Shown here: positions 1 through 64,000 of the stretch, piece by piece | Numbering within the stretch: the first letter of the stretch is position 1 | Layout: each line of letters begins with the position of its first letter | DNA from: Achromobacter sp. AONIH1 | Lineage (GTDB): Bacteria; Pseudomonadota; Gammaproteobacteria; Burkholderiales; Burkholderiaceae_B | NCBI RefSeq assembly: GCF_002902905.1 | Contig: NZ_CP026124.1 | Coordinates: forward strand, 248,001-312,000 | Direction of reading: 5' to 3' | Length of the DNA: 64,000 nt | Program-made: the position numbers and the translations under genes | The notes under the pieces: model-generated | Told to the model about the DNA's origin: nothing | The model's database searches: none | What the model saw: the letters and a program-made list of their open reading frames with translations, nothing else

Positions 1-1
1 G

Positions 2-1210
2 GACATGCAAGGCGAAGATCTGGGGCGACAAAACTGTATCGTTGCGCAAGCCAATGGGAATCCACTCTGGTTCATCACCGACAACGAAGATCGAACAACA
101 AGAAAGTTGCATTCACTCGGCTACCAGGTCACTGATAAAACGGTGCTGACATACCGGGTCAAGACCACCGCGCAACCCCGCCCACTAACCAGCCACTGGC
201 CCCCCGAAACGGTGGGGGACGTCTTGGCTTGGCAAAGCACCCTGGACCCACGGTGTCGGCGCAAGATTCACGAACGAATCAAGGAAGGGCAAAGCAAAAA
301 AGCAAATGGCGTCCTGATCATCATCGAATCGCCACTGATGACCTACGGCTTTGCCGTGCTCTTTGACCACCAAGTGAGTCAAAAGACCAAGCTTGCTGAT
401 CGCAGGGATTCGAGTTTTGGGCTGAAGGTAATGCCCGTCTCAGTGATCAGGATCGATGACCGGTATCTGGCCCAGCGCAACATCCCCAAGTCGAAAACGT
501 TGGCGGGGAAACGAATCGCACTTGTGGGTTGCGGCACGATCGGCGGATACCTCTCGGACATGCTGGTCAAGGCCGGGGCAGGATCATGCGGAGGGAAACT
601 CACGCTGGTGGATTTTGATGGCCTCCTTCCACAGAACATCGGACGGCATCGGCTCGGCTTCCCGGACCTGTTGTCGAACAAGGCTGAGGCGATGGCGAAG
701 GAACTCAAGCGCTTGTCGCCAGGCGTCGAGGTTCATGCGCTCCCCGTGGACGTGAGACAGGCCCAACTGGGAAAGCTGGACCTACTCATCGATGCCACCG
801 GCGAAGAATCCCTCGGGCATTGGCTGTGCGGCCGCTACAGGGCTCCCACGCCCATGCTTTCTGTTTGGATCGAAGGGCCGGGAACGGCTGTGCGTGCGCT
901 CCTGAGAACGAACGCATCGGGTGCGTGCTACCGATGCCTATGGCAGAGCCACAGAAGAGGCGAACTTCGCTCGACCATTGATGCTCTGCCTAACATCTTG
1001 GCAGGCCACGGGTGCGAGGGCTTGTATGTGCCATTTCCGGCTTCGGTGTCGGTGCAGGCAGCCAGCTTGGGTGCTGAGATGGCCCTTGATTGGGTCAAGG
1101 GCGTCCACTCTCCTGCATTGCGGACCCGGCTGATCGACCAGACCCATCATCTGGCCACGCCTGACTGCGATCCTCTGCGAGATCATGATTGCCCTCTATG
1201 CAATTCCTAG
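2..1210 (+). CDS. ThiF/E1-like ubiquitin-activating protein, 5' partial (Cap2-like)
   Basis: Adenylates and transfers a protein C-terminus, like ubiquitin E1. The frame is open to the window edge, so the N-terminus is missing. The visible 401 residues hold a linker region, then the nucleotide-binding motif GCGTIGG (about residues 175-181), LVDFD and QNIGRH. Two cysteine pairs (C308/C311 and C396/C399) are probable zinc ligands, and C337 in GHGCEGLYVP is a candidate catalytic cysteine. The next gene is a JAMM protease overlapping its 3' end. E1 followed by JAMM is the order of type II CBASS (Cap2-Cap3), where Cap2 conjugates the nucleotide cyclase to targets; in that case an E2 domain and the cyclase would lie just left of the window. 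A Bil-type E1 is an alternative. GC is lower than in the ICE genes, which fits cargo. Confidence 0.85.
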   Translation, partial: DMQGEDLGRQNCIVAQANGNPLWFITDNEDRTTRKLHSLGYQVTDKTVLTYRVKTTAQPRPLTSHWPPETVGDVLAWQSTLDPRCRRKIHERIKEGQSKKANGVLIIIESPLMTYGFAVLFDHQVSQKTKLADRRDSSFGLKVMPVSVIRIDDRYLAQRNIPKSKTLAGKRIALVGCGTIGGYLSDMLVKAGAGSCGGKLTLVDFDGLLPQNIGRHRLGFPDLLSNKAEAMAKELKRLSPGVEVHALPVDVRQAQLGKLDLLIDATGEESLGHWLCGRYRAPTPMLSVWIEGPGTAVRALLRTNASGACYRCLWQSHRRGELRSTIDALPNILAGHGCEGLYVPFPASVSVQAASLGAEMALDWVKGVHSPALRTRLIDQTHHLATPDCDPLRDHDCPLCNS

Positions 1211-1674
1211 GGTCCTGGGCAACTGGCGACAAGAGCAGGTTGCTGCATTTTTCGACCCAGACGCTGGAGACATTCAGTCAGCATATCCAGGCTAGTGATG
1301 CCGACTGCGAAGCGGGCGGACTCTTGCTTGGTTCTGTACATGGAGCCCATTTGCTCATTGAGCAGGCGACGGTTCCTACCGCGTGGGACAAGCGGTTTCG
1401 CTATCTGTTCGAGCGGATGCCGTTTGGTCATGAGGCTATTGCGTTGTCGCGATGGACGGCGAGTCAGGGAACTGTCCGCTATTTAGGCGAATGGCATACC
1501 CACCCGGAAGACCATCCCCAGCCTTCTAGCCTTGACAGATCTGAATGGACTTTGTTGGCAGCGCAGCGTCGGGACAAGCGGCCAGTGCTCGCTGTCATCA
1601 TCGGGCGTAGATCTCTGTATGCAGAGTTGGTGCCGAGATCAGGCGAAGGGTCGATATTCTTCCCCGTGGAGTAG
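1189..1674 (+). CDS. JAB/MPN (JAMM) metalloprotease, Cap3-like
   Basis: Zinc isopeptidase predicted to remove the conjugate formed by the upstream E1. The full JAMM signature is visible: Glu41 in EAGGLLLG and HTHP-x-SSLD, giving His103, His105, Ser113 and Asp116 with exactly seven residues between HxH and Ser. Length (161 aa) fits a stand-alone prokaryotic JAB protein. The longest start is TTG at 1189; an ATG at 1198 is equally possible. Both overlap the E1 stop, so translation is probably coupled. A 205-base gap separates it from the ICE transfer operon, so the pair is cargo and not part of the transfer machinery. Confidence 0.87.
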   Translation: MPSMQFLGSWATGDKSRLLHFSTQTLETFSQHIQASDADCEAGGLLLGSVHGAHLLIEQATVPTAWDKRFRYLFERMPFGHEAIALSRWTASQGTVRYLGEWHTHPEDHPQPSSLDRSEWTLLAAQRRDKRPVLAVIIGRRSLYAELVPRSGEGSIFFPVE

Positions 1675-1879
1675 AGCACTAGCGCAACAACCATCATCGT
1701 CTTGACTTGCACCTCCACTCAGACGGTAGTGCATTAAAGACGACGTCATCGGGGAAATTCCTTCCTCTGCAGCGGAGTTTGCCGCGGAAAGCGGTGGCTG
1801 GCCGGTTCCGATTGATTGCGGCGCCGGAAGACCGGCCGTTTGAGCATCGAGCCATCCGCATCCCTCGGAGAACGGCTCG

Positions 1880-2287
1880 ATGGAAACCACTCGCAATCCC
1901 GCGCAGGTTCGGCGCTTCGCCGTCGAGGCACCCTGGGCCGTGCGTGTTGCCGCGCTGCTGCTTGCCGCTGCCGGATTGCAGCCCGCCATCGCCGCTGACG
2001 CCTCCGACAACGCTGCGGAGCGCGAGATGCTCGCCGCGGTAACGCGCCAGCTCGAACTGCTGGACCGCCTCGCCGAGCACGCCGCCACCACCGCGCCGCA
2101 GGAGCGCGCCCGCTACCACTTCGACTACGCGCGGCTGCGCGCCGACCTGGAGCGCGTGCGCACCGGCGTGCGCGACTACCTCGTTCCGCAACGCGCCCAG
2201 CCGCGTGATCCCGTGCCGCTGGCCGGTGACTACACGCGCAGTAACGCGGCGCCTGCGACGTCGCCCAAGGAGGCGCCGTCGTCATGA
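1880..2287 (+). CDS. ICE protein, RAQPRD family
   Basis: Small exported protein at the head of the type IV secretion operon of this ICE family. The name-giving motif RAQPRD is present at residues 105-110. A signal peptide of about 39 residues ends at PAIAA, and the mature part is mainly helical. Its stop overlaps the start of the next gene (ATGA). The 205 bases upstream (1675-1879) hold no gene; a weak promoter-like TTGACT lies near 1710. Exact function in mating-pair formation is not known to me. Confidence 0.9.
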   Translation: METTRNPAQVRRFAVEAPWAVRVAALLLAAAGLQPAIAADASDNAAEREMLAAVTRQLELLDRLAEHAATTAPQERARYHFDYARLRADLERVRTGVRDYLVPQRAQPRDPVPLAGDYTRSNAAPATSPKEAPSS

Positions 2288-2523
2288 CGCCTTCCGCCGA
2301 TCAGGTCGCCGCCTTCACGGCCAACGGCGGCTTCGCGCCCGGGGCCGTCTCCACCGTCGTGCTCGGCTTCGTCTTCGCCATCTTGCTGCTGTGGGGCGTG
2401 TGGGCGATGCGCACTGCCTATGTCGGCTGGGCCGAGCACCACCTGACCCAACGCCAGTTCCTCGGCGTCATCGTGCGCTTCGTCGCGATGTACCTGGTGC
2501 TGGGCTTTTTCCTCCTGTCCTGA
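2284..2523 (+). CDS. ICE membrane protein, TIGR03758-type (DUF3262)
   Basis: A 79-residue protein with two predicted membrane helices (about residues 19-40 and 58-78). Size, position directly after the RAQPRD protein and hydrophobic pattern fit the small ICE family TIGR03758. It is translationally coupled to the previous gene by ATGA overlap. Probably a pilin-like or channel subunit of the conjugation apparatus; this role is inferred from position only. Confidence 0.82.
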   Translation: MTPSADQVAAFTANGGFAPGAVSTVVLGFVFAILLLWGVWAMRTAYVGWAEHHLTQRQFLGVIVRFVAMYLVLGFFLLS

Positions 2524-2544
2524 CCCCATGAAAGGTACTTCGCC

Positions 2545-2922
2545 ATGAACGCTCCCGCTACTTCTCGCCGTCCCACGTCGCGGCCCGCCGCGCGCATCGC
2601 CGCGCTGCTGATCCCGCTGGGCATCGCCGCCACGCCGCTGCCGTCGTTCGCCGACCTTCCCACGCTGGAAGACCCGTCGCGCGGCACCGGCAGCGGCATC
2701 ATGCAGACGCTGCAAAACTACGGCTACGACATCGTGCTGCTGATCGCGCTGCTCGTCGTCGCCTCGATGTTCGTCGGCGTCTGCTACCACGCCTACACGC
2801 GCTACGCCGAGATCCACACCGGCCGCGCAACGTGGGGGCAGTTCGGGTTGACCGTCGCGGTGGGCGCGATCCTGCTGGTCGTCGGCATCTGGCTGCTGAC
2901 CAAGGCTACCGGCGTCCTGTAA
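2545..2922 (+). CDS. ICE membrane protein, TIGR03745-type (DUF2976)
   Basis: A 125-residue protein with an N-terminal signal peptide (cleavage after PSFA, about residue 36) and two further hydrophobic helices (about 58-78 and 100-120). This topology resembles VirB2-like conjugative pilins: cleaved leader, two membrane segments and a short loop. It sits in the position of TIGR03745 in this ICE family. Assignment as pilin is an inference. Confidence 0.82.
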   Translation: MNAPATSRRPTSRPAARIAALLIPLGIAATPLPSFADLPTLEDPSRGTGSGIMQTLQNYGYDIVLLIALLVVASMFVGVCYHAYTRYAEIHTGRATWGQFGLTVAVGAILLVVGIWLLTKATGVL

Positions 2923-2934
2923 GGCCCGGCAACG

Positions 2935-3363
2935 ATGGCCGGCGCCCTGGAGAGTCCGTCGCGCGACGGGCTCGTGACCTTCCTGCCGCACCGCCTCAAC
3001 CGCCACCCGGTGGTCGTGCGCGGGCTCACGGCCGACGAGCTGTGGGTCTGCGCCGGGCTGTCCGGCGCGGCCGGTCTCGTGGCCGGCGTACCGCTGGCCT
3101 GGCTGACGCACAGCATCGCGATGGTGCCCACGCTGATCGTCGCCGGCATCGGTGTCGGTGTCTTCGTGGGCGGCGGCCTGCTGCGGCGGTGGAAGCGCGG
3201 CCGGCCCGACACCTGGCTGTACCGCCAGCTCCAGTGGCGCCTCGCGCTGCGCTACCCCGCGCTGGCTGCGCATGCGGGCGGGGGCCAGCTCATCACCCGG
3301 TCGGGCTGGTGGTCCACGCGGCGCCTGCGGCCCGATCCGTCCCTGCGTCGAGGTAGACCATGA
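2935..3363 (+). CDS. ICE conjugal transfer protein, TIGR03750-type (DUF3487)
   Basis: A 142-residue inner-membrane protein with a cytoplasmic N-terminus, two adjacent membrane helices (about residues 38-80) and a basic C-terminal tail containing RWKRGRP. This layout (short helical hairpin plus basic tail) is that of VirB3/TraL-like proteins, which associate with the VirB4 ATPase. The stop overlaps the next start by four bases. The family name is from order and sequence recognition; the VirB3 analogy is inference. Confidence 0.83.
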   Translation: MAGALESPSRDGLVTFLPHRLNRHPVVVRGLTADELWVCAGLSGAAGLVAGVPLAWLTHSIAMVPTLIVAGIGVGVFVGGGLLRRWKRGRPDTWLYRQLQWRLALRYPALAAHAGGGQLITRSGWWSTRRLRPDPSLRRGRP

Positions 3364-4052
3364 GCCGATTCAAGAACGAGGTCGCGCACCTGCAGGCGCA
3401 TGTGAAGACCTTGCGCCTGGCTGGCGCCGCACTGTTCGTCGTGGCGCTGCTGCTCGGCTTCGGCTGGTGGAGCGCACCCAAGAGCCTGACCATCCACGTG
3501 CCACCCGACCTGCGCTCGGGCAGCACGCGCAAGTGGTGGGACGTGCCGCCGGAGAGCGTCTACGCCTTCACCTTCTACATTTGGCAGCAGGCCCAGCGCT
3601 GGCCGACCAATGGCGAGCAGGACTACCCGCGCAACCTGCATGCACTGTCTGCGTACTTCACGCCGAGCTGCCGTGCCTTCCTGCAGCAGGACTACGAATT
3701 CCGGCGCAGCAACGGCGAGCTACGCCAGCGCGTGCGCGGCATCTACGAGATTCCCGGCCGCGGCTACGGCGACGAGCCGGCCATGCGCGTGCGCACCGTG
3801 TCGGCCAACAACTGGATCGTCACGCTGGACGTGAGCGCCGACGAGTACCTGGGCGCCGAGCAGGTCAAGCGCGCGCTCGTGCGCTATGCACTCAAGGTTG
3901 TGCGCATGGACGTGGACCCCGAGCGCAACCCCTTCGGCCTGGCGCTGGACTGCCATGCACGCGCGCCGGAGCGCATCGAGACCCCGCCGCCTGCGGCGCC
4001 GCCCGGCCGGGCCGCAAGCGCCGGCTCCAACTTGCAGGGAGACACCCCATGA
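3360..4052 (+). CDS. ICE protein, TIGR03746-type (DUF2895; VirB8/TraE-like)
   Basis: A 230-residue bitopic membrane protein: short cytoplasmic N-terminus, one membrane helix (about residues 20-38), then a periplasmic domain with the conserved-looking segments VYAFTFYIWQQAQRWP and YFTPSCRAFL. This architecture is shared with TraE/VirB8 assembly factors. The C-terminus is rich in Pro and Ala. It overlaps its neighbours on both sides, so it belongs to one polycistronic message. Confidence 0.85.
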   Translation: MSRFKNEVAHLQAHVKTLRLAGAALFVVALLLGFGWWSAPKSLTIHVPPDLRSGSTRKWWDVPPESVYAFTFYIWQQAQRWPTNGEQDYPRNLHALSAYFTPSCRAFLQQDYEFRRSNGELRQRVRGIYEIPGRGYGDEPAMRVRTVSANNWIVTLDVSADEYLGAEQVKRALVRYALKVVRMDVDPERNPFGLALDCHARAPERIETPPPAAPPGRAASAGSNLQGDTP

Positions 4053-4969
4053 AGTCCCTCGGGAAGCGTTCATCTGCGGCGGCCCTGGCTGGCCTGCTGC
4101 TGTGCCTGGCCTTCGTGCCTGCGGCCCATGCCGTCGAAATCCTGCGCTGGGAGCGCCTGCCGCTGGCGGTGCCGCTGGTGGTCGGCCAGGAGCGCGTGGT
4201 GTTCATCGAGCGCAACGTGCGCATCGGTGTGCCGCCCACGGTTGGCGAGCAGTTGCGCGTGCAGAGCGCTGGTGGCGCGATCTACCTGCGCGCGAGCGCG
4301 CCGATCCCGCCCACACGGCTGCAACTGCAGGACGTGGAGTCGGGCGCGCTGATCCTGCTGGACATCGCGGCCGAGCCGGCGAAGGCGGGCCAGCCTGCAC
4401 TCGAACCCGTGCGCATCGTCGAAGGCGACGTGCCGGCGACGCGCTACGGCGAGCCGGCCAAGCCGGCGGACGACGATGCGGAGCGCACCGTACCCGCAGC
4501 GAAGCGCGCCACGCCGGTGGCGGTTGTGCTCACGCGCTATGCGGCGCAGAACCTCTACGCGCCGCTGCGCACCGTGGAGCCCGTTCCCGGCCTCGGCCGC
4601 GTCAATCTGCGCCGTGGGCTGGAGCTTTCCACCTTGCTGCCCACACTGCCGGTGCGTGCGCAGGCGCTGGCCGCTTGGCGGCTCGAAGACCAGTGGGTGA
4701 CGGCGGTGAAGCTCACCAACGCCTCCGGGCGCTGGCTCGACCTCGATCCCCGCGCGCTGCAGGGCGACTTTCTCGCCGCGACCTTCCAGCACCCGAATCT
4801 GGCGCCGGCCGGCCGCGCCGCCGACACCACGGTGGTCTACCTCGTGACCCGTGGCCACGGCCTGGCCGAGTCGCTGCTGCCCAAGCTCTCACCGATCGAC
4901 GCGACGGTGAACCTGCCGCCGGCCGCGGCGGCCGGCCAGGCCGAAGGAGGTGCCCGCCATGAAAAGTAA
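4049..4969 (+). CDS. ICE protein, TIGR03749-type (DUF3438; TraK/VirB9-like)
   Basis: A 306-residue secreted protein. ATG 4049 overlaps the previous stop and gives a clean signal peptide ending at AHA (about residue 26). The mature part begins VEILRWERLPLAVPLVVGQERVVF-type beta-rich sequence, similar in style to TraK/VirB9 outer-membrane-complex components. Longer in-frame extensions upstream are read-through of the neighbouring gene and are not used. Family and analogy are from recognition; outer-complex role is inferred. Confidence 0.85.
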   Translation: MKSLGKRSSAAALAGLLLCLAFVPAAHAVEILRWERLPLAVPLVVGQERVVFIERNVRIGVPPTVGEQLRVQSAGGAIYLRASAPIPPTRLQLQDVESGALILLDIAAEPAKAGQPALEPVRIVEGDVPATRYGEPAKPADDDAERTVPAAKRATPVAVVLTRYAAQNLYAPLRTVEPVPGLGRVNLRRGLELSTLLPTLPVRAQALAAWRLEDQWVTAVKLTNASGRWLDLDPRALQGDFLAATFQHPNLAPAGRAADTTVVYLVTRGHGLAESLLPKLSPIDATVNLPPAAAAGQAEGGARHEK

Positions 4970-6428
4970 CCCCCTCCTGAAGTGGCTGCTGATCCCGATG
5001 GCGCTGGTGCTGCTGTTCGTCGGCATCAAGATGTTCTCCGGGGATCGCGGCGCCAAGCCCGTTCCGGCCGGCAGCGCCAACTCGCTCACGCCCGAAGAGA
5101 TGAAGGCGCTGGGCATCGAGGGCGACACGCCGCGCGATACCGTTGCCACACTGGTGGCCCAGGTCAAGCAGTTGCGCAACGAGCTGCAGACGGCGCTCAA
5201 CGACAACAAGAACCAGAAGAGCGAGAACGAGCGTATGCGCGCGCGGGAAAGCGCGATCGACCAGCGCATCCAGTCCGCGCTGGATGGTGAACGCGGCCGC
5301 CTGCAGCAGTACCGCGAGCAGTTGGCCGGCGACCGCCAGCAGACCCAGGGCCTGCTGCAAGACCTGCAGCGGCGCCTGGATGGGCTTTCCGGCAAGGGCG
5401 GCCAGGCCGATCTGCCGGTCGGGCTCGGCCTGGAGGACGGCGACGGCAAGGGCTTCAGCGGCAGCCAGGGCGGCGCCGCGCGCAGCACCAGCGGCACGCG
5501 CTGGGTGGAACCGGACGATGCGAAGCCTTCGGCGAAGAACGGCAGCAGCGGCGGCCTGAACTTTCCGACCAGCTTCGGGCCGGCGCAGAAGACGCTTTCC
5601 GACACGGCCGACAACGTGGCCAGCACCGTCGCGGATGCAGGCAGCCGCGCCGTGGGCACGTCGTCCAAGCCGGTCTACACGGTGCCGTCGAACTCGACGC
5701 TGATGGGCTCCATCGCGATGACCGCGCTGATCGGCCGCGTGCCGATCGACGGCACGGTCAACGACCCGTACCCCTTCAAGGTGCTGATCGGCCCGGACAA
5801 CCTCACCGCCAACGGCATCGACATTCCCGACGTGGCGGGCGCGGTGGTCAGCGGCACGGCCTCGGGCGACTGGACGCTTTCCTGCGTGCGCGGCCAGATT
5901 CGCTCGGTGACGTTCGTCTTCAACGACGGCACGGTGCGCACGATGCCGGAGGACGGCAACCGCAACCAGAGCGGCGGCGGCCAGGGCAATGGTGCAAACA
6001 GCACGACGCAAGGCGGCCTGGGCTGGATCAGCGATCCCTACGGCATCCCCTGCGTCAGCGGCGAACGGCGCAGCAACGCGCAGCAGTACCTGGGTTCGCA
6101 AGCCCTCATCACCGCGGCCGGCGCCGGCGCCGCTTCACTGATCAAGTCGGACAACGGCAGCGTGGCCGTGGTCGCTAACAGCAACGGCTCGCTTGGCACG
6201 GTAGGCATCAGCGGCAACGAGGCGATGGGCCGCATCCTGGCCGGGGGCGTCCGCGACATGGCCGATTGGGTCAACAAGCTTTACGGCCAAGCCTTCGCCG
6301 CCGTCTACGTGCGGCCCGGCGCCAAGGTCGCGGTGCATCTGGAGCAGCCGCTCAACATCGACTACGACGCCAAGGGGCGCCGGGTCAATCAACGCATCGG
6401 AGGCAAGCATGCGTCGGATTTGGATTGA
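4959..6428 (+). CDS. ICE protein, TIGR03752-type (TraB/VirB10-like)
   Basis: A 489-residue inner-membrane-anchored protein. The start chosen is ATG 4959, eight bases after a strong AAGGAGG; a GTG nine bases earlier overlaps that site. One N-terminal membrane helix (about residues 9-26) is followed by a coiled coil (about 60-150, many Gln, Glu and Arg), a Gly/Ser linker, and a C-terminal beta-rich domain with VYTVPSNSTLMGSIAMTALIGRVP. This is the plan of TraB/VirB10, which bridges the two membranes and senses ATPase activity. It overlaps the preceding gene by 11 bases. Confidence 0.86.
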   Translation: MKSNPLLKWLLIPMALVLLFVGIKMFSGDRGAKPVPAGSANSLTPEEMKALGIEGDTPRDTVATLVAQVKQLRNELQTALNDNKNQKSENERMRARESAIDQRIQSALDGERGRLQQYREQLAGDRQQTQGLLQDLQRRLDGLSGKGGQADLPVGLGLEDGDGKGFSGSQGGAARSTSGTRWVEPDDAKPSAKNGSSGGLNFPTSFGPAQKTLSDTADNVASTVADAGSRAVGTSSKPVYTVPSNSTLMGSIAMTALIGRVPIDGTVNDPYPFKVLIGPDNLTANGIDIPDVAGAVVSGTASGDWTLSCVRGQIRSVTFVFNDGTVRTMPEDGNRNQSGGGQGNGANSTTQGGLGWISDPYGIPCVSGERRSNAQQYLGSQALITAAGAGAASLIKSDNGSVAVVANSNGSLGTVGISGNEAMGRILAGGVRDMADWVNKLYGQAFAAVYVRPGAKVAVHLEQPLNIDYDAKGRRVNQRIGGKHASDLD

Positions 6429-6843
6429 ATCGGCCGCGATCCTGTGCGCGGTCCTGGTGCTGGGCGGCTGCGCCACCAGCAAGGACAAGTTGCTGCCGCA
6501 CGGCGATCACACCATGCTCGACGTGTGGAATCAGGAGACGGGCGGCAGCGCCGGTGGTGGGCAGGCAGCGCGGCAACTGCTCGATGCACGCCAGGACTTG
6601 CGCCGGCCGCTGACCGAGGCCGACGTGCAGGCGGTGCCCGCCGCCGCTGCCGCCTACACGCGCACCGCGGCCAACGAGATTTACCGCCAGTTCCGACGCC
6701 TGCCGAACCCGGACCTAGTGATGTACGTGTTCCCGCACCTGGCCGGCACCGACCCGGTGCCCGTGCCCGGCTACACCACCGTGTTCCCGCTCTACCAGCG
6801 CGTGCAGTACGCGATGCCTGGCGAGCGCCTGGAGGACTACTGA
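6409..6843 (+). CDS. ICE conjugal transfer lipoprotein, TIGR03751-type
   Basis: A 144-residue lipoprotein: the N-terminus ends in a lipobox LGGC, predicted to be acylated at Cys21. This fits a TraV/VirB7-like outer-membrane anchor of the secretion complex. The start overlaps the previous gene by 20 bases and the stop overlaps the next start (TGATG at 6841-6845). Family name is from recognition of order and sequence. Confidence 0.86.
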   Translation: MRRIWIESAAILCAVLVLGGCATSKDKLLPHGDHTMLDVWNQETGGSAGGGQAARQLLDARQDLRRPLTEADVQAVPAAAAAYTRTAANEIYRQFRRLPNPDLVMYVFPHLAGTDPVPVPGYTTVFPLYQRVQYAMPGERLEDY

Positions 6844-9725
6844 TGGCTTGGTCGTTGCCCTGGGCACGCAAGGCCGTCACGCCCGCCGGCCCCGACCTGG
6901 ATGCCGATGACGCCTGGTCGCAGCATGTCTCGACGCTGGCCGCGCACGGCATTCCCGAGCCCGGCAGCGCGATGGGCAGCCAGCCGCGCCCGCCGACCAC
7001 CGAAGCGGACCTGCAGGCGCTCTACGGCGTGGCACCGTCCTTCGCCGACCTGTTGCCGTGGATGGAGTACCTGCCCGGCTCCAAGAGCATGTTGCTGGAA
7101 GACGGCCAGTCGGTTGCGGGCTTCTTCGAACTGGCCCCGGTCGGCACCGAAGGCCGTGAGATGGCCTGGCTGTGGCAGGCACGCGATGCACTGGAGAACG
7201 CGCTGCAGGACTCGTTCGACGAACTCGACGAGAACCCGTGGGTCGTGCAGCTCTACGCCCAGGACGAATCGACCTGGGACACCTACCTGCGCGGGCTGGC
7301 CGACTATGTGCGGCCGCGCGCCCAGGGCAGCGCCTTCACGGACTTCTACCTGCGTTTCTTTGGGCACCACCTGCGCGCCATTGCCAAGCCCGGCGGGCTG
7401 TTCGAGGACACCACGGTGACGCGGCTGCCGTGGCGCGGCCAGGTCCGGCGCGTGCGAATGGTGGTCTACCGGCGCGCGAACGCTACGACCGCATCGCGGC
7501 GCGGCCAGTCCCCCGAGCAGGCGTTGACGACGATCTGCGACCGGCTCGTGGGCGGCCTCGCCAACGCGGGCGTGAAATCCCGCCGCATGGAGGCGGCCGA
7601 CATCCACGACTGGCTGCTGCGCTGGTTCAACCCGCACCCGACGCTGCTCGGCCCCAGCGCCGACGACCGCGAGCGCTTCTATGCGCTCACGCGCTACCCC
7701 GAGGCAGTCGAAGACGGCGAGATCGAGCTGGCTAGCGGAGACTTCGCGCAGCGCCTGTTCTTCGGCCAGCCGCGCTCGGACGTGGCGAACGGCACGTGGC
7801 TGCTCGACGGCATGCCGCACCGGATCATCGTGATGGACCGGTTGCGCATGCCGCCTGCGACCGGCCACGTCACCGGCGAAACGCGCAAGGGCGGCGATGC
7901 CGTCAACGCGCTGTTCGACCAGATGCCCGAGGACACGGTGATGTGCCTGACCGTCGTCGCGACGCCGCAGGACGTGCTCGAAGGGCACCTGAACCACCTG
8001 AGCAAGAAGTCGGTCGGCGAGACGCTGGCTTCGGAGCAGACGCGCCGCGACGTGCAGGAAGCGCGCGGGCTGATCGGCAGCGCGCACAAGCTCTACCGCG
8101 GTGCGCTTGCCTTCTATCTGCGCGGACGCGACCTCGCGCAGCTCGACGCCCGCGGCCTGCAACTGGTCAACGTCATGCTCAACGCCGGCCTGCAGCCGGT
8201 GCGCGAGGAAGACGAGGTGGCGCCGCTCAACAGCTACCTGCGCTGGCTCCCGTGCGTGTTCGATCCGGCCACCGACAAGCGCCAGTGGTACACGCAACTG
8301 ATGTTCGCGCAGCACGCGGCGAACCTCGCGCCGGTGTGGGGCCGCAGCCAGGGCACCGGCAATCCGGGCATCACGTTCTTCAACCGCGGCGGCGGGCCGA
8401 TCACCTTCGACCCGCTGAACCGGCTCGACCGGCAGATGAACGCTCACCTGTTCCTGTTCGGTCCCACCGGCTCGGGCAAAAGCGCCACGCTCAACAACAT
8501 CCTGAACCAGGTGACGGCGATCTACCGGCCGCGGCTGTTCATCGTCGAGGCGGGCAACAGCTTCGGCCTGTTCGGCGACTTCGCGGCGCGGCTAGGCATG
8601 AAGGTGCATCGCGTTAAGCTGGCCCCCGGTGCCGGGGTGAGCCTCGCGCCGTTCGCCGACGCCCACCGGCTGGTGGAAACGCCCAGCCAGGTGCAGACGC
8701 TGGATGCCGACGCCCTGGACGAGGACCGCGACGAAGCGGCACAGGCAGCGGATGCCGACGAGCAGCGTGACGTGCTGGGGGAACTGGAAATCACCGCGCG
8801 GCTGATGATCACCGGCGGCGAGGACAAGGAAGAGGCGCGCATGACGCGCGCCGACCGCAGCCTGATCCGCCAGTGCATCCTCGATGCGGCCCAGCGTTGC
8901 GTGGCCAACCAGCGCACCGTCCTGACGCGCGACGTGCGCGATGCGCTGCGCGAGCGCGGCCGCGATACGGCACTACCCGAGGTGCGGCGCGCGCGGCTGC
9001 TGGAAATGGCCGACGCGATGGATATGTTCTGCCAGGGCGTGGACGGCGAGATGTTCGACCGGCCCGGCACGCCCTGGCCCGAGGCCGACATCACCATCGT
9101 CGATCTGGCGACCTTCGCACGCGAGGGCTACAACGCGCAGCTTTCCATCGCCTACATCAGCCTTATCAACACGGTCAACAACATCGCCGAGCGCGACCAG
9201 TTCCTCGGCCGGCCGATCATCAACGTGACGGACGAGGGGCACATCATCACCAAGAACCCGCTGCTTGCGCCCTACGTCGTCAAGATCACGAAGATGTGGC
9301 GCAAGCTCGGCGCCTGGTACTGGCTGGCGACGCAGAACATCGACGACCTGCCCAAGGCCGCCGAGCCCATGCTCAACATGATCGAGTGGTGGATCTGCCT
9401 CTCGATGCCGCCCGACGAGGTGGAGAAGATCGCGCGCTTTCGCGAGCTGAACGCGGCGCAGAAGGCGCTGATGCTGTCGGCCCGCAAGGAGGCCGGCAAG
9501 TTCAGCGAGGGCGTGATCCTTTCCAAGAGCATGGAAGTGCTATTCCGCGCGGTGCCGCCCAGCCTGTACCTGGCGCTGGCTCAGACCGAGCCGGAAGAGA
9601 AGGCCGAGCGTTTCCAGTTGATGCAGCAGTACGGCATCGGCGAACTGGACGCCGCTTTCAAGATCGCCGAGAAGATCGACCGCGCCCGCAGCATCGAGCC
9701 GCTGGTGCTCGATGCGCTGGCGTGA
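6843..9725 (+). CDS. Conjugative transfer ATPase, VirB4/TraC family
   Basis: Cytoplasmic ATPase that powers pilus assembly and DNA transfer, 960 residues. The Walker A motif GPTGSGKS is at about residues 540-547, and a Walker B-like strand IINVTDEGH at about 790-800. C-terminal segments YWLATQNIDDLPKAAEPMLN and IEWWICLSMPPDEV are typical of the TraC group. ATG 6843 lies in the TGATG overlap with the lipoprotein gene; in-frame sequence further upstream is read-through. Acidic stretch near residues 620-645 (DEDRDEAAQAADADEQ) looks like a family-specific insert in the ATPase domain. Confidence 0.93.
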   Translation: MAWSLPWARKAVTPAGPDLDADDAWSQHVSTLAAHGIPEPGSAMGSQPRPPTTEADLQALYGVAPSFADLLPWMEYLPGSKSMLLEDGQSVAGFFELAPVGTEGREMAWLWQARDALENALQDSFDELDENPWVVQLYAQDESTWDTYLRGLADYVRPRAQGSAFTDFYLRFFGHHLRAIAKPGGLFEDTTVTRLPWRGQVRRVRMVVYRRANATTASRRGQSPEQALTTICDRLVGGLANAGVKSRRMEAADIHDWLLRWFNPHPTLLGPSADDRERFYALTRYPEAVEDGEIELASGDFAQRLFFGQPRSDVANGTWLLDGMPHRIIVMDRLRMPPATGHVTGETRKGGDAVNALFDQMPEDTVMCLTVVATPQDVLEGHLNHLSKKSVGETLASEQTRRDVQEARGLIGSAHKLYRGALAFYLRGRDLAQLDARGLQLVNVMLNAGLQPVREEDEVAPLNSYLRWLPCVFDPATDKRQWYTQLMFAQHAANLAPVWGRSQGTGNPGITFFNRGGGPITFDPLNRLDRQMNAHLFLFGPTGSGKSATLNNILNQVTAIYRPRLFIVEAGNSFGLFGDFAARLGMKVHRVKLAPGAGVSLAPFADAHRLVETPSQVQTLDADALDEDRDEAAQAADADEQRDVLGELEITARLMITGGEDKEEARMTRADRSLIRQCILDAAQRCVANQRTVLTRDVRDALRERGRDTALPEVRRARLLEMADAMDMFCQGVDGEMFDRPGTPWPEADITIVDLATFAREGYNAQLSIAYISLINTVNNIAERDQFLGRPIINVTDEGHIITKNPLLAPYVVKITKMWRKLGAWYWLATQNIDDLPKAAEPMLNMIEWWICLSMPPDEVEKIARFRELNAAQKALMLSARKEAGKFSEGVILSKSMEVLFRAVPPSLYLALAQTEPEEKAERFQLMQQYGIGELDAAFKIAEKIDRARSIEPLVLDALA

Positions 9726-9738
9726 CGGGGAGTCCACG

Positions 9739-10485
9739 ATGCGCATCCCTCGCTTCGCGCCGTCCCGCACCGTCCTTGTCGTCGCGCTGCTGATGGCCGC
9801 GGCCCTGACAACGGCCGCATGGCTCGGCCTGCGGCCGCAGTCGCCGCCCGCCGAACCCGATTTTCCTTCGGCAGAAGCAACGCCTGCGCCGGCAACGGCA
9901 CCAGCCGGCCCGCCCTGGCGCTATGGCCGCGCCGATGCGCGCTTCACGGTGGTCGAGTACGCCGACCTCGAATGCCCGTTCTGCCGCGCCTACTTCGCAG
10001 TGCTCAAGCGCTGGATCGACGCGCACCCGGACGTGAGCTGGCAATGGCATCACCTGCCGTTGCCGTTGCACGAGCCGGCCGCGTCTGCCGGTGCGCGCCT
10101 GGTGGAGTGCGTCGGCGAGGCCGGCGGCCAGGCCGCGTTCTGGCAGGCCGCCGAGTGGGTCTACACGCACACCCGCGGCGACGGTCAGGGCCTGCCCGAG
10201 GGCCTGCGCTATCCCGACCTCACGCCGGCCGCGCAGCAGTGCCTCGACAGCGACCGCCCCGATGCGCTGATCCGCGCACAGTCGGCGAGCGCGGCGCAGG
10301 AGGGCATCAAGGTCACGCCCACGCTGCGCCTGCAGGATCGCCAGTCCGGCAAGACGCTGCTGCTGCACGGCCCGGTCGAAGGAGATGCCTTGCTGTCCGC
10401 GATCGACCTGCTGGCGGCCAGTGCAGCGGCCGAGCCCGCATCGAAGGAAATGCCTGCCGAGTCTCTCGGAGACATGCCCAGGTAG
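9739..10485 (+). CDS. DsbA/DsbG-like thiol:disulfide interchange protein
   Basis: Periplasmic thioredoxin-fold oxidoreductase (248 aa) that probably forms or corrects disulfides in the cysteine-rich transfer proteins encoded around it. The active site CPFC lies in VEYADLECPFCRAYF, and the cis-Pro region KVTPTLRL follows. ATG 9739, preceded by GGGGAG, gives a proper signal anchor; an upstream in-frame ATG at 9712 lies within the ATPase gene and would add residues before the signal. Part of the transfer operon. Confidence 0.88.
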   Translation: MRIPRFAPSRTVLVVALLMAAALTTAAWLGLRPQSPPAEPDFPSAEATPAPATAPAGPPWRYGRADARFTVVEYADLECPFCRAYFAVLKRWIDAHPDVSWQWHHLPLPLHEPAASAGARLVECVGEAGGQAAFWQAAEWVYTHTRGDGQGLPEGLRYPDLTPAAQQCLDSDRPDALIRAQSASAAQEGIKVTPTLRLQDRQSGKTLLLHGPVEGDALLSAIDLLAASAAAEPASKEMPAESLGDMPR

Positions 10486-10614
10486 CCACGATCTTCAAGG
10501 CTACGACGCGGCTTGGCCGTGCTGATCGACCCCGTTCGCTGCGCATCCCTGGACGCGAACAGCCACTGTGCATGCGGTGGCGGATGCCCGCTCTTCTGCC
10601 GCTTGTTCTTCATC

Positions 10615-10643
10615 GTCCCCGGAGGGTTTGTCCCTCCCGGGAC
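10615..10643 (+). promoter_or_regulatory. Perfect-arm hairpin upstream of the RadC-like gene
   Basis: GTCCC-C-GGAGGG, loop TTTGT, CCCTCC-C-GGGAC: 11 paired bases with a single C/C mismatch in a five-base loop hairpin. It lies in the 193-base gap 10486-10678, which has no other gene. No T-run follows, so it is not a standard terminator; an RNA attenuation or processing site is possible. Confidence 0.55.
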
Positions 10644-10678
10644 AGGCGTCCTCCGACTTCATCCCGTGGAGGTTCGCC

Positions 10679-11173
10679 ATGTCCTATGTCGTCGCCGACT
10701 CGCGTCCCGAGTCGCTCAGCCTGATCGCCGCCCAGCACGAAGACTGGATCATCCGCCAGGCCATCGCCTTGCTGGAACAACGCATCTTCAAGGCCGGCCC
10801 GATGCTGAACAGTCCCGCCGCCGTGCGCGACTACCTGCATCTGAAGCTGGTCGCGGAGCCCAACGAGGTCTTCGCCGTCGTGTTCCTCAACTCTCAGCAC
10901 CAAGTCCTCGCCTACGAGCCGATGTTCAAGGGCACGGTCGATCAAACCTCGGTGTACCCGCGGGTGCTGGTGCAGCGCGCCCTGGCCCTCAACGCCTCGG
11001 CGGTCATCCTGGCCCACCAGCATCCATCTGGCATGACCGTGCCTTCGGCCGCCGATCAGGCGCTGACCGACCGGCTCAAAGCCGCCCTGGCGATAGTCGA
11101 TGTCCGGGTGGTGGATTACTTCATCGTCGGCAAGGGCACGCCGTACTCCTTCGCCGAATCCGGCCTGCTGTAG
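10679..11173 (+). CDS. RadC family JAB-domain protein
   Basis: A 164-residue RadC-like protein. The zinc-binding JAMM signature is complete: HQHPSGMTVPSAAD near residue 117, with the preceding segment SVYPRVLVQRALALNASAVILAH. ATG 10679 follows GTGGAGG at a good distance. RadC-like proteins are common on ICEs and plasmids; the name is historical and the biochemical function is uncertain, with a role in plasmid establishment or anti-restriction suggested. It is in the transfer strand but separated by about 150-190 bases from both neighbours, so it may have its own control. Confidence 0.9.
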   Translation: MSYVVADSRPESLSLIAAQHEDWIIRQAIALLEQRIFKAGPMLNSPAAVRDYLHLKLVAEPNEVFAVVFLNSQHQVLAYEPMFKGTVDQTSVYPRVLVQRALALNASAVILAHQHPSGMTVPSAADQALTDRLKAALAIVDVRVVDYFIVGKGTPYSFAESGLL

Positions 11174-11329
11174 CGCCGCTGACCGCCTGGTCCCCGCGGG
11201 AGCCTCGGCTGCCGCTTTTCTTTCGCCTGTCTGCCCAAAGCGGAGCGCGCGCGGTGCGCATTCCTTGTCGCGGTTGGACTGCCTTCGGCGTTCGACTAGA
11301 GCCTTGCTCTCATTCCCAGGACGCCCGCC

Positions 11330-11776
11330 ATGACGGCTCCCTTCTTGAAACCCATCCCGCGGCTGCGGTGTACGCGCATCGCCTGCGCGGGAGGGCTGCT
11401 GCTGTGCCTGCTCGGCCAGGACGCATCCGCAGCCGACGTGCTGGTCGTGACCGACAGCCGCCATCCCGTGCAGTCCGCATCCGGCGCGCGCGTGATCGAG
11501 CTGGATCTGCCCGAGCGCATCGAGGCCGAACTGGCCGCGGGCCTGCCTGCCGATCCGGGCCGCGCGGCCGCGCTCGTGCAGCAACGCCTGCGCGATGGCA
11601 GCCAGGCACTACAGCGCCGCATCGGCAGCGCCTACCAGGGCGTCGCCGATGCCTGGGGCTTGGGGCTGGCCAAGGTGCCTGCCGTGGTGGTCGATCGCCG
11701 CTACGTGGTCTACGGCGAGCCCGATGTCGCGCGCGCCGTGGCACGCATCGAATCACATCGGAGGGCACAGCCATGA
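11330..11776 (+). CDS. ICE protein, TIGR03757-type (DUF1525)
   Basis: A 148-residue exported protein: signal peptide ending ASA (about residue 35), then VLVVTDSRHPVQ and GVADAWGLGLAKVPAVVVDRRYVVYG. The second motif resembles TrbC/TraW-like thioredoxin-fold proteins of F-type systems that act with TraU in pilus assembly. It overlaps the next (TraU-like) gene by four bases, supporting joint function. Family by recognition. Confidence 0.86.
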   Translation: MTAPFLKPIPRLRCTRIACAGGLLLCLLGQDASAADVLVVTDSRHPVQSASGARVIELDLPERIEAELAAGLPADPGRAAALVQQRLRDGSQALQRRIGSAYQGVADAWGLGLAKVPAVVVDRRYVVYGEPDVARAVARIESHRRAQP

Positions 11777-12723
11777 ACCGCCTGCTGTCGGCGTCGTCGC
11801 GCCGGGCCCGCCTTGCCATCGCTTCGGTGCTGCTCGGCGGCGCCGCTTCGAGCTTCGCGCTGAACACGGCTACCATCGTGTCCTCGGCCCTGTCGCCCGA
11901 CTGCCTGGAATATCGCGTCGTCGGCATCTGCTACTGGCTGTTCTGCACCTGGACGGGCTGCACGGTGCGCACCTCGGTGAAGGTGCGCCACTACATTCCC
12001 GACGCGGTGGTGTCGAGCTACAGCAACACCGGCGAGAACCCGTGGATCGAGGTGCGCGCCATGAGCATGCCCAATCCCACGGCGCAGGCCGGCGGCGACG
12101 GGACGACGAACCACGACAACGAGAACAACCTGGCGAAGTTCAAGAACGCCGACGTGATCGGGCATCCCGGCGGTTCGGTGTTCAGCCAGTTCGCCAGCGC
12201 GTCCGGCTACGCCTGCCAGGGCGCAGGCACGGCCTTCATGCCGTACCTGCTGAGCACCCTCGACACGCTGGCCTGGCGCTACAACGTCCCGGAGATGGTG
12301 TACCCCGAGGCGGTGATCCCCGGCATGCGCGAGATCGGCGGCCGCACGACGCTCAACCTGTGGGGCAACGTCTATCCGCGCGGCGGCTTCCTGCATCAGA
12401 CCGACGACTACAAGAGCGGCGCCGTCGTCGCGCAGCGCGCGGGCGATGTCGTCACGCGGCGCATGCAGCCGCACGTCTACCAGCCGCTGCTCGCGAGTTC
12501 GAGCGACGGCTATTGGCCGGCCGGCGCCCTGGTGGAGAGCGATGCCTCCACCGGCAAGTGGCAGGAGCTGACGCCGACCCTCTCCAACTCCTGCGCCGTG
12601 TTCCCCCACTCCAACACGCGCGTGCAGGCCCAGCAAGGCGACTACGCCTGGGCGCTGTGGCGGCCCTATGCCTGCTGCCAGCGCCGCGGGCAGGTCTTCC
12701 TCGGCAGCGTCGATTTCCTCTGA
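11773..12723 (+). CDS. ICE protein, TIGR03756-type (TraU-like)
   Basis: A 316-residue periplasmic protein with a signal peptide (cleavage near residue 30, FALNTATI) and many cysteines, e.g. CLEYRVVGICYWLFC and the C-terminal ACCQRRGQVF. This cysteine-rich pattern is that of TraU, needed for pilus assembly and DNA transfer. It probably depends on the DsbA-like protein encoded upstream. ATG 11773 overlaps the previous stop. Confidence 0.88.
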   Translation: MNRLLSASSRRARLAIASVLLGGAASSFALNTATIVSSALSPDCLEYRVVGICYWLFCTWTGCTVRTSVKVRHYIPDAVVSSYSNTGENPWIEVRAMSMPNPTAQAGGDGTTNHDNENNLAKFKNADVIGHPGGSVFSQFASASGYACQGAGTAFMPYLLSTLDTLAWRYNVPEMVYPEAVIPGMREIGGRTTLNLWGNVYPRGGFLHQTDDYKSGAVVAQRAGDVVTRRMQPHVYQPLLASSSDGYWPAGALVESDASTGKWQELTPTLSNSCAVFPHSNTRVQAQQGDYAWALWRPYACCQRRGQVFLGSVDFL

Positions 12724-12732
12724 GGTATTCCG

Positions 12733-14136
12733 ATGAAAGCGTCTCTCTCCCGTTTCGCACAGCGCGCCAGGCCCTACGCGCTCAGCATCGCGCTCGCCTG
12801 CGCCGTCACGGCCGCAGCCGGCGTCGCGTGGGCGCAGACCCGCATCAGCCCCACCGGCGTCGGCGTGAGCGGCAGCGTCATCGGCGACGACGTGCTCTAC
12901 AGCATCGGCGGCGGCCGGGCCGTGTCCATGGGCGGCGCCGGGAACATGCAGAGCATCGGCGTGGGCATCGGCTGGAACAGCAACCTGATCTGCGGAAACA
13001 TGAGCATCACGACGACGCTGCAGAACCAGTTGAACGGCCTCACCAATGGCTTTCAGCAGATCATGTCCTCGGTGATCCAGAGCGCCACCAGCGCCGTGGC
13101 GTCGCTGCCGGCCCTGATCATCCAGCGCGCCGATCCGGGCCTCTACAACCTGCTGACCAACGGCGTGCTGCAGGCTCGGCTCGATTTCGACCGCAGCAAG
13201 TTGACGTGCAAGGCGATGGCCAACCGGATGGCGGACATGGCCGGCGGCCAGGCCGGGTGGGATCAGCTCGCCGAAGGTTTCGCGCTGCGCGATGCGGTGA
13301 GCAGCACCGATGCGGTGTCCGCCGTCGAGCAGGCCGAATCGAACAAGGGCAACAACGGCGTGCCCTGGGTGGGCGGCGGCAACGCGGGCGGCTCGGGCCA
13401 GGGTTCCATCAAGGTGGTCGGCGACGTGACCCGTGCCGGCTACAACCTGCTCAACAGCCGCGGCGTCAGCGACACCTCATCCATCCCGCGCGCGTCCTGC
13501 GGCAACCGGCTGACCTGCCAAACTTGGTCCTCGCCGCAGGCCGCAGCGGACTTCGCAACCCGCGTGCTCGGCGAGCGCGAGCAACGCACCTGCGAGACCT
13601 GCACCAAGACGCAGACCACGCCTGGCGTCGGCCTGACGCCGGTGATCCAGGAAGAGTACGAGACCAAGCTGCAGGCACTGCAGGGCCTCGTGACGGGCTC
13701 GACGCCGATGACGGTGGCAAACCTCGAAGCCGCCGGCAGCAACTCGCTGCCGATCACGCGCGGCGTGATCGAGGCGCTGCGCGACGAGCCCGATCAAGAC
13801 CTGCTCGGCAAGCGCCTGGCGTCCGAAGCCGCGCTGTCGAGCGTGCTGGAGAAGGCCCTGCTGTTGCAGCGCACGCTGCTGACCGGCAAGAAGGAGCCGA
13901 ACGTCGCCGCCAACGAGCTGGCCGTGAAGGCGGTCGATCAGGAGAACAACGCGCTGGAGCAGGAGATCAACAACCTCAAGACCGAGCTGGAGCTGCGGCG
14001 CACGCTGGCCGGCAATTCGGCGATGGCGATCGTGCAGCGCCACGGCACCCGCGCCGCGGGCTCGCGCGGCATCTTCGAGGGCGACACGACGCGCGACCGG
14101 CTCAAGGAAGTGCAGAAGCCGCGGAGCGGGCCATGA
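12733..14136 (+). CDS. ICE protein, TIGR03755-type (PFL_4711 family; TraH-like)
   Basis: A 467-residue exported protein: signal peptide to about residue 34 (AWAQ), Gly/Ser-rich N-terminal region, then a cysteine-containing central part (NRLTCQTW, RTCETCTK) and a helical C-terminal third with coiled-coil character (about 370-440). Position and features match the TraH-like component of this ICE family, acting in the periplasm with the TraU-like protein. Stop overlaps the next start. Confidence 0.87.
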   Translation: MKASLSRFAQRARPYALSIALACAVTAAAGVAWAQTRISPTGVGVSGSVIGDDVLYSIGGGRAVSMGGAGNMQSIGVGIGWNSNLICGNMSITTTLQNQLNGLTNGFQQIMSSVIQSATSAVASLPALIIQRADPGLYNLLTNGVLQARLDFDRSKLTCKAMANRMADMAGGQAGWDQLAEGFALRDAVSSTDAVSAVEQAESNKGNNGVPWVGGGNAGGSGQGSIKVVGDVTRAGYNLLNSRGVSDTSSIPRASCGNRLTCQTWSSPQAAADFATRVLGEREQRTCETCTKTQTTPGVGLTPVIQEEYETKLQALQGLVTGSTPMTVANLEAAGSNSLPITRGVIEALRDEPDQDLLGKRLASEAALSSVLEKALLLQRTLLTGKKEPNVAANELAVKAVDQENNALEQEINNLKTELELRRTLAGNSAMAIVQRHGTRAAGSRGIFEGDTTRDRLKEVQKPRSGP

Positions 14137-14486
14137 CCAGCCGGGCCTGGCTGCGGCCGGCACGGCTGCTCGGCCGCCGCGTTGGCATCGTGCTGCTGTG
14201 GGTGCTGCTGGTGGCGGGCATCGCGGTCGGCGTGAACGTCGTCGGCCTCCACATCGTCGGCAGCATCGACGGCTGGGAGCAGTGGCTGCGCGAGCACTCG
14301 GGCCACTTCCTCGTCTGGCGGCTGCTGCTCTACGCGGCGACGGCCTACGGCTGGTGGTGGATGCGTCGGCGCCTGCGCGAACGCGAGCCATTGGCCGAGA
14401 CCCATCAGCGCCTGCTGCGCGCCGAGATCGCGGCCGTCGCCACCCTCGTGCTGCTCGAAGGCAGCCAGCTACTGCGCAATGGCTGA
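14133..14486 (+). CDS. Small ICE inner-membrane protein of the transfer operon
   Basis: A 117-residue protein with three predicted membrane helices (about residues 17-40, 57-73 and 95-111) and a basic loop WMRRRLREREP. It overlaps the preceding gene by four bases and is 15 bases ahead of the TraG-like gene, so it is part of the operon. I recognise it only as the usual small gene at this position; function unknown. Confidence 0.78.
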   Translation: MTSRAWLRPARLLGRRVGIVLLWVLLVAGIAVGVNVVGLHIVGSIDGWEQWLREHSGHFLVWRLLLYAATAYGWWWMRRRLREREPLAETHQRLLRAEIAAVATLVLLEGSQLLRNG

Positions 14487-14501
14487 GCCCTGGAGAACGC
14501 C

Positions 14502-16019
14502 ATGACGCTCAACACAACGGACTACCTGGAGTATTACCTGACCCTGGTCGGGTGGATCGTCAGCAACGGCATCTGGAACATCCTCGTGGCCAGCGGCGTA
14601 TTCGCGCTGCCCTTCGTGGTCATGGTGGTGCAGGAATGGCTGCGCGCGCGGGCCGAGGGTGCGGACGAGGGCAACAAGGGGGTGCTGTCATCGATGCGCA
14701 TCGAGAACCGCGTGTGGGTGGCGATCGTCGTCATCCTGTTCGCCGGCATCCCCTTCATTCCGGTCGACCTCAGCACCATCAAGTTCGACACGACGCGCTC
14801 CGCGCAATGCCAGGTCAGCGTCCCGCAGCCCACCGACACGGGCTGGTCGAACGCCTACACCACGCTCAACAACCAGAGCGCGCTGGTGCCGGTGTGGTGG
14901 TTCTTCATGCACGCCATCTCGAAGGCGGTGACGGGCGGCGCGGTGGCGGCCATCCCCTGCGGAACGGATCTGCGTCAGATGCGCATGGACGTGGATGCCA
15001 CGCGCATCGATGACCCGGTGCTGGCCCAGGAGGTCGGCGACTTCGTGCATGACTGCTACGGCCCCTCGCGCGCCAAGCTGTTCATGTCTCGGCCCACGCT
15101 CTCCGACGAGCAGATGAATGACGTGACCTGGATCGGTTCGAGCTACTTCCTGAACAACGCGGGCTTCTACGACACCTACCACTCGAACACGCCACGCACG
15201 GCCTGGCCCTACGACGCGACGCGCGATGCGGGGCTGGCCCAGGTGGATAGCGGCGGGGGCTACCCCACGTGCCGGCAGTGGTGGTCGGACGGCGGCAGCG
15301 GCCTGCGCGCGCGCCTGCTGGCCCAGGTCGATCCCGACCTGCTGACGCGCATCGGCCGCTGGGCGGGCTTCCTGTCGCAGAGCGAGGTGAACGACTCGGT
15401 GATCCGCGCCGTGGTCTCGCCGCGGCAGCAGAAGATGAACCAGGGCTCGGTCTACACCGACTACGGCGGCCAGATCGAGAAGACGCTGCCCAACGTCGTG
15501 ACGCGCGGCGCCGGCGACCTGGGGCTGACCATGGGCTCGCTGGGCTTCTTTCCGGCGATGGACGTGGTACGCCAGGCGCTGCCGATGGTGCTGTCGCTGC
15601 TCAAGATGGCGCTGGTGATCTGCATCCCGCTGGTGCTGGTCTTCGGCACCTACGAGCTGAAGGCGCTGGTCGCGGTGAGCTGCGTGCAGTTCGCGCTGTT
15701 CTTCGTGGACTTCTGGTTCCAGCTCGCGCGCTGGCTGGACAGCACGATCCTCGACGCGCTCTACGGCTGGGGGTTCGGCGCGAACCGGCCGCACAGCAAC
15801 TTCGATCCGCTGATCGGCCTGAACAACGCCTTCGGCGACATGCTGCTGAACTTCGTCATGGCGACGATGTTCATCGTGCTGCCTACCTTCTGGGTGGCTG
15901 CGCTGGGCTGGGTAGGCGTGCGCGCGGGAACGGCAATTCAAGGGCTGGCGGCAGGAACCAGGGATGCCCAAGCTGCTGGCGGCAGGGGTGCGGGTGTCGC
16001 TATGAAAGCAGCGAAGTAA
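14502..16019 (+). CDS. TraG N-terminal-like conjugal transfer protein
   Basis: A 505-residue polytopic inner-membrane protein needed for mating-pair formation and stabilisation in F-type-like systems. N-terminal helix (about residues 18-42), second helix (68-85), a long periplasmic part with paired cysteines (CGTDLRQMRM, DFVHDCYGP), then three or four C-terminal helices (about 365-480), including MLLNFVMATMFIVLPTFW. It is the last gene of the rightward transfer operon; the next gene is convergent. Confidence 0.88.
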   Translation: MTLNTTDYLEYYLTLVGWIVSNGIWNILVASGVFALPFVVMVVQEWLRARAEGADEGNKGVLSSMRIENRVWVAIVVILFAGIPFIPVDLSTIKFDTTRSAQCQVSVPQPTDTGWSNAYTTLNNQSALVPVWWFFMHAISKAVTGGAVAAIPCGTDLRQMRMDVDATRIDDPVLAQEVGDFVHDCYGPSRAKLFMSRPTLSDEQMNDVTWIGSSYFLNNAGFYDTYHSNTPRTAWPYDATRDAGLAQVDSGGGYPTCRQWWSDGGSGLRARLLAQVDPDLLTRIGRWAGFLSQSEVNDSVIRAVVSPRQQKMNQGSVYTDYGGQIEKTLPNVVTRGAGDLGLTMGSLGFFPAMDVVRQALPMVLSLLKMALVICIPLVLVFGTYELKALVAVSCVQFALFFVDFWFQLARWLDSTILDALYGWGFGANRPHSNFDPLIGLNNAFGDMLLNFVMATMFIVLPTFWVAALGWVGVRAGTAIQGLAAGTRDAQAAGGRGAGVAMKAAK

Positions 16020-16024
16020 CGCCT

Positions 16025-16396
16025 CTAGGCTTGCTCGTCTTCTGGATCGTGGGGGTCGATCCGGTAATCGTCATGGGTGTAGAGGCCGTACCCGGCAGGG
16101 CCGTATCGCCATTCCGGCTTGTGTTCCTCGTCGTAGCTCCCATCGTCGTTGCGGACTACCCAGGCGCCGACCAGCGCGAACGCAAGCAGCAGTGCCAGCC
16201 AGAACGCGGTGTAGAGCAGGACACCGATCGCAGCGAGCTTGACGGCCAGCAGCGCGGCCTTGGCAATGCCAGGCGCCCATCCCTGCGCGAGCAGCCAGCC
16301 CTGCGCCCGCCGATCCAGACGCGCGCAGCCTCTCCACGCCCGGCCCAGTGTCCGGCCGAGGCGTTCTGCGAAGGTGGTCTGTGCGGCGGTCTTCAT
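16025..16396 (-). CDS. DUF3742 family protein
   Basis: A 123-residue protein with a basic N-terminus (RLGRTLGRAWRGCARLDRR), two close membrane helices (about residues 46-80) and an acidic, Tyr-rich tail (YGPAGYGLYTHDDY). This matches DUF3742, a conserved gene at the end of the transfer region in ICEclc/PAGI-2-type elements. It converges on the TraG-like gene with five bases between stops. Function unknown. Confidence 0.86.
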   Translation of the reverse strand: MKTAAQTTFAERLGRTLGRAWRGCARLDRRAQGWLLAQGWAPGIAKAALLAVKLAAIGVLLYTAFWLALLLAFALVGAWVVRNDDGSYDEEHKPEWRYGPAGYGLYTHDDYRIDPHDPEDEQA

Positions 16397-16482
16397 GGTG
16401 GCTACCTCATGTTCATCCTGTCGTGTGGCTGTGATCCCTGTCCGTGTCGCGATTGAAACCTGTGCTGTTCTTCAACCGCGGT

Positions 16483-16947
16483 CTAGTCCTTGTCTGCTGC
16501 GCGCCAGTCGGCCTGGCTTGCGGCCACCAGCGCCGCCCAATCGTCCGGCGGGTTGCCGCGTCCCAACATCTTCTCGAACACCGCATAGGGGTCGGACTTG
16601 CTGCCCGACGACCGCAAGGTCTGCTCGTCGTTGACCCAGGCGAACACGATCGCCTTGGCCTTGGAGTCGAAGCGGAAGAACAGCCGGAACCGCCTCCCGA
16701 TCTTTGCGCGCCGCCAGTGCCGGTAGGCCGGCCCCAAGGTGTTGCCCTGGCGGAATTCGTCGCGCGCAGGATCGCTCGGCACGACATCCATGATCAACTG
16801 GCTCAACGCCCGGAACAGCTTGACGTTGGCGTTGCTCTCGAACCCCTGCGGGTCGTTCTGTTCGGCCCGTTCCGCGGCCGCGTGCAGCTTGCGCAACTGC
16901 TCGATCACGCCCTCGTGGAACAGGAGCGTCCAACCGTGCCGCTGCAT
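16483..16947 (-). CDS. yhaV: Type II toxin YhaV
   Basis: RelE-superfamily ribonuclease toxin of 154 residues, the expected YhaV length. Recognised from HGWTLLFHEGVIEQLRKL, the core YRHWRRAKIGRRFRLFFRFD with its basic catalytic residues, and IVFAWVNDEQTLR. It overlaps the antitoxin stop by one base (TGATG), so the pair is translationally coupled. On an ICE it would act as an addiction module stabilising the element. Confidence 0.93.
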   Translation of the reverse strand: MQRHGWTLLFHEGVIEQLRKLHAAAERAEQNDPQGFESNANVKLFRALSQLIMDVVPSDPARDEFRQGNTLGPAYRHWRRAKIGRRFRLFFRFDSKAKAIVFAWVNDEQTLRSSGSKSDPYAVFEKMLGRGNPPDDWAALVAASQADWRAADKD

Positions 16948-17264
16948 CAGAGCGCCACTTCGCCTTCGATGTCTTCATCGAGGTTCACCGCGTGGTGCGC
17001 GTTGGCCAGCATGGCCCGCGCCAGATCGTCCGGCAGGGACTGGACGTGCCGCCCGGCCCGGATGTCCGCTTCCAGCAGCCCCAGGAAGGCGCCGATGGCC
17101 GGGTCTTCATGGTCGGCGTCGGCGCGGGTCACGACGACTTCGCCGCCGCGCAGGTCGAACGCCACCTTGCCGCCGGTGTCCACGCCCAGCGCTTGCCGGA
17201 TGGACTTGGGCAGCGTGATCTGACCCTTGGAGGTCAGCGTCGCGACTTCGTGGATTTCGGGCAT
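16947..17264 (-). CDS. prlF: Type II antitoxin PrlF (SohA), AbrB-like
   Basis: A 105-residue antitoxin with an N-terminal AbrB/SpoVT swapped-hairpin domain: ATLTSKGQITLPKSIRQALGV then GGKVAFDLRGGEVVVTRA. The C-terminal tail (EDPAIGAFLGLLEADI) binds the toxin in this family. ATG 17264 follows AGGAG at normal spacing; longer in-frame starts would include the operator palindrome and are rejected. It represses its own promoter in known PrlF-YhaV pairs. Confidence 0.92.
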   Translation of the reverse strand: MPEIHEVATLTSKGQITLPKSIRQALGVDTGGKVAFDLRGGEVVVTRADADHEDPAIGAFLGLLEADIRAGRHVQSLPDDLARAMLANAHHAVNLDEDIEGEVAL

Positions 17265-17293
17265 GGCGGCACTCCTGATGGCAATGCCTGGAT

Positions 17294-17313
17294 GGTAAGG
17301 AAATTTCCTTACC
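17294..17313. promoter_or_regulatory. Probable PrlF operator: 20-bp perfect palindrome
   Basis: GGTAAGGAAATTTCCTTACC is a perfect 20-bp palindrome 30 bases upstream of the prlF start codon, in an otherwise non-repetitive promoter region. Autoregulation by the antitoxin through palindromic sites is typical of this family, so the site is assigned to PrlF by inference. Confidence 0.75.
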
Positions 17314-17470
17314 TTGTCAATCTGGGTGTGCATGGTGCTCCGTCCGGTCGATGAAACGGCTCCATCGTAGGGGCGGCACAGCCAGCCTTCCCGCATCAAT
17401 CCGACTTGGGCCAAACCCGCATTGGTTGTGGTTCGGCAGGCGTCGTTGCCCTATATCCAAAGGTTTCCGT

Positions 17471-17546
17471 AAAGGCCAAAGGGCTGGGGAAGGGGCAAGG
17501 GAATGGGGCCAAGGGGAAAGGCCCTACCCGAAAAGGCCAAAAGGCT
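17471..17546 (+). other. Purine-rich repeat tract upstream of the relaxase gene (possible oriT)
   Basis: Two copies of AAAGGCCAAA(G/A)GGCT (17471-17485 and 17532-17546, one mismatch), with a degenerate GGCCAAGGGG between them at 17507-17516, inside a strongly G/A-biased stretch directly before the MobH relaxase start. Tandem repeats next to a relaxase gene are typical of origins of transfer, but no nick site is identifiable. The rest of 17265-17577 holds the prlF operator and no gene. Confidence 0.35.
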
Positions 17547-17577
17547 CTCCCGACCGGCCCGCCGTCTGGGGTTCGCC

Positions 17578-19425
17578 ATGCTCTCGCTGTTCCAACGCAA
17601 ACGGGTGCCACCTGCCGCCAGTGCGCCACCGCCCAAACCTCCCGCCGAGCCCGGCAAAGGGCTGATGCGGCCGGAGCCGGCCGCATCGCTGCTGGCGACG
17701 CCGCGCCGGCAGAAGCTGCTGGAACACATCTGGCAGCGCACCTCGCTGTCGCGCCGGCAGTTCGCCACGCTGTACCTCGCCCCGCTGGAACGCTACGCCG
17801 AGCTGGTCCAGCAATTCCCCGCGTCGGAGGCCCATCACCACGCCTATCCGGGCGGCATGCTGGACCACGGCCTGGAGATCGTCGCCTACGCGCTCAAGCT
17901 GCGGCAGTCGCATCTGCTGCCCGCCGGCGCCACGCCGGAGGCGCAAGCCGCCCAGGCCGAGGCCTGGACCGCAGGCACCGCCTATGCTGCGCTGCTGCAC
18001 GACATCGGCAAGATCGCGGTCGACCTGCACGTCGAGTACGCGGACGGCACGGTCTGGCATCCCTGGCACGGCCCGCTGCGGCGGCCGTACCGCTTCCGCT
18101 ACCGCAGGGAGCGCGAATACCGGCTGCACAGCGCCGCCACCGGGCTGCTCTACGCCCGGCTGCTCGATCCGGGCATCTTCGACTGGCTCGCCGACTACCC
18201 CGACCTGTGGGCCGCGCTGCTGTACGTCCTGGCCGGCCAGTACGAGCACGCCGGCATGCTCGGCGAACTGGTCGTGCAGGCGGACCAGGCATCCGTCGCC
18301 CAGGAACTCGGCGGCGATCCGAGCAAGGCCCTGGCAGCGCCCCGGCACGCACTGCAGCGCAAGCTGCTCGATGGCCTGCGCTACCTCCTGAAGGAAGAAT
18401 TCAAGCTGAACCAGCCCCAGGCCTCGGATGGCTGGCTGACCCAGGACGCGCTCTGGCTGGTGAGCAAGACCGTCTCGGACAAGCTGCGCGCGCATCTGCT
18501 GTCGCAGGGCATCGACGGCATCCCGGCCAGCAACACGGCGGTGTTCAACGTGCTGCAGGATCACGGCATCGCCTTGGCCACACCGGACGGCAAGGCGATC
18601 TGGAAGGCCACCGTCACCAGCGATGCCGGCTGGTCGCACAGCTTCACCTTCCTGAAACTGTCTCCGGCCATGGTCTGGGATGCGGCCGACCGGCCGGCGC
18701 CGTTCGCGGGTCGCGTGCAGGCCGACGAGGAACAAGGGGCGCCGACACCGCAGGCACCGGCATCCGAAGCGCCAGGCTTGGAAAGCGCCGATACGGCGCC
18801 ACCAAGCATCGCGCCGACCGTCCCTATGCCCAGCGACAACGGCGTGGCTGCGCTGCTCGATCTGCTGAGTGACACGGCCCCACCCGTAGCGCCGGAGGCC
18901 CCGAGCGAACCCGAGCCTGCCTCGCCACCGGCGCCTACGGTGCTGCCGCAGATAAGCCTCGCGCCATTTCAGGATCGGCCGGAGCCATCCGGCGAGCATT
19001 TCATGGCCTGGCTGCGTCAGGGCATCCAGACGCACAAGCTCATCATCAACGACGCCAAAGCCTTGGTGCACAGCGTCGCCGGAACGGCCTACCTGGTGAG
19101 CCCCGGCGTCTTCCAGCGCTATGCGCAGGAACATCTGCAAATCGCCGCACTGGCGAAACCGGAGAACCTGGAGGGATGGCAGTGGGTGCAGAAGCGTTTC
19201 GAGAAGCTAGGCCTGCACCGCAAGCAAGCCAGCGGGCTGAATATCTGGACCTGCGAAGTCACGGGGCCGCGCAAATCCAGGCGACTGCACGGCTACCTGC
19301 TGAGCGCTCCCGAAGCGCTGTTCCAGGAAATGCCTCCGGACAATCCATACCTGCGCCTCCTCACCGAGGCCGTAAAGCGCGAAAATTCAGCCGCCGGTAA
19401 TAAGAACGACAACGAACAGGGGTAG
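17578..19425 (+). CDS. MobH family relaxase (TraI_2)
   Basis: A 615-residue relaxase that nicks oriT and leads the strand into the recipient. The N-terminal domain has the HD-hydrolase-type metal motif of MobH: HHHAYPGGMLDHGLEI at about residues 83-98 and LLHDIGK near 140, followed by GQYEHAG. A Pro/Ala/Glu-rich linker (about 380-470) joins a C-terminal domain (about 480-600, YLVSPGVFQRY and LGLHRKQASGLNIWTCEV). ATG 17578 is chosen because upstream codons are in the repeat tract. Confidence 0.92.
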   Translation: MLSLFQRKRVPPAASAPPPKPPAEPGKGLMRPEPAASLLATPRRQKLLEHIWQRTSLSRRQFATLYLAPLERYAELVQQFPASEAHHHAYPGGMLDHGLEIVAYALKLRQSHLLPAGATPEAQAAQAEAWTAGTAYAALLHDIGKIAVDLHVEYADGTVWHPWHGPLRRPYRFRYRREREYRLHSAATGLLYARLLDPGIFDWLADYPDLWAALLYVLAGQYEHAGMLGELVVQADQASVAQELGGDPSKALAAPRHALQRKLLDGLRYLLKEEFKLNQPQASDGWLTQDALWLVSKTVSDKLRAHLLSQGIDGIPASNTAVFNVLQDHGIALATPDGKAIWKATVTSDAGWSHSFTFLKLSPAMVWDAADRPAPFAGRVQADEEQGAPTPQAPASEAPGLESADTAPPSIAPTVPMPSDNGVAALLDLLSDTAPPVAPEAPSEPEPASPPAPTVLPQISLAPFQDRPEPSGEHFMAWLRQGIQTHKLIINDAKALVHSVAGTAYLVSPGVFQRYAQEHLQIAALAKPENLEGWQWVQKRFEKLGLHRKQASGLNIWTCEVTGPRKSRRLHGYLLSAPEALFQEMPPDNPYLRLLTEAVKRENSAAGNKNDNEQG

Positions 19426-19451
19426 ACAAGGAGCCACGGCGCGGGCCGGCT

Positions 19452-19757
19452 TCAGTCCGCTGATTTAGGCGGAGCCGTCTCTGCCAGCTTGGCTTCAGTC
19501 AGCGCCATCAAGTGGGCAGAACTGCATTTCAGCGCACGGGCGATTTTGAGAATGAGGGGGAGCGTGGGGACATGCTCGCCACGCTCGATCTTTCCCATGT
19601 GCGAACGCTCGATTCCTGACAGATGAGCCAGCGTTTCCTGGGCGATGCCTTGACTGGTTCTTTCTTCGCGCACGGAGGCCCCAAACGCGATGGCTGGTTC
19701 CGCTTCGTAGGTTGTTGTCCCGGTGGGCCGGCCTCTTTGAATCGAACGCTTTTGCAT
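19452..19757 (-). CDS. XRE-type helix-turn-helix regulator
   Basis: A 101-residue DNA-binding protein with a Cro/C1-type domain (about residues 28-90): FGASVREERTSQGIAQETLAHLSGIERSHMGKIERGEH. The N-terminal 25 residues are basic, with a GRPTGTTTY motif. ATG 19757 is preferred because the region further upstream is the divergent promoter shared with 19862. It is likely to regulate nearby ICE genes; its targets are not visible. Convergent with the relaxase gene. Confidence 0.85.
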   Translation of the reverse strand: MQKRSIQRGRPTGTTTYEAEPAIAFGASVREERTSQGIAQETLAHLSGIERSHMGKIERGEHVPTLPLILKIARALKCSSAHLMALTEAKLAETAPPKSAD

Positions 19758-19861
19758 TGCCAAAAGCGTCGAGGATTGACACGATATAAACCACGTTAAA
19801 CTTAACTCAATAGAAGCGACTTCATCGGTCGCCGCGAGTTCACTGCCTGGAGGAACTGGAC

Positions 19862-20488
19862 GTGAAATCGAGCGATGCCTCCACTGAAATCCGGGTGGCT
19901 GTGCTCGGCGAGTGGGTGCCTTCACCGCTTGCCGACTTGCTGGCGTTGCAGCGCGCCGAAGAGCCAGAGACCGCCACCGCCTTGATCGGATGCAGTTCCA
20001 CAGCGCAGGCGCAGGAACTGCCGCACGATAACTTTGACTTGGCCCTGTCCACAGCCGCCTGGGAGTGGCCAGGCTGGGTGTGCGAGCCGTTGTGGCATGA
20101 CACGCTGGCAGTCGCCGTCGCCAAGCGCTCGCACCTGCTGTCCTACCGTGAAGTGCCTCGCCAAGAGCTGCTCAAGCAGCCGTTGATCTGCGCGCAGTCA
20201 ACGGCCGACGAGCCGTGGCGCGCGGTGGCGCATGGCCTGGTCGAGGATGCACCGCAGGGCCATGAGCAGACCGTCAGCACCTTCGACATGGCGATGACGC
20301 TCGTCTCCGCGGGCTACGGCATTGCCGTCGCACCCGCCGCGAGACTGACCTGCTACCTGCGTCGCGGCATCGCCGCGCGGCCATTGGCTGGCGCACCCAT
20401 CATCGTGATGGCCTACCTGCTTCGCCCGTCCTCGTCCTTGACCGAGCCCCAGGAAAGATTCGCCCGCCGCGCGCGCTCCGTGTCCTGA
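19862..20488 (+). CDS. LysR-type substrate-binding domain protein without a DNA-binding domain
   Basis: A 208-residue protein matching only the effector domain of LysR regulators: IRVAVLGEW at the start, FDLALSTAAWEWPGWVCEPLWHDTLAVAVAKRSHLL and the typical STFDMAMTLVSAGYGIAVAPAARL. No helix-turn-helix is present and no lost N-terminus is visible upstream. The start is GTG 19862 with GGAGG in front. Such truncated LysR proteins are common beside ICE integrases of this family; it may form mixed oligomers or bind a ligand. Function unproven. Confidence 0.8.
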   Translation: MKSSDASTEIRVAVLGEWVPSPLADLLALQRAEEPETATALIGCSSTAQAQELPHDNFDLALSTAAWEWPGWVCEPLWHDTLAVAVAKRSHLLSYREVPRQELLKQPLICAQSTADEPWRAVAHGLVEDAPQGHEQTVSTFDMAMTLVSAGYGIAVAPAARLTCYLRRGIAARPLAGAPIIVMAYLLRPSSSLTEPQERFARRARSVS

Positions 20489-20520
20489 GACAGGGGCGCG
20501 CACTGCTGGGCGCTGGCGCG

Positions 20521-22377
20521 CTACGCAAACGCCACCTGCTGCGGGGACCACTCGCTTTCCTTCACCGTCGTGCTCACCGCCATGATGATCTTGTCGAGAT
20601 TTGTGGCACTGACGCTTTCCAGAGCCGAGCCGCCGCGCAGCTTCGCGCGCGGCTGCAGGAGCGCGTTGTAGATCTGCCAAGGGTCGGCGCCCCTGGTCAG
20701 CTTGAGGACCGCCTGGATCAGCGCGTGCTTGACCGGATCGAGATGCCAATCCGGCACGCGCTGACCACGGTTGCCCAGGTTCAGCGCCAGCAGGTTGCCG
20801 GCCTTGATCTCGTAGCTGATCCACCGGCGGGACTTGCCCGCCATCTTCGCGTACTCGGCGACTGGCAGGTTGTGTGGTGCCTCGAAGACATCGACCAGTT
20901 CCATCCGCTGGCGCTGTATGTCGGACAGCGGTTCCTCCATGACGGAACGCGGCAACGGCACTGCGGGCAGCCGATGCGTCTCGGCTGACACCAGTGGCAT
21001 CGCGTCTCCCGGCCTGGTCACGATCAGGAGCGGCGCCGACGCGGCCGCTGGTTTGGGTGGCGCACTCGCGGCTTCCTCATCCGAGAGGACGGGCACGCCC
21101 TCCAAATGAATGGTGAGCGGCATGCTCGCTGCCTCGACCATGTTCTGCTCGAAGAGATCGAGCCGGTCGGCCCAATCCTGCATCATCCGCCGCCGCTGCT
21201 CGACGTACTCGGCGTGGTTGTAGGTGGCACTGACCTTGTTGGGATCGACGTGCGAGAGTTGCGCGTCCACCCACACCTTCGGGTAGCCGATCTCGTTGAG
21301 CGCGGTGGACATCGTGCCCCGGATGCCGTGCCCGGTCAGCAGGTCGCGATAGCCCATGCGCTTGAGCGCGCCGTTGAGCGTGTTCTCGCTCATGCGCTTC
21401 TTCAACTCGCTGTCGTGGCGGAACAGATAGTGCTGGGCCGGTTTGAGCTGTTCGAGCAGGTGCCGGACGATCTCGATGGCCTGCACCGACAGCGGCACGA
21501 TGTAGGGTGGAATGTCCTTGGGCAACTGGCGCTTCCTGCGCATGTCCACCTGGAGCTGCTTCACGACCTCGGGCGGGATGATCCAGAGGCCCCGATCGAG
21601 GTCGAACTGATCCGGCGTCGCCAGGCGCAGCTCGCCCGTGCGCACGCCGGTGAATAGCAGCAGCCGCAGACCGAGCTGGGTCTGCAGCCGGCCACGATAC
21701 TTGCGCAGGCGCTGCAACAGCTTCGGCAACTCGGCCATGCGCAGGAACGGGTTGTGGTTCACCGGGGGCAGCGGCAGCGCCACCACGTCGAGGTCGGAAG
21801 CCGGGTTCTGCTCCAGGCCCGGCACGACCACCAGCGCGTAGCGGAACATCTGGTTGAACCACGTCCTGACTTTCTCGGCGACGGAGAGCGCCTTGCGCCG
21901 CTCGATCCTGGCGATCACTTCCAGCAGGTCAGGGCGTTTGATGTCGTAGATCGAGCGCTTGCCCAGCAAGGGCAGCACATCCTTGGCGAAGACGCGAGGG
22001 AGGATCGAGAGGGTGGTCTGCCGGCCCTTCTTGAGGCCGCGTTCGCGGTGGGCAAGCCACTTCTTGTAGATCGCCTCGAAGGTGTTTTCACCGGCGAGTT
22101 TGACCGCGGCGCGCTTTTGCTTGCGGTGAAGGCGCGGGTTGATGTCCTTGGCCACCAAGGCGCGCGCCTCGTCACGCAGGGCGCGTGCCTCACGAAGGGA
22201 CACCTCGGGATAGGTGCCCAGCGACATGCGCTTGGGCTCCTTCATCCAGTAGTAACGGAAGTGCCAGCTCTTGCTGCCCGTGGCCGTCACGGCCAGGGAG
22301 AGACCATCGATGTCTGGAAGTGTGTAGGCCTTGCCGGTGGCTTTGGCTTGGCGGACCACCAAGTCTGAGAGTGCCAT
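20521..22377 (-). CDS. ICE tyrosine integrase (DUF4102/P4-type, long form)
   Basis: Site-specific recombinase that integrates and excises the ICE at tRNA-Gly. It has 618 residues: an N-terminal DUF4102 arm-binding domain (LPDIDGLSLAVTATGSKSWHFRY), then a catalytic domain with Arg246 in FTGVRTGELRLA, His350-x-x-Arg353 in GHGIRGT, His376 and Tyr386 in SATYNHAEY. A C-terminal extension of about 200 residues is typical of ICEclc-type integrases. The gene starts about 240 bases from the tRNA-derived core, pointing into the element. The gap 22378-22612 has two direct AAAAATGGACA copies near 22470 and no gene. Confidence 0.94.
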   Translation of the reverse strand: MALSDLVVRQAKATGKAYTLPDIDGLSLAVTATGSKSWHFRYYWMKEPKRMSLGTYPEVSLREARALRDEARALVAKDINPRLHRKQKRAAVKLAGENTFEAIYKKWLAHRERGLKKGRQTTLSILPRVFAKDVLPLLGKRSIYDIKRPDLLEVIARIERRKALSVAEKVRTWFNQMFRYALVVVPGLEQNPASDLDVVALPLPPVNHNPFLRMAELPKLLQRLRKYRGRLQTQLGLRLLLFTGVRTGELRLATPDQFDLDRGLWIIPPEVVKQLQVDMRRKRQLPKDIPPYIVPLSVQAIEIVRHLLEQLKPAQHYLFRHDSELKKRMSENTLNGALKRMGYRDLLTGHGIRGTMSTALNEIGYPKVWVDAQLSHVDPNKVSATYNHAEYVEQRRRMMQDWADRLDLFEQNMVEAASMPLTIHLEGVPVLSDEEAASAPPKPAAASAPLLIVTRPGDAMPLVSAETHRLPAVPLPRSVMEEPLSDIQRQRMELVDVFEAPHNLPVAEYAKMAGKSRRWISYEIKAGNLLALNLGNRGQRVPDWHLDPVKHALIQAVLKLTRGADPWQIYNALLQPRAKLRGGSALESVSATNLDKIIMAVSTTVKESEWSPQQVAFA

Positions 22378-22612
22378 GCTCTAGCTCCTGAACATGAGTC
22401 AGGAACCAGATGCTTAACCCATCGACCTCAGCGCCCTAGCAACAATCCGGAAGCCGTCGTGCCCGCAAAAATGGACACAAAAATGGACATAAACGTCGTG
22501 GCTTCAGGTGGATTTCCGTGGAGCCCACTGGAACATCGAGGTGTCGAAAACTCAACCAGAATCAACGACTTACGATGCCTCTTGGACTTCCTCAGAATTC
22601 CCTGGAACGATG

Positions 22613-22641
22613 CAGTGGAGCGGGTGAAGGGAATCGAACCC
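22613..22641. repeat. Attachment core, left copy (29-bp direct repeat)
   Basis: Identical to 39915-39943 over 29 bases, beginning CAGTGGAGCGGGTGAAGG. It is the encoded CCA end, acceptor and T-arm of tRNA-Gly read on the minus strand. It separates the ICE on the left from the low-GC element on the right and is the shared junction of both. Confidence 0.9.
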
Positions 22642-22689
22642 ACGCTTGAGGCTTGGGAAGCCGCCGTTCTACCATTGGACTACTCAAAA
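22616..22689 (-). pseudogene. tRNA-Gly(CCC)-like pseudogene at the element junction
   Basis: Aligned by hand to the intact tRNA-Gly at 39918-39991, 60 of 74 positions agree, including the T-arm, the CTTCCCAAG anticodon loop and most of the D-arm. The first six bases of the acceptor stem are replaced (TTTTGA instead of GCGGGT) and the anticodon stem has a mismatch, so it cannot fold as a functional tRNA. The part beyond the 29-bp core belongs to the low-GC element, so its attachment site seems to carry a long tRNA mimic. Confidence 0.72.
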
Positions 22690-22708
22690 AATCTAAGTGC
22701 TTGATTTT

Positions 22709-22730
22709 CCTCATATTTTTCAATGTGAGG
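22709..22730 (+). promoter_or_regulatory. Hairpin near the left attachment site
   Basis: CCTCATATT, loop TTTC, AATGTGAGG: nine pairs with one G-T wobble, between the tRNA-like sequence and the arm-type repeats. Possibly part of recombination control or of the integrase leader. Function inferred from position only. Confidence 0.4.
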
Positions 22731-22740
22731 TATTGGGCAT

Positions 22741-22786
22741 GGTGTCACTGCAGGGTGTCATTTACCACCTACAGTTAGGGGTCACA
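22741..22786 (+). repeat. Arm-type repeats of the element integrase, left end
   Basis: GGTGTCACT (22741-22749) and GGTGTCATT (22754-22762) are direct repeats spaced 13 bases start to start. A third copy, GGGGTCACA (22778-22786), abuts the integrase start codon. The right end of the element has a matching pair at 39871-39892 with the same 13-base spacing and orientation. Most likely arm-binding sites of the integrase, also placed to block its own translation or transcription start. Confidence 0.6.
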
Positions 22787-24172
22787 ATGGCACAATACCT
22801 AGAGCAACGACGAGGCTACTACTACTTCCGTCAAGTAGCTATGATTAATGGAAAGCAGAAAGCTAAACGAATAAGTCTTAAAACTAAAGACTTGAAAATT
22901 GCTAAAATGCTTTCAATTCAAATCTTGGCAAGTATTTTTCAAATGAATAAAAAATTTGAAGTTCAATACGATGACAACAATAACATAAAATCAATAAATG
23001 TTAAAGATGAGGCTGATCATCGTCTTTACATGGAATATGAAGAAATGCGACAAAAGCATTTAGCTTTTAAGCATAAACAAGAACTAGAAAAGCTTGAGGC
23101 TCAAGCCAAAATAAAAAAAGAAGAAGATGAAAGAAAATCAAAGGAATGGCAAGAATCGGATAGAGCAAATCTTTTTGAAATGCTTAATGCTACTTTAGCG
23201 ACGAAACCACCTAAAAATACAAAAAAGTTAATAGAATACCTAGAAGAATATCTTAAAACTGTAAGTGTTAAAAATCAACAAACACATGACAAATATCGTC
23301 GTGTTAACACTCAACTTATAGAATATTGTCAAACACAAGGGGTAGATACTCCACATGGTGTTACAAGGGAATTAGTATGGAGCTATATTAATTTTCTAAA
23401 AGCTGATGGCAAATCGGACAAAACCATTAAGAATTTATTCTATACTCAAGGTTCTTTTTATAACCATCTATTGAGAATAGGTGCAACAAAAGAACCAAAC
23501 CCGTTTACAGGTCATAAATTTAATGTAGAAAAAACCAAGAGAATTCCATTTACTATAGAAGAACTAAATAAAATATTCTCTTGTCAAAAAATTAAAGATA
23601 AAACATCGTTATTTTATGTATGTTTAATCATGCTAACTAGTGGAGCTAGACCTAGCGAAATTTGTCAACTTTGGCATGATGACATTAATAAAGTAGATGA
23701 TTATTATACGATTAGGATTGTTGAAAATCCTCAGCGAGAGCAAACACTAAAAACTCCACAAAGCAAACGATTAATATATTTGCACCCTTTAGTTATTAAA
23801 CATGGATTTTTGGAATACCTAGAAACACGAAAAGGTAGAAATATATTTGATATTCCAAAAGCAAAAGGTAAAAATATTTCTAAATTGATAAGTGAGGATT
23901 TTAGCGAGATATTAAGAAAGACACTTAATATTGAAGTTAAGACACTTTATTATTTTAGACATACTGTAATCAATAGGATTAAAGCAAAAGGGGCTGAAGT
24001 TCCCAATATTAAAGAAATAACTAAGGATATGATCGGTCATGATGATGACGATGATGATAAGCAGAAAACTGACACAATGTTAGAGCATTATGAACAGTTA
24101 TATCCTCCATCAATTTTAAAGAAAGCTACTGAATCGCTCTTAAACTACGAAGAAGTAAAAGCATTAAACTAA
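22787..24172 (+). CDS. Tyrosine recombinase (integrase) of the low-GC element
   Basis: Integrates and excises the element at tRNA-Gly. It has 461 residues from ATG 22787 (an earlier in-frame ATG at 22697 would overlap the arm repeats). The N-terminus YYYFRQVAMINGKQKAKRISLKT is an arm-binding-type domain, followed by a charged coiled coil (about residues 85-130), a core-binding domain (about 150-245) and the catalytic domain: Arg near 288 in TSGARPSEICQLW, FRHT near 391, IGHDD near 416 and Tyr near 434 in MLEHYEQLYP. The first His of the usual HxxR box is replaced by Tyr/Leu. A DDDDDD run follows the GH motif. Confidence 0.92.
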   Translation: MAQYLEQRRGYYYFRQVAMINGKQKAKRISLKTKDLKIAKMLSIQILASIFQMNKKFEVQYDDNNNIKSINVKDEADHRLYMEYEEMRQKHLAFKHKQELEKLEAQAKIKKEEDERKSKEWQESDRANLFEMLNATLATKPPKNTKKLIEYLEEYLKTVSVKNQQTHDKYRRVNTQLIEYCQTQGVDTPHGVTRELVWSYINFLKADGKSDKTIKNLFYTQGSFYNHLLRIGATKEPNPFTGHKFNVEKTKRIPFTIEELNKIFSCQKIKDKTSLFYVCLIMLTSGARPSEICQLWHDDINKVDDYYTIRIVENPQREQTLKTPQSKRLIYLHPLVIKHGFLEYLETRKGRNIFDIPKAKGKNISKLISEDFSEILRKTLNIEVKTLYYFRHTVINRIKAKGAEVPNIKEITKDMIGHDDDDDDKQKTDTMLEHYEQLYPPSILKKATESLLNYEEVKALN

Positions 24173-24197
24173 AATCCGGTTTAGCAGTGGAAACCAT

Positions 24198-24228
24198 GAG
24201 CTTTACCATTAGGTGAGGCTCTTTTTTT
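24198..24228 (+). terminator. Terminator after the integrase gene
   Basis: GAGCTTTACC, loop ATTA, GGTGAGGCTC, then seven T. All ten positions pair (two G-T wobbles). It lies 26 bases after the integrase stop. Confidence 0.82.
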
Positions 24229-24311
24229 CATAAAGCATTTCTCTATCGTTATATTTATTAAGTAATGCGTTATACCTATAGATACTGCATGATTTGATAG
24301 AAATAATTTTA

Positions 24312-24386
24312 TTGTTGCTTACCTGTATTCCTGTATAATTACTACATCAACCAAGTTATTCAATGGTTGAACTCATAGACCAACCA
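24312..24386 (+). promoter_or_regulatory. Promoter and CAACCA repeats upstream of the 24401 gene
   Basis: TTGTTG (24312-24317), 16 bases, TATAAT (24334-24339) form a good promoter. Downstream, CAACCA (24348-24353) is inverted as TGGTTG (24364-24369) and repeated directly at 24381-24386, so a regulator may bind between promoter and start codon. Confidence 0.6.
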
Positions 24387-24400
24387 TCTTAGGAATACAA

Positions 24401-24997
24401 ATGGCTTTCATTCACGATGCTCAAGAAATTCTGTCGGATCAAGACTATGCCAAGCTGAAAGAACTTCAGCAAAAGTCTGCAGAGTTCGAAACTACAAAGG
24501 CAGAAGAAGAGGAACTTTACAACATCAAGAAAAAGGTGCATGACGGTGTTGCACTTCGAGATCGTGAAAAGAACCTTGCTTTCCTCAATGGCAAAGCTTA
24601 CCCTCTGGCTGAAATCATTAATGCTACGGGTTACACGGAAGATGAAGTTAAAGATGCCGTGAAAAAGCTCTATGCTGATACTACCCCTGCCGTCCAAATC
24701 GCCACTTATAAGATCAAGGGCAATAACGGTAAAGATACCGACCACCATGTTATGAACTCGGGTCGACTGACAAAGGAACTTAAAGCCGAAGTTGTGAAAC
24801 ACGGCATTAAAGGTTTTCTTGCTAATGCCAATGATCTTGCATGGCTCTTGAAGAGTCATGTTGTTGAAGTCGGTAAGTATAAAGGCACTACTGTTTACCC
24901 GAATGCTACCTCTGTAGCGAAAAGGTTTGATTGGGATCGTGATGATCTCATCAAGCAAGCACAGGCGAAACACAAGAAAGATAGCGAACAAAAGTAA
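24401..24997 (+). CDS. Unknown protein, GC-richer cassette in the low-GC element
   Basis: A 198-residue soluble protein not recognised. Residues about 10-55 look like a coiled coil (many Glu, Lys, Gln), followed by AEIINATGYTEDEVKDAVKKLY, which could be a helix-turn-helix, and a basic C-terminal region (GKYKGTTVYPNATSVAKRFDWDRDDLIKQAQ) ending in KHKKDSEQK. The charged, lysine-rich ends would suit a nucleic-acid-binding protein. Its GC content (roughly 45 percent by eye) is clearly above that of its neighbours. It has its own promoter and is isolated by terminators on both sides, the layout of a phage moron or cargo gene. The start follows AGGA. Confidence 0.85.
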   Translation: MAFIHDAQEILSDQDYAKLKELQQKSAEFETTKAEEEELYNIKKKVHDGVALRDREKNLAFLNGKAYPLAEIINATGYTEDEVKDAVKKLYADTTPAVQIATYKIKGNNGKDTDHHVMNSGRLTKELKAEVVKHGIKGFLANANDLAWLLKSHVVEVGKYKGTTVYPNATSVAKRFDWDRDDLIKQAQAKHKKDSEQK

Positions 24998-25016
24998 TCT
25001 AAATTACTAAAAAATA

Positions 25017-25042
25017 AACCCCGATTTCTCGGGGTTTTTTTT
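25017..25042. terminator. Strong terminator between 24401 gene and dotA-like gene
   Basis: AACCCCGA, loop TTTC, TCGGGGTT followed by six more T. Eight-base perfect stem. It serves the rightward gene; the convergent gene ends at 25045. Confidence 0.9.
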
Positions 25043-25044
25043 CG

Positions 25045-27585
25045 TCAATCACTTTTATCTTTATCAATTGGCTTAACATCAAAGATATTTTTATGAGTAA
25101 TTTCATTACCATTTTCATCTTTAATTAATCTACCATTTTCTTTTCTTACTTTTTCAATTGAAATTTCATCACCAACTTTTATACCATTTTCGCTAATACC
25201 TCTTTCTAAATCAACTCCCCAAGCTGTAGATGTTTTACCATTGGAGCTTACTTTTACGAAGTAACTAGGTGCATTGTCGGGATTATTTTTGTATGGAGCA
25301 TGACCAAAATCTACTACTTTACCCTCTCTTTTAGAGCTACCTTTAGATTTAGGTGTAGCTTTATTCATTAATGCTGAATATGAACCAGTTTCCCCACCAG
25401 CACTATTAGATTCAACTGAATCATTAGAGCTTGAAGAAGTGGAACTAGGACTACTTGAATCTTCATTACTATTAGAACCACTATTAGAAGATTCATCACG
25501 ATCATTAAATGATCTACCACCACCACCACCATTAGGAAGTAATGGTTTAGGCTGATTTCCTTTCAAGTATGAGCCACCTATACCACCTATCCCCTTAACT
25601 GTAGAGCCTATAACAGCCCCTACAGCCATCATTTCCCCGCCACCCATGCTAGTTGCATGCCCACCGAAACCAGTAGAGCCACCACCGATCCACTTAAGAA
25701 TCTCATCGGGTAGAACATGGATTATTGAATAGGTTTTCTTAACAAAGAAATACATTATTAATCCGTACATGATTGGACTAAAAATAATTCCAACTAACCA
25801 AGTAAGAAAACCTGAATCGGATTGTGTCATTGCGAATATGTAGCCAAACATACCACTTAACCATACTCCTAAAGTATTCATAATTACGATAGAAGTAACA
25901 AATCCAGCTACTAATAATACGGGTTTAAATAGTAGAGCAATCATTAATCTAAATCCGTTTCCTCCTAATCCTGCTACATCATGCCCGTCAGGATTAAGTA
26001 TCATTATCCCCCAGAACCCGCATGCAATAATTGCCTCTATAACCATTAATATGAAACCTACAATACAGCCCACCCATATAAGTATTGGGATTAGAGGAAA
26101 TACAAATTTTAATACTCCACCTAACATAGAGAGTATTGGAACAGTAGCATTAAGAAAGAAGGATATAGCACTACCAATACCAGGGGCATTCCCAATAGTT
26201 ACAAGCAAAGTAATCATTCCAGCTAGACCAGTACCAGCTAGAGCTAACAAAAATCCACCCCAACTATTTAATGTCATCATAGGATTTTGATTACTATTAA
26301 CGGCATAAGTAGATGTAGTAAACATCTTTGTAATTAGTTCAGTTGGATCTAGACCGTTATTTATCCATTGCTTTATTTTATCTAGAAAACTACCACCACC
26401 ATCAGCCTCTGCAATTAACCCATAACTTACCACTCCAAAATCGGATTTCTCCAATAATTTAATAGCTGTGCTTAATGCTACCGAGTATTCCGTTTTCAAT
26501 ACTTTTGTAGGAAAGTTTATAGGACCACTTGCATAAGGTAAGGCACTAACAGACTGATTAACCATGTTGGACATGCTATTTATTTTAGTATCATAAAAAC
26601 CCAACATGATCCAGCCATCTTTATTAATGTTTTCCTGTATTGTTTTATACTGATCCATTTTTGATACTACTTCTAAAGCAGTATCTTTAATACCACTTTC
26701 ATATTCAAAAATAATCTTTTCAATGGAAGATACATCTATTGAACCACCGTTAACTAGTTGACTAGCCAATCCATCCATTTTACTAATCATGCTAGCAGAT
26801 AAACTATTATGTTTATCTTGAATGGCTTTTAATTGAGCAAATGCATCTTTACCTATTAATACTTCGCTGAAATCTTTTGGAGCTTTATAATCCATTACCT
26901 TTAAAAAACCACATGCCTCAGGAGTGATACCGTTATTATCTTTTTTATTTCCAAATAAATATCTATTGCCGCCTGATATAGACTCTTTTGTCATTCCTAT
27001 TTGTGAATCAGGAAAGATAATATTATTTTCTTCTAATTTTACATACTTATCTAGCACAGCCATACAAACACTAGATAAGAAAAGTTTAGCTCCTAGTTGT
27101 TTTGCCTCCGGTTTTACAATAGAGGCAGATATTGTCTGTTGAAAATTACTATTTTTTGTGAAATTGACTACGGCAGAATCTGCAATTCCTATTCCTTGAA
27201 CAGTTATCCATGCCACTAATACCTGCAAAATCGTATAGCCTTTAACTACTGGCAACATAATTCCAGCCATTGAAGCCATTCTTATTACTGTCCAGTTACC
27301 ATGCTTCTTACCTAAAACTTGCCCATCATGTGCTGAATTATAGATAAGTGAAAGAATAAAGTAACCAACAATTAAACCTGAAACCGCGATAACTGAAAGG
27401 TTTATCACTTCTATAAATGCTAGAAGTGGATCACCACCAGCACCAAAAACCCCTACCCCTCCAAATATGGACTTAAGCATGTCCATACTTTTATCGCCTG
27501 GAAGTGGTGTAAATAAATCTGCACCGTAAGAAGTTCCAAAAGCGAATAAGAGCATACTCATTATTATTATTCTAATTTTGCTCAT
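25045..27585 (-). CDS. DotA/TraY-like conjugal transfer membrane protein with C-terminal extension
   Basis: An 846-residue inner-membrane protein. A signal sequence (about residues 1-22) and helices near 58-85 and 105-135 precede a large periplasmic domain (about 140-430), followed by six or so helices (about 445-640), then a Gly-rich region (SMGGGEMMAVGAVIGSTVKG), a Ser-rich linker (about 690-745) and an extra domain (about 765-846). The topology and segments such as HGNWTVIRMASMAGIMLPVVKGYTILQ resemble DotA/TraY of I-type secretion systems. The tail (YFVKVSSNGKTSTAWGVDLE, then GIKVGDEISIEKV) resembles a module I recall from relaxases and plasmid primases. No other secretion genes are present, so it may modify a helper's apparatus. 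Confidence 0.72.
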   Translation of the reverse strand: MSKIRIIIMSMLLFAFGTSYGADLFTPLPGDKSMDMLKSIFGGVGVFGAGGDPLLAFIEVINLSVIAVSGLIVGYFILSLIYNSAHDGQVLGKKHGNWTVIRMASMAGIMLPVVKGYTILQVLVAWITVQGIGIADSAVVNFTKNSNFQQTISASIVKPEAKQLGAKLFLSSVCMAVLDKYVKLEENNIIFPDSQIGMTKESISGGNRYLFGNKKDNNGITPEACGFLKVMDYKAPKDFSEVLIGKDAFAQLKAIQDKHNSLSASMISKMDGLASQLVNGGSIDVSSIEKIIFEYESGIKDTALEVVSKMDQYKTIQENINKDGWIMLGFYDTKINSMSNMVNQSVSALPYASGPINFPTKVLKTEYSVALSTAIKLLEKSDFGVVSYGLIAEADGGGSFLDKIKQWINNGLDPTELITKMFTTSTYAVNSNQNPMMTLNSWGGFLLALAGTGLAGMITLLVTIGNAPGIGSAISFFLNATVPILSMLGGVLKFVFPLIPILIWVGCIVGFILMVIEAIIACGFWGIMILNPDGHDVAGLGGNGFRLMIALLFKPVLLVAGFVTSIVIMNTLGVWLSGMFGYIFAMTQSDSGFLTWLVGIIFSPIMYGLIMYFFVKKTYSIIHVLPDEILKWIGGGSTGFGGHATSMGGGEMMAVGAVIGSTVKGIGGIGGSYLKGNQPKPLLPNGGGGGRSFNDRDESSNSGSNSNEDSSSPSSTSSSSNDSVESNSAGGETGSYSALMNKATPKSKGSSKREGKVVDFGHAPYKNNPDNAPSYFVKVSSNGKTSTAWGVDLERGISENGIKVGDEISIEKVRKENGRLIKDENGNEITHKNIFDVKPIDKDKSD

Positions 27586-27597
27586 ATCTTCCCCTAT

Positions 27598-27768
27598 TTA
27601 TTTTTGTTTTGTATTTAGCTTTTCTAGATTTGCTTTTGCTATAAAGTGAATAACTTTTATGTATTCACTCATGGACAAACTTAATTTTCCTGATGTTTCT
27701 TTGAAACTGTCTTTAGTTTCTTCATCTAATCTTATAGATAATAACTTGTCTTGTTTTTTCTTCATCAT
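27598..27768 (-). CDS. Small ribbon-helix-helix protein
   Basis: A 56-residue protein not listed among longer frames. DKLLSIRLDEETKDSFKETS, followed by a helix SMSEYIKVIHFIAKANL, is the beta-helix-helix pattern of MetJ/Arc/CopG regulators. It starts at tandem ATGs (27768 or 27765) after AAAGGAG and ends 12 bases before the dotA-like gene, with which it forms a leftward operon. A leftward promoter TTGACT-N17-ATATTA lies near 27790-27820. Probably an autoregulator of the operon or a relaxosome accessory protein. Confidence 0.7.
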   Translation of the reverse strand: MMKKKQDKLLSIRLDEETKDSFKETSGKLSLSMSEYIKVIHFIAKANLEKLNTKQK

Positions 27769-27848
27769 TACTCCTTTGTGTTATCTAATTAATATAGAGT
27801 AAGAATAATTTAAGTCAATACAAACACTGGAATTAATCAAGACAAAGG

Positions 27849-27872
27849 AAAAGGGGCTAATGCCCCTTTTTT
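27849..27872. terminator. Hairpin terminator, GGGGC/GCCCC type
   Basis: AAGGGGC, loop TAAT, GCCCCTT followed by T-run to 27872, with A-run on the other side, so it can work in both directions. Same stem sequence as the terminators at 34799, 37773 and 38651. Confidence 0.7.
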
Positions 27873-27886
27873 GTTCTTCGAAAGGT

Positions 27887-28002
27887 AGCCCCTACGGGGT
27901 TGTCCTACGGACTTCAGTTAAACAGAAGATGACTTTTAACTGTATGAATAACCAGGAATTGAGCCCTACCCTACCCTAGACTGATCTATAGCCCCTATGG
28001 GC
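27887..28002. other. Cluster of perfect hairpins in a 430-base gap
   Basis: Tandem small hairpins: CCCC-TAC-GGGG (27889-27899), GTCC-TAC-GGAC (27902-27912), CAGTTAAA-N12-TTTAACTG (27915-27942) and GCCC-CTAT-GGGC (27991-28002). The gap 27769-28204 has no other gene. More GC-rich than the surroundings. A replication origin, small RNA or long 5' leader are possible. Confidence 0.45.
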
Positions 28003-28145
28003 GATTTCAGGAGGAATTGACACCAACACACCACCCCATGATTTTTAGGGGCTTACAAGCCGTTCTAGAGGGTCATTTTTTCGCTTAACTTAATAAACGA
28101 GTCCTTTAAGTTACTATGTCAACCGTTTATCTTATTATCCCGTAT

Positions 28146-28178
28146 TTGTATTGACAAACTACGGATATTTTAGATAAT
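28146..28178 (+). promoter_or_regulatory. Promoter of the small-gene operon, with shared operator
   Basis: TTGACA (28151-28156), 16 bases, GATAAT (28173-28178). The 20 bases 28146-28165 (TTGTATTGACAAACTACGGA) are identical to 38244-38263, another promoter in this element, so both are probably controlled by one factor binding over the -35 and spacer. Confidence 0.75.
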
Positions 28179-28204
28179 TAAATTATGAACAACAAGGAAA
28201 ACAA

Positions 28205-28372
28205 ATGACAATCTTACTTATTTTACTAGCTACAATCTGGACTTTTTGGTTTATCTCTAACTTTTCCAGATTTACCAATTATTTAACTTATTTAATTTGC
28301 AACTCAGGAGAAACAACAAATGAAAAAAACAGAAAGAATAGAAGTTCTTTTATCTACAACACAAAAAGCTGA
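28205..28372 (+). CDS. Short hydrophobic protein
   Basis: A possible 55-residue protein: one N-terminal membrane helix (LLILLATIWTFWFI) and a polar tail. It follows AAGGAA with good spacing and is first after the promoter at 28151, about 20 bases from the expected transcript start. Its 3' half overlaps the next gene in another frame, so it may be a short regulatory or coupling peptide. Not recognised. Confidence 0.4.
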   Translation: MTILLILLATIWTFWFISNFSRFTNYLTYLICNSGETTNEKNRKNRSSFIYNTKS

Positions 28373-28490
28373 AATAGACGAAGTATGTAAGAAATTGGGA
28401 ATCTCACAATCTTCTTACTTTAATTTAATACACTCAATATTCAAGCTAGAAAAATTAGAGGAAACATTATGGAAAAAGAAAAAGAAATAA
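28320..28490 (+). CDS. Small ribbon-helix-helix protein (CopG-like)
   Basis: A 56-residue protein: ERIEVLLSTTQKAEIDEVCK, then KLGISQSSYFNLIHSIFKL, a beta strand followed by two helices as in CopG/Arc repressors, and a lysine-rich end. ATG 28320 is nine bases after CAGGAG. It overlaps the following gene by 22 bases in another frame. Probable transcription factor of this operon. Confidence 0.7.
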   Translation: MKKTERIEVLLSTTQKAEIDEVCKKLGISQSSYFNLIHSIFKLEKLEETLWKKKKK

Positions 28491-28924
28491 AGGTTAAGTC
28501 AATAGTAGTTAGATCATCTAAAGCAGTATTAAATGAAGTTAATCCACTTCGATATGCAAAATTTATAGCAAAACAGAGCAATACCAATTTAATCAAAAGT
28601 ATGTTTGATTTTTCTAGAAAGACAAAAGAAAAGCAAACATTTAATGAAGCAGTATGTAAATACAGTATTAGTGAAGAAACACTATCAAGCAATCTAAGCT
28701 TCTTCAATAAAGCGAAATGGAGCTTTTCACTAATATCACTAGCACTATTAGTTTACAGCTTTATCTTAATGCTTAACCAACATTTGTTTATGGCGATAGC
28801 ATTAGTAGTAAACGGAACAGTTTTTATTTTGTTGGCTCTAACTTACGGTTTGAGAGCATATCAAATCAAAACAAGAGAATTATGTAGTTTTAAGCAGTAT
28901 CTTAAATCCATCTTTAAACACTAA
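28469..28924 (+). CDS. Two-helix membrane protein, unknown
   Basis: A 151-residue protein with a charged N-terminal half (RSSKAVLNEVNPLRYAKFIAKQ) and two adjacent membrane helices (about residues 83-104 and 107-128), followed by a short basic tail. Second or third gene of the 28205-30003 operon; all its neighbours are also small and several have a membrane helix. Not recognised. Confidence 0.75.
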   Translation: MEKEKEIKVKSIVVRSSKAVLNEVNPLRYAKFIAKQSNTNLIKSMFDFSRKTKEKQTFNEAVCKYSISEETLSSNLSFFNKAKWSFSLISLALLVYSFILMLNQHLFMAIALVVNGTVFILLALTYGLRAYQIKTRELCSFKQYLKSIFKH

Positions 28925-28934
28925 AGGAGCAATC

Positions 28935-29240
28935 ATGAAAATAAGATTTTTAACCAAAAAAGCAATGCACAACTATTTAATATCACACAAAGATACTTTT
29001 TCTTTTATTAATAAAGACCAAGTATTTTATGTAAATAACAAGTTATCTATAGTAGAGCTAGTAGATAAAGAAAAAAAAGAAGTACAGCAATATCATGGGA
29101 CAGATGCCGAACATGTAATTAATAAATTTTTTGGATATATGAACTTTTTTTACCCTGAAGAAAATTTCGAAAAAAACTCAGTTGAACTATTATTTAAGGA
29201 ATTAAGAAATGAAAAAAAATTCATTCATCAAAATGTCTGA
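28935..29240 (+). CDS. Small soluble protein, unknown
   Basis: A 101-residue protein without membrane helix or known motif; Lys-, Phe- and Asn-rich. It follows AAAGGAG and lies 10 bases after the previous gene. Its 3' end overlaps the next gene by 32 bases, which implies co-expression. Not recognised. Confidence 0.7.
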   Translation: MKIRFLTKKAMHNYLISHKDTFSFINKDQVFYVNNKLSIVELVDKEKKEVQQYHGTDAEHVINKFFGYMNFFYPEENFEKNSVELLFKELRNEKKFIHQNV

Positions 29241-29439
29241 TTTTAATTCTAAAGAAGAGGCTAAAAGGTATTTCTCTAGATTAGAAAACAATCTACCTAT
29301 TTATGATACTTTTAAAGAGCCTCTTGTAAAACATAAAACTGATAAGTGGAAGACATTTAAAATGGTATCTCAAGCAGTCTTTATTTTTGTATTGACAATT
29401 TCCGTATTCATGTTATTACTATACTTAATAAGGAGCTAA
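29209..29439 (+). CDS. Single-helix membrane protein, unknown
   Basis: A 76-residue protein with a polar N-terminal 50 residues (FNSKEEAKRYFSRLENNLP) and one C-terminal membrane helix (about residues 53-74, MVSQAVFIFVLTISVFMLLLYL), i.e. tail-anchored topology. AAGGA lies upstream and the start is inside the preceding gene. Not recognised. Confidence 0.65.
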   Translation: MKKNSFIKMSDFNSKEEAKRYFSRLENNLPIYDTFKEPLVKHKTDKWKTFKMVSQAVFIFVLTISVFMLLLYLIRS

Positions 29440-29440
29440 A

Positions 29441-29614
29441 GTGAGCAAAAGCAAAATAGAAAAACTAATAGAGCTACGAAAAGCTCAAGATGAATATAAA
29501 GAAGCATGTAAATTTTTTGAGCAATACATACAAGAGAGTTCATTAGTCATAAGATGCCTCTTACTTATCGGATTTACTTTTATGTTTGGCATGCTATTCA
29601 TGTCATTTAGGTAA
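29441..29614 (+). CDS. Short tail-anchored protein, unknown
   Basis: A 57-residue protein from GTG 29441, one base after the previous stop and preceded by AAGGAG. A short coiled coil (KIEKLIELRKAQDEYKEACK) leads into a C-terminal membrane helix (CLLLIGFTFMFGMLFMSF). Like its upstream neighbour it is tail-anchored, so the two may form a membrane complex. Not recognised. Confidence 0.6.
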   Translation: MSKSKIEKLIELRKAQDEYKEACKFFEQYIQESSLVIRCLLLIGFTFMFGMLFMSFR

Positions 29615-29646
29615 CACAGATTTCATAACAACTATAAGGAGAAAAT

Positions 29647-30003
29647 ATGAAACTAGAAGAATTAGAGCAACAACTTAAAGATTCAAATATTGATTGTTAT
29701 ATCTATACAACCAAATCAAACGAAGACAGATTAAAAGTAATCGTAGATGAGAAATATGATAGTTATTTCACAGTTAACAATAACGAGTATTTCCTAAATG
29801 TTTGGATTAAAAGAGCAAAAGGTTTTGATTATAAAAATCACAAGCAAACGGCAGATGAATTAAAATTGCTATCAAGTGTCAAATTTAAGTTATTAAATCT
29901 TCTTTACGACAATGGCATTAGGACAGGAATAGAAACTTATGTCGATGAAAGTGCAACAAAATTATTTCCCACAAAAGATAAATTTAGAACATCATTATCC
30001 TAA
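29647..30003 (+). CDS. Small soluble protein, unknown
   Basis: A 118-residue acidic/lysine-rich protein, last gene of the operon, with a strong terminator directly after its stop. EELEQQLKDSNIDCYIYTTKS and YFLNVWIKRAKGFDYKNHKQ suggest a mixed alpha/beta domain. AAGGAG precedes the ATG. Not recognised. Confidence 0.7.
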   Translation: MKLEELEQQLKDSNIDCYIYTTKSNEDRLKVIVDEKYDSYFTVNNNEYFLNVWIKRAKGFDYKNHKQTADELKLLSSVKFKLLNLLYDNGIRTGIETYVDESATKLFPTKDKFRTSLS

Positions 30004-30010
30004 TAAAAAA

Positions 30011-30033
30011 GCCCTCAAAACGAGGGCTTTTTT
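30011..30033. terminator. Terminator of the small-gene operon
   Basis: GCCCTC, loop AAAAC, GAGGGC followed by six T and preceded by six A, so it may be bidirectional. The stretch 30034-30156 holds no recognisable gene. Confidence 0.88.
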
Positions 30034-30156
30034 AATGGATCAAATAGTATGAACTCGCAAACATATAAATCGACATACATAGAGTCTTCAAATAGATATT
30101 GTTTGTATCTCGTTCAATATACAAGCAACTACATAGCAAAGTCATAACAATAAACA

Positions 30157-30651
30157 TCATTTCCCGATTAACTCTTTACACTCATGAACAGCTAAAGATA
30201 GGTCCTTTAATGGATACTCTTTATTGTATTGAATAACGATAGCTTTATCAGTATCGTTTAAAGTCTTATCTAGATCTTTTTCTAATGTCTTTAATAACAT
30301 TAACATATTATATTTAGGTTTAACTTCTTCAATAGCATTTTCATTCATCTTGGATTTAATCAATTCGATTTCCTCATTTAAACCCGGAAATTGATTATCT
30401 TCCTTAGGTATTGCTCCCCTCTTTTTCCAAATACTTATAAGATTACCTAAAGTCTTATTGTTTAATTCCTTGTTTACACCATCTTCTTTTAACCTTTTGT
30501 TTACCCATGGAGCGATCACTTTGTGTTTAACACCAAGTGATCTAAGGGCTAGTATTTGTTTAACATATTTAAAAACTTGAAATCCTGGTAATTCTACGAT
30601 CTTATTTGTTTCCACTAACTCAACTAATTCTTTGTATATATTCTCTTCCAT
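30157..30651 (-). CDS. Probable DNA-binding protein, unknown family
   Basis: A 164-residue protein. The segment LALRSLGVKHKVIAPWVNKR, with NKTLGNLISIWKKRG (about residues 35-78), has the shape of a helix-turn-helix region as seen in plasmid-borne KfrA-like or mobilisation proteins, and the C-terminal part is acidic and helical. It follows AAGGAG and is divergent from the relaxosome operon, with the hairpin-rich region 30741-30918 between them, so it could bind there. Assignment as DNA-binding is an inference. Confidence 0.65.
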   Translation of the reverse strand: MEENIYKELVELVETNKIVELPGFQVFKYVKQILALRSLGVKHKVIAPWVNKRLKEDGVNKELNNKTLGNLISIWKKRGAIPKEDNQFPGLNEEIELIKSKMNENAIEEVKPKYNMLMLLKTLEKDLDKTLNDTDKAIVIQYNKEYPLKDLSLAVHECKELIGK

Positions 30652-30740
30652 TTTATTTTCTCCTTAATTGGTAGATAACTAACATCTTAAACGATAATTA
30701 AAAAATATCAAGATGGCATTTATTTAACATTAAAACCGGC

Positions 30741-30918
30741 AAGCCCATTACGAAAAGTGTTTCCCACTTTTCTTACACATAGTGCAATTACGCTGTATTG
30801 CGATGCTCCTAGTATCTTCGATAGCTAGGGAATTTGGGCTTTTCTCCCCCTTTTAAACAAAGCTTGTTTTACAGCTTTGGCGAGGTTTTACCTCTCACAA
30901 AGCAAGTATTGACTTGCT
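30741..30918 (+). other. Cloverleaf-like multi-hairpin region (candidate oriT or structured RNA)
   Basis: An outer stem AAGCCCA (30741-30747)/TGGGCTT (30835-30841) encloses three hairpins: GAAAAGTG/CACTTTTC (30752-30772), GCAAT/ATTGC (30784-30801) and CCTAGTATC/GATAGCTAGG with one bulge (30808-30829). Three more perfect hairpins follow: CAAAGCT/AGCTTTG (30858-30879), GAGGT/ACCTC (30882-30894) and AGCAAGT/ACTTGCT (30901-30918). It lies in a 366-base gap just upstream of the accessory protein, coupling protein and relaxase genes, where an origin of transfer is expected. Confidence 0.5.
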
Positions 30919-31017
30919 CCAAAACAACTAGCATTAAAAAGTAAGGCTGAAAACTTGCTTTTTTAGTTTTTTACCTTATAACTAATATTGGATAATTGTT
31001 TTTTTAAAGGAGAAACC

Positions 31018-31257
31018 ATGAGAACAATAAAACACACTGCATATTACCCATTCGTTACCATGACATTTATTGAAGACTATATGCAAAAGAAGAAAATCAA
31101 AAGTGTCAACGAGGCAGTCAACTTAATATTAGAAGAATATTTTAAACAAGATAAGGAAGATACAAAGCTTAAGGAAATTGCTAATACACTATCTAGTATC
31201 AAAGAAGACACCGACAAGGTAGTAAAAATACTTTCTAATAGCGAGATAACAGAATGA
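31018..31257 (+). CDS. Ribbon-helix-helix protein, probable relaxosome accessory factor
   Basis: A 79-residue protein from ATG 31018 after AAAGGAG. TAYYPFVTMTFIEDYMQKKK, then IKSVNEAVNLILEEYFKQ, gives the strand-helix-helix pattern, followed by a coiled coil (LKEIANTLSSIKEDTDKVVK). It overlaps the coupling-protein gene by four bases. Small RHH proteins at this place (TraY, TrwA, MobC types) bind oriT and assist the relaxase, which is the role inferred here. Confidence 0.72.
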   Translation: MRTIKHTAYYPFVTMTFIEDYMQKKKIKSVNEAVNLILEEYFKQDKEDTKLKEIANTLSSIKEDTDKVVKILSNSEITE

Positions 31258-33422
31258 GAAAAATACGATACATATCTAGTCCAAGGCAGGATGATATGTT
31301 ATCGCCTGGAGAATACCGAAGATACTTAAACCACATCTTCGGCTATTTCTTATTTTCCTTTGCTTTCATATCGTTTTTAATATCTAGTTTTATCATGAAA
31401 GGCGACTACTCAATAGTATCTTTTCTAACTGGAAAACTTGACTATACAAAAATACAGGTTTCTATCTTATATGGAAAATTGTTCTTTACCTTTACTCCAT
31501 CACTTTTATTGGCATATTTAATAACACAAGCAACGACTAAACCCATGAATCGAGTTGTACATCTTAAAGGTAACTTTGTAGATGATTCAAGCGAAGTTAT
31601 TAATAATTTAAGAAGAGATTTTCATGTAGGGAACTTTGAGAAAGACATAGCTTTGATTAGAGAGGGTGAAATTGACTACAACAGAACACCGTTTTTTAAA
31701 TTAAAAAAGACAGTTTATTTTCCTCCTACATTTCTAGAATTATCTACCGTAATCCGTGGTGAGGCAGGATCAGGTAAATCTATTGTCATGAATAGACTCA
31801 TAAAAGAGTCAATAGATAATGGTCACAAGATGATACTTCACAGTATCAAAGGCGATGAAATAAAGATGTTGAGCAAGTATTGTTCTTTTTACTTAATAGA
31901 ACCATGGAACAAGAGAAGAGGTTATGCGATAGATTTTTTTGGTTTAGTTGTTAATGACGATGAAGAAAAAGAAAATGCATCAATTAGAACTTTTGTTGAT
32001 TCATTTAATAAACCGACAAATGGTAAGGCAGATTTCTTTGATAAAGGGGCTAGTTCAGTATTAGAAGCTTTTACCCGTTGTGAAATTAAAACTAATAAAA
32101 TTAGTGGGAAATATGGAGATATTGGAGGTGTCGTAAAGACATGGAATAGCTTTAATGTTAATCCAGTAGATACAGATATTAATCTTAACGATCCCGATCA
32201 AGTCAAAGATGAGTTAGAAAAGAATCAGGAACAATTAACACTAATAAAGCAGTTCTTACAAAAATGGAATACTAGTGCAACTATATATATAGATCCACAG
32301 AACCCAAAAACATCGCTTTGTGTTTTAGCTAGTTGTATTGAAGTAATTCGTAAATTTGAAGTGTTATCGAACTTTTGGAAAGGACGACAAACATTAGATA
32401 TTAGAAGATGGGTTAATACAGCACCAAAAAAGGATAGACCAGTAATTATTTTAACTAATTCAAATCAGTTTAGTGATGTAGCAGATTGCTATATATCTGC
32501 ATTTATTAATCTTATAGTAAGTGAAGTTATTGAGGAATCATATCAAGTCGATTGGAAATTGTATTTTATGCTTGATGAGTTTCCACAGTTGTCATCTATT
32601 AATTTAAAAGAGTTCTTAAAATTACCTGATGTTGGTAGAGGCAAAGGAATTAGAACCATATTAGCTTTACAAAGAACTTCACAGATAAAAAGCTCTTTTA
32701 ATATGGACGGTGATTCTTTTATAGGAGCATTTCAAAATAAAATATGGTGCAGAATGGCAACCGATGATTTAACTAATATAGAAAAAGAACTTGGAAAAAG
32801 AGATATTAGAGAAACTAGTATTAGCTCGAATTACACTGCACAAGGTAAATCACTATCTACTAAAGTTACTGATAAATCGGAAAATGTAATTAATTCCAAT
32901 GATCTACAAAATGAATTAGGGGTAGTAAGAAATAAACAAGGTAAATTTTTAGGAGTTAAAGTCTTAATTAAGATAACGAATAACCCTAGAGTAGCTTTAG
33001 TCACACTCCCCCCTGTTGTATTTCCTGAGCGAGTAAAGGTAGGAACGAGAGTGTCCACCAGTGCAAACAAGTCTAAAAGCACAGGCACTAATGACGAGGA
33101 CACCATAGAGGAAAAGGCTATTACCCATGACCACCAGGTAGAGCACCAGATAGAGGTAATACCTATAGAGAGTGAGCAGTTGGATACCGTGGAGGCAGAT
33201 CCGATGGAGTCAGCCTCTATACATGGTCTAGCTCATGCGATAGGGGGAGAACCACTATCAGCCGTGGTAACAGTAGCTGATTTAGTAGAGTCTTTTGAAT
33301 CTCATACTATGAATAATAATCAACTACAAGTAGTTGAAGATTCTAAAGAGTCTACTTCTATTGAAAAAACAGAAAAGAAGAAAATCAAAATAAAAAAACT
33401 AGATAAGGAAATAGACTTATGA
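31254..33422 (+). CDS. Type IV coupling protein (TraD/VirD4-like ATPase)
   Basis: A 722-residue inner-membrane ATPase that hands the relaxase-DNA complex to a secretion channel. Two N-terminal membrane helices (about residues 30-50 and 73-92) are followed by Walker A GEAGSGKS (169-176), Walker B-like LYFMLDEFPQLS (about 437-448), GRGKGIRTILALQRTSQIK, and a long acidic, low-complexity C-terminal tail (about 580-722) ending in lysines. The tail probably recognises the relaxosome. ATGA overlaps with both flanking genes. Note the shift in base composition over 33000-33250, within the tail. Confidence 0.92.
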   Translation: MRKIRYISSPRQDDMLSPGEYRRYLNHIFGYFLFSFAFISFLISSFIMKGDYSIVSFLTGKLDYTKIQVSILYGKLFFTFTPSLLLAYLITQATTKPMNRVVHLKGNFVDDSSEVINNLRRDFHVGNFEKDIALIREGEIDYNRTPFFKLKKTVYFPPTFLELSTVIRGEAGSGKSIVMNRLIKESIDNGHKMILHSIKGDEIKMLSKYCSFYLIEPWNKRRGYAIDFFGLVVNDDEEKENASIRTFVDSFNKPTNGKADFFDKGASSVLEAFTRCEIKTNKISGKYGDIGGVVKTWNSFNVNPVDTDINLNDPDQVKDELEKNQEQLTLIKQFLQKWNTSATIYIDPQNPKTSLCVLASCIEVIRKFEVLSNFWKGRQTLDIRRWVNTAPKKDRPVIILTNSNQFSDVADCYISAFINLIVSEVIEESYQVDWKLYFMLDEFPQLSSINLKEFLKLPDVGRGKGIRTILALQRTSQIKSSFNMDGDSFIGAFQNKIWCRMATDDLTNIEKELGKRDIRETSISSNYTAQGKSLSTKVTDKSENVINSNDLQNELGVVRNKQGKFLGVKVLIKITNNPRVALVTLPPVVFPERVKVGTRVSTSANKSKSTGTNDEDTIEEKAITHDHQVEHQIEVIPIESEQLDTVEADPMESASIHGLAHAIGGEPLSAVVTVADLVESFESHTMNNNQLQVVEDSKESTSIEKTEKKKIKIKKLDKEIDL

Positions 33423-34795
33423 TTGCAATATCTAAAATTAACAATCCTGATTATTTAATATCCCACACTAAACATGAGTATTACACCGAGGGAGATAACC
33501 AAGAAGGATACTTTGCAGGAAAACTTTGTTCTTGGCAAAAATTATCAGGTAAAGAAGTCGATAGAACAACCTTTGAAAGATTCATGGGATACGGGAAAAA
33601 AGAGGGTTTCTATGGTGTAGAAATTGACCCTGCACCACCCAAGGACTTTACAGTCCTTATGGAAAGAGCAAATGATACCGATAGAGAAAAGTTCTTGAAA
33701 ATGCATAAATTAGCAGTTCAAGATTTAATTAAAGCTATTGAAGAAAATACTTATTATCGTAAAACGGAAAAAGGTAATACCCGTTATGAGTTAGCTAAAG
33801 CCGTTAGCATGGCCCATTTCACACACTTTACATCAAGGGGTGTAGAAAAAAATGGAGTATTAACACATGATTGTCAACTACATGAGCATATTGTAGTTTT
33901 TTCTAGAGTTGTTGGAAAAGATGGTAAATATCACTCACATACTCTATTAGATGCCAAGTATGAAAAGAACCATGAAACTCTTAATTATTTTGATCAAATT
34001 TATCAACATAGATTAGCTAAAGAATTACAGAAAGAGGGATATGTTATTGAACCTGGAAACCGTGACTCTTTTACTATTAAAGGTGTTAGCAAAGAAGTTA
34101 CTGAAGAGTTTTCTACAAGAAGAAAGAAAATTATTGAAAAGGTTGGAGAAGATGCAAGTTATGCCACCAAATCTAGAGCTAGCCTTAATACACGAAATAA
34201 AAAAGAATACAACGACTTAGGACAACTTCGCCCCGAGTGGCACAAAAGAATGGATTCACTCGGTTTTACAGCAGATAAGATAGGATCAATAAAAGGAAAA
34301 CAATCTAATCAAGATAAAGCATTTAATGAGGTTTTCACTGACAAAGCCGTGATTTCAAAGAAATTATTAAAAACGAAAGCATTAGCTGAATCAAAATACA
34401 GCACTAAAACTTACACGGAAAAATTAACAGAGTTTCATGCTGAGCTAAAATTAGGAAAATTAGGTAAAGAGCATTATCTAAATACAAATAACAAGCACTC
34501 TAAAAATATGGACAAATCAATAAATGGAGGAAACCTAAAACCAATTAAAGGAGGAACAGAAAAATCCACAACATTAAAACAAAGTGATAAATTGCAAGCT
34601 AGCCTTAATGAGATTAGATCAAGTTATGCGAATAGAATAGCTCAAATACTAGCTAAACAATCTACTAAACAAGGATTAGAAACAGCCGAGCTTTCTAAAG
34701 CCATGAGTGATTTTGCCAAAGCTGAAAGTGAGATAAATACTCAACTTTCACAAGCATTAATAGAAGAATCAAGACAAAATGATTATGATAGATAA
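33419..34795 (+). CDS. MobF family relaxase (TrwC-like), compact form without helicase
   Basis: Nicks oriT by a tyrosine transesterification. In 458 residues it has only the relaxase domain: Tyr21-Tyr22 in HEYYTEGDNQEGYFAGKLCSW, the histidine triad as HFTSR (His136) and LHEH (His155, His157), and FDQIYQHRLAKELQKEGY. The C-terminal about 170 residues are Lys- and Ser-rich and helical. Typical MobF relaxases (TrwC, TraI) carry a C-terminal helicase of 500 or more residues, which is absent. It overlaps the coupling-protein gene and ends at a terminator. Confidence 0.9.
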   Translation: MIAISKINNPDYLISHTKHEYYTEGDNQEGYFAGKLCSWQKLSGKEVDRTTFERFMGYGKKEGFYGVEIDPAPPKDFTVLMERANDTDREKFLKMHKLAVQDLIKAIEENTYYRKTEKGNTRYELAKAVSMAHFTHFTSRGVEKNGVLTHDCQLHEHIVVFSRVVGKDGKYHSHTLLDAKYEKNHETLNYFDQIYQHRLAKELQKEGYVIEPGNRDSFTIKGVSKEVTEEFSTRRKKIIEKVGEDASYATKSRASLNTRNKKEYNDLGQLRPEWHKRMDSLGFTADKIGSIKGKQSNQDKAFNEVFTDKAVISKKLLKTKALAESKYSTKTYTEKLTEFHAELKLGKLGKEHYLNTNNKHSKNMDKSINGGNLKPIKGGTEKSTTLKQSDKLQASLNEIRSSYANRIAQILAKQSTKQGLETAELSKAMSDFAKAESEINTQLSQALIEESRQNDYDR

Positions 34796-34798
34796 AAT

Positions 34799-34820
34799 AA
34801 AGCCCCTTTCGGGGCTTTAC
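34799..34820. terminator. Terminator after the relaxase gene
   Basis: AAAGCCCC, loop TTTC, GGGGCTTT directly after the relaxase stop codon, flanked by A and T tracts. Confidence 0.85.
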
Positions 34821-34916
34821 TTTTTAACAATTTCCATTATATTAAAGTTTGAGAAGAAAATAATATAAACGGTCTTAAATGAACAACCTAACTAAAAAAC
34901 TTAAGGACCAATTTTT

Positions 34917-34940
34917 ATGAACTACGAAATTCCTATATAA
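34917..34940 (+). CDS. Seven-codon leader peptide upstream of rep
   Basis: ATG 34917 after AAGGACC encodes MNYEIPI and stops at 34940, 12 bases before the rep start, whose own site AAAGGCC lies inside this gap. The rep protein begins with the same two residues after Met (Asn, Tyr). Leader peptides that control rep translation by coupling are known for plasmids such as IncFII; here the role is inferred from layout only. Confidence 0.4.
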   Translation: MNYEIPI

Positions 34941-34952
34941 AGGCCAAAAGCT

Positions 34953-36923
34953 ATGAACTACAGTAACAATATAAGCCATTTATCTTTAAAAGTCAATAAC
35001 TTATCTAAAATTATTTTTGATGATGAAGATTATAAGATATTTGATGAGATTGGTGAGCAAGAAGACAAAGCATATCAATTATCAGTAAACTTACAGAAAT
35101 TTGAGGGTTTTGTAAAATCACAAGAACAAAAAGAAAAATCTAAAACTATTTACACTAAAGAAGAATTAGAATTAAAGGCTAGATTTTTCTCTTTAGTTCC
35201 AGATGTTCACAAACATAATATCAAAACATTGGTAAAGAAAAAATGCTATGGTGGCGACTTAATTAAATACATTAAGTCAAGAAAACTTTTCTTTGAGTGT
35301 TTTACAGTAGAACTAAAAAAGTTAGCTGATGGTCAAATGACTGAAGAGCAAAATAGATCAATCAAGAGATTATTTAACAAAAGAAAAAAAGAGGCGCTTT
35401 TATATGCCTCACAATTGCTAGGCTTAATTGGAAAAGGTGTATCTCATTACATTGACTCTTCTTTATTAAATTTGTATATCGAAGAAATCAAGAAACAAGA
35501 AAGATTTGTCAATTCAAATAGACTTATTAATAGTGTGGGAGCTATTAAAAAGATTCCATCAGTAGAGAATAAACAACGACAAAAAGTAATGCAGATTACT
35601 CGTATAAGTAAATGCTTGGGTCAACTTGCTCAAGACAAGGGTATGACATTTGTGATGGTCACACTAACATTACCACCACACATGCACCCAGCCCCCTCCA
35701 TTGGACAAAATAGCTTTAATGGTGTCATGCCTTTGGAGGCACATGCTCAACTGCACCACTTTTGGAGATTAATAAGAGCACACTTATCTAAAGCTAATTT
35801 TGTCTTTAATCATGAGGGAAAGATTAAAGTTAAGAAAACTAAAAAAAGAGGCGAAGAAGAAATTTATCTTAAGCCCATTTTTGGACTTCAAACAGTAGAG
35901 GCACATGTCGATTCAACATTACATCTCCACTCTTTACTTTACATTAATCCTGAAGATATGGACGATGTAATAGAAATCGTCAATAGAGTGTCTTCTATCT
36001 ATACAGCATCAACAGGTAAATTAGTAAGATTTGATATTAAAAAGAATGATGGCAGAGCAAACGGTCATACTTATGTCTATAAATACATCACAAAATCTAA
36101 CTGTGTTTATACAGATGAAAATAAAACACATTTAAGAAATACTGCATTAAGGCACTACTACAGTGCACGAGGCTTTAATTTCTTTGGAATAAATGGAATT
36201 ATTACCAAGTTCAATTTTTTAGCTAGAAATTGCTTGGATTACAGAGAAGTTTTAGACGAGAAAATTATTGATTGCTTATTGAAAAATGACTACTACGAAT
36301 TCATCAAGGAATACAATGAGTATTTTGAGAATGTCTATTCTTATGATGAGAATAAAAAGAGAAAATTTTTAGGAGTAGCTTATATTAGGAGTCATAGTCA
36401 ATATGATCCCACAGACTATGTATTAATTGAGAAAAAGATTTTCTCAATATTTGAGGCAAACAAAGAAATCCAAGCTGATACAGATGAAATTATCAAAAAT
36501 ATTATTCAATTAAAAAATCAGGATATGAGTATTAACAATGCTTTAGATATTGCCATTGGAAATCAAGATAAACACGACAAATTAAAAGAAGATGTTTTAG
36601 AAGAAATGAAATCTAAAGGCTTTACAGTTCATTATGTAGATATACATAAAGAAGATAAAGAGTCTAGAAGAGATATACAATTAACTTTAGCTCTACCTAT
36701 TAAAACTTCTAAAGAATTAAACCCATCACATGAAATAAGTTACACTTATTCCATGTTTATTCAAGTAAACCCAGAAAACCCTAACCCCAAGTTAGAAAAA
36801 CCCATAAAAACCAAAACCAAACCCATATTGGTAAAGAAAAAAGAGTTAGTGAAAGAGCAAAAACCTAAAATTTTAGGATTTAAGTTAAAAAGACCTGGGA
36901 CTAATTTATCAGTTCAGCTTTAA
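34953..36923 (+). CDS. HUH replication endonuclease (phage GPA/rolling-circle Rep type)
   Basis: A 656-residue initiator of rolling-circle replication. The three motifs are visible in order: TFVMVTLTLPPHMHP (about residues 232-246), the metal-binding HUH box HLHSLLY (324-330, His324 and His326) in VEAHVDSTLHLHSLLYI, and the catalytic tyrosines YVYKYITK (Tyr374, Tyr376, Tyr378). Two or more tyrosines in this box are typical of GPA-like and RepA-type enzymes. The first 220 and last 200 residues are charged and unassigned. This suggests that the excised element replicates as a circle. Confidence 0.88.
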   Translation: MNYSNNISHLSLKVNNLSKIIFDDEDYKIFDEIGEQEDKAYQLSVNLQKFEGFVKSQEQKEKSKTIYTKEELELKARFFSLVPDVHKHNIKTLVKKKCYGGDLIKYIKSRKLFFECFTVELKKLADGQMTEEQNRSIKRLFNKRKKEALLYASQLLGLIGKGVSHYIDSSLLNLYIEEIKKQERFVNSNRLINSVGAIKKIPSVENKQRQKVMQITRISKCLGQLAQDKGMTFVMVTLTLPPHMHPAPSIGQNSFNGVMPLEAHAQLHHFWRLIRAHLSKANFVFNHEGKIKVKKTKKRGEEEIYLKPIFGLQTVEAHVDSTLHLHSLLYINPEDMDDVIEIVNRVSSIYTASTGKLVRFDIKKNDGRANGHTYVYKYITKSNCVYTDENKTHLRNTALRHYYSARGFNFFGINGIITKFNFLARNCLDYREVLDEKIIDCLLKNDYYEFIKEYNEYFENVYSYDENKKRKFLGVAYIRSHSQYDPTDYVLIEKKIFSIFEANKEIQADTDEIIKNIIQLKNQDMSINNALDIAIGNQDKHDKLKEDVLEEMKSKGFTVHYVDIHKEDKESRRDIQLTLALPIKTSKELNPSHEISYTYSMFIQVNPENPNPKLEKPIKTKTKPILVKKKELVKEQKPKILGFKLKRPGTNLSVQL

Positions 36924-36964
36924 TGTTGCATAAATGCTATTTCTTTAATATTTACCTGTACTTC

Positions 36965-37002
36965 TTTTGTTAAGTATGCAATAATTATCACACTTAACAA
37001 AA
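36965..37002. promoter_or_regulatory. Ten-base inverted repeat at the promoter of the 37014 gene
   Basis: TTTTGTTAAG (36965-36974) and CTTAACAAAA (36993-37002) are perfect inverted copies separated by 18 bases that contain an AT-rich -10-like TGCAATAAT. The right arm ends just before the TAGGAG ribosome site, so it is either an operator or a leader hairpin that could mask translation. Confidence 0.6.
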
Positions 37003-37013
37003 TAGGAGATTAA

Positions 37014-37769
37014 ATGAACTACACTACTCTACAGAAGAATATTAAGGAATTAGCAAGCAAGTCAAAGTATCTTACTGATGAAAAATCAGTTATTGAGGCA
37101 GTTTTAGGGCATGCTTTTAATTTTGCTTTATGTCTTCCAGTGCAAAACGGAGCAAGGCAGTTCCCATACTGCACTAAAAATACGAAGATTAGCTACTACG
37201 AACCAAAAAATGACACTGAAGAAGAATTACTTGTAAAGTGTCTTACTACTTTTGCTGAACTCTATAAGAACAGTGAGCCATTTGAAGATGTTTTAACAAA
37301 CATCTATGCTGAACATCTTAATTTTAAATTAGGTCAGCACATGACCCCACCAGATTTATCCAAAGCATTATTCTCAATCATTGACAGCACTAATAGTATT
37401 GAGAGCCACTTAAAGACCAATAATACATACTCTTTTTATGATCCCACAGCAGGAACAGGATCGCTTGCAATGGGAGCATTACAAGGTATCTATAAAAAAT
37501 ATGGCGAAGAGGGACTATCTAGGGTAGATGTATTTCTATGTGATTTAGATTTAAAGATGTGCATTGCTAGTGTTGTTAATTTAGAATTAAGCTCACTATC
37601 ACATCAATTAAATTACAATCAGCTTACAGTTTTCAATCAAAGCTCATTAGTAGACCTTGAAGAGAAAAATAAATTTGTTGAGCTTATTCCTAACTATTTA
37701 AAACATAGGAAAGTAAGAGAGTTGCATGATTATGAGAAAACTGATATTAAAGAGCTTGAACCAGCATAA
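37014..37769 (+). CDS. N6-adenine methyltransferase-like protein lacking the catalytic motif
   Basis: A 251-residue protein with the cofactor part of type I-like N6-adenine methyltransferases: GQHMTPPDLSKALF (motif X region, about residues 107-120) and YDPTAGTGSLAMGAL (motif I, 142-156), then a short acidic strand VFLCDLDLKMC. The expected NPPY/F catalytic motif is not visible before the stop, and the protein is much shorter than usual for the family. It may bind S-adenosylmethionine without methylating, or be a truncated remnant. It has its own regulated promoter and terminator, so it is probably expressed. Confidence 0.78.
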   Translation: MNYTTLQKNIKELASKSKYLTDEKSVIEAVLGHAFNFALCLPVQNGARQFPYCTKNTKISYYEPKNDTEEELLVKCLTTFAELYKNSEPFEDVLTNIYAEHLNFKLGQHMTPPDLSKALFSIIDSTNSIESHLKTNNTYSFYDPTAGTGSLAMGALQGIYKKYGEEGLSRVDVFLCDLDLKMCIASVVNLELSSLSHQLNYNQLTVFNQSSLVDLEEKNKFVELIPNYLKHRKVRELHDYEKTDIKELEPA

Positions 37770-37772
37770 AAT

Positions 37773-37797
37773 AAAGCCCCTAAAATGGGGCTTTTTC
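37773..37797. terminator. Terminator after the methyltransferase-like gene
   Basis: AAAGCCCC, loop TAAAAT, GGGGCTTT plus TT. Same stem as the terminators at 34799 and 38651. Confidence 0.86.
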
Positions 37798-37830
37798 TTT
37801 GGTGAGCTACATAATAAAATATATAATAGC

Positions 37831-38157
37831 TTAAATTTTATATGGCTTTTTCTTTGGTTTATTTTCATCTAAATTAATATCCAATTTTATTTTTAACAAC
37901 AAGGATTCTAATTCTTTGTCTTCCAACGGAGTTCCACTAATTTGATTTTCTAGCCTACTTTTCTTTAGGCTAATAAAGTTTGTGTATTTACTAACAAAAG
38001 CCTGACTTACATCTACCCGTTTTGCTATCTCACTTTGAGATAAATCTGGACGATTAACAAATAAAGTAACTACAGCACTAATTTTCGTCCAGTATTTTTT
38101 ACCTCTAGCTAGCCCACCTTTTCTACCAGCCTCTATATATTTATCAATGTAGCTCAT
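37831..38157 (-). CDS. Helix-turn-helix regulator
   Basis: A 108-residue protein with a clear helix-turn-helix at about residues 39-60 (LSQSEIAKRVDVSQAFVSKY). The N-terminus has GRKGGLARGKKYW and the C-terminus is lysine-rich (KPKKKPYKI). It follows AAGGAG. Its promoter faces the promoter of the next gene, and both carry a TACGGA element just after the -35 box that recurs at 28161, so it is the natural candidate for the factor that controls all three. Confidence 0.82.
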   Translation of the reverse strand: MSYIDKYIEAGRKGGLARGKKYWTKISAVVTLFVNRPDLSQSEIAKRVDVSQAFVSKYTNFISLKKSRLENQISGTPLEDKELESLLLKIKLDINLDENKPKKKPYKI

Positions 38158-38187
38158 GTTTTCTCCTTTATGCTATGTGATAGTTTT

Positions 38188-38215
38188 CTTATAGCTTGTA
38201 TTCCGTAAATGTCAA
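38188..38215 (-). promoter_or_regulatory. Promoter of the helix-turn-helix regulator gene
   Basis: Read on the minus strand: TTGACA (38215-38210), 16 bases beginning TTTACGGAA, then TATAAG (38193-38188). The spacing and the ACGGA element at the same place match the promoters at 28146 and 38244. Confidence 0.72.
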
Positions 38216-38243
38216 GCTTTCCACTCATCTTAAATATTGTTTC

Positions 38244-38276
38244 TTGTATTGACAAACTACGGAACTATAGAATAAT
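38244..38276 (+). promoter_or_regulatory. Promoter of the 38296 gene, with shared operator
   Basis: TTGACA (38249-38254), 16 bases, AATAAT (38271-38276). The 20 bases 38244-38263 equal 28146-28165 exactly. Confidence 0.75.
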
Positions 38277-38295
38277 AAAAGTAAAGGAGAACTAT

Positions 38296-38646
38296 ATGGA
38301 TAACTACAATAAAAAATTTCACATCTGCATGACTGATCACTCTAACGAGAAAACTACATTTGATTTAGTCAAAACTCGCTATTCATCTAACTATTTTCAA
38401 GAACCAAGTTACGATCAATTCGTAGCTATAACAATGGTAGATAGCATGATTTTATATGCTCTAAAGCATTTCGCTATCTTTGATGATATAGGGTATGAAA
38501 AAGATGAGTGGTCTATATTGGTAGAAAGTCCTTATTTCTGTTTTTCTTTAAGAGTAACCAAACTACTTGAATATTTAATACAAAAAGACTTTGATTCCTT
38601 TCCTGTATCTACCACCCCTTATACTCCTATTTATTCATTTGGATAA
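38296..38646 (+). CDS. Unknown protein under the shared promoter
   Basis: A 116-residue protein from ATG 38296 after AAAGGAG; earlier in-frame codons would overlap the promoter. It is rich in aromatic residues and lacks membrane helices or known motifs (FHICMTDHSNEKTTFDLVKT; DEWSILVESPYFCFSLRVTK). Co-regulation with the 28205-30003 operon is likely from the promoter sequence. Not recognised. Confidence 0.72.
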   Translation: MDNYNKKFHICMTDHSNEKTTFDLVKTRYSSNYFQEPSYDQFVAITMVDSMILYALKHFAIFDDIGYEKDEWSILVESPYFCFSLRVTKLLEYLIQKDFDSFPVSTTPYTPIYSFG

Positions 38647-38650
38647 AATT

Positions 38651-38674
38651 AAAGCCCCTTACAGGGGCTTTTTT
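38651..38674. terminator. Bidirectional terminator between 38296 and pilin genes
   Basis: AAAGCCCC, loop TTACA, GGGGCTTTTTT. It is located between two convergent genes and has A and T tracts on its two sides. Confidence 0.86.
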
Positions 38675-38679
38675 ATGGA

Positions 38680-39633
38680 TTAAAATTTGAGTTTTCCTCG
38701 TTGTAATAACCATACTTTTATTTGTTCGCTATTTAACATTTCGTTTTGTGATAAATCTACATTCTCAATTGTGAAAGTAGAATCTAATCCATCTACTTTT
38801 ATAACTGTATTCGCTCCATCTTTCTCGAATACGACATTATCAAGACTTCCATTTGTTAAAGAAGAAAGATCAATTATTCCACCATTTTGAGCTACGGGTA
38901 GAGTATTGAAATCCTTAATCTTGTAAGGCTTGTCATCTTCTATTTTAAAATTTTGCTGACCATTTCCACCCCAAAGGTCGAAATTTTCTTCTGGTTGATT
39001 CTCTCCATTACCATTATTAGAGAACTCTCTAGTTTCGCAACTTTTAGGTAGATACTTTTGTTCTATATTTGCATAGCAATTCCATGATTCATTGCTAGCT
39101 ACTGCATCACTAATACCTAATAAATTTAAGATAAAACTTGATTTAGCGATTACTATCTCTTGACCTGGATTTAAAGGAGATAGAACCACCATTTTATTTA
39201 CTAGTTGTTTATTGGCTTTATCGTTAAATCTAACAACTATATTTCCATCTTGAATATTTACACTATCAACAAAATTTCCTACAGCACTAGAGTATCCAAC
39301 CGAGTCATTATTTACTGGATACTCTCCATTGTTTGCATAATATTCAATAACGGCAGGTTTAGCACCACTACCTAGTAAAACAGCCTCACTAACCTGACTT
39401 CTAGCTACATAGTCCTGATAGGCTGGAATAGCTACAGCACCTAACACACCAATGATAGCTACAGTAATCATTAGCTCAATCAAGGTAAAACCTTTACTTA
39501 CCTGTTTTAGAGCTTGGCTATATGATTGATTTTGCTCAAGTTTTTCTTGATTGTTATTTGGTTGTTGATTGTTTTCTTTACTCTTAACATCAACTAGATT
39601 TCTTAATTTTTCTATCTTTTCACTATTAATCAT
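38680..39633 (-). CDS. Type IV prepilin-like protein with 48-residue leader and C-terminal extension
   Basis: A 317-residue protein with a perfect class III signal: [20 protein letters not shown] at residues 47-66, continuing [17 protein letters not shown] as in type IVa pilins. Cleavage would be after Gly48, so the leader is 48 residues (Gln/Asn-rich) instead of the usual six or seven. A pilin-like globular part with cysteines ([17 protein letters not shown]) is followed by an Asn/Gly-rich spacer and about 90 further residues. No pilus assembly genes are nearby. It may be inserted in the host's pili or act in mate recognition like IncI thin-pilus proteins. Promoter TTGATT-N16-TATAAT lies upstream. 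Confidence 0.82.
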
Positions 39634-39708
39634 GGTTTCCCCTTTTTATTGTTGTATAAACATTATAGGGGATATATCTTACAAATCAATACCTTATAAA
39701 AAATAAAA

Positions 39709-39728
39709 AGGCCAGCATAAGCTGACCT
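39709..39728. terminator. Weak hairpin downstream of the element's last gene region
   Basis: AGGCCAGC, loop ATAA, GCTGACCT (one mismatch), followed by AATTTTATTT. It lies in the 280-base gene-free right end of the element (39634-39914) and may insulate it from chromosome-side transcription. Confidence 0.4.
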
Positions 39729-39798
39729 AATTTTATTTAATTCATAACTTTAAAATATTAAAACCATCCGGAGCCCTACATTCTCCGTACCACTTGTG

Positions 39799-39826
39799 AA
39801 ATGCCAATCTTTGCAGATTGACATTT
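39799..39826. promoter_or_regulatory. Hairpin near the right attachment site
   Basis: AAATG-C-CAATCT, loop TTGC, AGATTG-A-CATTT: eleven pairs around one mismatch. Like the left-end hairpin at 22709 it sits between the element interior and the arm repeats. Confidence 0.4.
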
Positions 39827-39870
39827 TCGCCCTATACCATAGGAGATGCATTGTCAAATATGCTAAAATG

Positions 39871-39892
39871 GGGGTCACTTTGTGGGGTCACA
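39871..39892 (+). repeat. Arm-type repeats of the element integrase, right end
   Basis: GGGGTCACT (39871-39879) and GGGGTCACA (39884-39892) are direct repeats 13 bases apart, matching the left-end pair at 22741 and 22754 in orientation and spacing. They lie 23 bases from the core. Confidence 0.6.
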
Positions 39893-39914
39893 TTTGAACG
39901 ACTTTTTCAGTAGT

Positions 39915-39943
39915 CAGTGGAGCGGGTGAAGGGAATCGAACCC
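39915..39943. repeat. Attachment core, right copy (29-bp direct repeat)
   Basis: Identical to 22613-22641. Here it forms the 3' end of the intact tRNA-Gly, so integration leaves the tRNA functional. Confidence 0.9.
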
Positions 39944-39991
39944 TCGTATGTAGCTTGGGAAGCTACTGTTCTACCATTGAACTACACCCGC
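39918..39991 (-). tRNA. tRNA-Gly(CCC)
   Basis: 74 bases including the encoded CCA. Acceptor GCGGGTG pairs with CACCCGC, the D-arm contains AATGGTAG, the anticodon stem-loop is GTAGC-TTCCCAA-GCTAC (anticodon CCC), and the T-arm is GGGTTCGATTCCC with a GAGGG start. All stems pair. It is the integration target of the low-GC element and, behind it, of the ICE. Confidence 0.95.
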
Positions 39992-40064
39992 TCTGGGTGT
40001 CGTGCCCCGGCATGAAACCAGGGCAGCGGCGGCGATTATAGCGCGCGTTCGCCGCGCCCGCCCT

Positions 40065-41258
40065 TCACTTGATCACCCCGCGCGCGCGCAGCGCATCGCG
40101 CTGTTCCTGGCTCAGGCCGGCCGAGGCCAGCACGGCGTCGGTGTGCTCGCCCAGCGTGGGCGCGCGTTCCCGCACGACGCCGGGGTTGTCGGACAGATGG
40201 GGAAATACGGCCGGCATGTCCACGGCGATGCCGCTGGCGGCCCGCACGGTGGTGATGGCCTCGCGGGCGAGGTAGTGCGGGTCGCGGGCGATGTCGGCCA
40301 CGGTATAGATGCGGCCCGATGGCACGTCGGCCTCACGCATGGCGGCCAGCACCTCGTCGATGGAACGCGCGCGGGTCCAGTCGCCGATGGCGCCGTCGAT
40401 CTCGGCGACGCGGCGGGCGCGGCCGTCGTTGTGCGCCAGGTCGGGATCCCGGCCCAGGTCGTCGCGGCCGATGCGCGCCATCAGGCGGACGTAGATGGCG
40501 TCGCCGTTACCGGCGATGAGCACGTAGCCGTCCCGGCAGGGATAAGCGTTGGACGGGGCGATGCCGGGCAGCGCGGCGCCGGCCGGTTCGCGCACCGCGC
40601 CAAAGACCGAGTATTCCGGCAGCAGGCTTTCGCTGAGGTTGAACAGGCTCTCGTACAGCGCCGCGTCGATGACCTGCCCCTGGCCGCCGCGCGCGTCGCG
40701 CTGGTAAAGCGCCAGCAGCACGCCCAGCGCGCCGTGCAGGCCGGCGATGGTGTCGCCCAGCGACAGGCCGGCGCGCACCGGCGCGCGGCCGGGCTCGCCG
40801 TTCAGGTAGCGCAGGCCGGCCATCGCCTCGCCGATGGCGGCGAAGCCCGGCTCGCGCGCCTTGGGGCCGGTCTGGCCGTAGCCGGATACGCGCAGCATGA
40901 TGAGGCGCGGATTCAGCGCGTGCAGCGCGTCCCACGACAGGCCCCATTTCTCCAGCGTGCCGGGACGGAAGTTCTCGATCAGCACATCAGCCTCGCGCGC
41001 CAGCAGGCGGACAATGTCCTGGCCCTCCGGCTGGCGCAGGTCCACGCACACCGATTGCTTGTTGCGCGACTGGGCTTCCCACCAGACGGAGGTGCCCTCG
41101 TGCAGCAGTCGCCACTTGCGCAAGGGATCGCCCTGGCCGGGCGGCTCGATCTTGACGACCTGCGCGCCGAAGTCCGCCAGCGTCTTGGCGGCGAAGGGGC
41201 CCGCGATGAGTTGTCCGAGTTCCAGCACGCGTATGCCGGCGAGTATCTGCCCTGCCAT
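40065..41258 (-). CDS. CaiB/BaiF family CoA-transferase
   Basis: Class III CoA-transferase, 397 residues, cytoplasmic; moves CoA between organic acids. Start MAGQILAGIRVLELGQLIAGPFAAKTLADFGAQVVKIEP is the usual N-terminus, ENFRPGTLEKWGL follows, and the aspartate in LSLGDTIAGLHGALG corresponds to the catalytic Asp of formyl-CoA transferase. ATG 41258 follows GGAGG. The LysR gene upstream is in the same direction and may control it. Substrate not deducible. Confidence 0.92.
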   Translation of the reverse strand: MAGQILAGIRVLELGQLIAGPFAAKTLADFGAQVVKIEPPGQGDPLRKWRLLHEGTSVWWEAQSRNKQSVCVDLRQPEGQDIVRLLAREADVLIENFRPGTLEKWGLSWDALHALNPRLIMLRVSGYGQTGPKAREPGFAAIGEAMAGLRYLNGEPGRAPVRAGLSLGDTIAGLHGALGVLLALYQRDARGGQGQVIDAALYESLFNLSESLLPEYSVFGAVREPAGAALPGIAPSNAYPCRDGYVLIAGNGDAIYVRLMARIGRDDLGRDPDLAHNDGRARRVAEIDGAIGDWTRARSIDEVLAAMREADVPSGRIYTVADIARDPHYLAREAITTVRAASGIAVDMPAVFPHLSDNPGVVRERAPTLGEHTDAVLASAGLSQEQRDALRARGVIK

Positions 41259-41485
41259 GTCGCCCTCCAGGCGAATCGAGGTGATGATGGAAGGCAGTGT
41301 GCGCCACGCGGGCGGGCCGATGGAATGGACGATTCGGGAAGGGGGCATTCCCGGAACGAGAAGACCCGGCAACCGGCCTGTCCGCACGCTGGCCTCGCGC
41401 GCGACCGCCAACGCCTTCACGTCCCGCGTCCTGCTCGACAGCCGACGCCGCCGCGCCCCGCCGCGCCGAGGATCCGCGCCCGCCC

Positions 41486-42382
41486 CTACTGCTGTCCGCG
41501 CAGGTGCGCCAACAGCAGCCGCGCGGGCACGGGCAACGCGTCGGCGTCGCGCACGCCCAGCAGCAGGCGGCGGCTGGCCCAGTCGTCGGTCAGCGCGATC
41601 AGGCGGATGGGCATGGAGCGCGCGTGCGGCTCGGCGGCCAGCCTCGGCAGGATGCCGACGCCGCCGGTGGCCGCCACCATGCGGCAGATCGCGTCGAAAC
41701 TGCGGACCTGGATGCGCAGCTGCATCGTCCGGCCCAGCCTGCCGCTTTCCTCGGCCAGCCGCGTCGCCAGCGAGGTCGCGGGCGGCAGACCCACGTAGTC
41801 GTAGGCCAGCGTGTCGGCGAAGGCGACGCGGGCCTCGCCAGCCAGTGGATGGCGCTGCGGCACGATCAGCACCAGCTCGTCGCGCCGGTAAGACGTGGTG
41901 ACGAGGCCAGGCGCGGGCGTGCGGTCGGCGAAGATGCCGATGTCGGCGCGGTTCTCCTGGACGGCGGTGACGATATCGTTGCTGTTCTGTTCTTCCAGAT
42001 CGATGCGCACGGCCGGATGCGCTTCCATGAAGGCGGCCAGGTCCTCGGGCAGGAACTGGGTCAACGACGAGGTGTTGGCGGCGATGCGCACCTGGCCGCG
42101 CACGCCCTGGGCAAAGTCCGACAGGGTGCCGGCCATCTGCTCCACTTCCTGCAGCACGCGCAGCGCGTGCACCAGACAGGCCTGGCCGGCCTCGGTCAGC
42201 TCGACGCCGGCGGCGTTGCGGTAGAGCAGCTGGGTGTCCAGCGCAGCCTCCAGGTCGGAGATGCGCTTGCTGGCCGCGCCCACGGCCAGGTGAGACTGGC
42301 GCGCGCCGGCCGAGATGCTGCCCTGGCGGGCCACCGAGACGAATAGCGAGAGCGTGACGAGATCGATGCGGGCGATGTTCAT
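41486..42382 (-). CDS. LysR family transcriptional regulator
   Basis: 298 residues. N-terminal winged helix-turn-helix (about residues 5-65, [32 protein letters not shown]), then the effector-binding domain (about 92-295, [23 protein letters not shown]). It reads away from trmB and towards the CoA-transferase gene, 227 bases away, which it probably regulates. The gap 41259-41485 has no gene. Confidence 0.92.
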
Positions 42383-42465
42383 GGCGGGACCGGCGGCGCA
42401 CCATCGCCGCGGCTGCACTATAGCGCGCGGGGCGCAGGGCGCGGAATGATCGTGTCCCCATTTAA

Positions 42466-44256
<1,791 letters not shown>

Positions 44257-44266
44257 GGAGACGCGC

Positions 44267-44467
44267 ATGCACATCACCCTGAACGGCGACGCCCGCGAAT
44301 TCCCACTGGACACCACGGTGGTCGAGCTGCTGGACACGCTGGGCTATGCCGGCAAGCGCGTGGCGGTGGAACGCAACGGCGAGATCGTGCCCAAGAGCCA
44401 GCACGCGCAAACCACGCTGGCCGACGGCGACCAGATCGAGATCGTGGTGGCGGTGGGCGGGGGCTGA
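44267..44467 (+). CDS. thiS: Sulfur carrier protein ThiS
   Basis: 66-residue beta-grasp protein ending in Gly-Gly-Gly, whose C-terminus is thiocarboxylated to supply sulfur for the thiamine thiazole. [26 protein letters not shown] and [19 protein letters not shown] are characteristic. AAGGAG precedes it. The usual partner thiG is not downstream; a terminator follows. Confidence 0.94.
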
Positions 44468-44503
44468 ATGCCCCGCCGCCGGGCGGCCCCGACACATCCC
44501 CGG

Positions 44504-44529
44504 AAGGGCTGCGGCAACGCAGCCCTTTT
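44504..44529 (+). terminator. Terminator after thiS
   Basis: AAGGGCTGCG, loop GCAA, CGCAGCCCTT then TTG. Nine or ten GC-rich pairs. The remaining bases to 44761 hold no recognisable gene. Confidence 0.85.
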
Positions 44530-44761
44530 GCTTGTCGAGGCCGGGACGGCGCGGCCAGGGCGTGATGATCTGCCGCAAGCGCCGTCAAGCCACGGACCTT
44601 GGCCGGGCTTTCCCCCAACGCGGCCGGGCGTCATAATCCACCGCGAACATGCGCCAGGGCAGGTCGGCCGCGAGCCGGGCAGCCCTCCATGGAAGTTTCC
44701 CGCCTGGTGTCGCGGCCGGTCGGGCAACGCCACAACAAGACCGATCCGGGAACCACGAAGC

Positions 44762-45844
44762 GTGAGCCGCAATCCATTCCCCTCCCCTGCCGCCCCGCCG
44801 CAGTTCAGCGCGCAATTCGACAGCCGCGTCACGCCCGACGCGCCCGACATCTGGCGCACCCTGGTGCGCCCCTACGTCGATACCCAGATCGAAACCGGCA
44901 TACAGCCCTTCACCGCCCAGATGAGCGGCACCCACCTGGGCGCCAGCCTGATCAGCCGCAGTACCTGCTCGGCCACCGTGCAGCACCGGCGCACCGCGCT
45001 GGACGTGCGCCGCAGCCAGGTCGACCATCTGCTGATCCAGCTGTTCGTCGCGGGCGGCACCCGGGGCGACTATGGCAAAAACCCGGTCGATATCCGCGCC
45101 GGCTCGATCGGCCTGCTTGATCTCGGACAGACGCTGGACACCCGCACCACGCTCATTTCCACCATCACCCTGACCGTGCCGCGCGACCGCCTGCCGACGG
45201 CGCTGCGCAGCCGCAAGCTGCATGGCACGCTATTGGATCCCGGACAGGGCGCTACGCGCATGCTGGCCTCGCATCTGTCGCAGCTGGCGCAGCACGCCTC
45301 CAGCCTGACGCGCGAAGAGATGTCCGCCTCGGTGAACGCTGGTCTGATCCTGCTCAGCGGCAGCCTGTCGACGCTGCGCGACGGCGAGGATGACGGCCCG
45401 GCGCGGCAGGTGGTACGCAATGGCATGCGCCGGCTGGTCAGGGAACATATCGAGCGCCACCTCGATGCCGGACATCTGTCGCCGGAAACGATCGCGGCTG
45501 CGCTGGGCATCTCGCGCTCCAGCCTGTACCGGCTGTTCCTGCGCGACGGCGGCGTGAACGCCTATATCCAGGGCAGGCGCCTGGACAGGTGTTTCGATGA
45601 ACTGCTGCTGGCCGCCGGCGGCCACATCGGCATCGCGGAGCTTGCCTACCGCTACGGCTTCTCGAGCGAAAGCGCGTTCAGCCGGGCGTTCCGCCTGCGG
45701 TTCGGCGCGTCTCCCAGCGAGGTGCGAGCCCATGCCAGGGGAAACGGCGACGGCGAACCGGTCGACATCAGGTCGCGCGAGGATGCCGCCATGATCCAGG
45801 CCTGGCTTGCCGATATCCGGCAGCCGGCCGCCTCCGCCGGCTAG
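44762..45844 (+). CDS. AraC family transcriptional regulator
   Basis: 360 residues from GTG 44762 (start uncertain; an in-frame extension runs through the thiS terminator and is rejected). The N-terminal domain resembles the AraC_binding_2/ActR-like group (GASLISRSTCSATVQHRRTALDVRRSQVDHLLIQLFV). The C-terminal double helix-turn-helix (about residues 245-345) is clear: IAAALGISRSSLYRLF and IAELAYRYGFSSESAFSRAFRLRFGASPSEVR. Target unknown. Confidence 0.9.
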   Translation: MSRNPFPSPAAPPQFSAQFDSRVTPDAPDIWRTLVRPYVDTQIETGIQPFTAQMSGTHLGASLISRSTCSATVQHRRTALDVRRSQVDHLLIQLFVAGGTRGDYGKNPVDIRAGSIGLLDLGQTLDTRTTLISTITLTVPRDRLPTALRSRKLHGTLLDPGQGATRMLASHLSQLAQHASSLTREEMSASVNAGLILLSGSLSTLRDGEDDGPARQVVRNGMRRLVREHIERHLDAGHLSPETIAAALGISRSSLYRLFLRDGGVNAYIQGRRLDRCFDELLLAAGGHIGIAELAYRYGFSSESAFSRAFRLRFGASPSEVRAHARGNGDGEPVDIRSREDAAMIQAWLADIRQPAASAG

Positions 45845-45900
45845 CGCGGCGCGCCGTAATGCCGGACATCGGCCTGCCCGAACGCCGGCGCTGCACGGGT

Positions 45901-45914
45901 AGGATCGCGATCCT
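45901..45914. promoter_or_regulatory. 14-bp perfect palindrome in the araC-lysM gap
   Basis: AGGATCGCGATCCT. The gap 45845-46124 has no gene; it also holds a small hairpin ACGCA-TTCT-TGCGT at 45947-45960. Possible regulator site upstream of lysM. Confidence 0.3.
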
Positions 45915-46124
45915 GGCGGATCGTCAGTCATTTGCAGCCAACTAGCACGCATTCTTGCGTAGTCTGGCGCATGGCTAGCAACCTGTTACACGTTTACCCC
46001 TCGTCTGCCGGCAAGCGCGCGGGTAATAATCCCCGATGCCGCGCGCAACCGGTACACGGGCCGGGCGCCCTGCCATCCATCGCTCTTTTCCCACCGTAAC
46101 AGCAACATAGATAAAGGAATCACT

Positions 46125-46571
46125 ATGGGTCTGCTCAATTTCATCAAGGACGTTGGAGAAAAACTCTTCGGTGCCAGCGAAGCCAAGGCCGCCACCGTCG
46201 ACGAGCTGAAGAAGGAACTGGACAAGCACGGCCTGAACGCCGACGGACTGCAGATCGCGGTCGACGGCGACAAGGTCACGGTCAGCGGCACCGCCGCCAA
46301 TACCGAAACCGCCGAGAAGATCGCGCTGGCGCTGGGCAACACCGTGGGCGTGGCCCAGGTGGACAACCAGCTCAAGGCCACCCAGGCCGCCCCCGAAGCC
46401 AAGATGTACACGGTGCAGAAGGGCGACAACCTCTGGAAGATCGCCGAGGCGCAATACGGCAAGGGCCAGGGCGCCAAGAACACGCTGATCTTCGAGGCCA
46501 ACAAGCCCATGCTGACCAGCCCGGACAAGATCTATCCCGGCCAGGTGCTGCGCATCCCGCCAGCGGCCTGA
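46125..46571 (+). CDS. lysM: BON and LysM domain protein (Kbp/YgaU-like)
   Basis: 148 residues. BON domain (about residues 25-85, TVDELKKELDKHGLNADGLQIAVDGDKVTVSGTA) and LysM domain (about 93-146, YTVQKGDNLWKIAEAQYG). This pair is that of the E. coli potassium-binding protein Kbp (YgaU). No signal peptide, so cytoplasmic. A good terminator follows. Confidence 0.93.
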   Translation: MGLLNFIKDVGEKLFGASEAKAATVDELKKELDKHGLNADGLQIAVDGDKVTVSGTAANTETAEKIALALGNTVGVAQVDNQLKATQAAPEAKMYTVQKGDNLWKIAEAQYGKGQGAKNTLIFEANKPMLTSPDKIYPGQVLRIPPAA

Positions 46572-46660
46572 ATGCCCGCGCAAGCATCCGAATAGCCGGA
46601 AGGCGCGCCCGCGCCGCCCGGCTGATCGCGGCACTGATCCCCCAGATTGCCGCGATGACT

Positions 46661-46689
46661 TGGCCAGACGCAATGTCTGGCCATTTTTT
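46661..46689. terminator. Terminator between lysM and ffh
   Basis: TGGCCAGAC, loop GCAAT, GTCTGGCCA, six T. Nine perfect pairs; serves the rightward lysM transcript. Confidence 0.9.
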
Positions 46690-46709
46690 CGCGCCGCCGC
46701 GCGAAAGCC

Positions 46710-48116
46710 TTACTTCATCCCGAAGCGGCCCAGCCCCTTCAGGCCGCCCATGGCGCGCATCATCTTGGCCATGCCGCCCTTTTTCATCTGCTTCATCATG
46801 CCCTGCATCTGGTCGAATTGGGCCAGCAGGCGGTTCACTTCCTGCACCGGCACGCCGGAACCGGCGGCGATGCGGCGCTTGCGCGAGGCCTTGATGAGTT
46901 CAGGCTTGGCGCGCTCGGCCGGGGTCATGGAATTGAGGATGCCTTCCGTGCGGCGCAGCTGCTTCTCGGCCTGGCCGCCCTGCAGCTGGCCGGCGGCCTG
47001 TTGGAACTGGGCCGGCAGCTTTTCCAGCAGCGAGCCCATGTCGCCCAGCTTCTTGACCTGGCCGAGCTGGTCGCGGAAGTCGTTCAGGTCGAACTTGTTG
47101 CCCGACTTGATCTTGGACGCGAGCTTCTGCGCCTCGGCGATGTCGATGTTCTTCTGCGCCTGCTCGACCAGCGACACGATGTCGCCCATGCCCAGCACGC
47201 GCTGCGCCATGCGCTCGGGATAGAACGGCTCCAGGCCGTCGAGCTTTTCCGAGACGCCGACGAACTTGAGCGGCTTGCCGGTGACGTGGCGCACCGACAG
47301 GGCCGCGCCGCCTCGGGCGTCGCCGTCCAGCTTGGTCAGCACCACGCCGGTCAGCGGCAGCGCGTCGGCGAAGGCGCGGGCAGTGTTGACCGCGTCCTGG
47401 CCCTGCATGGCGTCCACCACGAACAGCGTTTCCACCGGCTTGACCAGATCATGCAGCGCGCGGATCTCGCGCATCATGGCCTCGTCGATACCCAGGCGGC
47501 CGGCCGTGTCCAGGATCAGCACGTCGTAGTGATGGCGGCGTGCGTGGTCGACCGCGTTGCGGGCGATGTCCTCGGGCTTCTGGCTGGGGTCGGACGGCAG
47601 GAAGTCCACGCCGACCTGCGCGGCCACGGCCTTCAACTGCTCGATGGCGGCGGGACGGTAGACGTCGGCCGACACCACCAGCACTTTCTTCTTGCCGGTC
47701 TTGCGGCCGTGCTGAGTGTGCTGGCCCTCGGACAGCCAGCGCGCCAGCTTGCCGGTGGTGGTGGTCTTGCCCGCGCCCTGCAGGCCGGCCATCAGGATCA
47801 CGGCGGGCGGCTGCACGGCCAGCGACAGTTCGCCGGAGTCGGCGCCCAGGTCGCCGCCCATCAGCGCGGTCAGTTCCTTGTGGACCACGCCGACCAGGGC
47901 CTGGCCGGGGCTGAGGCTGCCGGCGACTTCTTCGCCCAGCGCCTTGTCCTTGACCCGGGCGACGAACTCGCGCACCACGGGCAGCGCCACGTCGGCCTCC
48001 AGCAGGGCCATGCGCACTTCGCGCAGCATCTCCTGGGTGTTGGCCTCGGTCAGGCGGGCTTCGCCGCGCAGCGTCTTGACGACGCGCGACAGGCGTTGAG
48101 TTAGGTTATCGAGCAT
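46710..48116 (-). CDS. ffh: Signal recognition particle protein Ffh
   Basis: 468 residues. Targets membrane proteins co-translationally with 4.5S RNA and FtsY. N domain helices, G domain with GLQGAGKTTTTGKLARWL, DTAGRLGIDEAMM, TKLDGDARGGAALS, and the methionine-rich M domain ending FDQMQGMMKQMKKGGMAKMM. Length and motifs are standard. Divergent from the cytochrome assembly gene. Confidence 0.97.
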   Translation of the reverse strand: MLDNLTQRLSRVVKTLRGEARLTEANTQEMLREVRMALLEADVALPVVREFVARVKDKALGEEVAGSLSPGQALVGVVHKELTALMGGDLGADSGELSLAVQPPAVILMAGLQGAGKTTTTGKLARWLSEGQHTQHGRKTGKKKVLVVSADVYRPAAIEQLKAVAAQVGVDFLPSDPSQKPEDIARNAVDHARRHHYDVLILDTAGRLGIDEAMMREIRALHDLVKPVETLFVVDAMQGQDAVNTARAFADALPLTGVVLTKLDGDARGGAALSVRHVTGKPLKFVGVSEKLDGLEPFYPERMAQRVLGMGDIVSLVEQAQKNIDIAEAQKLASKIKSGNKFDLNDFRDQLGQVKKLGDMGSLLEKLPAQFQQAAGQLQGGQAEKQLRRTEGILNSMTPAERAKPELIKASRKRRIAAGSGVPVQEVNRLLAQFDQMQGMMKQMKKGGMAKMMRAMGGLKGLGRFGMK

Positions 48117-48222
48117 GAGAGGCGTTTCCGCTTAAACTAGTCGACTCGAACGGTGGCCGCCCGCGCGAATTCCGCGCTTTCCGGGTCAATTGGACCCCGG
48201 CCCCATCCTGACGACGGTTTCT

Positions 48223-49077
48223 ATGTCACTAGGCATTGTATTTCACGCGGCGGCCGCCCTGGCCTACGCGCTGCTCGGGGGGGCTTTGTGGCTCCGGCTG
48301 GCCGGCGCTGGCGCCGGCGCCAGCGGCATCGAACAGACCGGCAAGATCGCCCGCGCCTGCCTGCTGGGCGCCCTGGTGCTGCAGGGCATCGGCCTGCAAC
48401 AGGCCATGCTGGGCGCGCAGCACCTGTTCATCGGCTGGGCGCTGGCCCTGTCGGCGGCCATCTGGCTGGGCATGGTGGTGTTCTGGCTGGAAAGCCTGCT
48501 GGTGCGCATCGACGGTCTGCAACTGCTGCTGCTGCCGGCCGCCACCATCGCCAGCGCCCTGGCGGCGCTGTTTCCCCAGGGGCAGTTCGTGCCTCACGCC
48601 AACGACGCCTGGCTGCGCGCCCACCTGCTGATCGCGCTGGCTGCCTATGGCCTGATCACCATCGCCGCCCTGCACGCCATGCTGATGGCGCTGCTGGACC
48701 GCCACCTGCACCGCCCGCTGGACGCGCCGGCCGAGCGCAGCATGATCGGGCGCGTGCTGGATTCCCAGCCGCCGCTGCTGGTGCAGGAGCACCTGCTGTT
48801 CGTGATCATCTGGATCGGCTTCGCCGTGCTGTCGCTGGCGGTCGTGTCCGGCTCGATCGCCTCGCTCAAGCTCACCGGCAAGATCCTGCCCTTCGACCAC
48901 AAGACCGTCTTCACGCTGCTGTCCTGGGCGACCTTCGGCGTGCTGCTGCTGGGCCGCCACGTCTGGGGCTGGCGCGGCCGGGTGGCGCTGCGCTGGACGC
49001 TGACCGGCTTCGGTTTCCTGATCCTGGCCTACACCGGCAGCCGGTTCGTGCTGGAAATGATTCTGCATCGGGGTTGA
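48223..49077 (+). CDS. ypjD: Cytochrome c assembly-type membrane protein (YpjD/CcsA-like)
   Basis: 284 residues with eight predicted membrane helices and the family region HKTVFTLLSWATFGVLLLGR followed by HVWGWRGRVALRW near the end. This is the HemX/CcsA superfamily protein usually called YpjD next to ffh in proteobacteria. ATG 48223 gives the usual N-terminus; an upstream TTG (48190) is less likely. Physiological role not firmly known; haem handling is assumed. Confidence 0.88.
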   Translation: MSLGIVFHAAAALAYALLGGALWLRLAGAGAGASGIEQTGKIARACLLGALVLQGIGLQQAMLGAQHLFIGWALALSAAIWLGMVVFWLESLLVRIDGLQLLLLPAATIASALAALFPQGQFVPHANDAWLRAHLLIALAAYGLITIAALHAMLMALLDRHLHRPLDAPAERSMIGRVLDSQPPLLVQEHLLFVIIWIGFAVLSLAVVSGSIASLKLTGKILPFDHKTVFTLLSWATFGVLLLGRHVWGWRGRVALRWTLTGFGFLILAYTGSRFVLEMILHRG

Positions 49078-49079
49078 AC

Positions 49080-49340
49080 GTGGGCAAGCTGCTGTTCTGG
49101 ATCGTCGTCATCATCGCGGTGCTGTGCGTGGCCCGCATCGCCGCCCGCATGGCGGCGGCGCGCGACGCGCGCCCGGTTTCCCCGCCGCCCAAGCCGCCCG
49201 CCCAGCCCGGCGGCGGCGCCGAGGCCATGGTGCGCTGCGCGCACTGCGGCATCCATCTGCCCCGCTCGGAAGCGCTGCTGCAGAACGGCCGCACCTGGTG
49301 CAGCGCCGACCACGCGCAGCGCGGACCGACCGGCAAATAG
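49080..49340 (+). CDS. PP0621-type small membrane protein with zinc-ribbon-like tail
   Basis: 86 residues from GTG 49080, three bases after the previous stop. One N-terminal membrane helix (LLFWIVVIIAVLCVARIAARM), a Pro-rich spacer and a CxxC...C pattern (MVRCAHCGIHLPRSEALLQNG, TWCSADH), which may bind zinc. A conserved companion of the ypjD-like gene. Function unknown. Confidence 0.85.
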   Translation: MGKLLFWIVVIIAVLCVARIAARMAAARDARPVSPPPKPPAQPGGGAEAMVRCAHCGIHLPRSEALLQNGRTWCSADHAQRGPTGK

Positions 49341-49524
49341 CCGGCAGATAGCCCACGAACAACCCACGAACGCCGCCCGCAGGCGGCAAATGAGCGACGA
49401 TCAGCCGGCCACCTGCCGGTTGCGCGCCTTCGGTCCGCCGCATCCGGCCCGCTGTCCCTGGGCATGTCTCCAAGCTTGGCATAATGGCCGCTGGAGACAC
49501 ACACTCACCGAGCATCGAATTGCC

Positions 49525-50103
49525 ATGGCCCTGCAACTGGATCGACATGGCTGGCTGAGACCGGCCCCCGGCGTCACCCTCATGCCCTCGCCCAACCGCG
49601 ACGCGCGCCCCGCCGGCGCGCAGGTGTCGTTGCTGGTGCTGCACAACATCAGCCTGCCCCCGGGCCGCTTCGGCGGGCCGGAAGTGGCCGGCCTGTTCCT
49701 GAACCGGCTCGACTACGGCTCGCATCCCTGGCTGGCGCGGCTGCGCGGCCTGCGCGTGTCGGCGCACTTCTTCATCCGCCGCGACGGCGCCGTGATCCAG
49801 TTCGTGTCCACCGAGGACCGCGCCTGGCACGCCGGCGTGTCGCGCTACGCGGGCCGGGAACGCTGCAACGACTTTTCCATCGGCATCGAGCTGGAGGGCA
49901 CCGACACCCTGCCCTACGCCGACGCCCAGTACCAGGCCCTGCGCCAGCTGGCGCCGGCGCTGCGCGCGCGCTACCCGCTGGCCGCCGCCTGGGGCCACGA
50001 ACACATCGCCCCGGGCCGCAAGACCGACCCCGGGCCGGCTTTCAACTGGACGCGCTTCGGGCGCGAAAACGGCTTCGCGCGGCGGCAACTGCCGCCCGCC
50101 TGA
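49525..50103 (+). CDS. ampD: 1,6-anhydro-N-acetylmuramyl-L-alanine amidase
   Basis: 192 residues, cytoplasmic zinc amidase of cell-wall recycling; its loss induces AmpC-type beta-lactamases in other species. Zinc ligands are in LLVLHNISLPPGRFGG (His) and WGHEHIAPGRKTDPGPAF (His and Asp). ATG 49525 gives the usual short N-terminus. Confidence 0.95.
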   Translation: MALQLDRHGWLRPAPGVTLMPSPNRDARPAGAQVSLLVLHNISLPPGRFGGPEVAGLFLNRLDYGSHPWLARLRGLRVSAHFFIRRDGAVIQFVSTEDRAWHAGVSRYAGRERCNDFSIGIELEGTDTLPYADAQYQALRQLAPALRARYPLAAAWGHEHIAPGRKTDPGPAFNWTRFGRENGFARRQLPPA

Positions 50104-50132
50104 TGCGCCGTCTCATCACTCAAGGAACGGAT

Positions 50133-50753
50133 ATGCTGAAGATCTGGGGACGCCTGACGTCCGTCAACGTGCAGAAAGTCATGCTGGCCGTGCGCGAACT
50201 GGCGCTGCCGCACGAGTTCATCCTGGCAGGCGGCGAGCATGGCGTGGTCGACACGCCTGACTACGCCGAGCGCAATCCCAACCGCCAGGTGCCGGTGATC
50301 GACGATGGCGGCTTCGTGCTGTGGGAGTCGAACGCCATCGTGCGCTACCTGTCGGCCCGCTACGGCGTGGGCTCGCTGTGGACCGAGGATCTGGGCCTGC
50401 GCGCCGATGCCGACCGCTGGATGGATTGGCAGGCCACCGAGTGGCAGCCCGCCATGGTGCCGGCCTTCAAGGGCCTGGTCCGCACGCCCGAGGACAAACG
50501 CGACCGCGCCGCCATCGATGCCTCGATGCAGCGCGCCAATGCGCGCGCGCTAATCCTGGAACGCGCGCTGCAGGGCCGCGAGTTCATCGCCGGCCGTCAG
50601 CTGAGCATGGGCGATATCGCGCTGGTGGCCTCGGCGCACCGCTGGCTGGGCCTGCCGGCCGAGCGGCCGCAGACGCCGGCCCTGTCGGCCTGGTACCGCC
50701 GCATCATGATGCGTCCGGCCGCCCAGGGCGTGCTGACGCTGCCGCTGGAATGA
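50133..50753 (+). CDS. Glutathione S-transferase family protein
   Basis: 206 residues. N-terminal thioredoxin-fold domain with RQVPVIDDGGFVLWESNAIVRYL (the cis-Pro and Glu-Ser glutathione contacts), and a helical C-terminal domain (about residues 90-200) with SMGDIALVASAHRWLGLP. ATG 50133 follows AAGGAA. The 3' end overlaps the convergent IclR gene by 50 bases. Confidence 0.92.
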   Translation: MLKIWGRLTSVNVQKVMLAVRELALPHEFILAGGEHGVVDTPDYAERNPNRQVPVIDDGGFVLWESNAIVRYLSARYGVGSLWTEDLGLRADADRWMDWQATEWQPAMVPAFKGLVRTPEDKRDRAAIDASMQRANARALILERALQGREFIAGRQLSMGDIALVASAHRWLGLPAERPQTPALSAWYRRIMMRPAAQGVLTLPLE

Positions 50754-51546
50754 TCCAGCCCAGTTCCGCCGAGATCCGCATGGCCGCGTCACACACCACC
50801 GGCACCATCTCGTCCATGCGCTCCAGCGACATATAGGGCACGGTGCTGGACACGCTGATGGCAGCCACGATGCCGCTGGAGGCGTCGCGCACCGGCGCCG
50901 CCACGCAGCGGATCGACGGCTCGTTGTCTTCCAGGTCGAAGGCATAGCCCTGCGCCGCATAGCCGCGCATGCGTTCGCGGAACGCCTCCCAGCCCTGCTG
51001 CCCGCCGGGCGCGCGCGACGACACCGGGCCGCCCACGCGGTGCAGCGCCTTCCATTGCGGCTCGTCCGCATCCAGCAGCAGCGCCTTGCCCACGCCCGTG
51101 GCCGCCAGCGGCATGCGGTGGCCGACGCGCGAGCGCATCTCCAGGCCCTTCTTGCCGGGAATCTTTTCCAGGTACAGCACTTCGTCGTTGTCGCGCACCG
51201 CCAGATGGATGGTGTCGCCGGTCAGCTCGGCCAAGCCGTCCAGGTACGGACGCGCCAACGTGGCCAGCGGAAAGGCCTCGCGCGCCTGGAAGCCCAGTTC
51301 GATCAGCTTGGGCCCCAGCGCATAGCCCACGCCCGGCAGCACCCGCAGATAGCGTTCCTGCACCAGGCAGCTGGCCAGCCGGTGCGTGGTGCTGCGCGCC
51401 ACGCCGATGCGGGCGCACAGCTCCTTCAGGTCGCGCGCGCCGTCGGCCACGGCCTGCACCACGGCCAATCCGCGCATCAGCGTCTGCGTGCCGGCGGGCG
51501 CGGCGGCGTCGGGGTCCAGGGGCGTGAGGGAGGAGGCATCGGTCAT
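50704..51546 (-). CDS. IclR family transcriptional regulator (probable dgo regulator)
   Basis: 280 residues from ATG 51546 (GTG 51558 possible). N-terminal winged helix (LMRGLAVVQAVADGARDLKELCARIGVARSTTHRLASCL) and the IclR effector domain (about residues 85-265, SSGIVAAISVSSTVPY). It is divergent from the galactonate catabolic genes and the AT-rich gap between contains inverted repeats, so it most likely controls them, in place of the GntR-type DgoR of enterobacteria. Confidence 0.92.
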   Translation of the reverse strand: MTDASSLTPLDPDAAAPAGTQTLMRGLAVVQAVADGARDLKELCARIGVARSTTHRLASCLVQERYLRVLPGVGYALGPKLIELGFQAREAFPLATLARPYLDGLAELTGDTIHLAVRDNDEVLYLEKIPGKKGLEMRSRVGHRMPLAATGVGKALLLDADEPQWKALHRVGGPVSSRAPGGQQGWEAFRERMRGYAAQGYAFDLEDNEPSIRCVAAPVRDASSGIVAAISVSSTVPYMSLERMDEMVPVVCDAAMRISAELGWIIPAAASARPGRPDAS

Positions 51547-51662
51547 GGGAATCGTCACGGCGGCGAGCGCGGGAAAGAAGACTGGAAGGCGGGAAGACGG
51601 GCGGGAAATGCGAGGGACCGCGAGGATCCGCGTGTGATGGCGACAAGGACGGGCCTTAATTT

Positions 51663-51699
51663 TCCCTATATATGGGATTAAATTCTATATTTTGAGAAT
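51663..51699. promoter_or_regulatory. Candidate IclR-type operators in the dgo promoter region
   Basis: TCCCTATATATGGGA (51663-51677) is a 15-bp palindrome around a central base, and ATTCT-N8-AGAAT (51682-51699) is a second inverted repeat. They lie in a short AT-rich patch of the divergent region 51547-51835, in otherwise GC-rich DNA. Confidence 0.5.
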
Positions 51700-51835
51700 T
51701 TTCAAGCGCTGATCTAGAATTTTTCCCAACGCCCGGCCGCCGCCCCTTGCGCGAGTCCCGGGCCTGGACACAACAAGGTCCGCGCCCTCCTTGCGGTTTC
51801 CCGAGCCGGCGCGGCCAGACACGAGACAGACTCAG

Positions 51836-52840
51836 ATGACATCCGCCACGCCCACCCGCGCCGCCCTGATCGCGCTGGACTGGGGCACGTCCTCGCTGCG
51901 CGCCTACCGCCTGGACGGCGGCGGCCGCACGCTGGACGCGCGCCACCTGCCCTGGGGCATCATGCGCCTGCCGCAACCGCTGCAGGACGGCGCCGCCACG
52001 CCGACCTTGTCCGGCTTCGAACTGGCCTTCGAACAGGCTTGCGGCGACTGGCTGCGGGCCGAGCCCGCGCTGCCCGTGATCGCCTGCGGCATGGTCGGCA
52101 GCGCCCAGGGCTGGCAGGAAGCCGCCTACCTCGACGTGCCGGTGGCCCTGGACCGCATCGGCACGCTGCTGACCGTGGTCGAGCGACCCGGCGCCACGCC
52201 CGTCCACATCGTGCCCGGCCTGATCCAGCGCCACGGCCTGCCCAACGTGATGCGCGGCGAGGAAACCCAGGTCTTCGGCGTGCTGCGCGACGCCCGCGCC
52301 GTTCCGGATGCCGGCCTGCTGATCGGCCTGCCCGGCACGCACTCCAAGTGGGTCGGCGCGCGCAACGGCCAGGTCACGCACTTCGACACCTTCATGACCG
52401 GCGAGGTCTACGCCGCGCTGCGCGGCCACACCATCCTGGGCCGCACCATGAGCGATGCCGCCGCGCCCGACATGGCCGCCTTCGAACGCGGCCTGAAGGT
52501 CGCCGGCGCGCCGGAAGGCCGCGCCGGCGTGCTGTCCACCATCTTCAGCACGCGCGCGCTGGGCCTGACCGGCGAACTGGCGCCGGCCTCGCAGGCCGAC
52601 TACCTGTCGGGCCTGCTGATCGGCCACGAGATCGCCGCCCTGGCCGCCATGCTGCGCGCGCAGGGCCAGGCGCCCCGCATCGTCCTCTGCGGCGAACCGG
52701 CGCTGTGCGAGCGCTACACGCTGGCCATGACCCACTACGGCCTGGGCGCGCCCGAGCAGGCGCAGAACGCCACCGAGCGCGGCCTGTGGCACCTGGCGCT
52801 GGCCGCCGGGCTGGTCCCCTCATCTTCGATTTCCGCCTAG
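51836..52840 (+). CDS. dgoK: 2-dehydro-3-deoxygalactonokinase
   Basis: 334 residues. Phosphorylates 2-dehydro-3-deoxy-D-galactonate at position 6 in the De Ley-Doudoroff route. ALDWGTSSLRAYRLD is the phosphate-binding N-terminus, GEETQVFGVL and LLIGLPGTHSKWV are family motifs. First gene of the dgo operon; 10 bases separate it from dgoA. Confidence 0.95.
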   Translation: MTSATPTRAALIALDWGTSSLRAYRLDGGGRTLDARHLPWGIMRLPQPLQDGAATPTLSGFELAFEQACGDWLRAEPALPVIACGMVGSAQGWQEAAYLDVPVALDRIGTLLTVVERPGATPVHIVPGLIQRHGLPNVMRGEETQVFGVLRDARAVPDAGLLIGLPGTHSKWVGARNGQVTHFDTFMTGEVYAALRGHTILGRTMSDAAAPDMAAFERGLKVAGAPEGRAGVLSTIFSTRALGLTGELAPASQADYLSGLLIGHEIAALAAMLRAQGQAPRIVLCGEPALCERYTLAMTHYGLGAPEQAQNATERGLWHLALAAGLVPSSSISA

Positions 52841-52850
52841 GAGCCCATCC

Positions 52851-53504
52851 ATGACGCATCCCGGTCTGCAAACCGCCATGGCCCATTGCGGCCTCATCGC
52901 CATCCTGCGCGGCATCACGCCCGCCGACGCGGCCGCCACCGCGCGCGAACTCTACGCCGCCGGTTTCCGGCTGATCGAAGTGCCGCTGAATTCGCCCGAA
53001 CCGTTCGCCAGCATCCGCGCCATGCGCGACGCGCTGCCGGCCGACTGCCTGGTCGGCGCCGGCACCGTGCTGGATCCGGCCGACGTGGCTCGCGTGAAGG
53101 ACGCCGGCGGCGAGATCATCGTCATGCCGCACAGCGACCCCGCCGTGATCCGCGCCGCCAAGGCCGCCGGCCTGGCCTCCAGCCCCGGCGTGGCCACGCC
53201 CACCGAGGCCTATGCCGCGCTGGCCGCGGGCGCCGACGTGCTGAAAATGTTCCCCGCCGAACAGCTCGGCCCCGTCGTGCTCAAGGCCTGGCGCGCCGTG
53301 CTGCGCCCGCCCGTCGCGCTGGTGCCGGTGGGCGGCATCACGCCCGACAACCTGTCCACCTATGCCCAGGCGGGCGCCAGCGGCTTCGGCCTGGGCTCCG
53401 CCTTGTACAAGCCCGGCCAGACGGCCGCCGAAACCGGCCAGCGCGCGCGCGAATTCGTCGCCGCCTGGCAACGCGCCTATCCCGCCCAGGAGACCCAAGC
53501 ATGA
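52851..53504 (+). CDS. dgoA: 2-dehydro-3-deoxy-6-phosphogalactonate aldolase
   Basis: 217 residues. Class I aldolase giving pyruvate and glyceraldehyde 3-phosphate. Glu in [19 protein letters not shown], and the Schiff-base lysine in [12 protein letters not shown] identify the KDPGal/KDPG aldolase family; the neighbours decide for galactonate. Overlaps dgoD by four bases (ATGA). Confidence 0.95.
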
Positions 53505-54649
53505 AGATCACCAAGCTCACCACCTACATCGTGCCGCCCCGGTGGTGCTTCCTGAAGATCGAGACCGACGCCGGCATCGTCGGCTGGGGCGAACCCGTGG
53601 TGGAAGGCCGCGCGCACTCGGTCGCGGCCGCGGTCGAGGAACTGTCGGACTACCTGGTCGGCAAGGACCCGCGCAACATCGAGGATCACTGGACCGTGCT
53701 GTACCGCGGCGGCTTCTATCGCGGCGGCGCCATCCACATGAGCGCGCTGGCCGGCATCGACCAGGCGCTGTGGGACATCAAGGGCAAGCACCTGGGCGTG
53801 CCCGTGTCGCAGCTGCTGGGCGGCAACGTGCGCGACCGCATCCGCGTGTATTCGTGGATCGGCGGCGACCGCCCGGCCGACACCGCCGCGGCCGCCAGGA
53901 GCGCGGTCGAGCGCGGCTTCACCGCCGTGAAGATGAACGGCACCGAAGAGCTGCAATACATCGATTCGTTCGACAAGGTCGAGAAGTGCCTGGAGAACGT
54001 GGCTGCCGTGCGCGACGCGGTCGGCCCCAACGTAGGCATCGGCGTGGACTTCCATGGCCGCGTGCACAAGCCCATGGCCAAGGTGCTGATGAAGGAGCTG
54101 GACCCGTACAAGCTGATGTTCATCGAGGAGCCCGTGCTCAGCGAGCACTACGAGGCGCTCAAGGAACTGGCGCCGCTGACGTCCACGCCCATCGCGCTGG
54201 GCGAGCGGCTGTACTCGCGCTGGGACTTCAAGCGGGTGCTGTCCGAAGGCTATGTGGACATCATCCAGCCGGATCCGTCGCACGCCGGCGGCATCACCGA
54301 AACGCGCAAGATCGCCGCCATGGCCGAGGCCTATGACGTGGCGCTGGCGCTGCATTGCCCGCTGGGCCCGATCGCGCTGGCCACCTGCCTGCAGATCGAC
54401 GCCGGCTGCTACAACGCCTTCATCCAGGAACAGAGCCTGGGCATCCACTACAACGCCGCCAACGACCTGCTGGACTACGTCAGCAACCGCGAGGCGTTCG
54501 CCTACCAGGACGGCATGGTCATGATCCCGCAGGGGCCGGGCCTGGGCATCGAGGTCAACGAGGAATACGTCAAGGAACGCGCCGCCGTCGGCCACCGCTG
54601 GCGCAACCCCGTCTGGCGCCACGCCGACGGCAGCTTCGCCGAATGGTAG
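53501..54649 (+). CDS. dgoD: D-galactonate dehydratase
   Basis: 382 residues, the standard length. Enolase-superfamily enzyme that dehydrates D-galactonate to 2-dehydro-3-deoxygalactonate. Metal and catalytic residues are visible: [13 protein letters not shown] (Asp, His), MFIEEPVL (Glu), [10 protein letters not shown] (Glu) and [11 protein letters not shown] (His). N-terminus [15 protein letters not shown] is typical. Confidence 0.96.
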
Positions 54650-54681
54650 GCCGATAGAGGAACGCGAGAGAGGAGACCCCC

Positions 54682-56076
54682 TTGACCACCGCCACCCACC
54701 TGGGCGCGCAAGGCGCCCAGCGGCCGACCCGCAGCCGCTACCTCATCATGGTGATGTTGTTCATCACTGTCGTGATCAACTACCTGGACCGCAGCAACCT
54801 GTCCATCGCCGCGCCCGCGCTCAAGGACGAGTTCGGGCTGGACACCGTGCACGAAGGTCTGATCCTGTCGGCCTTCGGCTGGACCTATGCCGCCATGCAG
54901 ATTCCCGGCGGCTGGCTGGTGGACCGCGTGGCGCCGCGCGTGCTGTACGCCGCCGCGCTGATCTTGTGGTCCGCCGCCACGTTCTTCATGGGCTTCGCCA
55001 GCAGCTTCATCGTGCTGTTCGTGCTGCGCCTGGCCGTGGGCGCGCTGGAAGCGCCCGCGTATCCGATCAACAACCGCGTCGTCACCACCTGGTTCCCGGA
55101 AAAGGAACGCGCCACCGCCATCGGCTTCTACACGTCCGGCCAGTTCGTCGGCCTGGCCTTCCTGACGCCGGTGCTGGCCTGGCTGCAGCACCACTACGGC
55201 TGGCACATGGTGTTCGTCAGCACGGGCCTGTTGGGCATTATCTGGGGTGTAGTGTGGTTCATGGTGTATCGCGAGCCGCGCCAGTTCAAGGGCGCCAACG
55301 CGGCCGAGATCGAGCTGATCCAGAAAGGCGGCGGCGTGGTCGACCTGGAAAAGCGCGTGACCGAGGAAGATGCCCCCACGGCGCGCCCGCAAGACGGGCT
55401 TCCTGCCCCCCAAGGGGGCGCCTTTCGCCTTGGAGCGGCCCGGCGGCGAAAGAAAGCGCCTTTCAACTGGAACGACCTCGGTCTGGTCATGTCCCAACGC
55501 AAGCTGTGGGGCGTGTACCTGGGCCAGTTCTGCCTGACCTCGACGCTTTGGTTCTTCCTGACCTGGTTCCCGACCTATCTGGTGAAGTACCGCGGCATGG
55601 ACTTCATCAAGTCGGGCTTCCTGGCCTCGGTGCCCTTCCTGGCCGCCTTCATCGGCGTGCTGTGCTCGGGCGTGCTGTCGGACTTTCTGATCCGCCGCGG
55701 CGCCACGGTGGGCCTGGCGCGCAAGCTGCCCATCATCCTGGGCCTGCTGATCTCCACGTCCATGATCGGCGCCAACTTCACCGATTCCACGCCCTGGGTC
55801 ATCTTCTTCCTGGCCGTGGCCTTCTTCGGCAACGGGCTGGCCTCGATCACCTGGTCGCTGGTGTCGGCGCTGGCGCCGGTGCGGCTGCTGGGCCTGACCG
55901 GCGGGGTGTTCAACTTCGTCGGCAACCTGTCGTCCATCTGCACCCCGATCGTGATCGGCTTGCTTGTGTCCAAGGACAGCTTCGCGCCCGCCATCGTGTA
56001 CGTGTCCTCGCTGGCCCTGCTGGGCGCGCTGTCGTACATCCTGCTGGTGGGCAAGGTGGAGCGGATCGAAGCCTGA
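54682..56076 (+). CDS. MFS transporter, probable D-galactonate uptake (DgoT-like), with in-frame insertion
   Basis: 464 residues, 12 predicted membrane helices, anion:cation symporter type: ITVVINYLDRSNLSIAAPAL in helix 1 and PGGWLVDRVAPR after helix 2. The start is TTG 54682 after AGGAGA. The position after dgoD makes D-galactonate the likely substrate. The central cytoplasmic loop carries about 28 extra residues (PTARPQDGLPAPQGGAFR and following), encoded by a GC-rich palindromic stretch at about 55376-55458 that looks like a repeat element, and the reading frame is kept. Confidence 0.9.
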   Translation: MTTATHLGAQGAQRPTRSRYLIMVMLFITVVINYLDRSNLSIAAPALKDEFGLDTVHEGLILSAFGWTYAAMQIPGGWLVDRVAPRVLYAAALILWSAATFFMGFASSFIVLFVLRLAVGALEAPAYPINNRVVTTWFPEKERATAIGFYTSGQFVGLAFLTPVLAWLQHHYGWHMVFVSTGLLGIIWGVVWFMVYREPRQFKGANAAEIELIQKGGGVVDLEKRVTEEDAPTARPQDGLPAPQGGAFRLGAARRRKKAPFNWNDLGLVMSQRKLWGVYLGQFCLTSTLWFFLTWFPTYLVKYRGMDFIKSGFLASVPFLAAFIGVLCSGVLSDFLIRRGATVGLARKLPIILGLLISTSMIGANFTDSTPWVIFFLAVAFFGNGLASITWSLVSALAPVRLLGLTGGVFNFVGNLSSICTPIVIGLLVSKDSFAPAIVYVSSLALLGALSYILLVGKVERIEA

Positions 56077-56132
56077 TCCGCCGCCCCCGCGCCTGTCTCA
56101 GGCCCGGGGGCTTGCCTGGACACGACGCGGGC

Positions 56133-56149
56133 GGCGCAATGGTATTGCG
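56133..56149. promoter_or_regulatory. Small perfect hairpin after the transporter gene
   Basis: GCGCAAT, loop GGT, ATTGCGC between two convergent genes; no T-run. The gap 56077-56245 has no gene. Confidence 0.35.
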
Positions 56150-56245
56150 CAAGCAGAGTCCGCACCCGAGCATGCGGTTCCCGAGCCTGCCCGACCTGAT
56201 CGACAGGCAGGAAACCCCGCAGCGAAGCACCGGCGAGTACGCCCC

Positions 56246-57442
56246 TCAGCAGGCCTGAGCGGCCAGTTTGCGGCGCTGGTTGCTGGCGCGTTGCAGCAGC
56301 ACCAGCGCCAGCCCGGCCACGGCGATCAGCGCGCCGGCCACCGGCACCGCCGCATAGCCCATGCCCGCCGAGATCACCGCGCCGCCGGCCGCCGCCCCCA
56401 GCGCATTGCCCAGGTTGAAGGCGCCCACGTTCACCGACGAGGCCAGTCCCGGTGCCTCGGTGGCGGCGCGCATCACGCGCATCTGCAGCGGCGGCACCAC
56501 GGCGAAGGTGCCGAAGCCGAAGATCAACAGGCCCACGGCCGCGCCGACCTGGGTGGACGCCAGCCACGGAAAGGCCAGCATGTCCGCGATCACCAGCACC
56601 AGGAATGCGATCAGGCTGCCGTCCAGCGAGCGGTCGGCATAACGCCCGCCCGCCGTGTTGCCGATGGTGAAGCCGATGCCGATCAGCACCAGCATGGCGG
56701 TTACGAAGCCGGGCGACGCACCGGTCAGTTCGGCCAGCGTCGGCGCCACATAGGTGTACAGCGTGAACATCGCGCCGGCGCCCAGCACCGTGGTCAACAG
56801 CGCCACCAGCACCACCGGGCTCTTGAGCACGGCCAGCTCGCGCCTGAGGTCCGGACGGCGGCCCGCCTCCCCGGCCGGCAGCGCGGTCCACAGCGCCAGC
56901 ATCGCCACCAGGCCGAGCACGGCGGTGGCGGCGAAGGACATGCGCCAGCCGATCACCTGCCCCAGCCACGTCGCCGCCGGCACGCCGCCCACGTTGGCGA
57001 TGGTCAGCCCCAGGAACATGGTCGCGACCGCGCTGGCCTGCTTGTGACGCGGCACCACGCTGGCCGCCACCAGCGAACCCAGGCCGAAGAAGGCGCCATG
57101 GTTCAGGCTGGTGACCAGCCGCGCCAACAGCAGCGTGGTGTAGTTGGGCGCCATCGCCGACAGCAGGTTGCCCAGCGTGAAGATCGCCATCAGCGCGATC
57201 AGCGCCTTGCGCCGCGACCAGCGCGACAACGCCAGCGTCATCAGCGGCGCGCCCAGCATCACGCCGATGGCGTAGGCGCTGACCAGCATGCCGGCGCTGG
57301 GAATGGAAACGTTCACGCCTTCGGCGATCACGGGCAGCAGGCCCATGGGCGAGAACTCGGTCACGCCGATGCCGAAGGCGCCGACGGCGAGGGCCAGCAG
57401 GGGCAGGCCGCCCTTGTTGGCGGGGGGTTCGGGGGTTGTCAT
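56246..57442 (-). CDS. MFS transporter, DHA1/sugar-efflux type
   Basis: 398 residues with 12 predicted helices. LALAVGAFGIGVTEFSPMGLLPVIAEGVNV and SRWSRRKALIALMAIFTLGNLLSAMAPNY are the N-terminal and loop 2-3 signatures of the AraJ/DHA1 efflux group. Convergent with the dgo operon, so not part of it. Substrate unknown. The following gap 57443-57651 has no gene. Confidence 0.9.
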   Translation of the reverse strand: MTTPEPPANKGGLPLLALAVGAFGIGVTEFSPMGLLPVIAEGVNVSIPSAGMLVSAYAIGVMLGAPLMTLALSRWSRRKALIALMAIFTLGNLLSAMAPNYTTLLLARLVTSLNHGAFFGLGSLVAASVVPRHKQASAVATMFLGLTIANVGGVPAATWLGQVIGWRMSFAATAVLGLVAMLALWTALPAGEAGRRPDLRRELAVLKSPVVLVALLTTVLGAGAMFTLYTYVAPTLAELTGASPGFVTAMLVLIGIGFTIGNTAGGRYADRSLDGSLIAFLVLVIADMLAFPWLASTQVGAAVGLLIFGFGTFAVVPPLQMRVMRAATEAPGLASSVNVGAFNLGNALGAAAGGAVISAGMGYAAVPVAGALIAVAGLALVLLQRASNQRRKLAAQAC

Positions 57443-57651
57443 GCGCTATTCCTTGGAGTCGTTGGGTCCCGGGGCGAGTCGCGCGGCTGGACGGCTGGAC
57501 GGCGGCTGTATGCGTGGAAACCCTTAGGAGAGATGGGCGCAGTATGACGGGAGAATCATTGCGGAAAAACTCAGTTCCGTGGCAAACACTTTTGACTGAC
57601 AGTCATGAATCCAGCGTCACGGCTGTCGGCTATGACAGGTTGCGGTGGACG

Positions 57652-60634
<2,983 letters not shown>

Positions 60635-60818
60635 TGCCTCTTCGTAACCCCTTCATACTGCAACAAAAAAAGCGCGACGTTTGCGAACCCCATCCAGGCC
60701 AGTTCAAAAACGCCACGCTGCCGTCACCACCTATCATATAGGCAAACAAAAACAAGCACTTACGAAATCGCGAACCTCCACAGGGAAACGCCATGCCACT
60801 TATGGTTCGCAAGACTCC
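60635..60818 (-). promoter_or_regulatory. CRISPR leader
   Basis: Gap between cas2 and the array, more AT-rich than its surroundings. On the minus strand a -10-like TATATGAT lies near 60740 below a T-rich tract. The heptamer GCGAACC occurs at 60683-60689 and 60770-60776 and inverted at 60804-60810; these may be integration or promoter elements. Confidence 0.7.
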
Positions 60819-61109
60819 CTAAAACACCAAGGGCGCATCCAGATCCAGCACCGGCTTCGTACCCACATGCTCGACCCTATTGCGCCATTGCCGACCCAGA
60901 TAGTAGAACCGCAGACTGTCCTGGGCAGGGTCGATCGTTTCCTCTAGCCGAGCTTTCAGGGCGACCCATTGAGCCGTGTCCACCTCGATTTCAAACACAG
61001 ACAACTGTACACGCTGGCCATAGTCCAGGCAGGCTCTGGCAAGACGTCGCAACCTGCGCGCGCCGCCGGTGTCCGTGTTGCTGACATCGTAGCTAACCAG
61101 CACCATCAT
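60819..61109 (-). CDS. cas2: CRISPR-associated endonuclease Cas2
   Basis: 96 residues; bridges two Cas1 dimers in spacer integration. MMVLVSYDVSNTDTGGARRLRRLARACLDYGQRVQLSVFEIEV is the ferredoxin-like I-C Cas2 N-terminus with the conserved Asp after the first strand. Last gene of the operon, nine bases after cas1. Confidence 0.97.
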   Translation of the reverse strand: MMVLVSYDVSNTDTGGARRLRRLARACLDYGQRVQLSVFEIEVDTAQWVALKARLEETIDPAQDSLRFYYLGRQWRNRVEHVGTKPVLDLDAPLVF

Positions 61110-61118
61110 GGGCGCACC

Positions 61119-62162
61119 TCACTTCCACAGAAATGGCGGATAGGCATCAAGGTCTCCACGAAGATGTCGCGCCAACAATTGAGCCTGAATGAAAGGAAAC
61201 AGGCCGATGGCGGTTTTTTCATCGATGAACACATGGCGCAGCTCTTCCCGCTTGCGCTCCTGGTAAGCCACCAGAACGGTCTTGCGCGAGGACTCGGTGA
61301 GCAACACCGCGCCGTTGTCCATATACTGAAAATCCTGCTCACCCACCTGCTTGCGGTTGATCAGCGATAGCGCCAGACGATCCGCCAACAACGGTCGGAA
61401 CTCCTCCAGCAAATCCAGCGCCAGGCTTGGGCGCCCCGGTCTGTCCCTGTGCAAAAACCCCACTGCGGGGTCCAGGCCCACACTTTCCAATGCGGAACGG
61501 CAGTCATGCGTGACCAAGGTGTAAAGAAACGACAACAGCGCGTTGACAGCGTCACGCGGCGGACGCCGACTCCGTCCGTGGAAGCGCATGGCAGGACTAT
61601 CAACGCGGATCATGCCGTCAAACACGCCGAAATAAGCCTGCGCAGCCTCGCCCTCATACCCCCGCAACAGATCCAGGTTGGCATTTTCCGCTTGCAGCTT
61701 GTGAGCGATTCGTTCCAGGCGCTGGTGGGCATGCGCCAGAGCGGACTCTTGATCGTCCTGCAGCTTGTCGCCATGGTCACGCAGGGCACGCCCCAGTACC
61801 ACGCGCTGGTTATGCAGCTTTCCCAAGAGGAGATTTCGCACAATGGCCGCACAGCGCTCCGGATCGTCACTGACCCGATATTGTTGACGACGCAGTAGCA
61901 CATTGCCGGAGACGGGCCCTTCGACGCGAGCCAGAAATCGACCATTAGGGGTGAAAAAACTGGTGCATATGCCCTGCTCGGCGCAGTAACCCATCAGCGG
62001 AGGCGACACCAGCACACGTCCGAAACAGACCAATCCCTCCAACATGTGTACCGGCAACCTGGCACGTTCCTGCTGCTCCACTTCCATGACGATATTGGCA
62101 CCGTCCTTGTGCAACCAGGCCCCCTCGGTGGTGACGTACAACGTATTCAACTGTCTGCGCAT
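61119..62162 (-). CDS. cas1: CRISPR-associated endonuclease Cas1 (type I-C)
   Basis: 347 residues; the integrase for new spacers. MRRQLNTLYVTTEGAWLHKDGANI is the I-C start; the catalytic region has NALLSFLYTLVTHDCRSALESVGLDPAVGFLHRDRPGRPSLALDLLEEFRP, with the conserved Glu, His and Asp/Glu. ATG 62162 is within the end of cas4 (16-base overlap); the longer frame is cas4 shadow. Confidence 0.97.
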   Translation of the reverse strand: MRRQLNTLYVTTEGAWLHKDGANIVMEVEQQERARLPVHMLEGLVCFGRVLVSPPLMGYCAEQGICTSFFTPNGRFLARVEGPVSGNVLLRRQQYRVSDDPERCAAIVRNLLLGKLHNQRVVLGRALRDHGDKLQDDQESALAHAHQRLERIAHKLQAENANLDLLRGYEGEAAQAYFGVFDGMIRVDSPAMRFHGRSRRPPRDAVNALLSFLYTLVTHDCRSALESVGLDPAVGFLHRDRPGRPSLALDLLEEFRPLLADRLALSLINRKQVGEQDFQYMDNGAVLLTESSRKTVLVAYQERKREELRHVFIDEKTAIGLFPFIQAQLLARHLRGDLDAYPPFLWK

Positions 62163-62803
62163 GACGTACCCTCTTCGTTCATAGGCCATTGCTGGGCCAG
62201 CCACGCATTGACGCTTAGGTCGCGCCCCAACAGCCGGGGCTGGCACAGGTCCAGCAATGAACAGGCGTCACACAGCCGTGGGTGATACTGAGCCGTAGGG
62301 GTCACACCCGCCGCCAGCATCGACCGCACCGCGGCGATAGTATCCAGGGTCAGCTGGCGCAACTCATCGTCAAAGCACACATCGACGCGGCGACGCGTGG
62401 CGCCGTAATAGAGCGCCCCGGCATGGATTTGCTGGTCCAGCATCGACTCCAGGCACAAGGCCTGGGCGCACAGTTGCACCTCATCAGCCCGATGCGCCTT
62501 GGGGCGTCCACGCTTGTACTCCACCGGAAATGCCTGCTCGCCGTGCGGCTCCTGATGAAACTCGACCACGTCGGCAATACCGGAAATGCCCAGGCGTACT
62601 TCCGCCAACGGCATGGCCGTGACCACGCGAACGCCCTTACGGCGCTCCATTTTTGGTTGATCGGCCTTTTCGTGAAGCAGGCGGCCTTCAGCGGTATGCC
62701 TGCTTTCCGCCCACAATTGCTCGACATGGATCAACGCGCATTGCCGAGGGCAGTACAGATAATGCTGCAACGCCGACAGGGCAATGACGTCGTCTTCGTC
62801 CAT
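62147..62803 (-). CDS. cas4: CRISPR-associated exonuclease Cas4
   Basis: 218 residues. Trims prespacers and selects those with the correct PAM in type I-C. Four cysteines for an Fe-S cluster are visible (YLYCPRQCALIH at the start; LCDACSLLDLC near the end), and the RecB nuclease core VEYKRGRPK, preceded by GIADVVEF. Confidence 0.96.
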   Translation of the reverse strand: MDEDDVIALSALQHYLYCPRQCALIHVEQLWAESRHTAEGRLLHEKADQPKMERRKGVRVVTAMPLAEVRLGISGIADVVEFHQEPHGEQAFPVEYKRGRPKAHRADEVQLCAQALCLESMLDQQIHAGALYYGATRRRVDVCFDDELRQLTLDTIAAVRSMLAAGVTPTAQYHPRLCDACSLLDLCQPRLLGRDLSVNAWLAQQWPMNEEGTSCADS

Positions 62804-62830
62804 GTCTTTTCCCGGAAGATCGGTATCTGA

Positions 62831-63712
62831 TCAGATCAGCTCGCGCACGGTCACTCCTGAAGGCACAGAAGCCGTGTCGACTCGGACCCTGTAATCCTCA
62901 TAGCGGCGTGGCGCGCCGGCCTCTTCCCCTTGCACCGGCTCGACCTTGACCGCATCGAACAGTACATGCGCGGGCGCGTTGCCCATGGCGCTTTCATGTT
63001 CGAACACAATAAGCTTGCGCGCCGCCATCTCGCCACGCGCAGCGGAACGATCATGCTCGAACATATTGATCAGCGCGCGCCAGAACAGATCCAGGTCCTC
63101 GTTCGAGAATCCGGTTCGCTCTGCCAGCTTGGCCGAAATGAAACCATGGGCGCGATACAGGCCGTAGGGGATGATGTGCTTGCGGCCCATGGTTCGATTG
63201 TCACCGCTCTGGGCTTCGGCTTCTTTTTCCGTGGTGACGGCCATGCGAGTGATGGAGATCTCCAGTGGCACCACCGGGTCGATGGAGGTAGCGAATGCCA
63301 TTTGAATGGGCCCGCGCACCTGGCCGGCATTGATGCCGGTGGTCATGACGGCTCCAAAACTGCGAATGTCGAAGAAGTTGGCGCACATCCAGGCCGTGAT
63401 CTCGCGAGCCTTGGCTTCATCCTTGGGGAGCTTCTTGTCCTCGGGTTTGATGCCGATGGCCTCATAGGCCTTGCGGTGCTGGTTGTTCAGGATGGCCTTT
63501 TCCTGCATGTAGATCGCATGGCCCGGGGCATCTTCCTTGTCCAGGCTCACGAAGTTGCGGATCTTGCGCTTGAGGCAGACGTCCGTGACCAAGCCACGGT
63601 TGGTCTCGGGGTCCAGGCGCGGCAAGTTGCCAGCGTCGGGATCGCCATTGGGGTTGCCATTTGTGATGTCGAACAGATAAACGAATTCGTAGCGGTGAGC
63701 GATGGCGGTCAT
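62831..63712 (-). CDS. cas7: Cascade backbone subunit Cas7 (Csd2), type I-C
   Basis: 293 residues; coats the cr[49 protein letters not shown] start and [22 protein letters not shown] are diagnostic of Csd2. The start overlaps the cas8c stop by four bases. Confidence 0.97.
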
Positions 63713-64000
63713 GCGGAGGCTTCCTCGGAGGTGTCTTCGGTGGAATCGGTGCTGTCGTCGCTGCGGTCCATCTTGTTGAAACGGCTTTGCGACTGGTGGT
63801 AGTAGCCGATGGCGAAACGGCCCTGGTCTTCGATGCGCAGGCTGCGCGGGAAGCTGTCGGTGAGGCCATCGACGATCTCGCGGATGTCCTTTTCCAGCCC
63901 AACGGCGGCGCCCGGCCGGTCCTTGCGCAAGCGCCCCAGATGATTTTGCGCATTGCGCAGCAGCATGGGAAAAACCGAGGCGGGTGTGGCCGAAGCCGCG
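63709..64000 (-). CDS. cas8c: Cascade large subunit Cas8c (Csd1), C-terminal part
   Basis: The frame is open to the window edge, so only about 96 C-terminal residues are seen: [20 protein letters not shown], then [11 protein letters not shown] and [22 protein letters not shown], which is the conserved end of Csd1, and a Ser/Asp/Glu-rich tail. An internal ATG at 63966 is not the start. cas5c and cas3 are expected further right. Confidence 0.95.

Follow-up and report, generated by a model that had tools for sequence, protein, structure and literature searches.

Within the 64,000-nucleotide stretch of Achromobacter sp. AONIH1 DNA analysed here (the window) lies an island of 17,330 bp that encodes a MobF relaxase, a coupling protein and two parts of an I-type (MPF_I) channel, DotA/TraY and an IcmV/TraX-like protein, and that contains no further secretion core. 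Its genes and boundaries, the lack of a core and the fact that other elements share such a set can be read directly from the DNA. Judged by its gene set, an integrase together with attachment repeats, the island is a putative integrative mobilizable element (IME). It encodes its own proteins for nicking and pumping DNA, but of an I-type channel it has just two pieces; this suggests that the channel of another element is remodelled for its transfer, in the manner of the Salmonella island SGI1. We consider it an evenly balanced question whether this IME at tRNA-Gly swaps the VirB6-class subunit of an I-type helper by means of the IcmV/TraX and DotA/TraY pair.

An island at a tRNA-Gly gene

The island is bounded by exact direct repeats of 28 bp, of which the right one overlaps the 3' end of tRNA-Gly(ccc) (Table 1), and over the ungapped 74 nt that start at 22614, repeat included, 62 of 74 positions are identical to the end of the tRNA gene. 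Its GC content is 32.5% compared to 67.0% in the remainder of the window. This value and the family models agree with the earlier note, which had described a low-GC element with MobF relaxase, coupling ATPase, HUH replicase, DotA-like protein and pilin. When the island DNA was compared with plasmids, only the tRNA-Gly stretch matched among the best 20 of 24 records. The adjoining DNA contains another integrated element, an ICE with a VirB4 locus.

Table 1. Features of the island, in positions of the window
Feature	Position	Strand	Basis
attL	22614..22641	.	exact 28-bp repeat of tRNA-Gly 3' end
Tyrosine integrase, 491 aa	22697..24172	+	PF00589 and PF13102 marginally above cut-off; phrog_1 integrase
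Unknown protein, 198 aa, convergent with DotA	24401..24997	+	no family above cut-off
DotA/TraY channel subunit, 846 aa	25045..27585	-	TIGR04346 274 bits, cut-off 100
IcmV/TraX-like protein, 151 aa, putative DotA/TraY partner	28469..28924	+	NCBIfam IcmV_IVB, conj_TraX; TraX HMM; hhalign
Unknown protein, 164 aa	30157..30651	-	Delftia homologue, tblastn 32% over 68 aa, E 4e-8
oriT candidate	30652..30987	.	position only, upstream of mobilisation genes
Small protein, 89 aa, in TrwA-like relaxosome factor position	30988..31257	+	position; RHH by eye
TrwB/TraD-like coupling protein, 722 aa	31254..33422	+	PF10412 (TrwB_AAD_bind) 86 bits; PF12696 48 bits
MobF relaxase without helicase domain, 458 aa	33419..34795	+	PF08751 (Pfam TrwC) 149 bits; NF041492 138 bits, cut-off 100
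HUH rolling-circle replication protein, Phage_GPA family, 656 aa	34953..36923	+	PF05840 69.9 bits, cut-off 31.4; phrog_91
N6-adenine DNA methylase, 251 aa	37014..37769	+	PF02384 21.6 bits, cut-off 20.4
HTH regulator, 108 aa	37831..38157	-	HTH_3 18.9 bits, under cut-off
Type IVa-like prepilin, 317 aa, long leader and C-terminal extension	38680..39633	-	PF00114 71 bits; PF07963 33 bits
attR	39916..39943	.	28-bp repeat within tRNA-Gly 3' end
tRNA-Gly(ccc), integration target	39918..39991	-	ARAGORN

As expected for an IME, the island has mobilisation genes of its own (MobF, T4CP) next to an incomplete mating-pair system, and it would belong to those IMEs that carry mating-pore subunits, as the VirB6-class DotA/TraY is present without the remaining pore. 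The relaxase, which exceeds the cut-off of the MOBF family model, contains YYTEGD at residue 21 and LHEHIVV at residue 154, which we take to be the N-terminal tyrosines and the histidine triad, respectively. It consists of the TrwC domain alone and lacks the C-terminal helicase of TrwC/TraI. The replication protein carries HLH at residue 324 and YVYKY at residue 374; no homologue of it was found on L002. For the 89-aa protein, the Pfam scan gave no family above cut-off. Conservation of the oriT region between the island and its Delftia relative (see below) was not above that of shuffled sequences: the score was reached by 282 of 500 shuffles under one scoring scheme and by 65, 62 and 142 of 400 each under three others. 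The 164-aa protein is divergent from the mobilisation genes both here and in Delftia, and the HTH regulator has a Delftia homologue as well (31% over 67 aa). The methylase has tblastn relatives on L002 and L003; the N6_Mtase of the Delftia element itself gave no tblastn match to it.

Two I-type channel parts without a secretion core

The Pfam scan covered the 16 open reading frames taken as genes, a set outside which lie two ORFs of 56 aa, and identified no VirB subunit. A search of the whole genome for VirB4, in which 64 of the 136 candidates were scored, gave six matches. These lie at five loci outside the island (C1:270614-287943), and each scores below the cut-off of the family. With 18 I-type proteins as tblastn queries, TraY was the sole match in the element, whereas 18 of the 18 queries matched pOXA-48, 16 of 18 R64 and 13 of 18 a Bordetella plasmid stretch as controls. 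DotH (PF12293), DotI (PF11393) and TraU were not found in the whole host genome, and the set by which an MPF_I conjugative element is recognised (VirB4/TraU, DotH, DotI, DotG, DotB, DotC) is not present in the island. These searches bear out that the secretion core is missing, as the earlier note had stated. Its suggestion to check whether hosts always carry an I-type or other secretion system was followed for the I-type: DotH and TraU are absent from the genomes of this host and of the two relatives described below, Delftia and G325, and DotI was not found in this host or in the Delftia genome. As no I-type system was found in these three, no helper is in sight, which counts against the proposed use of an I-type helper.

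The DotA/TraY-like protein had been called a lone one. This reading has to be rejected because the ORF at 28469-28924 encodes an IcmV/TraX-like partner. The ORF matches IcmV_IVB with 37.7 bits (E 2e-9) and conj_TraX with 23.9 bits (E 2.6e-5), both below the curated cut-off of 100, under which TraX of pOXA-48 itself falls (65.4; R64 TraX 174.4). In a profile comparison with hhalign, TraX reached 74% (E 2.8e-5), well above the ExcA control (0.1%, E 0.43), and HMMs built without the window protein recovered it only at E 0.033 (from four plasmid proteins) and 0.009 (from three TraX), while TraX of pCTX-M3 as tblastn query gave no match. The call is backed by family models, by HMM searches in both directions and by a controlled profile comparison.

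DotA is a VirB6-class subunit (PMC12857230), and exclusion by ExcA acts on TraY (PMC12365149, PMC6112013); according to the former of these two, TraX, TraY and ExcA vary as a single block between pOXA-48 and pCTX-M3, with TraY being recognised by ExcA (PMC12365149). The C-terminal domain of the island DotA (about 750-840) resembles one from relaxases and primases: residues 747-828 match the MobP1 model with 44 bits, which is under the cut-off, and the region of about 750-844 matches TraA relaxases, primases and LPD7 proteins, the LPD7 protein of L002 giving no match. An AlphaFold model of DotA, calculated from two sequences, had a mean pLDDT of 32 and was unusable.

From these genes a mechanism can be proposed, in which we infer that the element excises, is transferred with the aid of an I-type helper, exchanges a subunit and escapes from exclusion. 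DNA processing would be self-encoded by the small DNA-binding-like protein, the TrwB-like coupling protein and the MobF relaxase, Rep would act as rolling-circle initiator for the excised form, and the mating channel would be supplied by a helper. In an I-type (MPF_I) helper the IcmV/TraX and DotA/TraY pair would replace the VirB6-class subunit, and the resulting hybrid channel would favour the coupling protein and relaxosome of the element and would escape recognition by the ExcA-type entry exclusion of the helper. The element could therefore enter cells in which the helper is already resident. Alternatively, the coupling protein of the element might connect it to a T- or G-type conjugation system of the host, with DotA and IcmV serving otherwise, e.g., in blocking incoming I-type plasmids. 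The five VirB4 loci of the host are of other kinds than I-type, and one of them lies in the adjacent ICE; together with the lack of DotH, DotI and TraU in the host this would fit such a use. However, DotA has the relaxase-like domain and in G325 is directly linked to T4CP-MobF, which both point to transfer and not to exclusion, and no meaningful match to ExcA of R64 and pOXA-48 was found among seven DotA neighbours in six core-less elements, so that we regard this explanation as fairly unlikely.

The prepilin (GF motif at residue 48) would be a separate accessory gene. The proposal that it retunes a helper or the type IV pili of the host is unsupported: it is type IVa-like, a prepilin motif scan of the Delftia and G325 relatives found none, and PilB above cut-off was not found in the host genome. 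DotA/IcmV and the pilin could also remodel host surface structures jointly and without any connection to DNA transfer, which would be in line with small plasmids that have a type IVa pilin and no other annotated pilus gene. This is very unlikely, since the relatives in Delftia and G325 have DotA but no pilin by that motif scan, and type IV secretion is to our knowledge the only setting of the DotA/TraY families. A literature search on pilin genes of Antarctic plasmids gave no match.

Recurrence of the gene set

A relative in Delftia tsuruhatensis, which adjoins another tRNA gene, tRNA-Arg, shares MobF (39% identical), the coupling protein (33%), DotA and IcmV. A second one, G325, contains replicase, coupling protein and MobF, directly followed by DotA. 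A search for co-occurrence of the DotA, coupling, MobF and replicase proteins had been suggested beforehand; all four classes recur in G325, and in Delftia DotA, coupling protein and MobF do. Plasmids of Klebsiella, E. coli and Enterobacter as well as an E. coli island, all with other backbones, also carry core-less DotA/TraY. Pilins accompany it in the E. coli island, in a Klebsiella plasmid and in an Enterobacter plasmid, and among all carriers a prepilin was found in three (L091, L099, L100). Eight core-less DotA/TraY, two of which are near-copies, group together (84/84 in one analysis and 96/96 in another). With G325 added they do not form one clade in the best tree, but the AU test does not reject their monophyly (p-AU 0.204). 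On the other hand, TraY of pND6-2, a plasmid with DotH, is almost as close to the window DotA (173 bits) as the proteins of the core-less elements are (157-197 bits). In viral contigs, 47 pattern matches for DotA and 7 for MobF were obtained, and none of them was confirmed as a relative. Among genome contigs, a scan with only two peptide patterns (108 stretches matched one) found Delftia alone, which is no measure of rarity.

G598 harbors on one contig MobF, a TrwB-like coupling protein and an IcmV/TraX-like protein together with I-type VirB4, DotH, DotI, DotB, DotC and DotA. Therefore, the mixture of these gene classes is a natural one, and from its genes G598 has a plausible helper architecture. 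It would also fit the possibility that the island is the reduced remnant of a MobF/MPF_I conjugative element that lost most secretion genes, with DotA and IcmV as functionless leftovers, which would further suit the neighbouring DNA as the site of another integrated element. However, the identity of G598 to the island is only 21-28% (MobF 27.6%, coupling protein 21.3%), so that the homolog with a full operon, named by the earlier note as evidence for a deletion derivative, is only loosely matched: the I-type genes are there, whereas MobF and the coupling protein are distant. Moreover, the ORFs of the island are intact, DotA and MobF match their family models nearly end to end, much of the same subset is kept in Delftia and G325, DotA is kept on plasmids of other backbones, and eight core-less DotA in one group are not expected from independent decay. 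A deletion derivative is less favoured because the gene subset recurs, and we consider it quite unlikely.

Comparison with known mobilizable elements

In R388 the gene order is trwA-trwB-trwC. The island has the same order of small DNA-binding protein, coupling protein and MobF; it differs in a relaxase without the helicase half and in the absence of Trw secretion genes. The Alcaligenes faecalis plasmid pNY11312-NR (L004, 20.3 kb) also combines a TrwB-type coupling protein with MobF and has no secretion gene among 25 annotated features, but it is a plasmid with TrfA, a longer MobF and no DotA match. According to a 2017 review, no canonical IME with a MobF relaxase is known, and where a mobilizable plasmid or putative IME has its own VirD4 protein, which few do, it carries MobC (PMC5704250); the island would be an exception to both statements, the Alcaligenes plasmid to the second. 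The E. coli chromosomal island L091 is similar in having DotA/TraY and a pilin, an integrase, a relaxase and no core in the stretch covered; it differs by its MobQ relaxase, a PilV shufflon adhesin, a BfpA-annotated pilin and the lack of a detected IcmV/TraX match, and further encodes TraW-family and TraD proteins.

The SGI1 family is described as having F-type TraN, TraH and TraG, no relaxase and insertion at trmE (PMC5389848, PMC5704250, PMC8409611), and the island, with DotA/TraY, an IcmV-like protein, MobF and a tRNA-Gly site, is not a member. SGI1 TraG, a VirB6 homolog, replaces that of the helper and disables entry exclusion (PMC5389848, PMC5704250), and SGI1 carries a Rep_3 replication initiator (PMC5704250). 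Both islands thus have a VirB6-class subunit and a replication initiator, whereas SGI1 has F-type subunits, IncA/C helpers and neither relaxase nor coupling protein. The analogy to SGI1 drawn earlier appears well supported as a working model, given that DotA is VirB6-class, that TraY is the ExcA target and that core-less DotA recurs; the retuning role of the pilin remains unsupported. GIsul2 has VirB5/VirB6-class subunits (TrbL) without mating pore (PMC5704250) and is T-type without relaxase or coupling protein, in contrast to the island. The IncP island of Burkholderia glumae is an IME with a MobP relaxase plus TrbJ, TrbK and TrbL and without the rest of the mating pore, and hence resembles our island in combining its own relaxase/relaxosome with a VirB6-class subunit (PMC5704250). 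It differs by T-type subunits and MobP, where our island has IcmV/DotA of the I-type, MobF and a coupling protein of its own, and the site in Brucella suis is guaA (PMC5704250) and not tRNA-Gly. Parallels in the literature are thus TraG of SGI1 and TrbL of GIsul2 and of the IncP island, the exchange into a helper pore being a proposal for the last. The earlier statement that no described element has this combination holds in part: no I-type (DotA/TraY) mobilizable island was found among the matches listed in a literature search whose scope excluded subscription papers and bioRxiv, but the general kind is known from SGI1, GIsul2 and the IncP island (PMC5704250).

I-type systems move IncI and IncL/M resistance plasmids. 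One of the resistance plasmids moved by an I-type system is pOXA-48 (PMC12365149). Therefore, riders that would evade exclusion matter for plasmid epidemiology. Slightly short of an even chance, in our view, is the wider idea that one DotA/TraY lineage (with IcmV/TraX where detectable), dedicated to remodelling I-type channels, is common to mobilizable elements of unrelated backbones, namely MobF islands, MobQ islands and small plasmids with a non-mobilizable typing. Taken with the F-type TraG of SGI1 and the T-type TrbL of the IncP island, capturing a VirB6-class subunit would then be a general and repeatedly evolved way to pirate conjugation and to pass entry exclusion. The islands found described as hijacking conjugation with channel parts of their own bring F-type ones in the case of SGI1 and T-type ones in GIsul2 and the IncP island; if the proposed exchange is true, the island would add an I-type version with its own MobF and coupling protein and would make the VirB6-class subunit a common point of attack in three channel classes.

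Gene content of the element

The host genome is a single contig of 6.65 Mb, of which the window covers positions 248001-312000. The element comprises 17,330 bp between two exact 28-bp repeats and has a GC content of 32.5% versus 67.0% in the remaining window. Its left neighbor is a PFGI-1-class ICE that encodes a VirB4-type ATPase and a MobH relaxase. At G000:C1:192833 of the host contig, the att core of tRNA-Gly recurs as a 12-bp copy whose context resembles the ICE end beside 22614; this copy is perhaps an end of this ICE or of an older one. An earlier note had called an integrase, DotA/TraY, a coupling protein, MobF, a replication protein and a pilin in the element, all of which were borne out by family-model matches; beyond these, an N6 methylase is encoded in the element, and an HTH domain is matched weakly. 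The MobF relaxase has 458 aa and is devoid of the helicase part. A small protein, the coupling protein and MobF follow each other in the trwA-trwB-trwC order of R388.

Features of the element and its surroundings
Feature	Position in window (strand)	Evidence
ThiF-like protein near the neighboring ICE transfer genes	5-1210	Weak match to anti-phage model cap2_3, 75 bits (cut-off 320)
Element	22614-39943	
Left 28-bp repeat	from 22614	
Right 28-bp repeat	from 39916	Overlaps tRNA-Gly(ccc)
Tyrosine integrase		
DotA/TraY	25045-27585	TIGR04346, 274 bits
56-aa ORF between dotA and the IcmV-like gene	27598-27768 (-)	RHH-regulator-like by eye
56-aa ORF between dotA and the IcmV-like gene	28320-28490 (+)	RHH-regulator-like by eye
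IcmV/TraX-like protein	28469-28924	
TrwB-like coupling protein		
MobF relaxase		138 bits (cut-off 100)
Phage_GPA replication protein		69.9 bits
Type IV pilin		71 bits

The earlier note was also right in observing that this gene set comes without a secretion core. In a Pfam scan, none of the 16 ORFs taken as genes in the element matched a VirB subunit. VirB4 matches of the host lie at five loci outside the element, including one within the adjacent ICE, and all are below the family cut-off (64 of 136 candidates scored). When 18 I-type proteins of pCTX-M3, a Bordetella plasmid, R64 and pOXA-48 were used as queries, TraY alone matched the element at E 1e-3; as controls, the sequence stretches compared of pOXA-48, R64, and the Bordetella plasmid were matched by 18, 16, and 13 of the same queries, respectively.

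The pilin is type IVa-like; its GF motif is preceded by 47 residues, and its C-terminal extension has no Pfam match. No PilB above the cut-off of 675.65 bits was found in the host (best 517 bits), and one PilB of 814 bits is present in the Delftia relative described below. A single pilin gene is the only annotated pilus gene of a Pseudomonas plasmid (L092, 6.9 kb) and an Acinetobacter plasmid (L093, 6.3 kb), and the only one in the 28.2 of 32.8 kb covered of an Aquincola plasmid (L094).

DotA/TraY and its IcmV/TraX-like partner

The DotA protein is not "lone", as had been supposed in the earlier note, since NCBIfam models, HMM searches and profile comparison point to an IcmV/TraX-like partner encoded at 28469-28924. 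The ORF has no Pfam match, but reaches 37.7 bits (E 2e-9) with the NCBIfam model IcmV and 23.9 bits (E 2.6e-5) with TraX, both below the curated cut-off of 100, which is also missed by TraX of pOXA-48 (65.4 bits) and passed by that of R64 (174.4). With an HMM built from three TraX proteins and searched against 2366 ORFs of 20 sequences, the ORF (E 0.009) came next after the three TraX themselves and the Bordetella TraY. An HMM from four plasmid proteins alone matched the ORF at E 0.033 and TraX of pOXA-48 at 0.16. The HMM from six small proteins of core-less elements, including the one of the window, matched TraX of pOXA-48, R64, and pCTX-M3 at E 5e-4, 4e-3, and 0.055, respectively, and one unrelated ORF at 0.006. 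When a profile built from the proteins of the window and of Delftia was compared with TraX, E was 2.8e-5 (ExcA control 0.43); with the profile of the six proteins it was 1.8e-5 over 45 columns. The small proteins of the core-less plasmids L002, L003, L099, and L100 match no NCBIfam IcmV/TraX model, and therefore HMM comparison alone links them to TraX. By tblastn, TraX of pCTX-M3 matches neither the element nor the N-terminal extension of the Bordetella TraY. This extension belongs to the DotA/TraY of a Bordetella pseudohinzii plasmid (L101:10954-13674); as the protein is matched by the TraX HMM (E 6e-7), TraX and TraY may be naturally fused in it.

At residues of about 750-840, DotA of the element contains a domain that is matched in Ti-type TraA and MobP1 relaxases, toprim primase-like proteins and a plasmid LPD7 protein, with 34-46% identity among the matches listed. 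Such a relaxase-like tail is unusual for a channel subunit and may connect it to the relaxosome. With DotA as query, 2445 plasmid records match, which is no count of DotA genes because matches to the C-terminal domain alone are included.

Relatives with and without a secretion core

DotA/TraY without the core also occurs on five plasmids of 22-43 kb (L002, L003, L052, L099, and L100), the core being judged absent from whole-record searches for DotH or DotI. An E. coli chromosomal island (L091, NZ_CM187552.1, 2720081-2755631) encodes MobQ, DotA/TraY, a TraW-family protein, TraD, a BfpA-annotated pilin and PilV, with no secretion core within the stretch. A 17.7-kb query taken from the island is covered to at least 80% in 66 of the 5426 E. 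coli genomes searched, and no DotH was found in the plasmid record that bears a copy of it. Prepilins are likewise present on this island, L099, and L100, and a prepilin motif scan found none in L002, L003, and L052. In a Salmonella stretch (L053, CP082529.1), the gene table suggests an inverted repeat that contains DotA/TraY twice; this may be an artefact of assembly.

In a first tree of 27 rows, eight core-less DotA/TraY proteins, L003 and L052 being near-copies among them, grouped at 84/84, and that of a further genome, G325, was labelled as one of the chromosomal rows. In a second tree, for which G325 was relabelled, G598 and a Xanthomonas plasmid were added and two chromosomal rows were dropped, the eight grouped at 96/96 with G325 outside, and a single clade of all nine was not rejected (p-AU 0.204); the DotA/TraY tree has several long branches, two of which join.

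MobF was matched in 18 of 300 genomes of the order, including the own genome, besides which the only full-length match (39%) was in Delftia tsuruhatensis NBRC 16741 (G133). Nine of 43 genomes of the own genus match MobF, the short form being confined to the own genome and the others lying in frames of 952-1050 aa. The Delftia element, delimited by GC (24-38%) and a tRNA-Arg at about 3.0-21.7 kb of contig C23, encodes an integrase, MobF, a coupling protein, a homolog of the 30157 protein, an N6 methylase, an IcmV-like protein, DotA and an HTH protein; neither a Rep (tblastn) nor a pilin (motif scan) was found in it. At L035:10334-10807, the Delftia element matches the Spore Coat U domain weakly (20.5 bits, cut-off 22.4); this is perhaps a surface protein of its own, standing in for the pilin. 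In the genus of G133, the coupling-protein profile was matched by three of 53 genomes: G133 and two others that reach 20 and 18 bits. Among 369 genomes of the class, 14 match the coupling protein and 52 DotA, G325 being among both. It carries an integrase, a Phage_GPA Rep, the coupling protein, a helicase-bearing MobF and DotA within about 12 kb, and neither DotH nor TraU was found in its genome. A 20.3-kb plasmid of Alcaligenes faecalis (L004, NZ_CP096917.1) encodes MobF and its own coupling protein, and none of its 25 annotated features is a secretion gene.

That MobF and I-type genes do co-occur in nature is seen in G598, where one 53-kb contig (C35) encodes MobF, a TrwB-like coupling protein and an IcmV/TraX-like protein (IcmV 35.3 bits, TraX 31.8 bits) together with I-type TraU/DotO (VirB4), DotH, DotI, DotB, DotC, and DotA; TraO and TraW had no tblastn match in the 50 kb compared. 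The earlier note had named homologs with a full secretion operon as a sign of a deletion derivative, and G598 comes nearest to such a case, at 21-28% identity.

Comparison with known islands

DotA is counted as a VirB6-class subunit and described as forming a pentameric channel together with IcmX (PMC12857230). Exclusion by IncI plasmids is reported to depend on the recognition of TraY by ExcA, and traX, traY, and excA differ as one block between pOXA-48 and pCTX-M3 (PMC12365149, PMC6112013). SGI1 swaps out the VirB6 homolog TraG of its helper, and exclusion is therefore disabled (PMC5389848, PMC5704250). The IncP island has its own relaxase, TrbJ, and TrbL, and GIsul2 its own TrbJ, TrbK, and TrbL; for both, a review proposes an SGI1-like trick (PMC5704250). 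By the same logic, the element would supply its own DNA processing and would put its own subunit in place of the one in an I-type helper's channel. No such helper is present in the host, as DotH, DotI, and TraU are absent from its genome; the three are absent from the Delftia genome as well. The element may perhaps have arrived with a helper that has since been lost. No description of an I-type version with MobF and a coupling protein was found in the literature searched. The kind of element, an island that carries a channel subunit, is already known, and the SGI1 analogy drawn earlier is the best model for the element.
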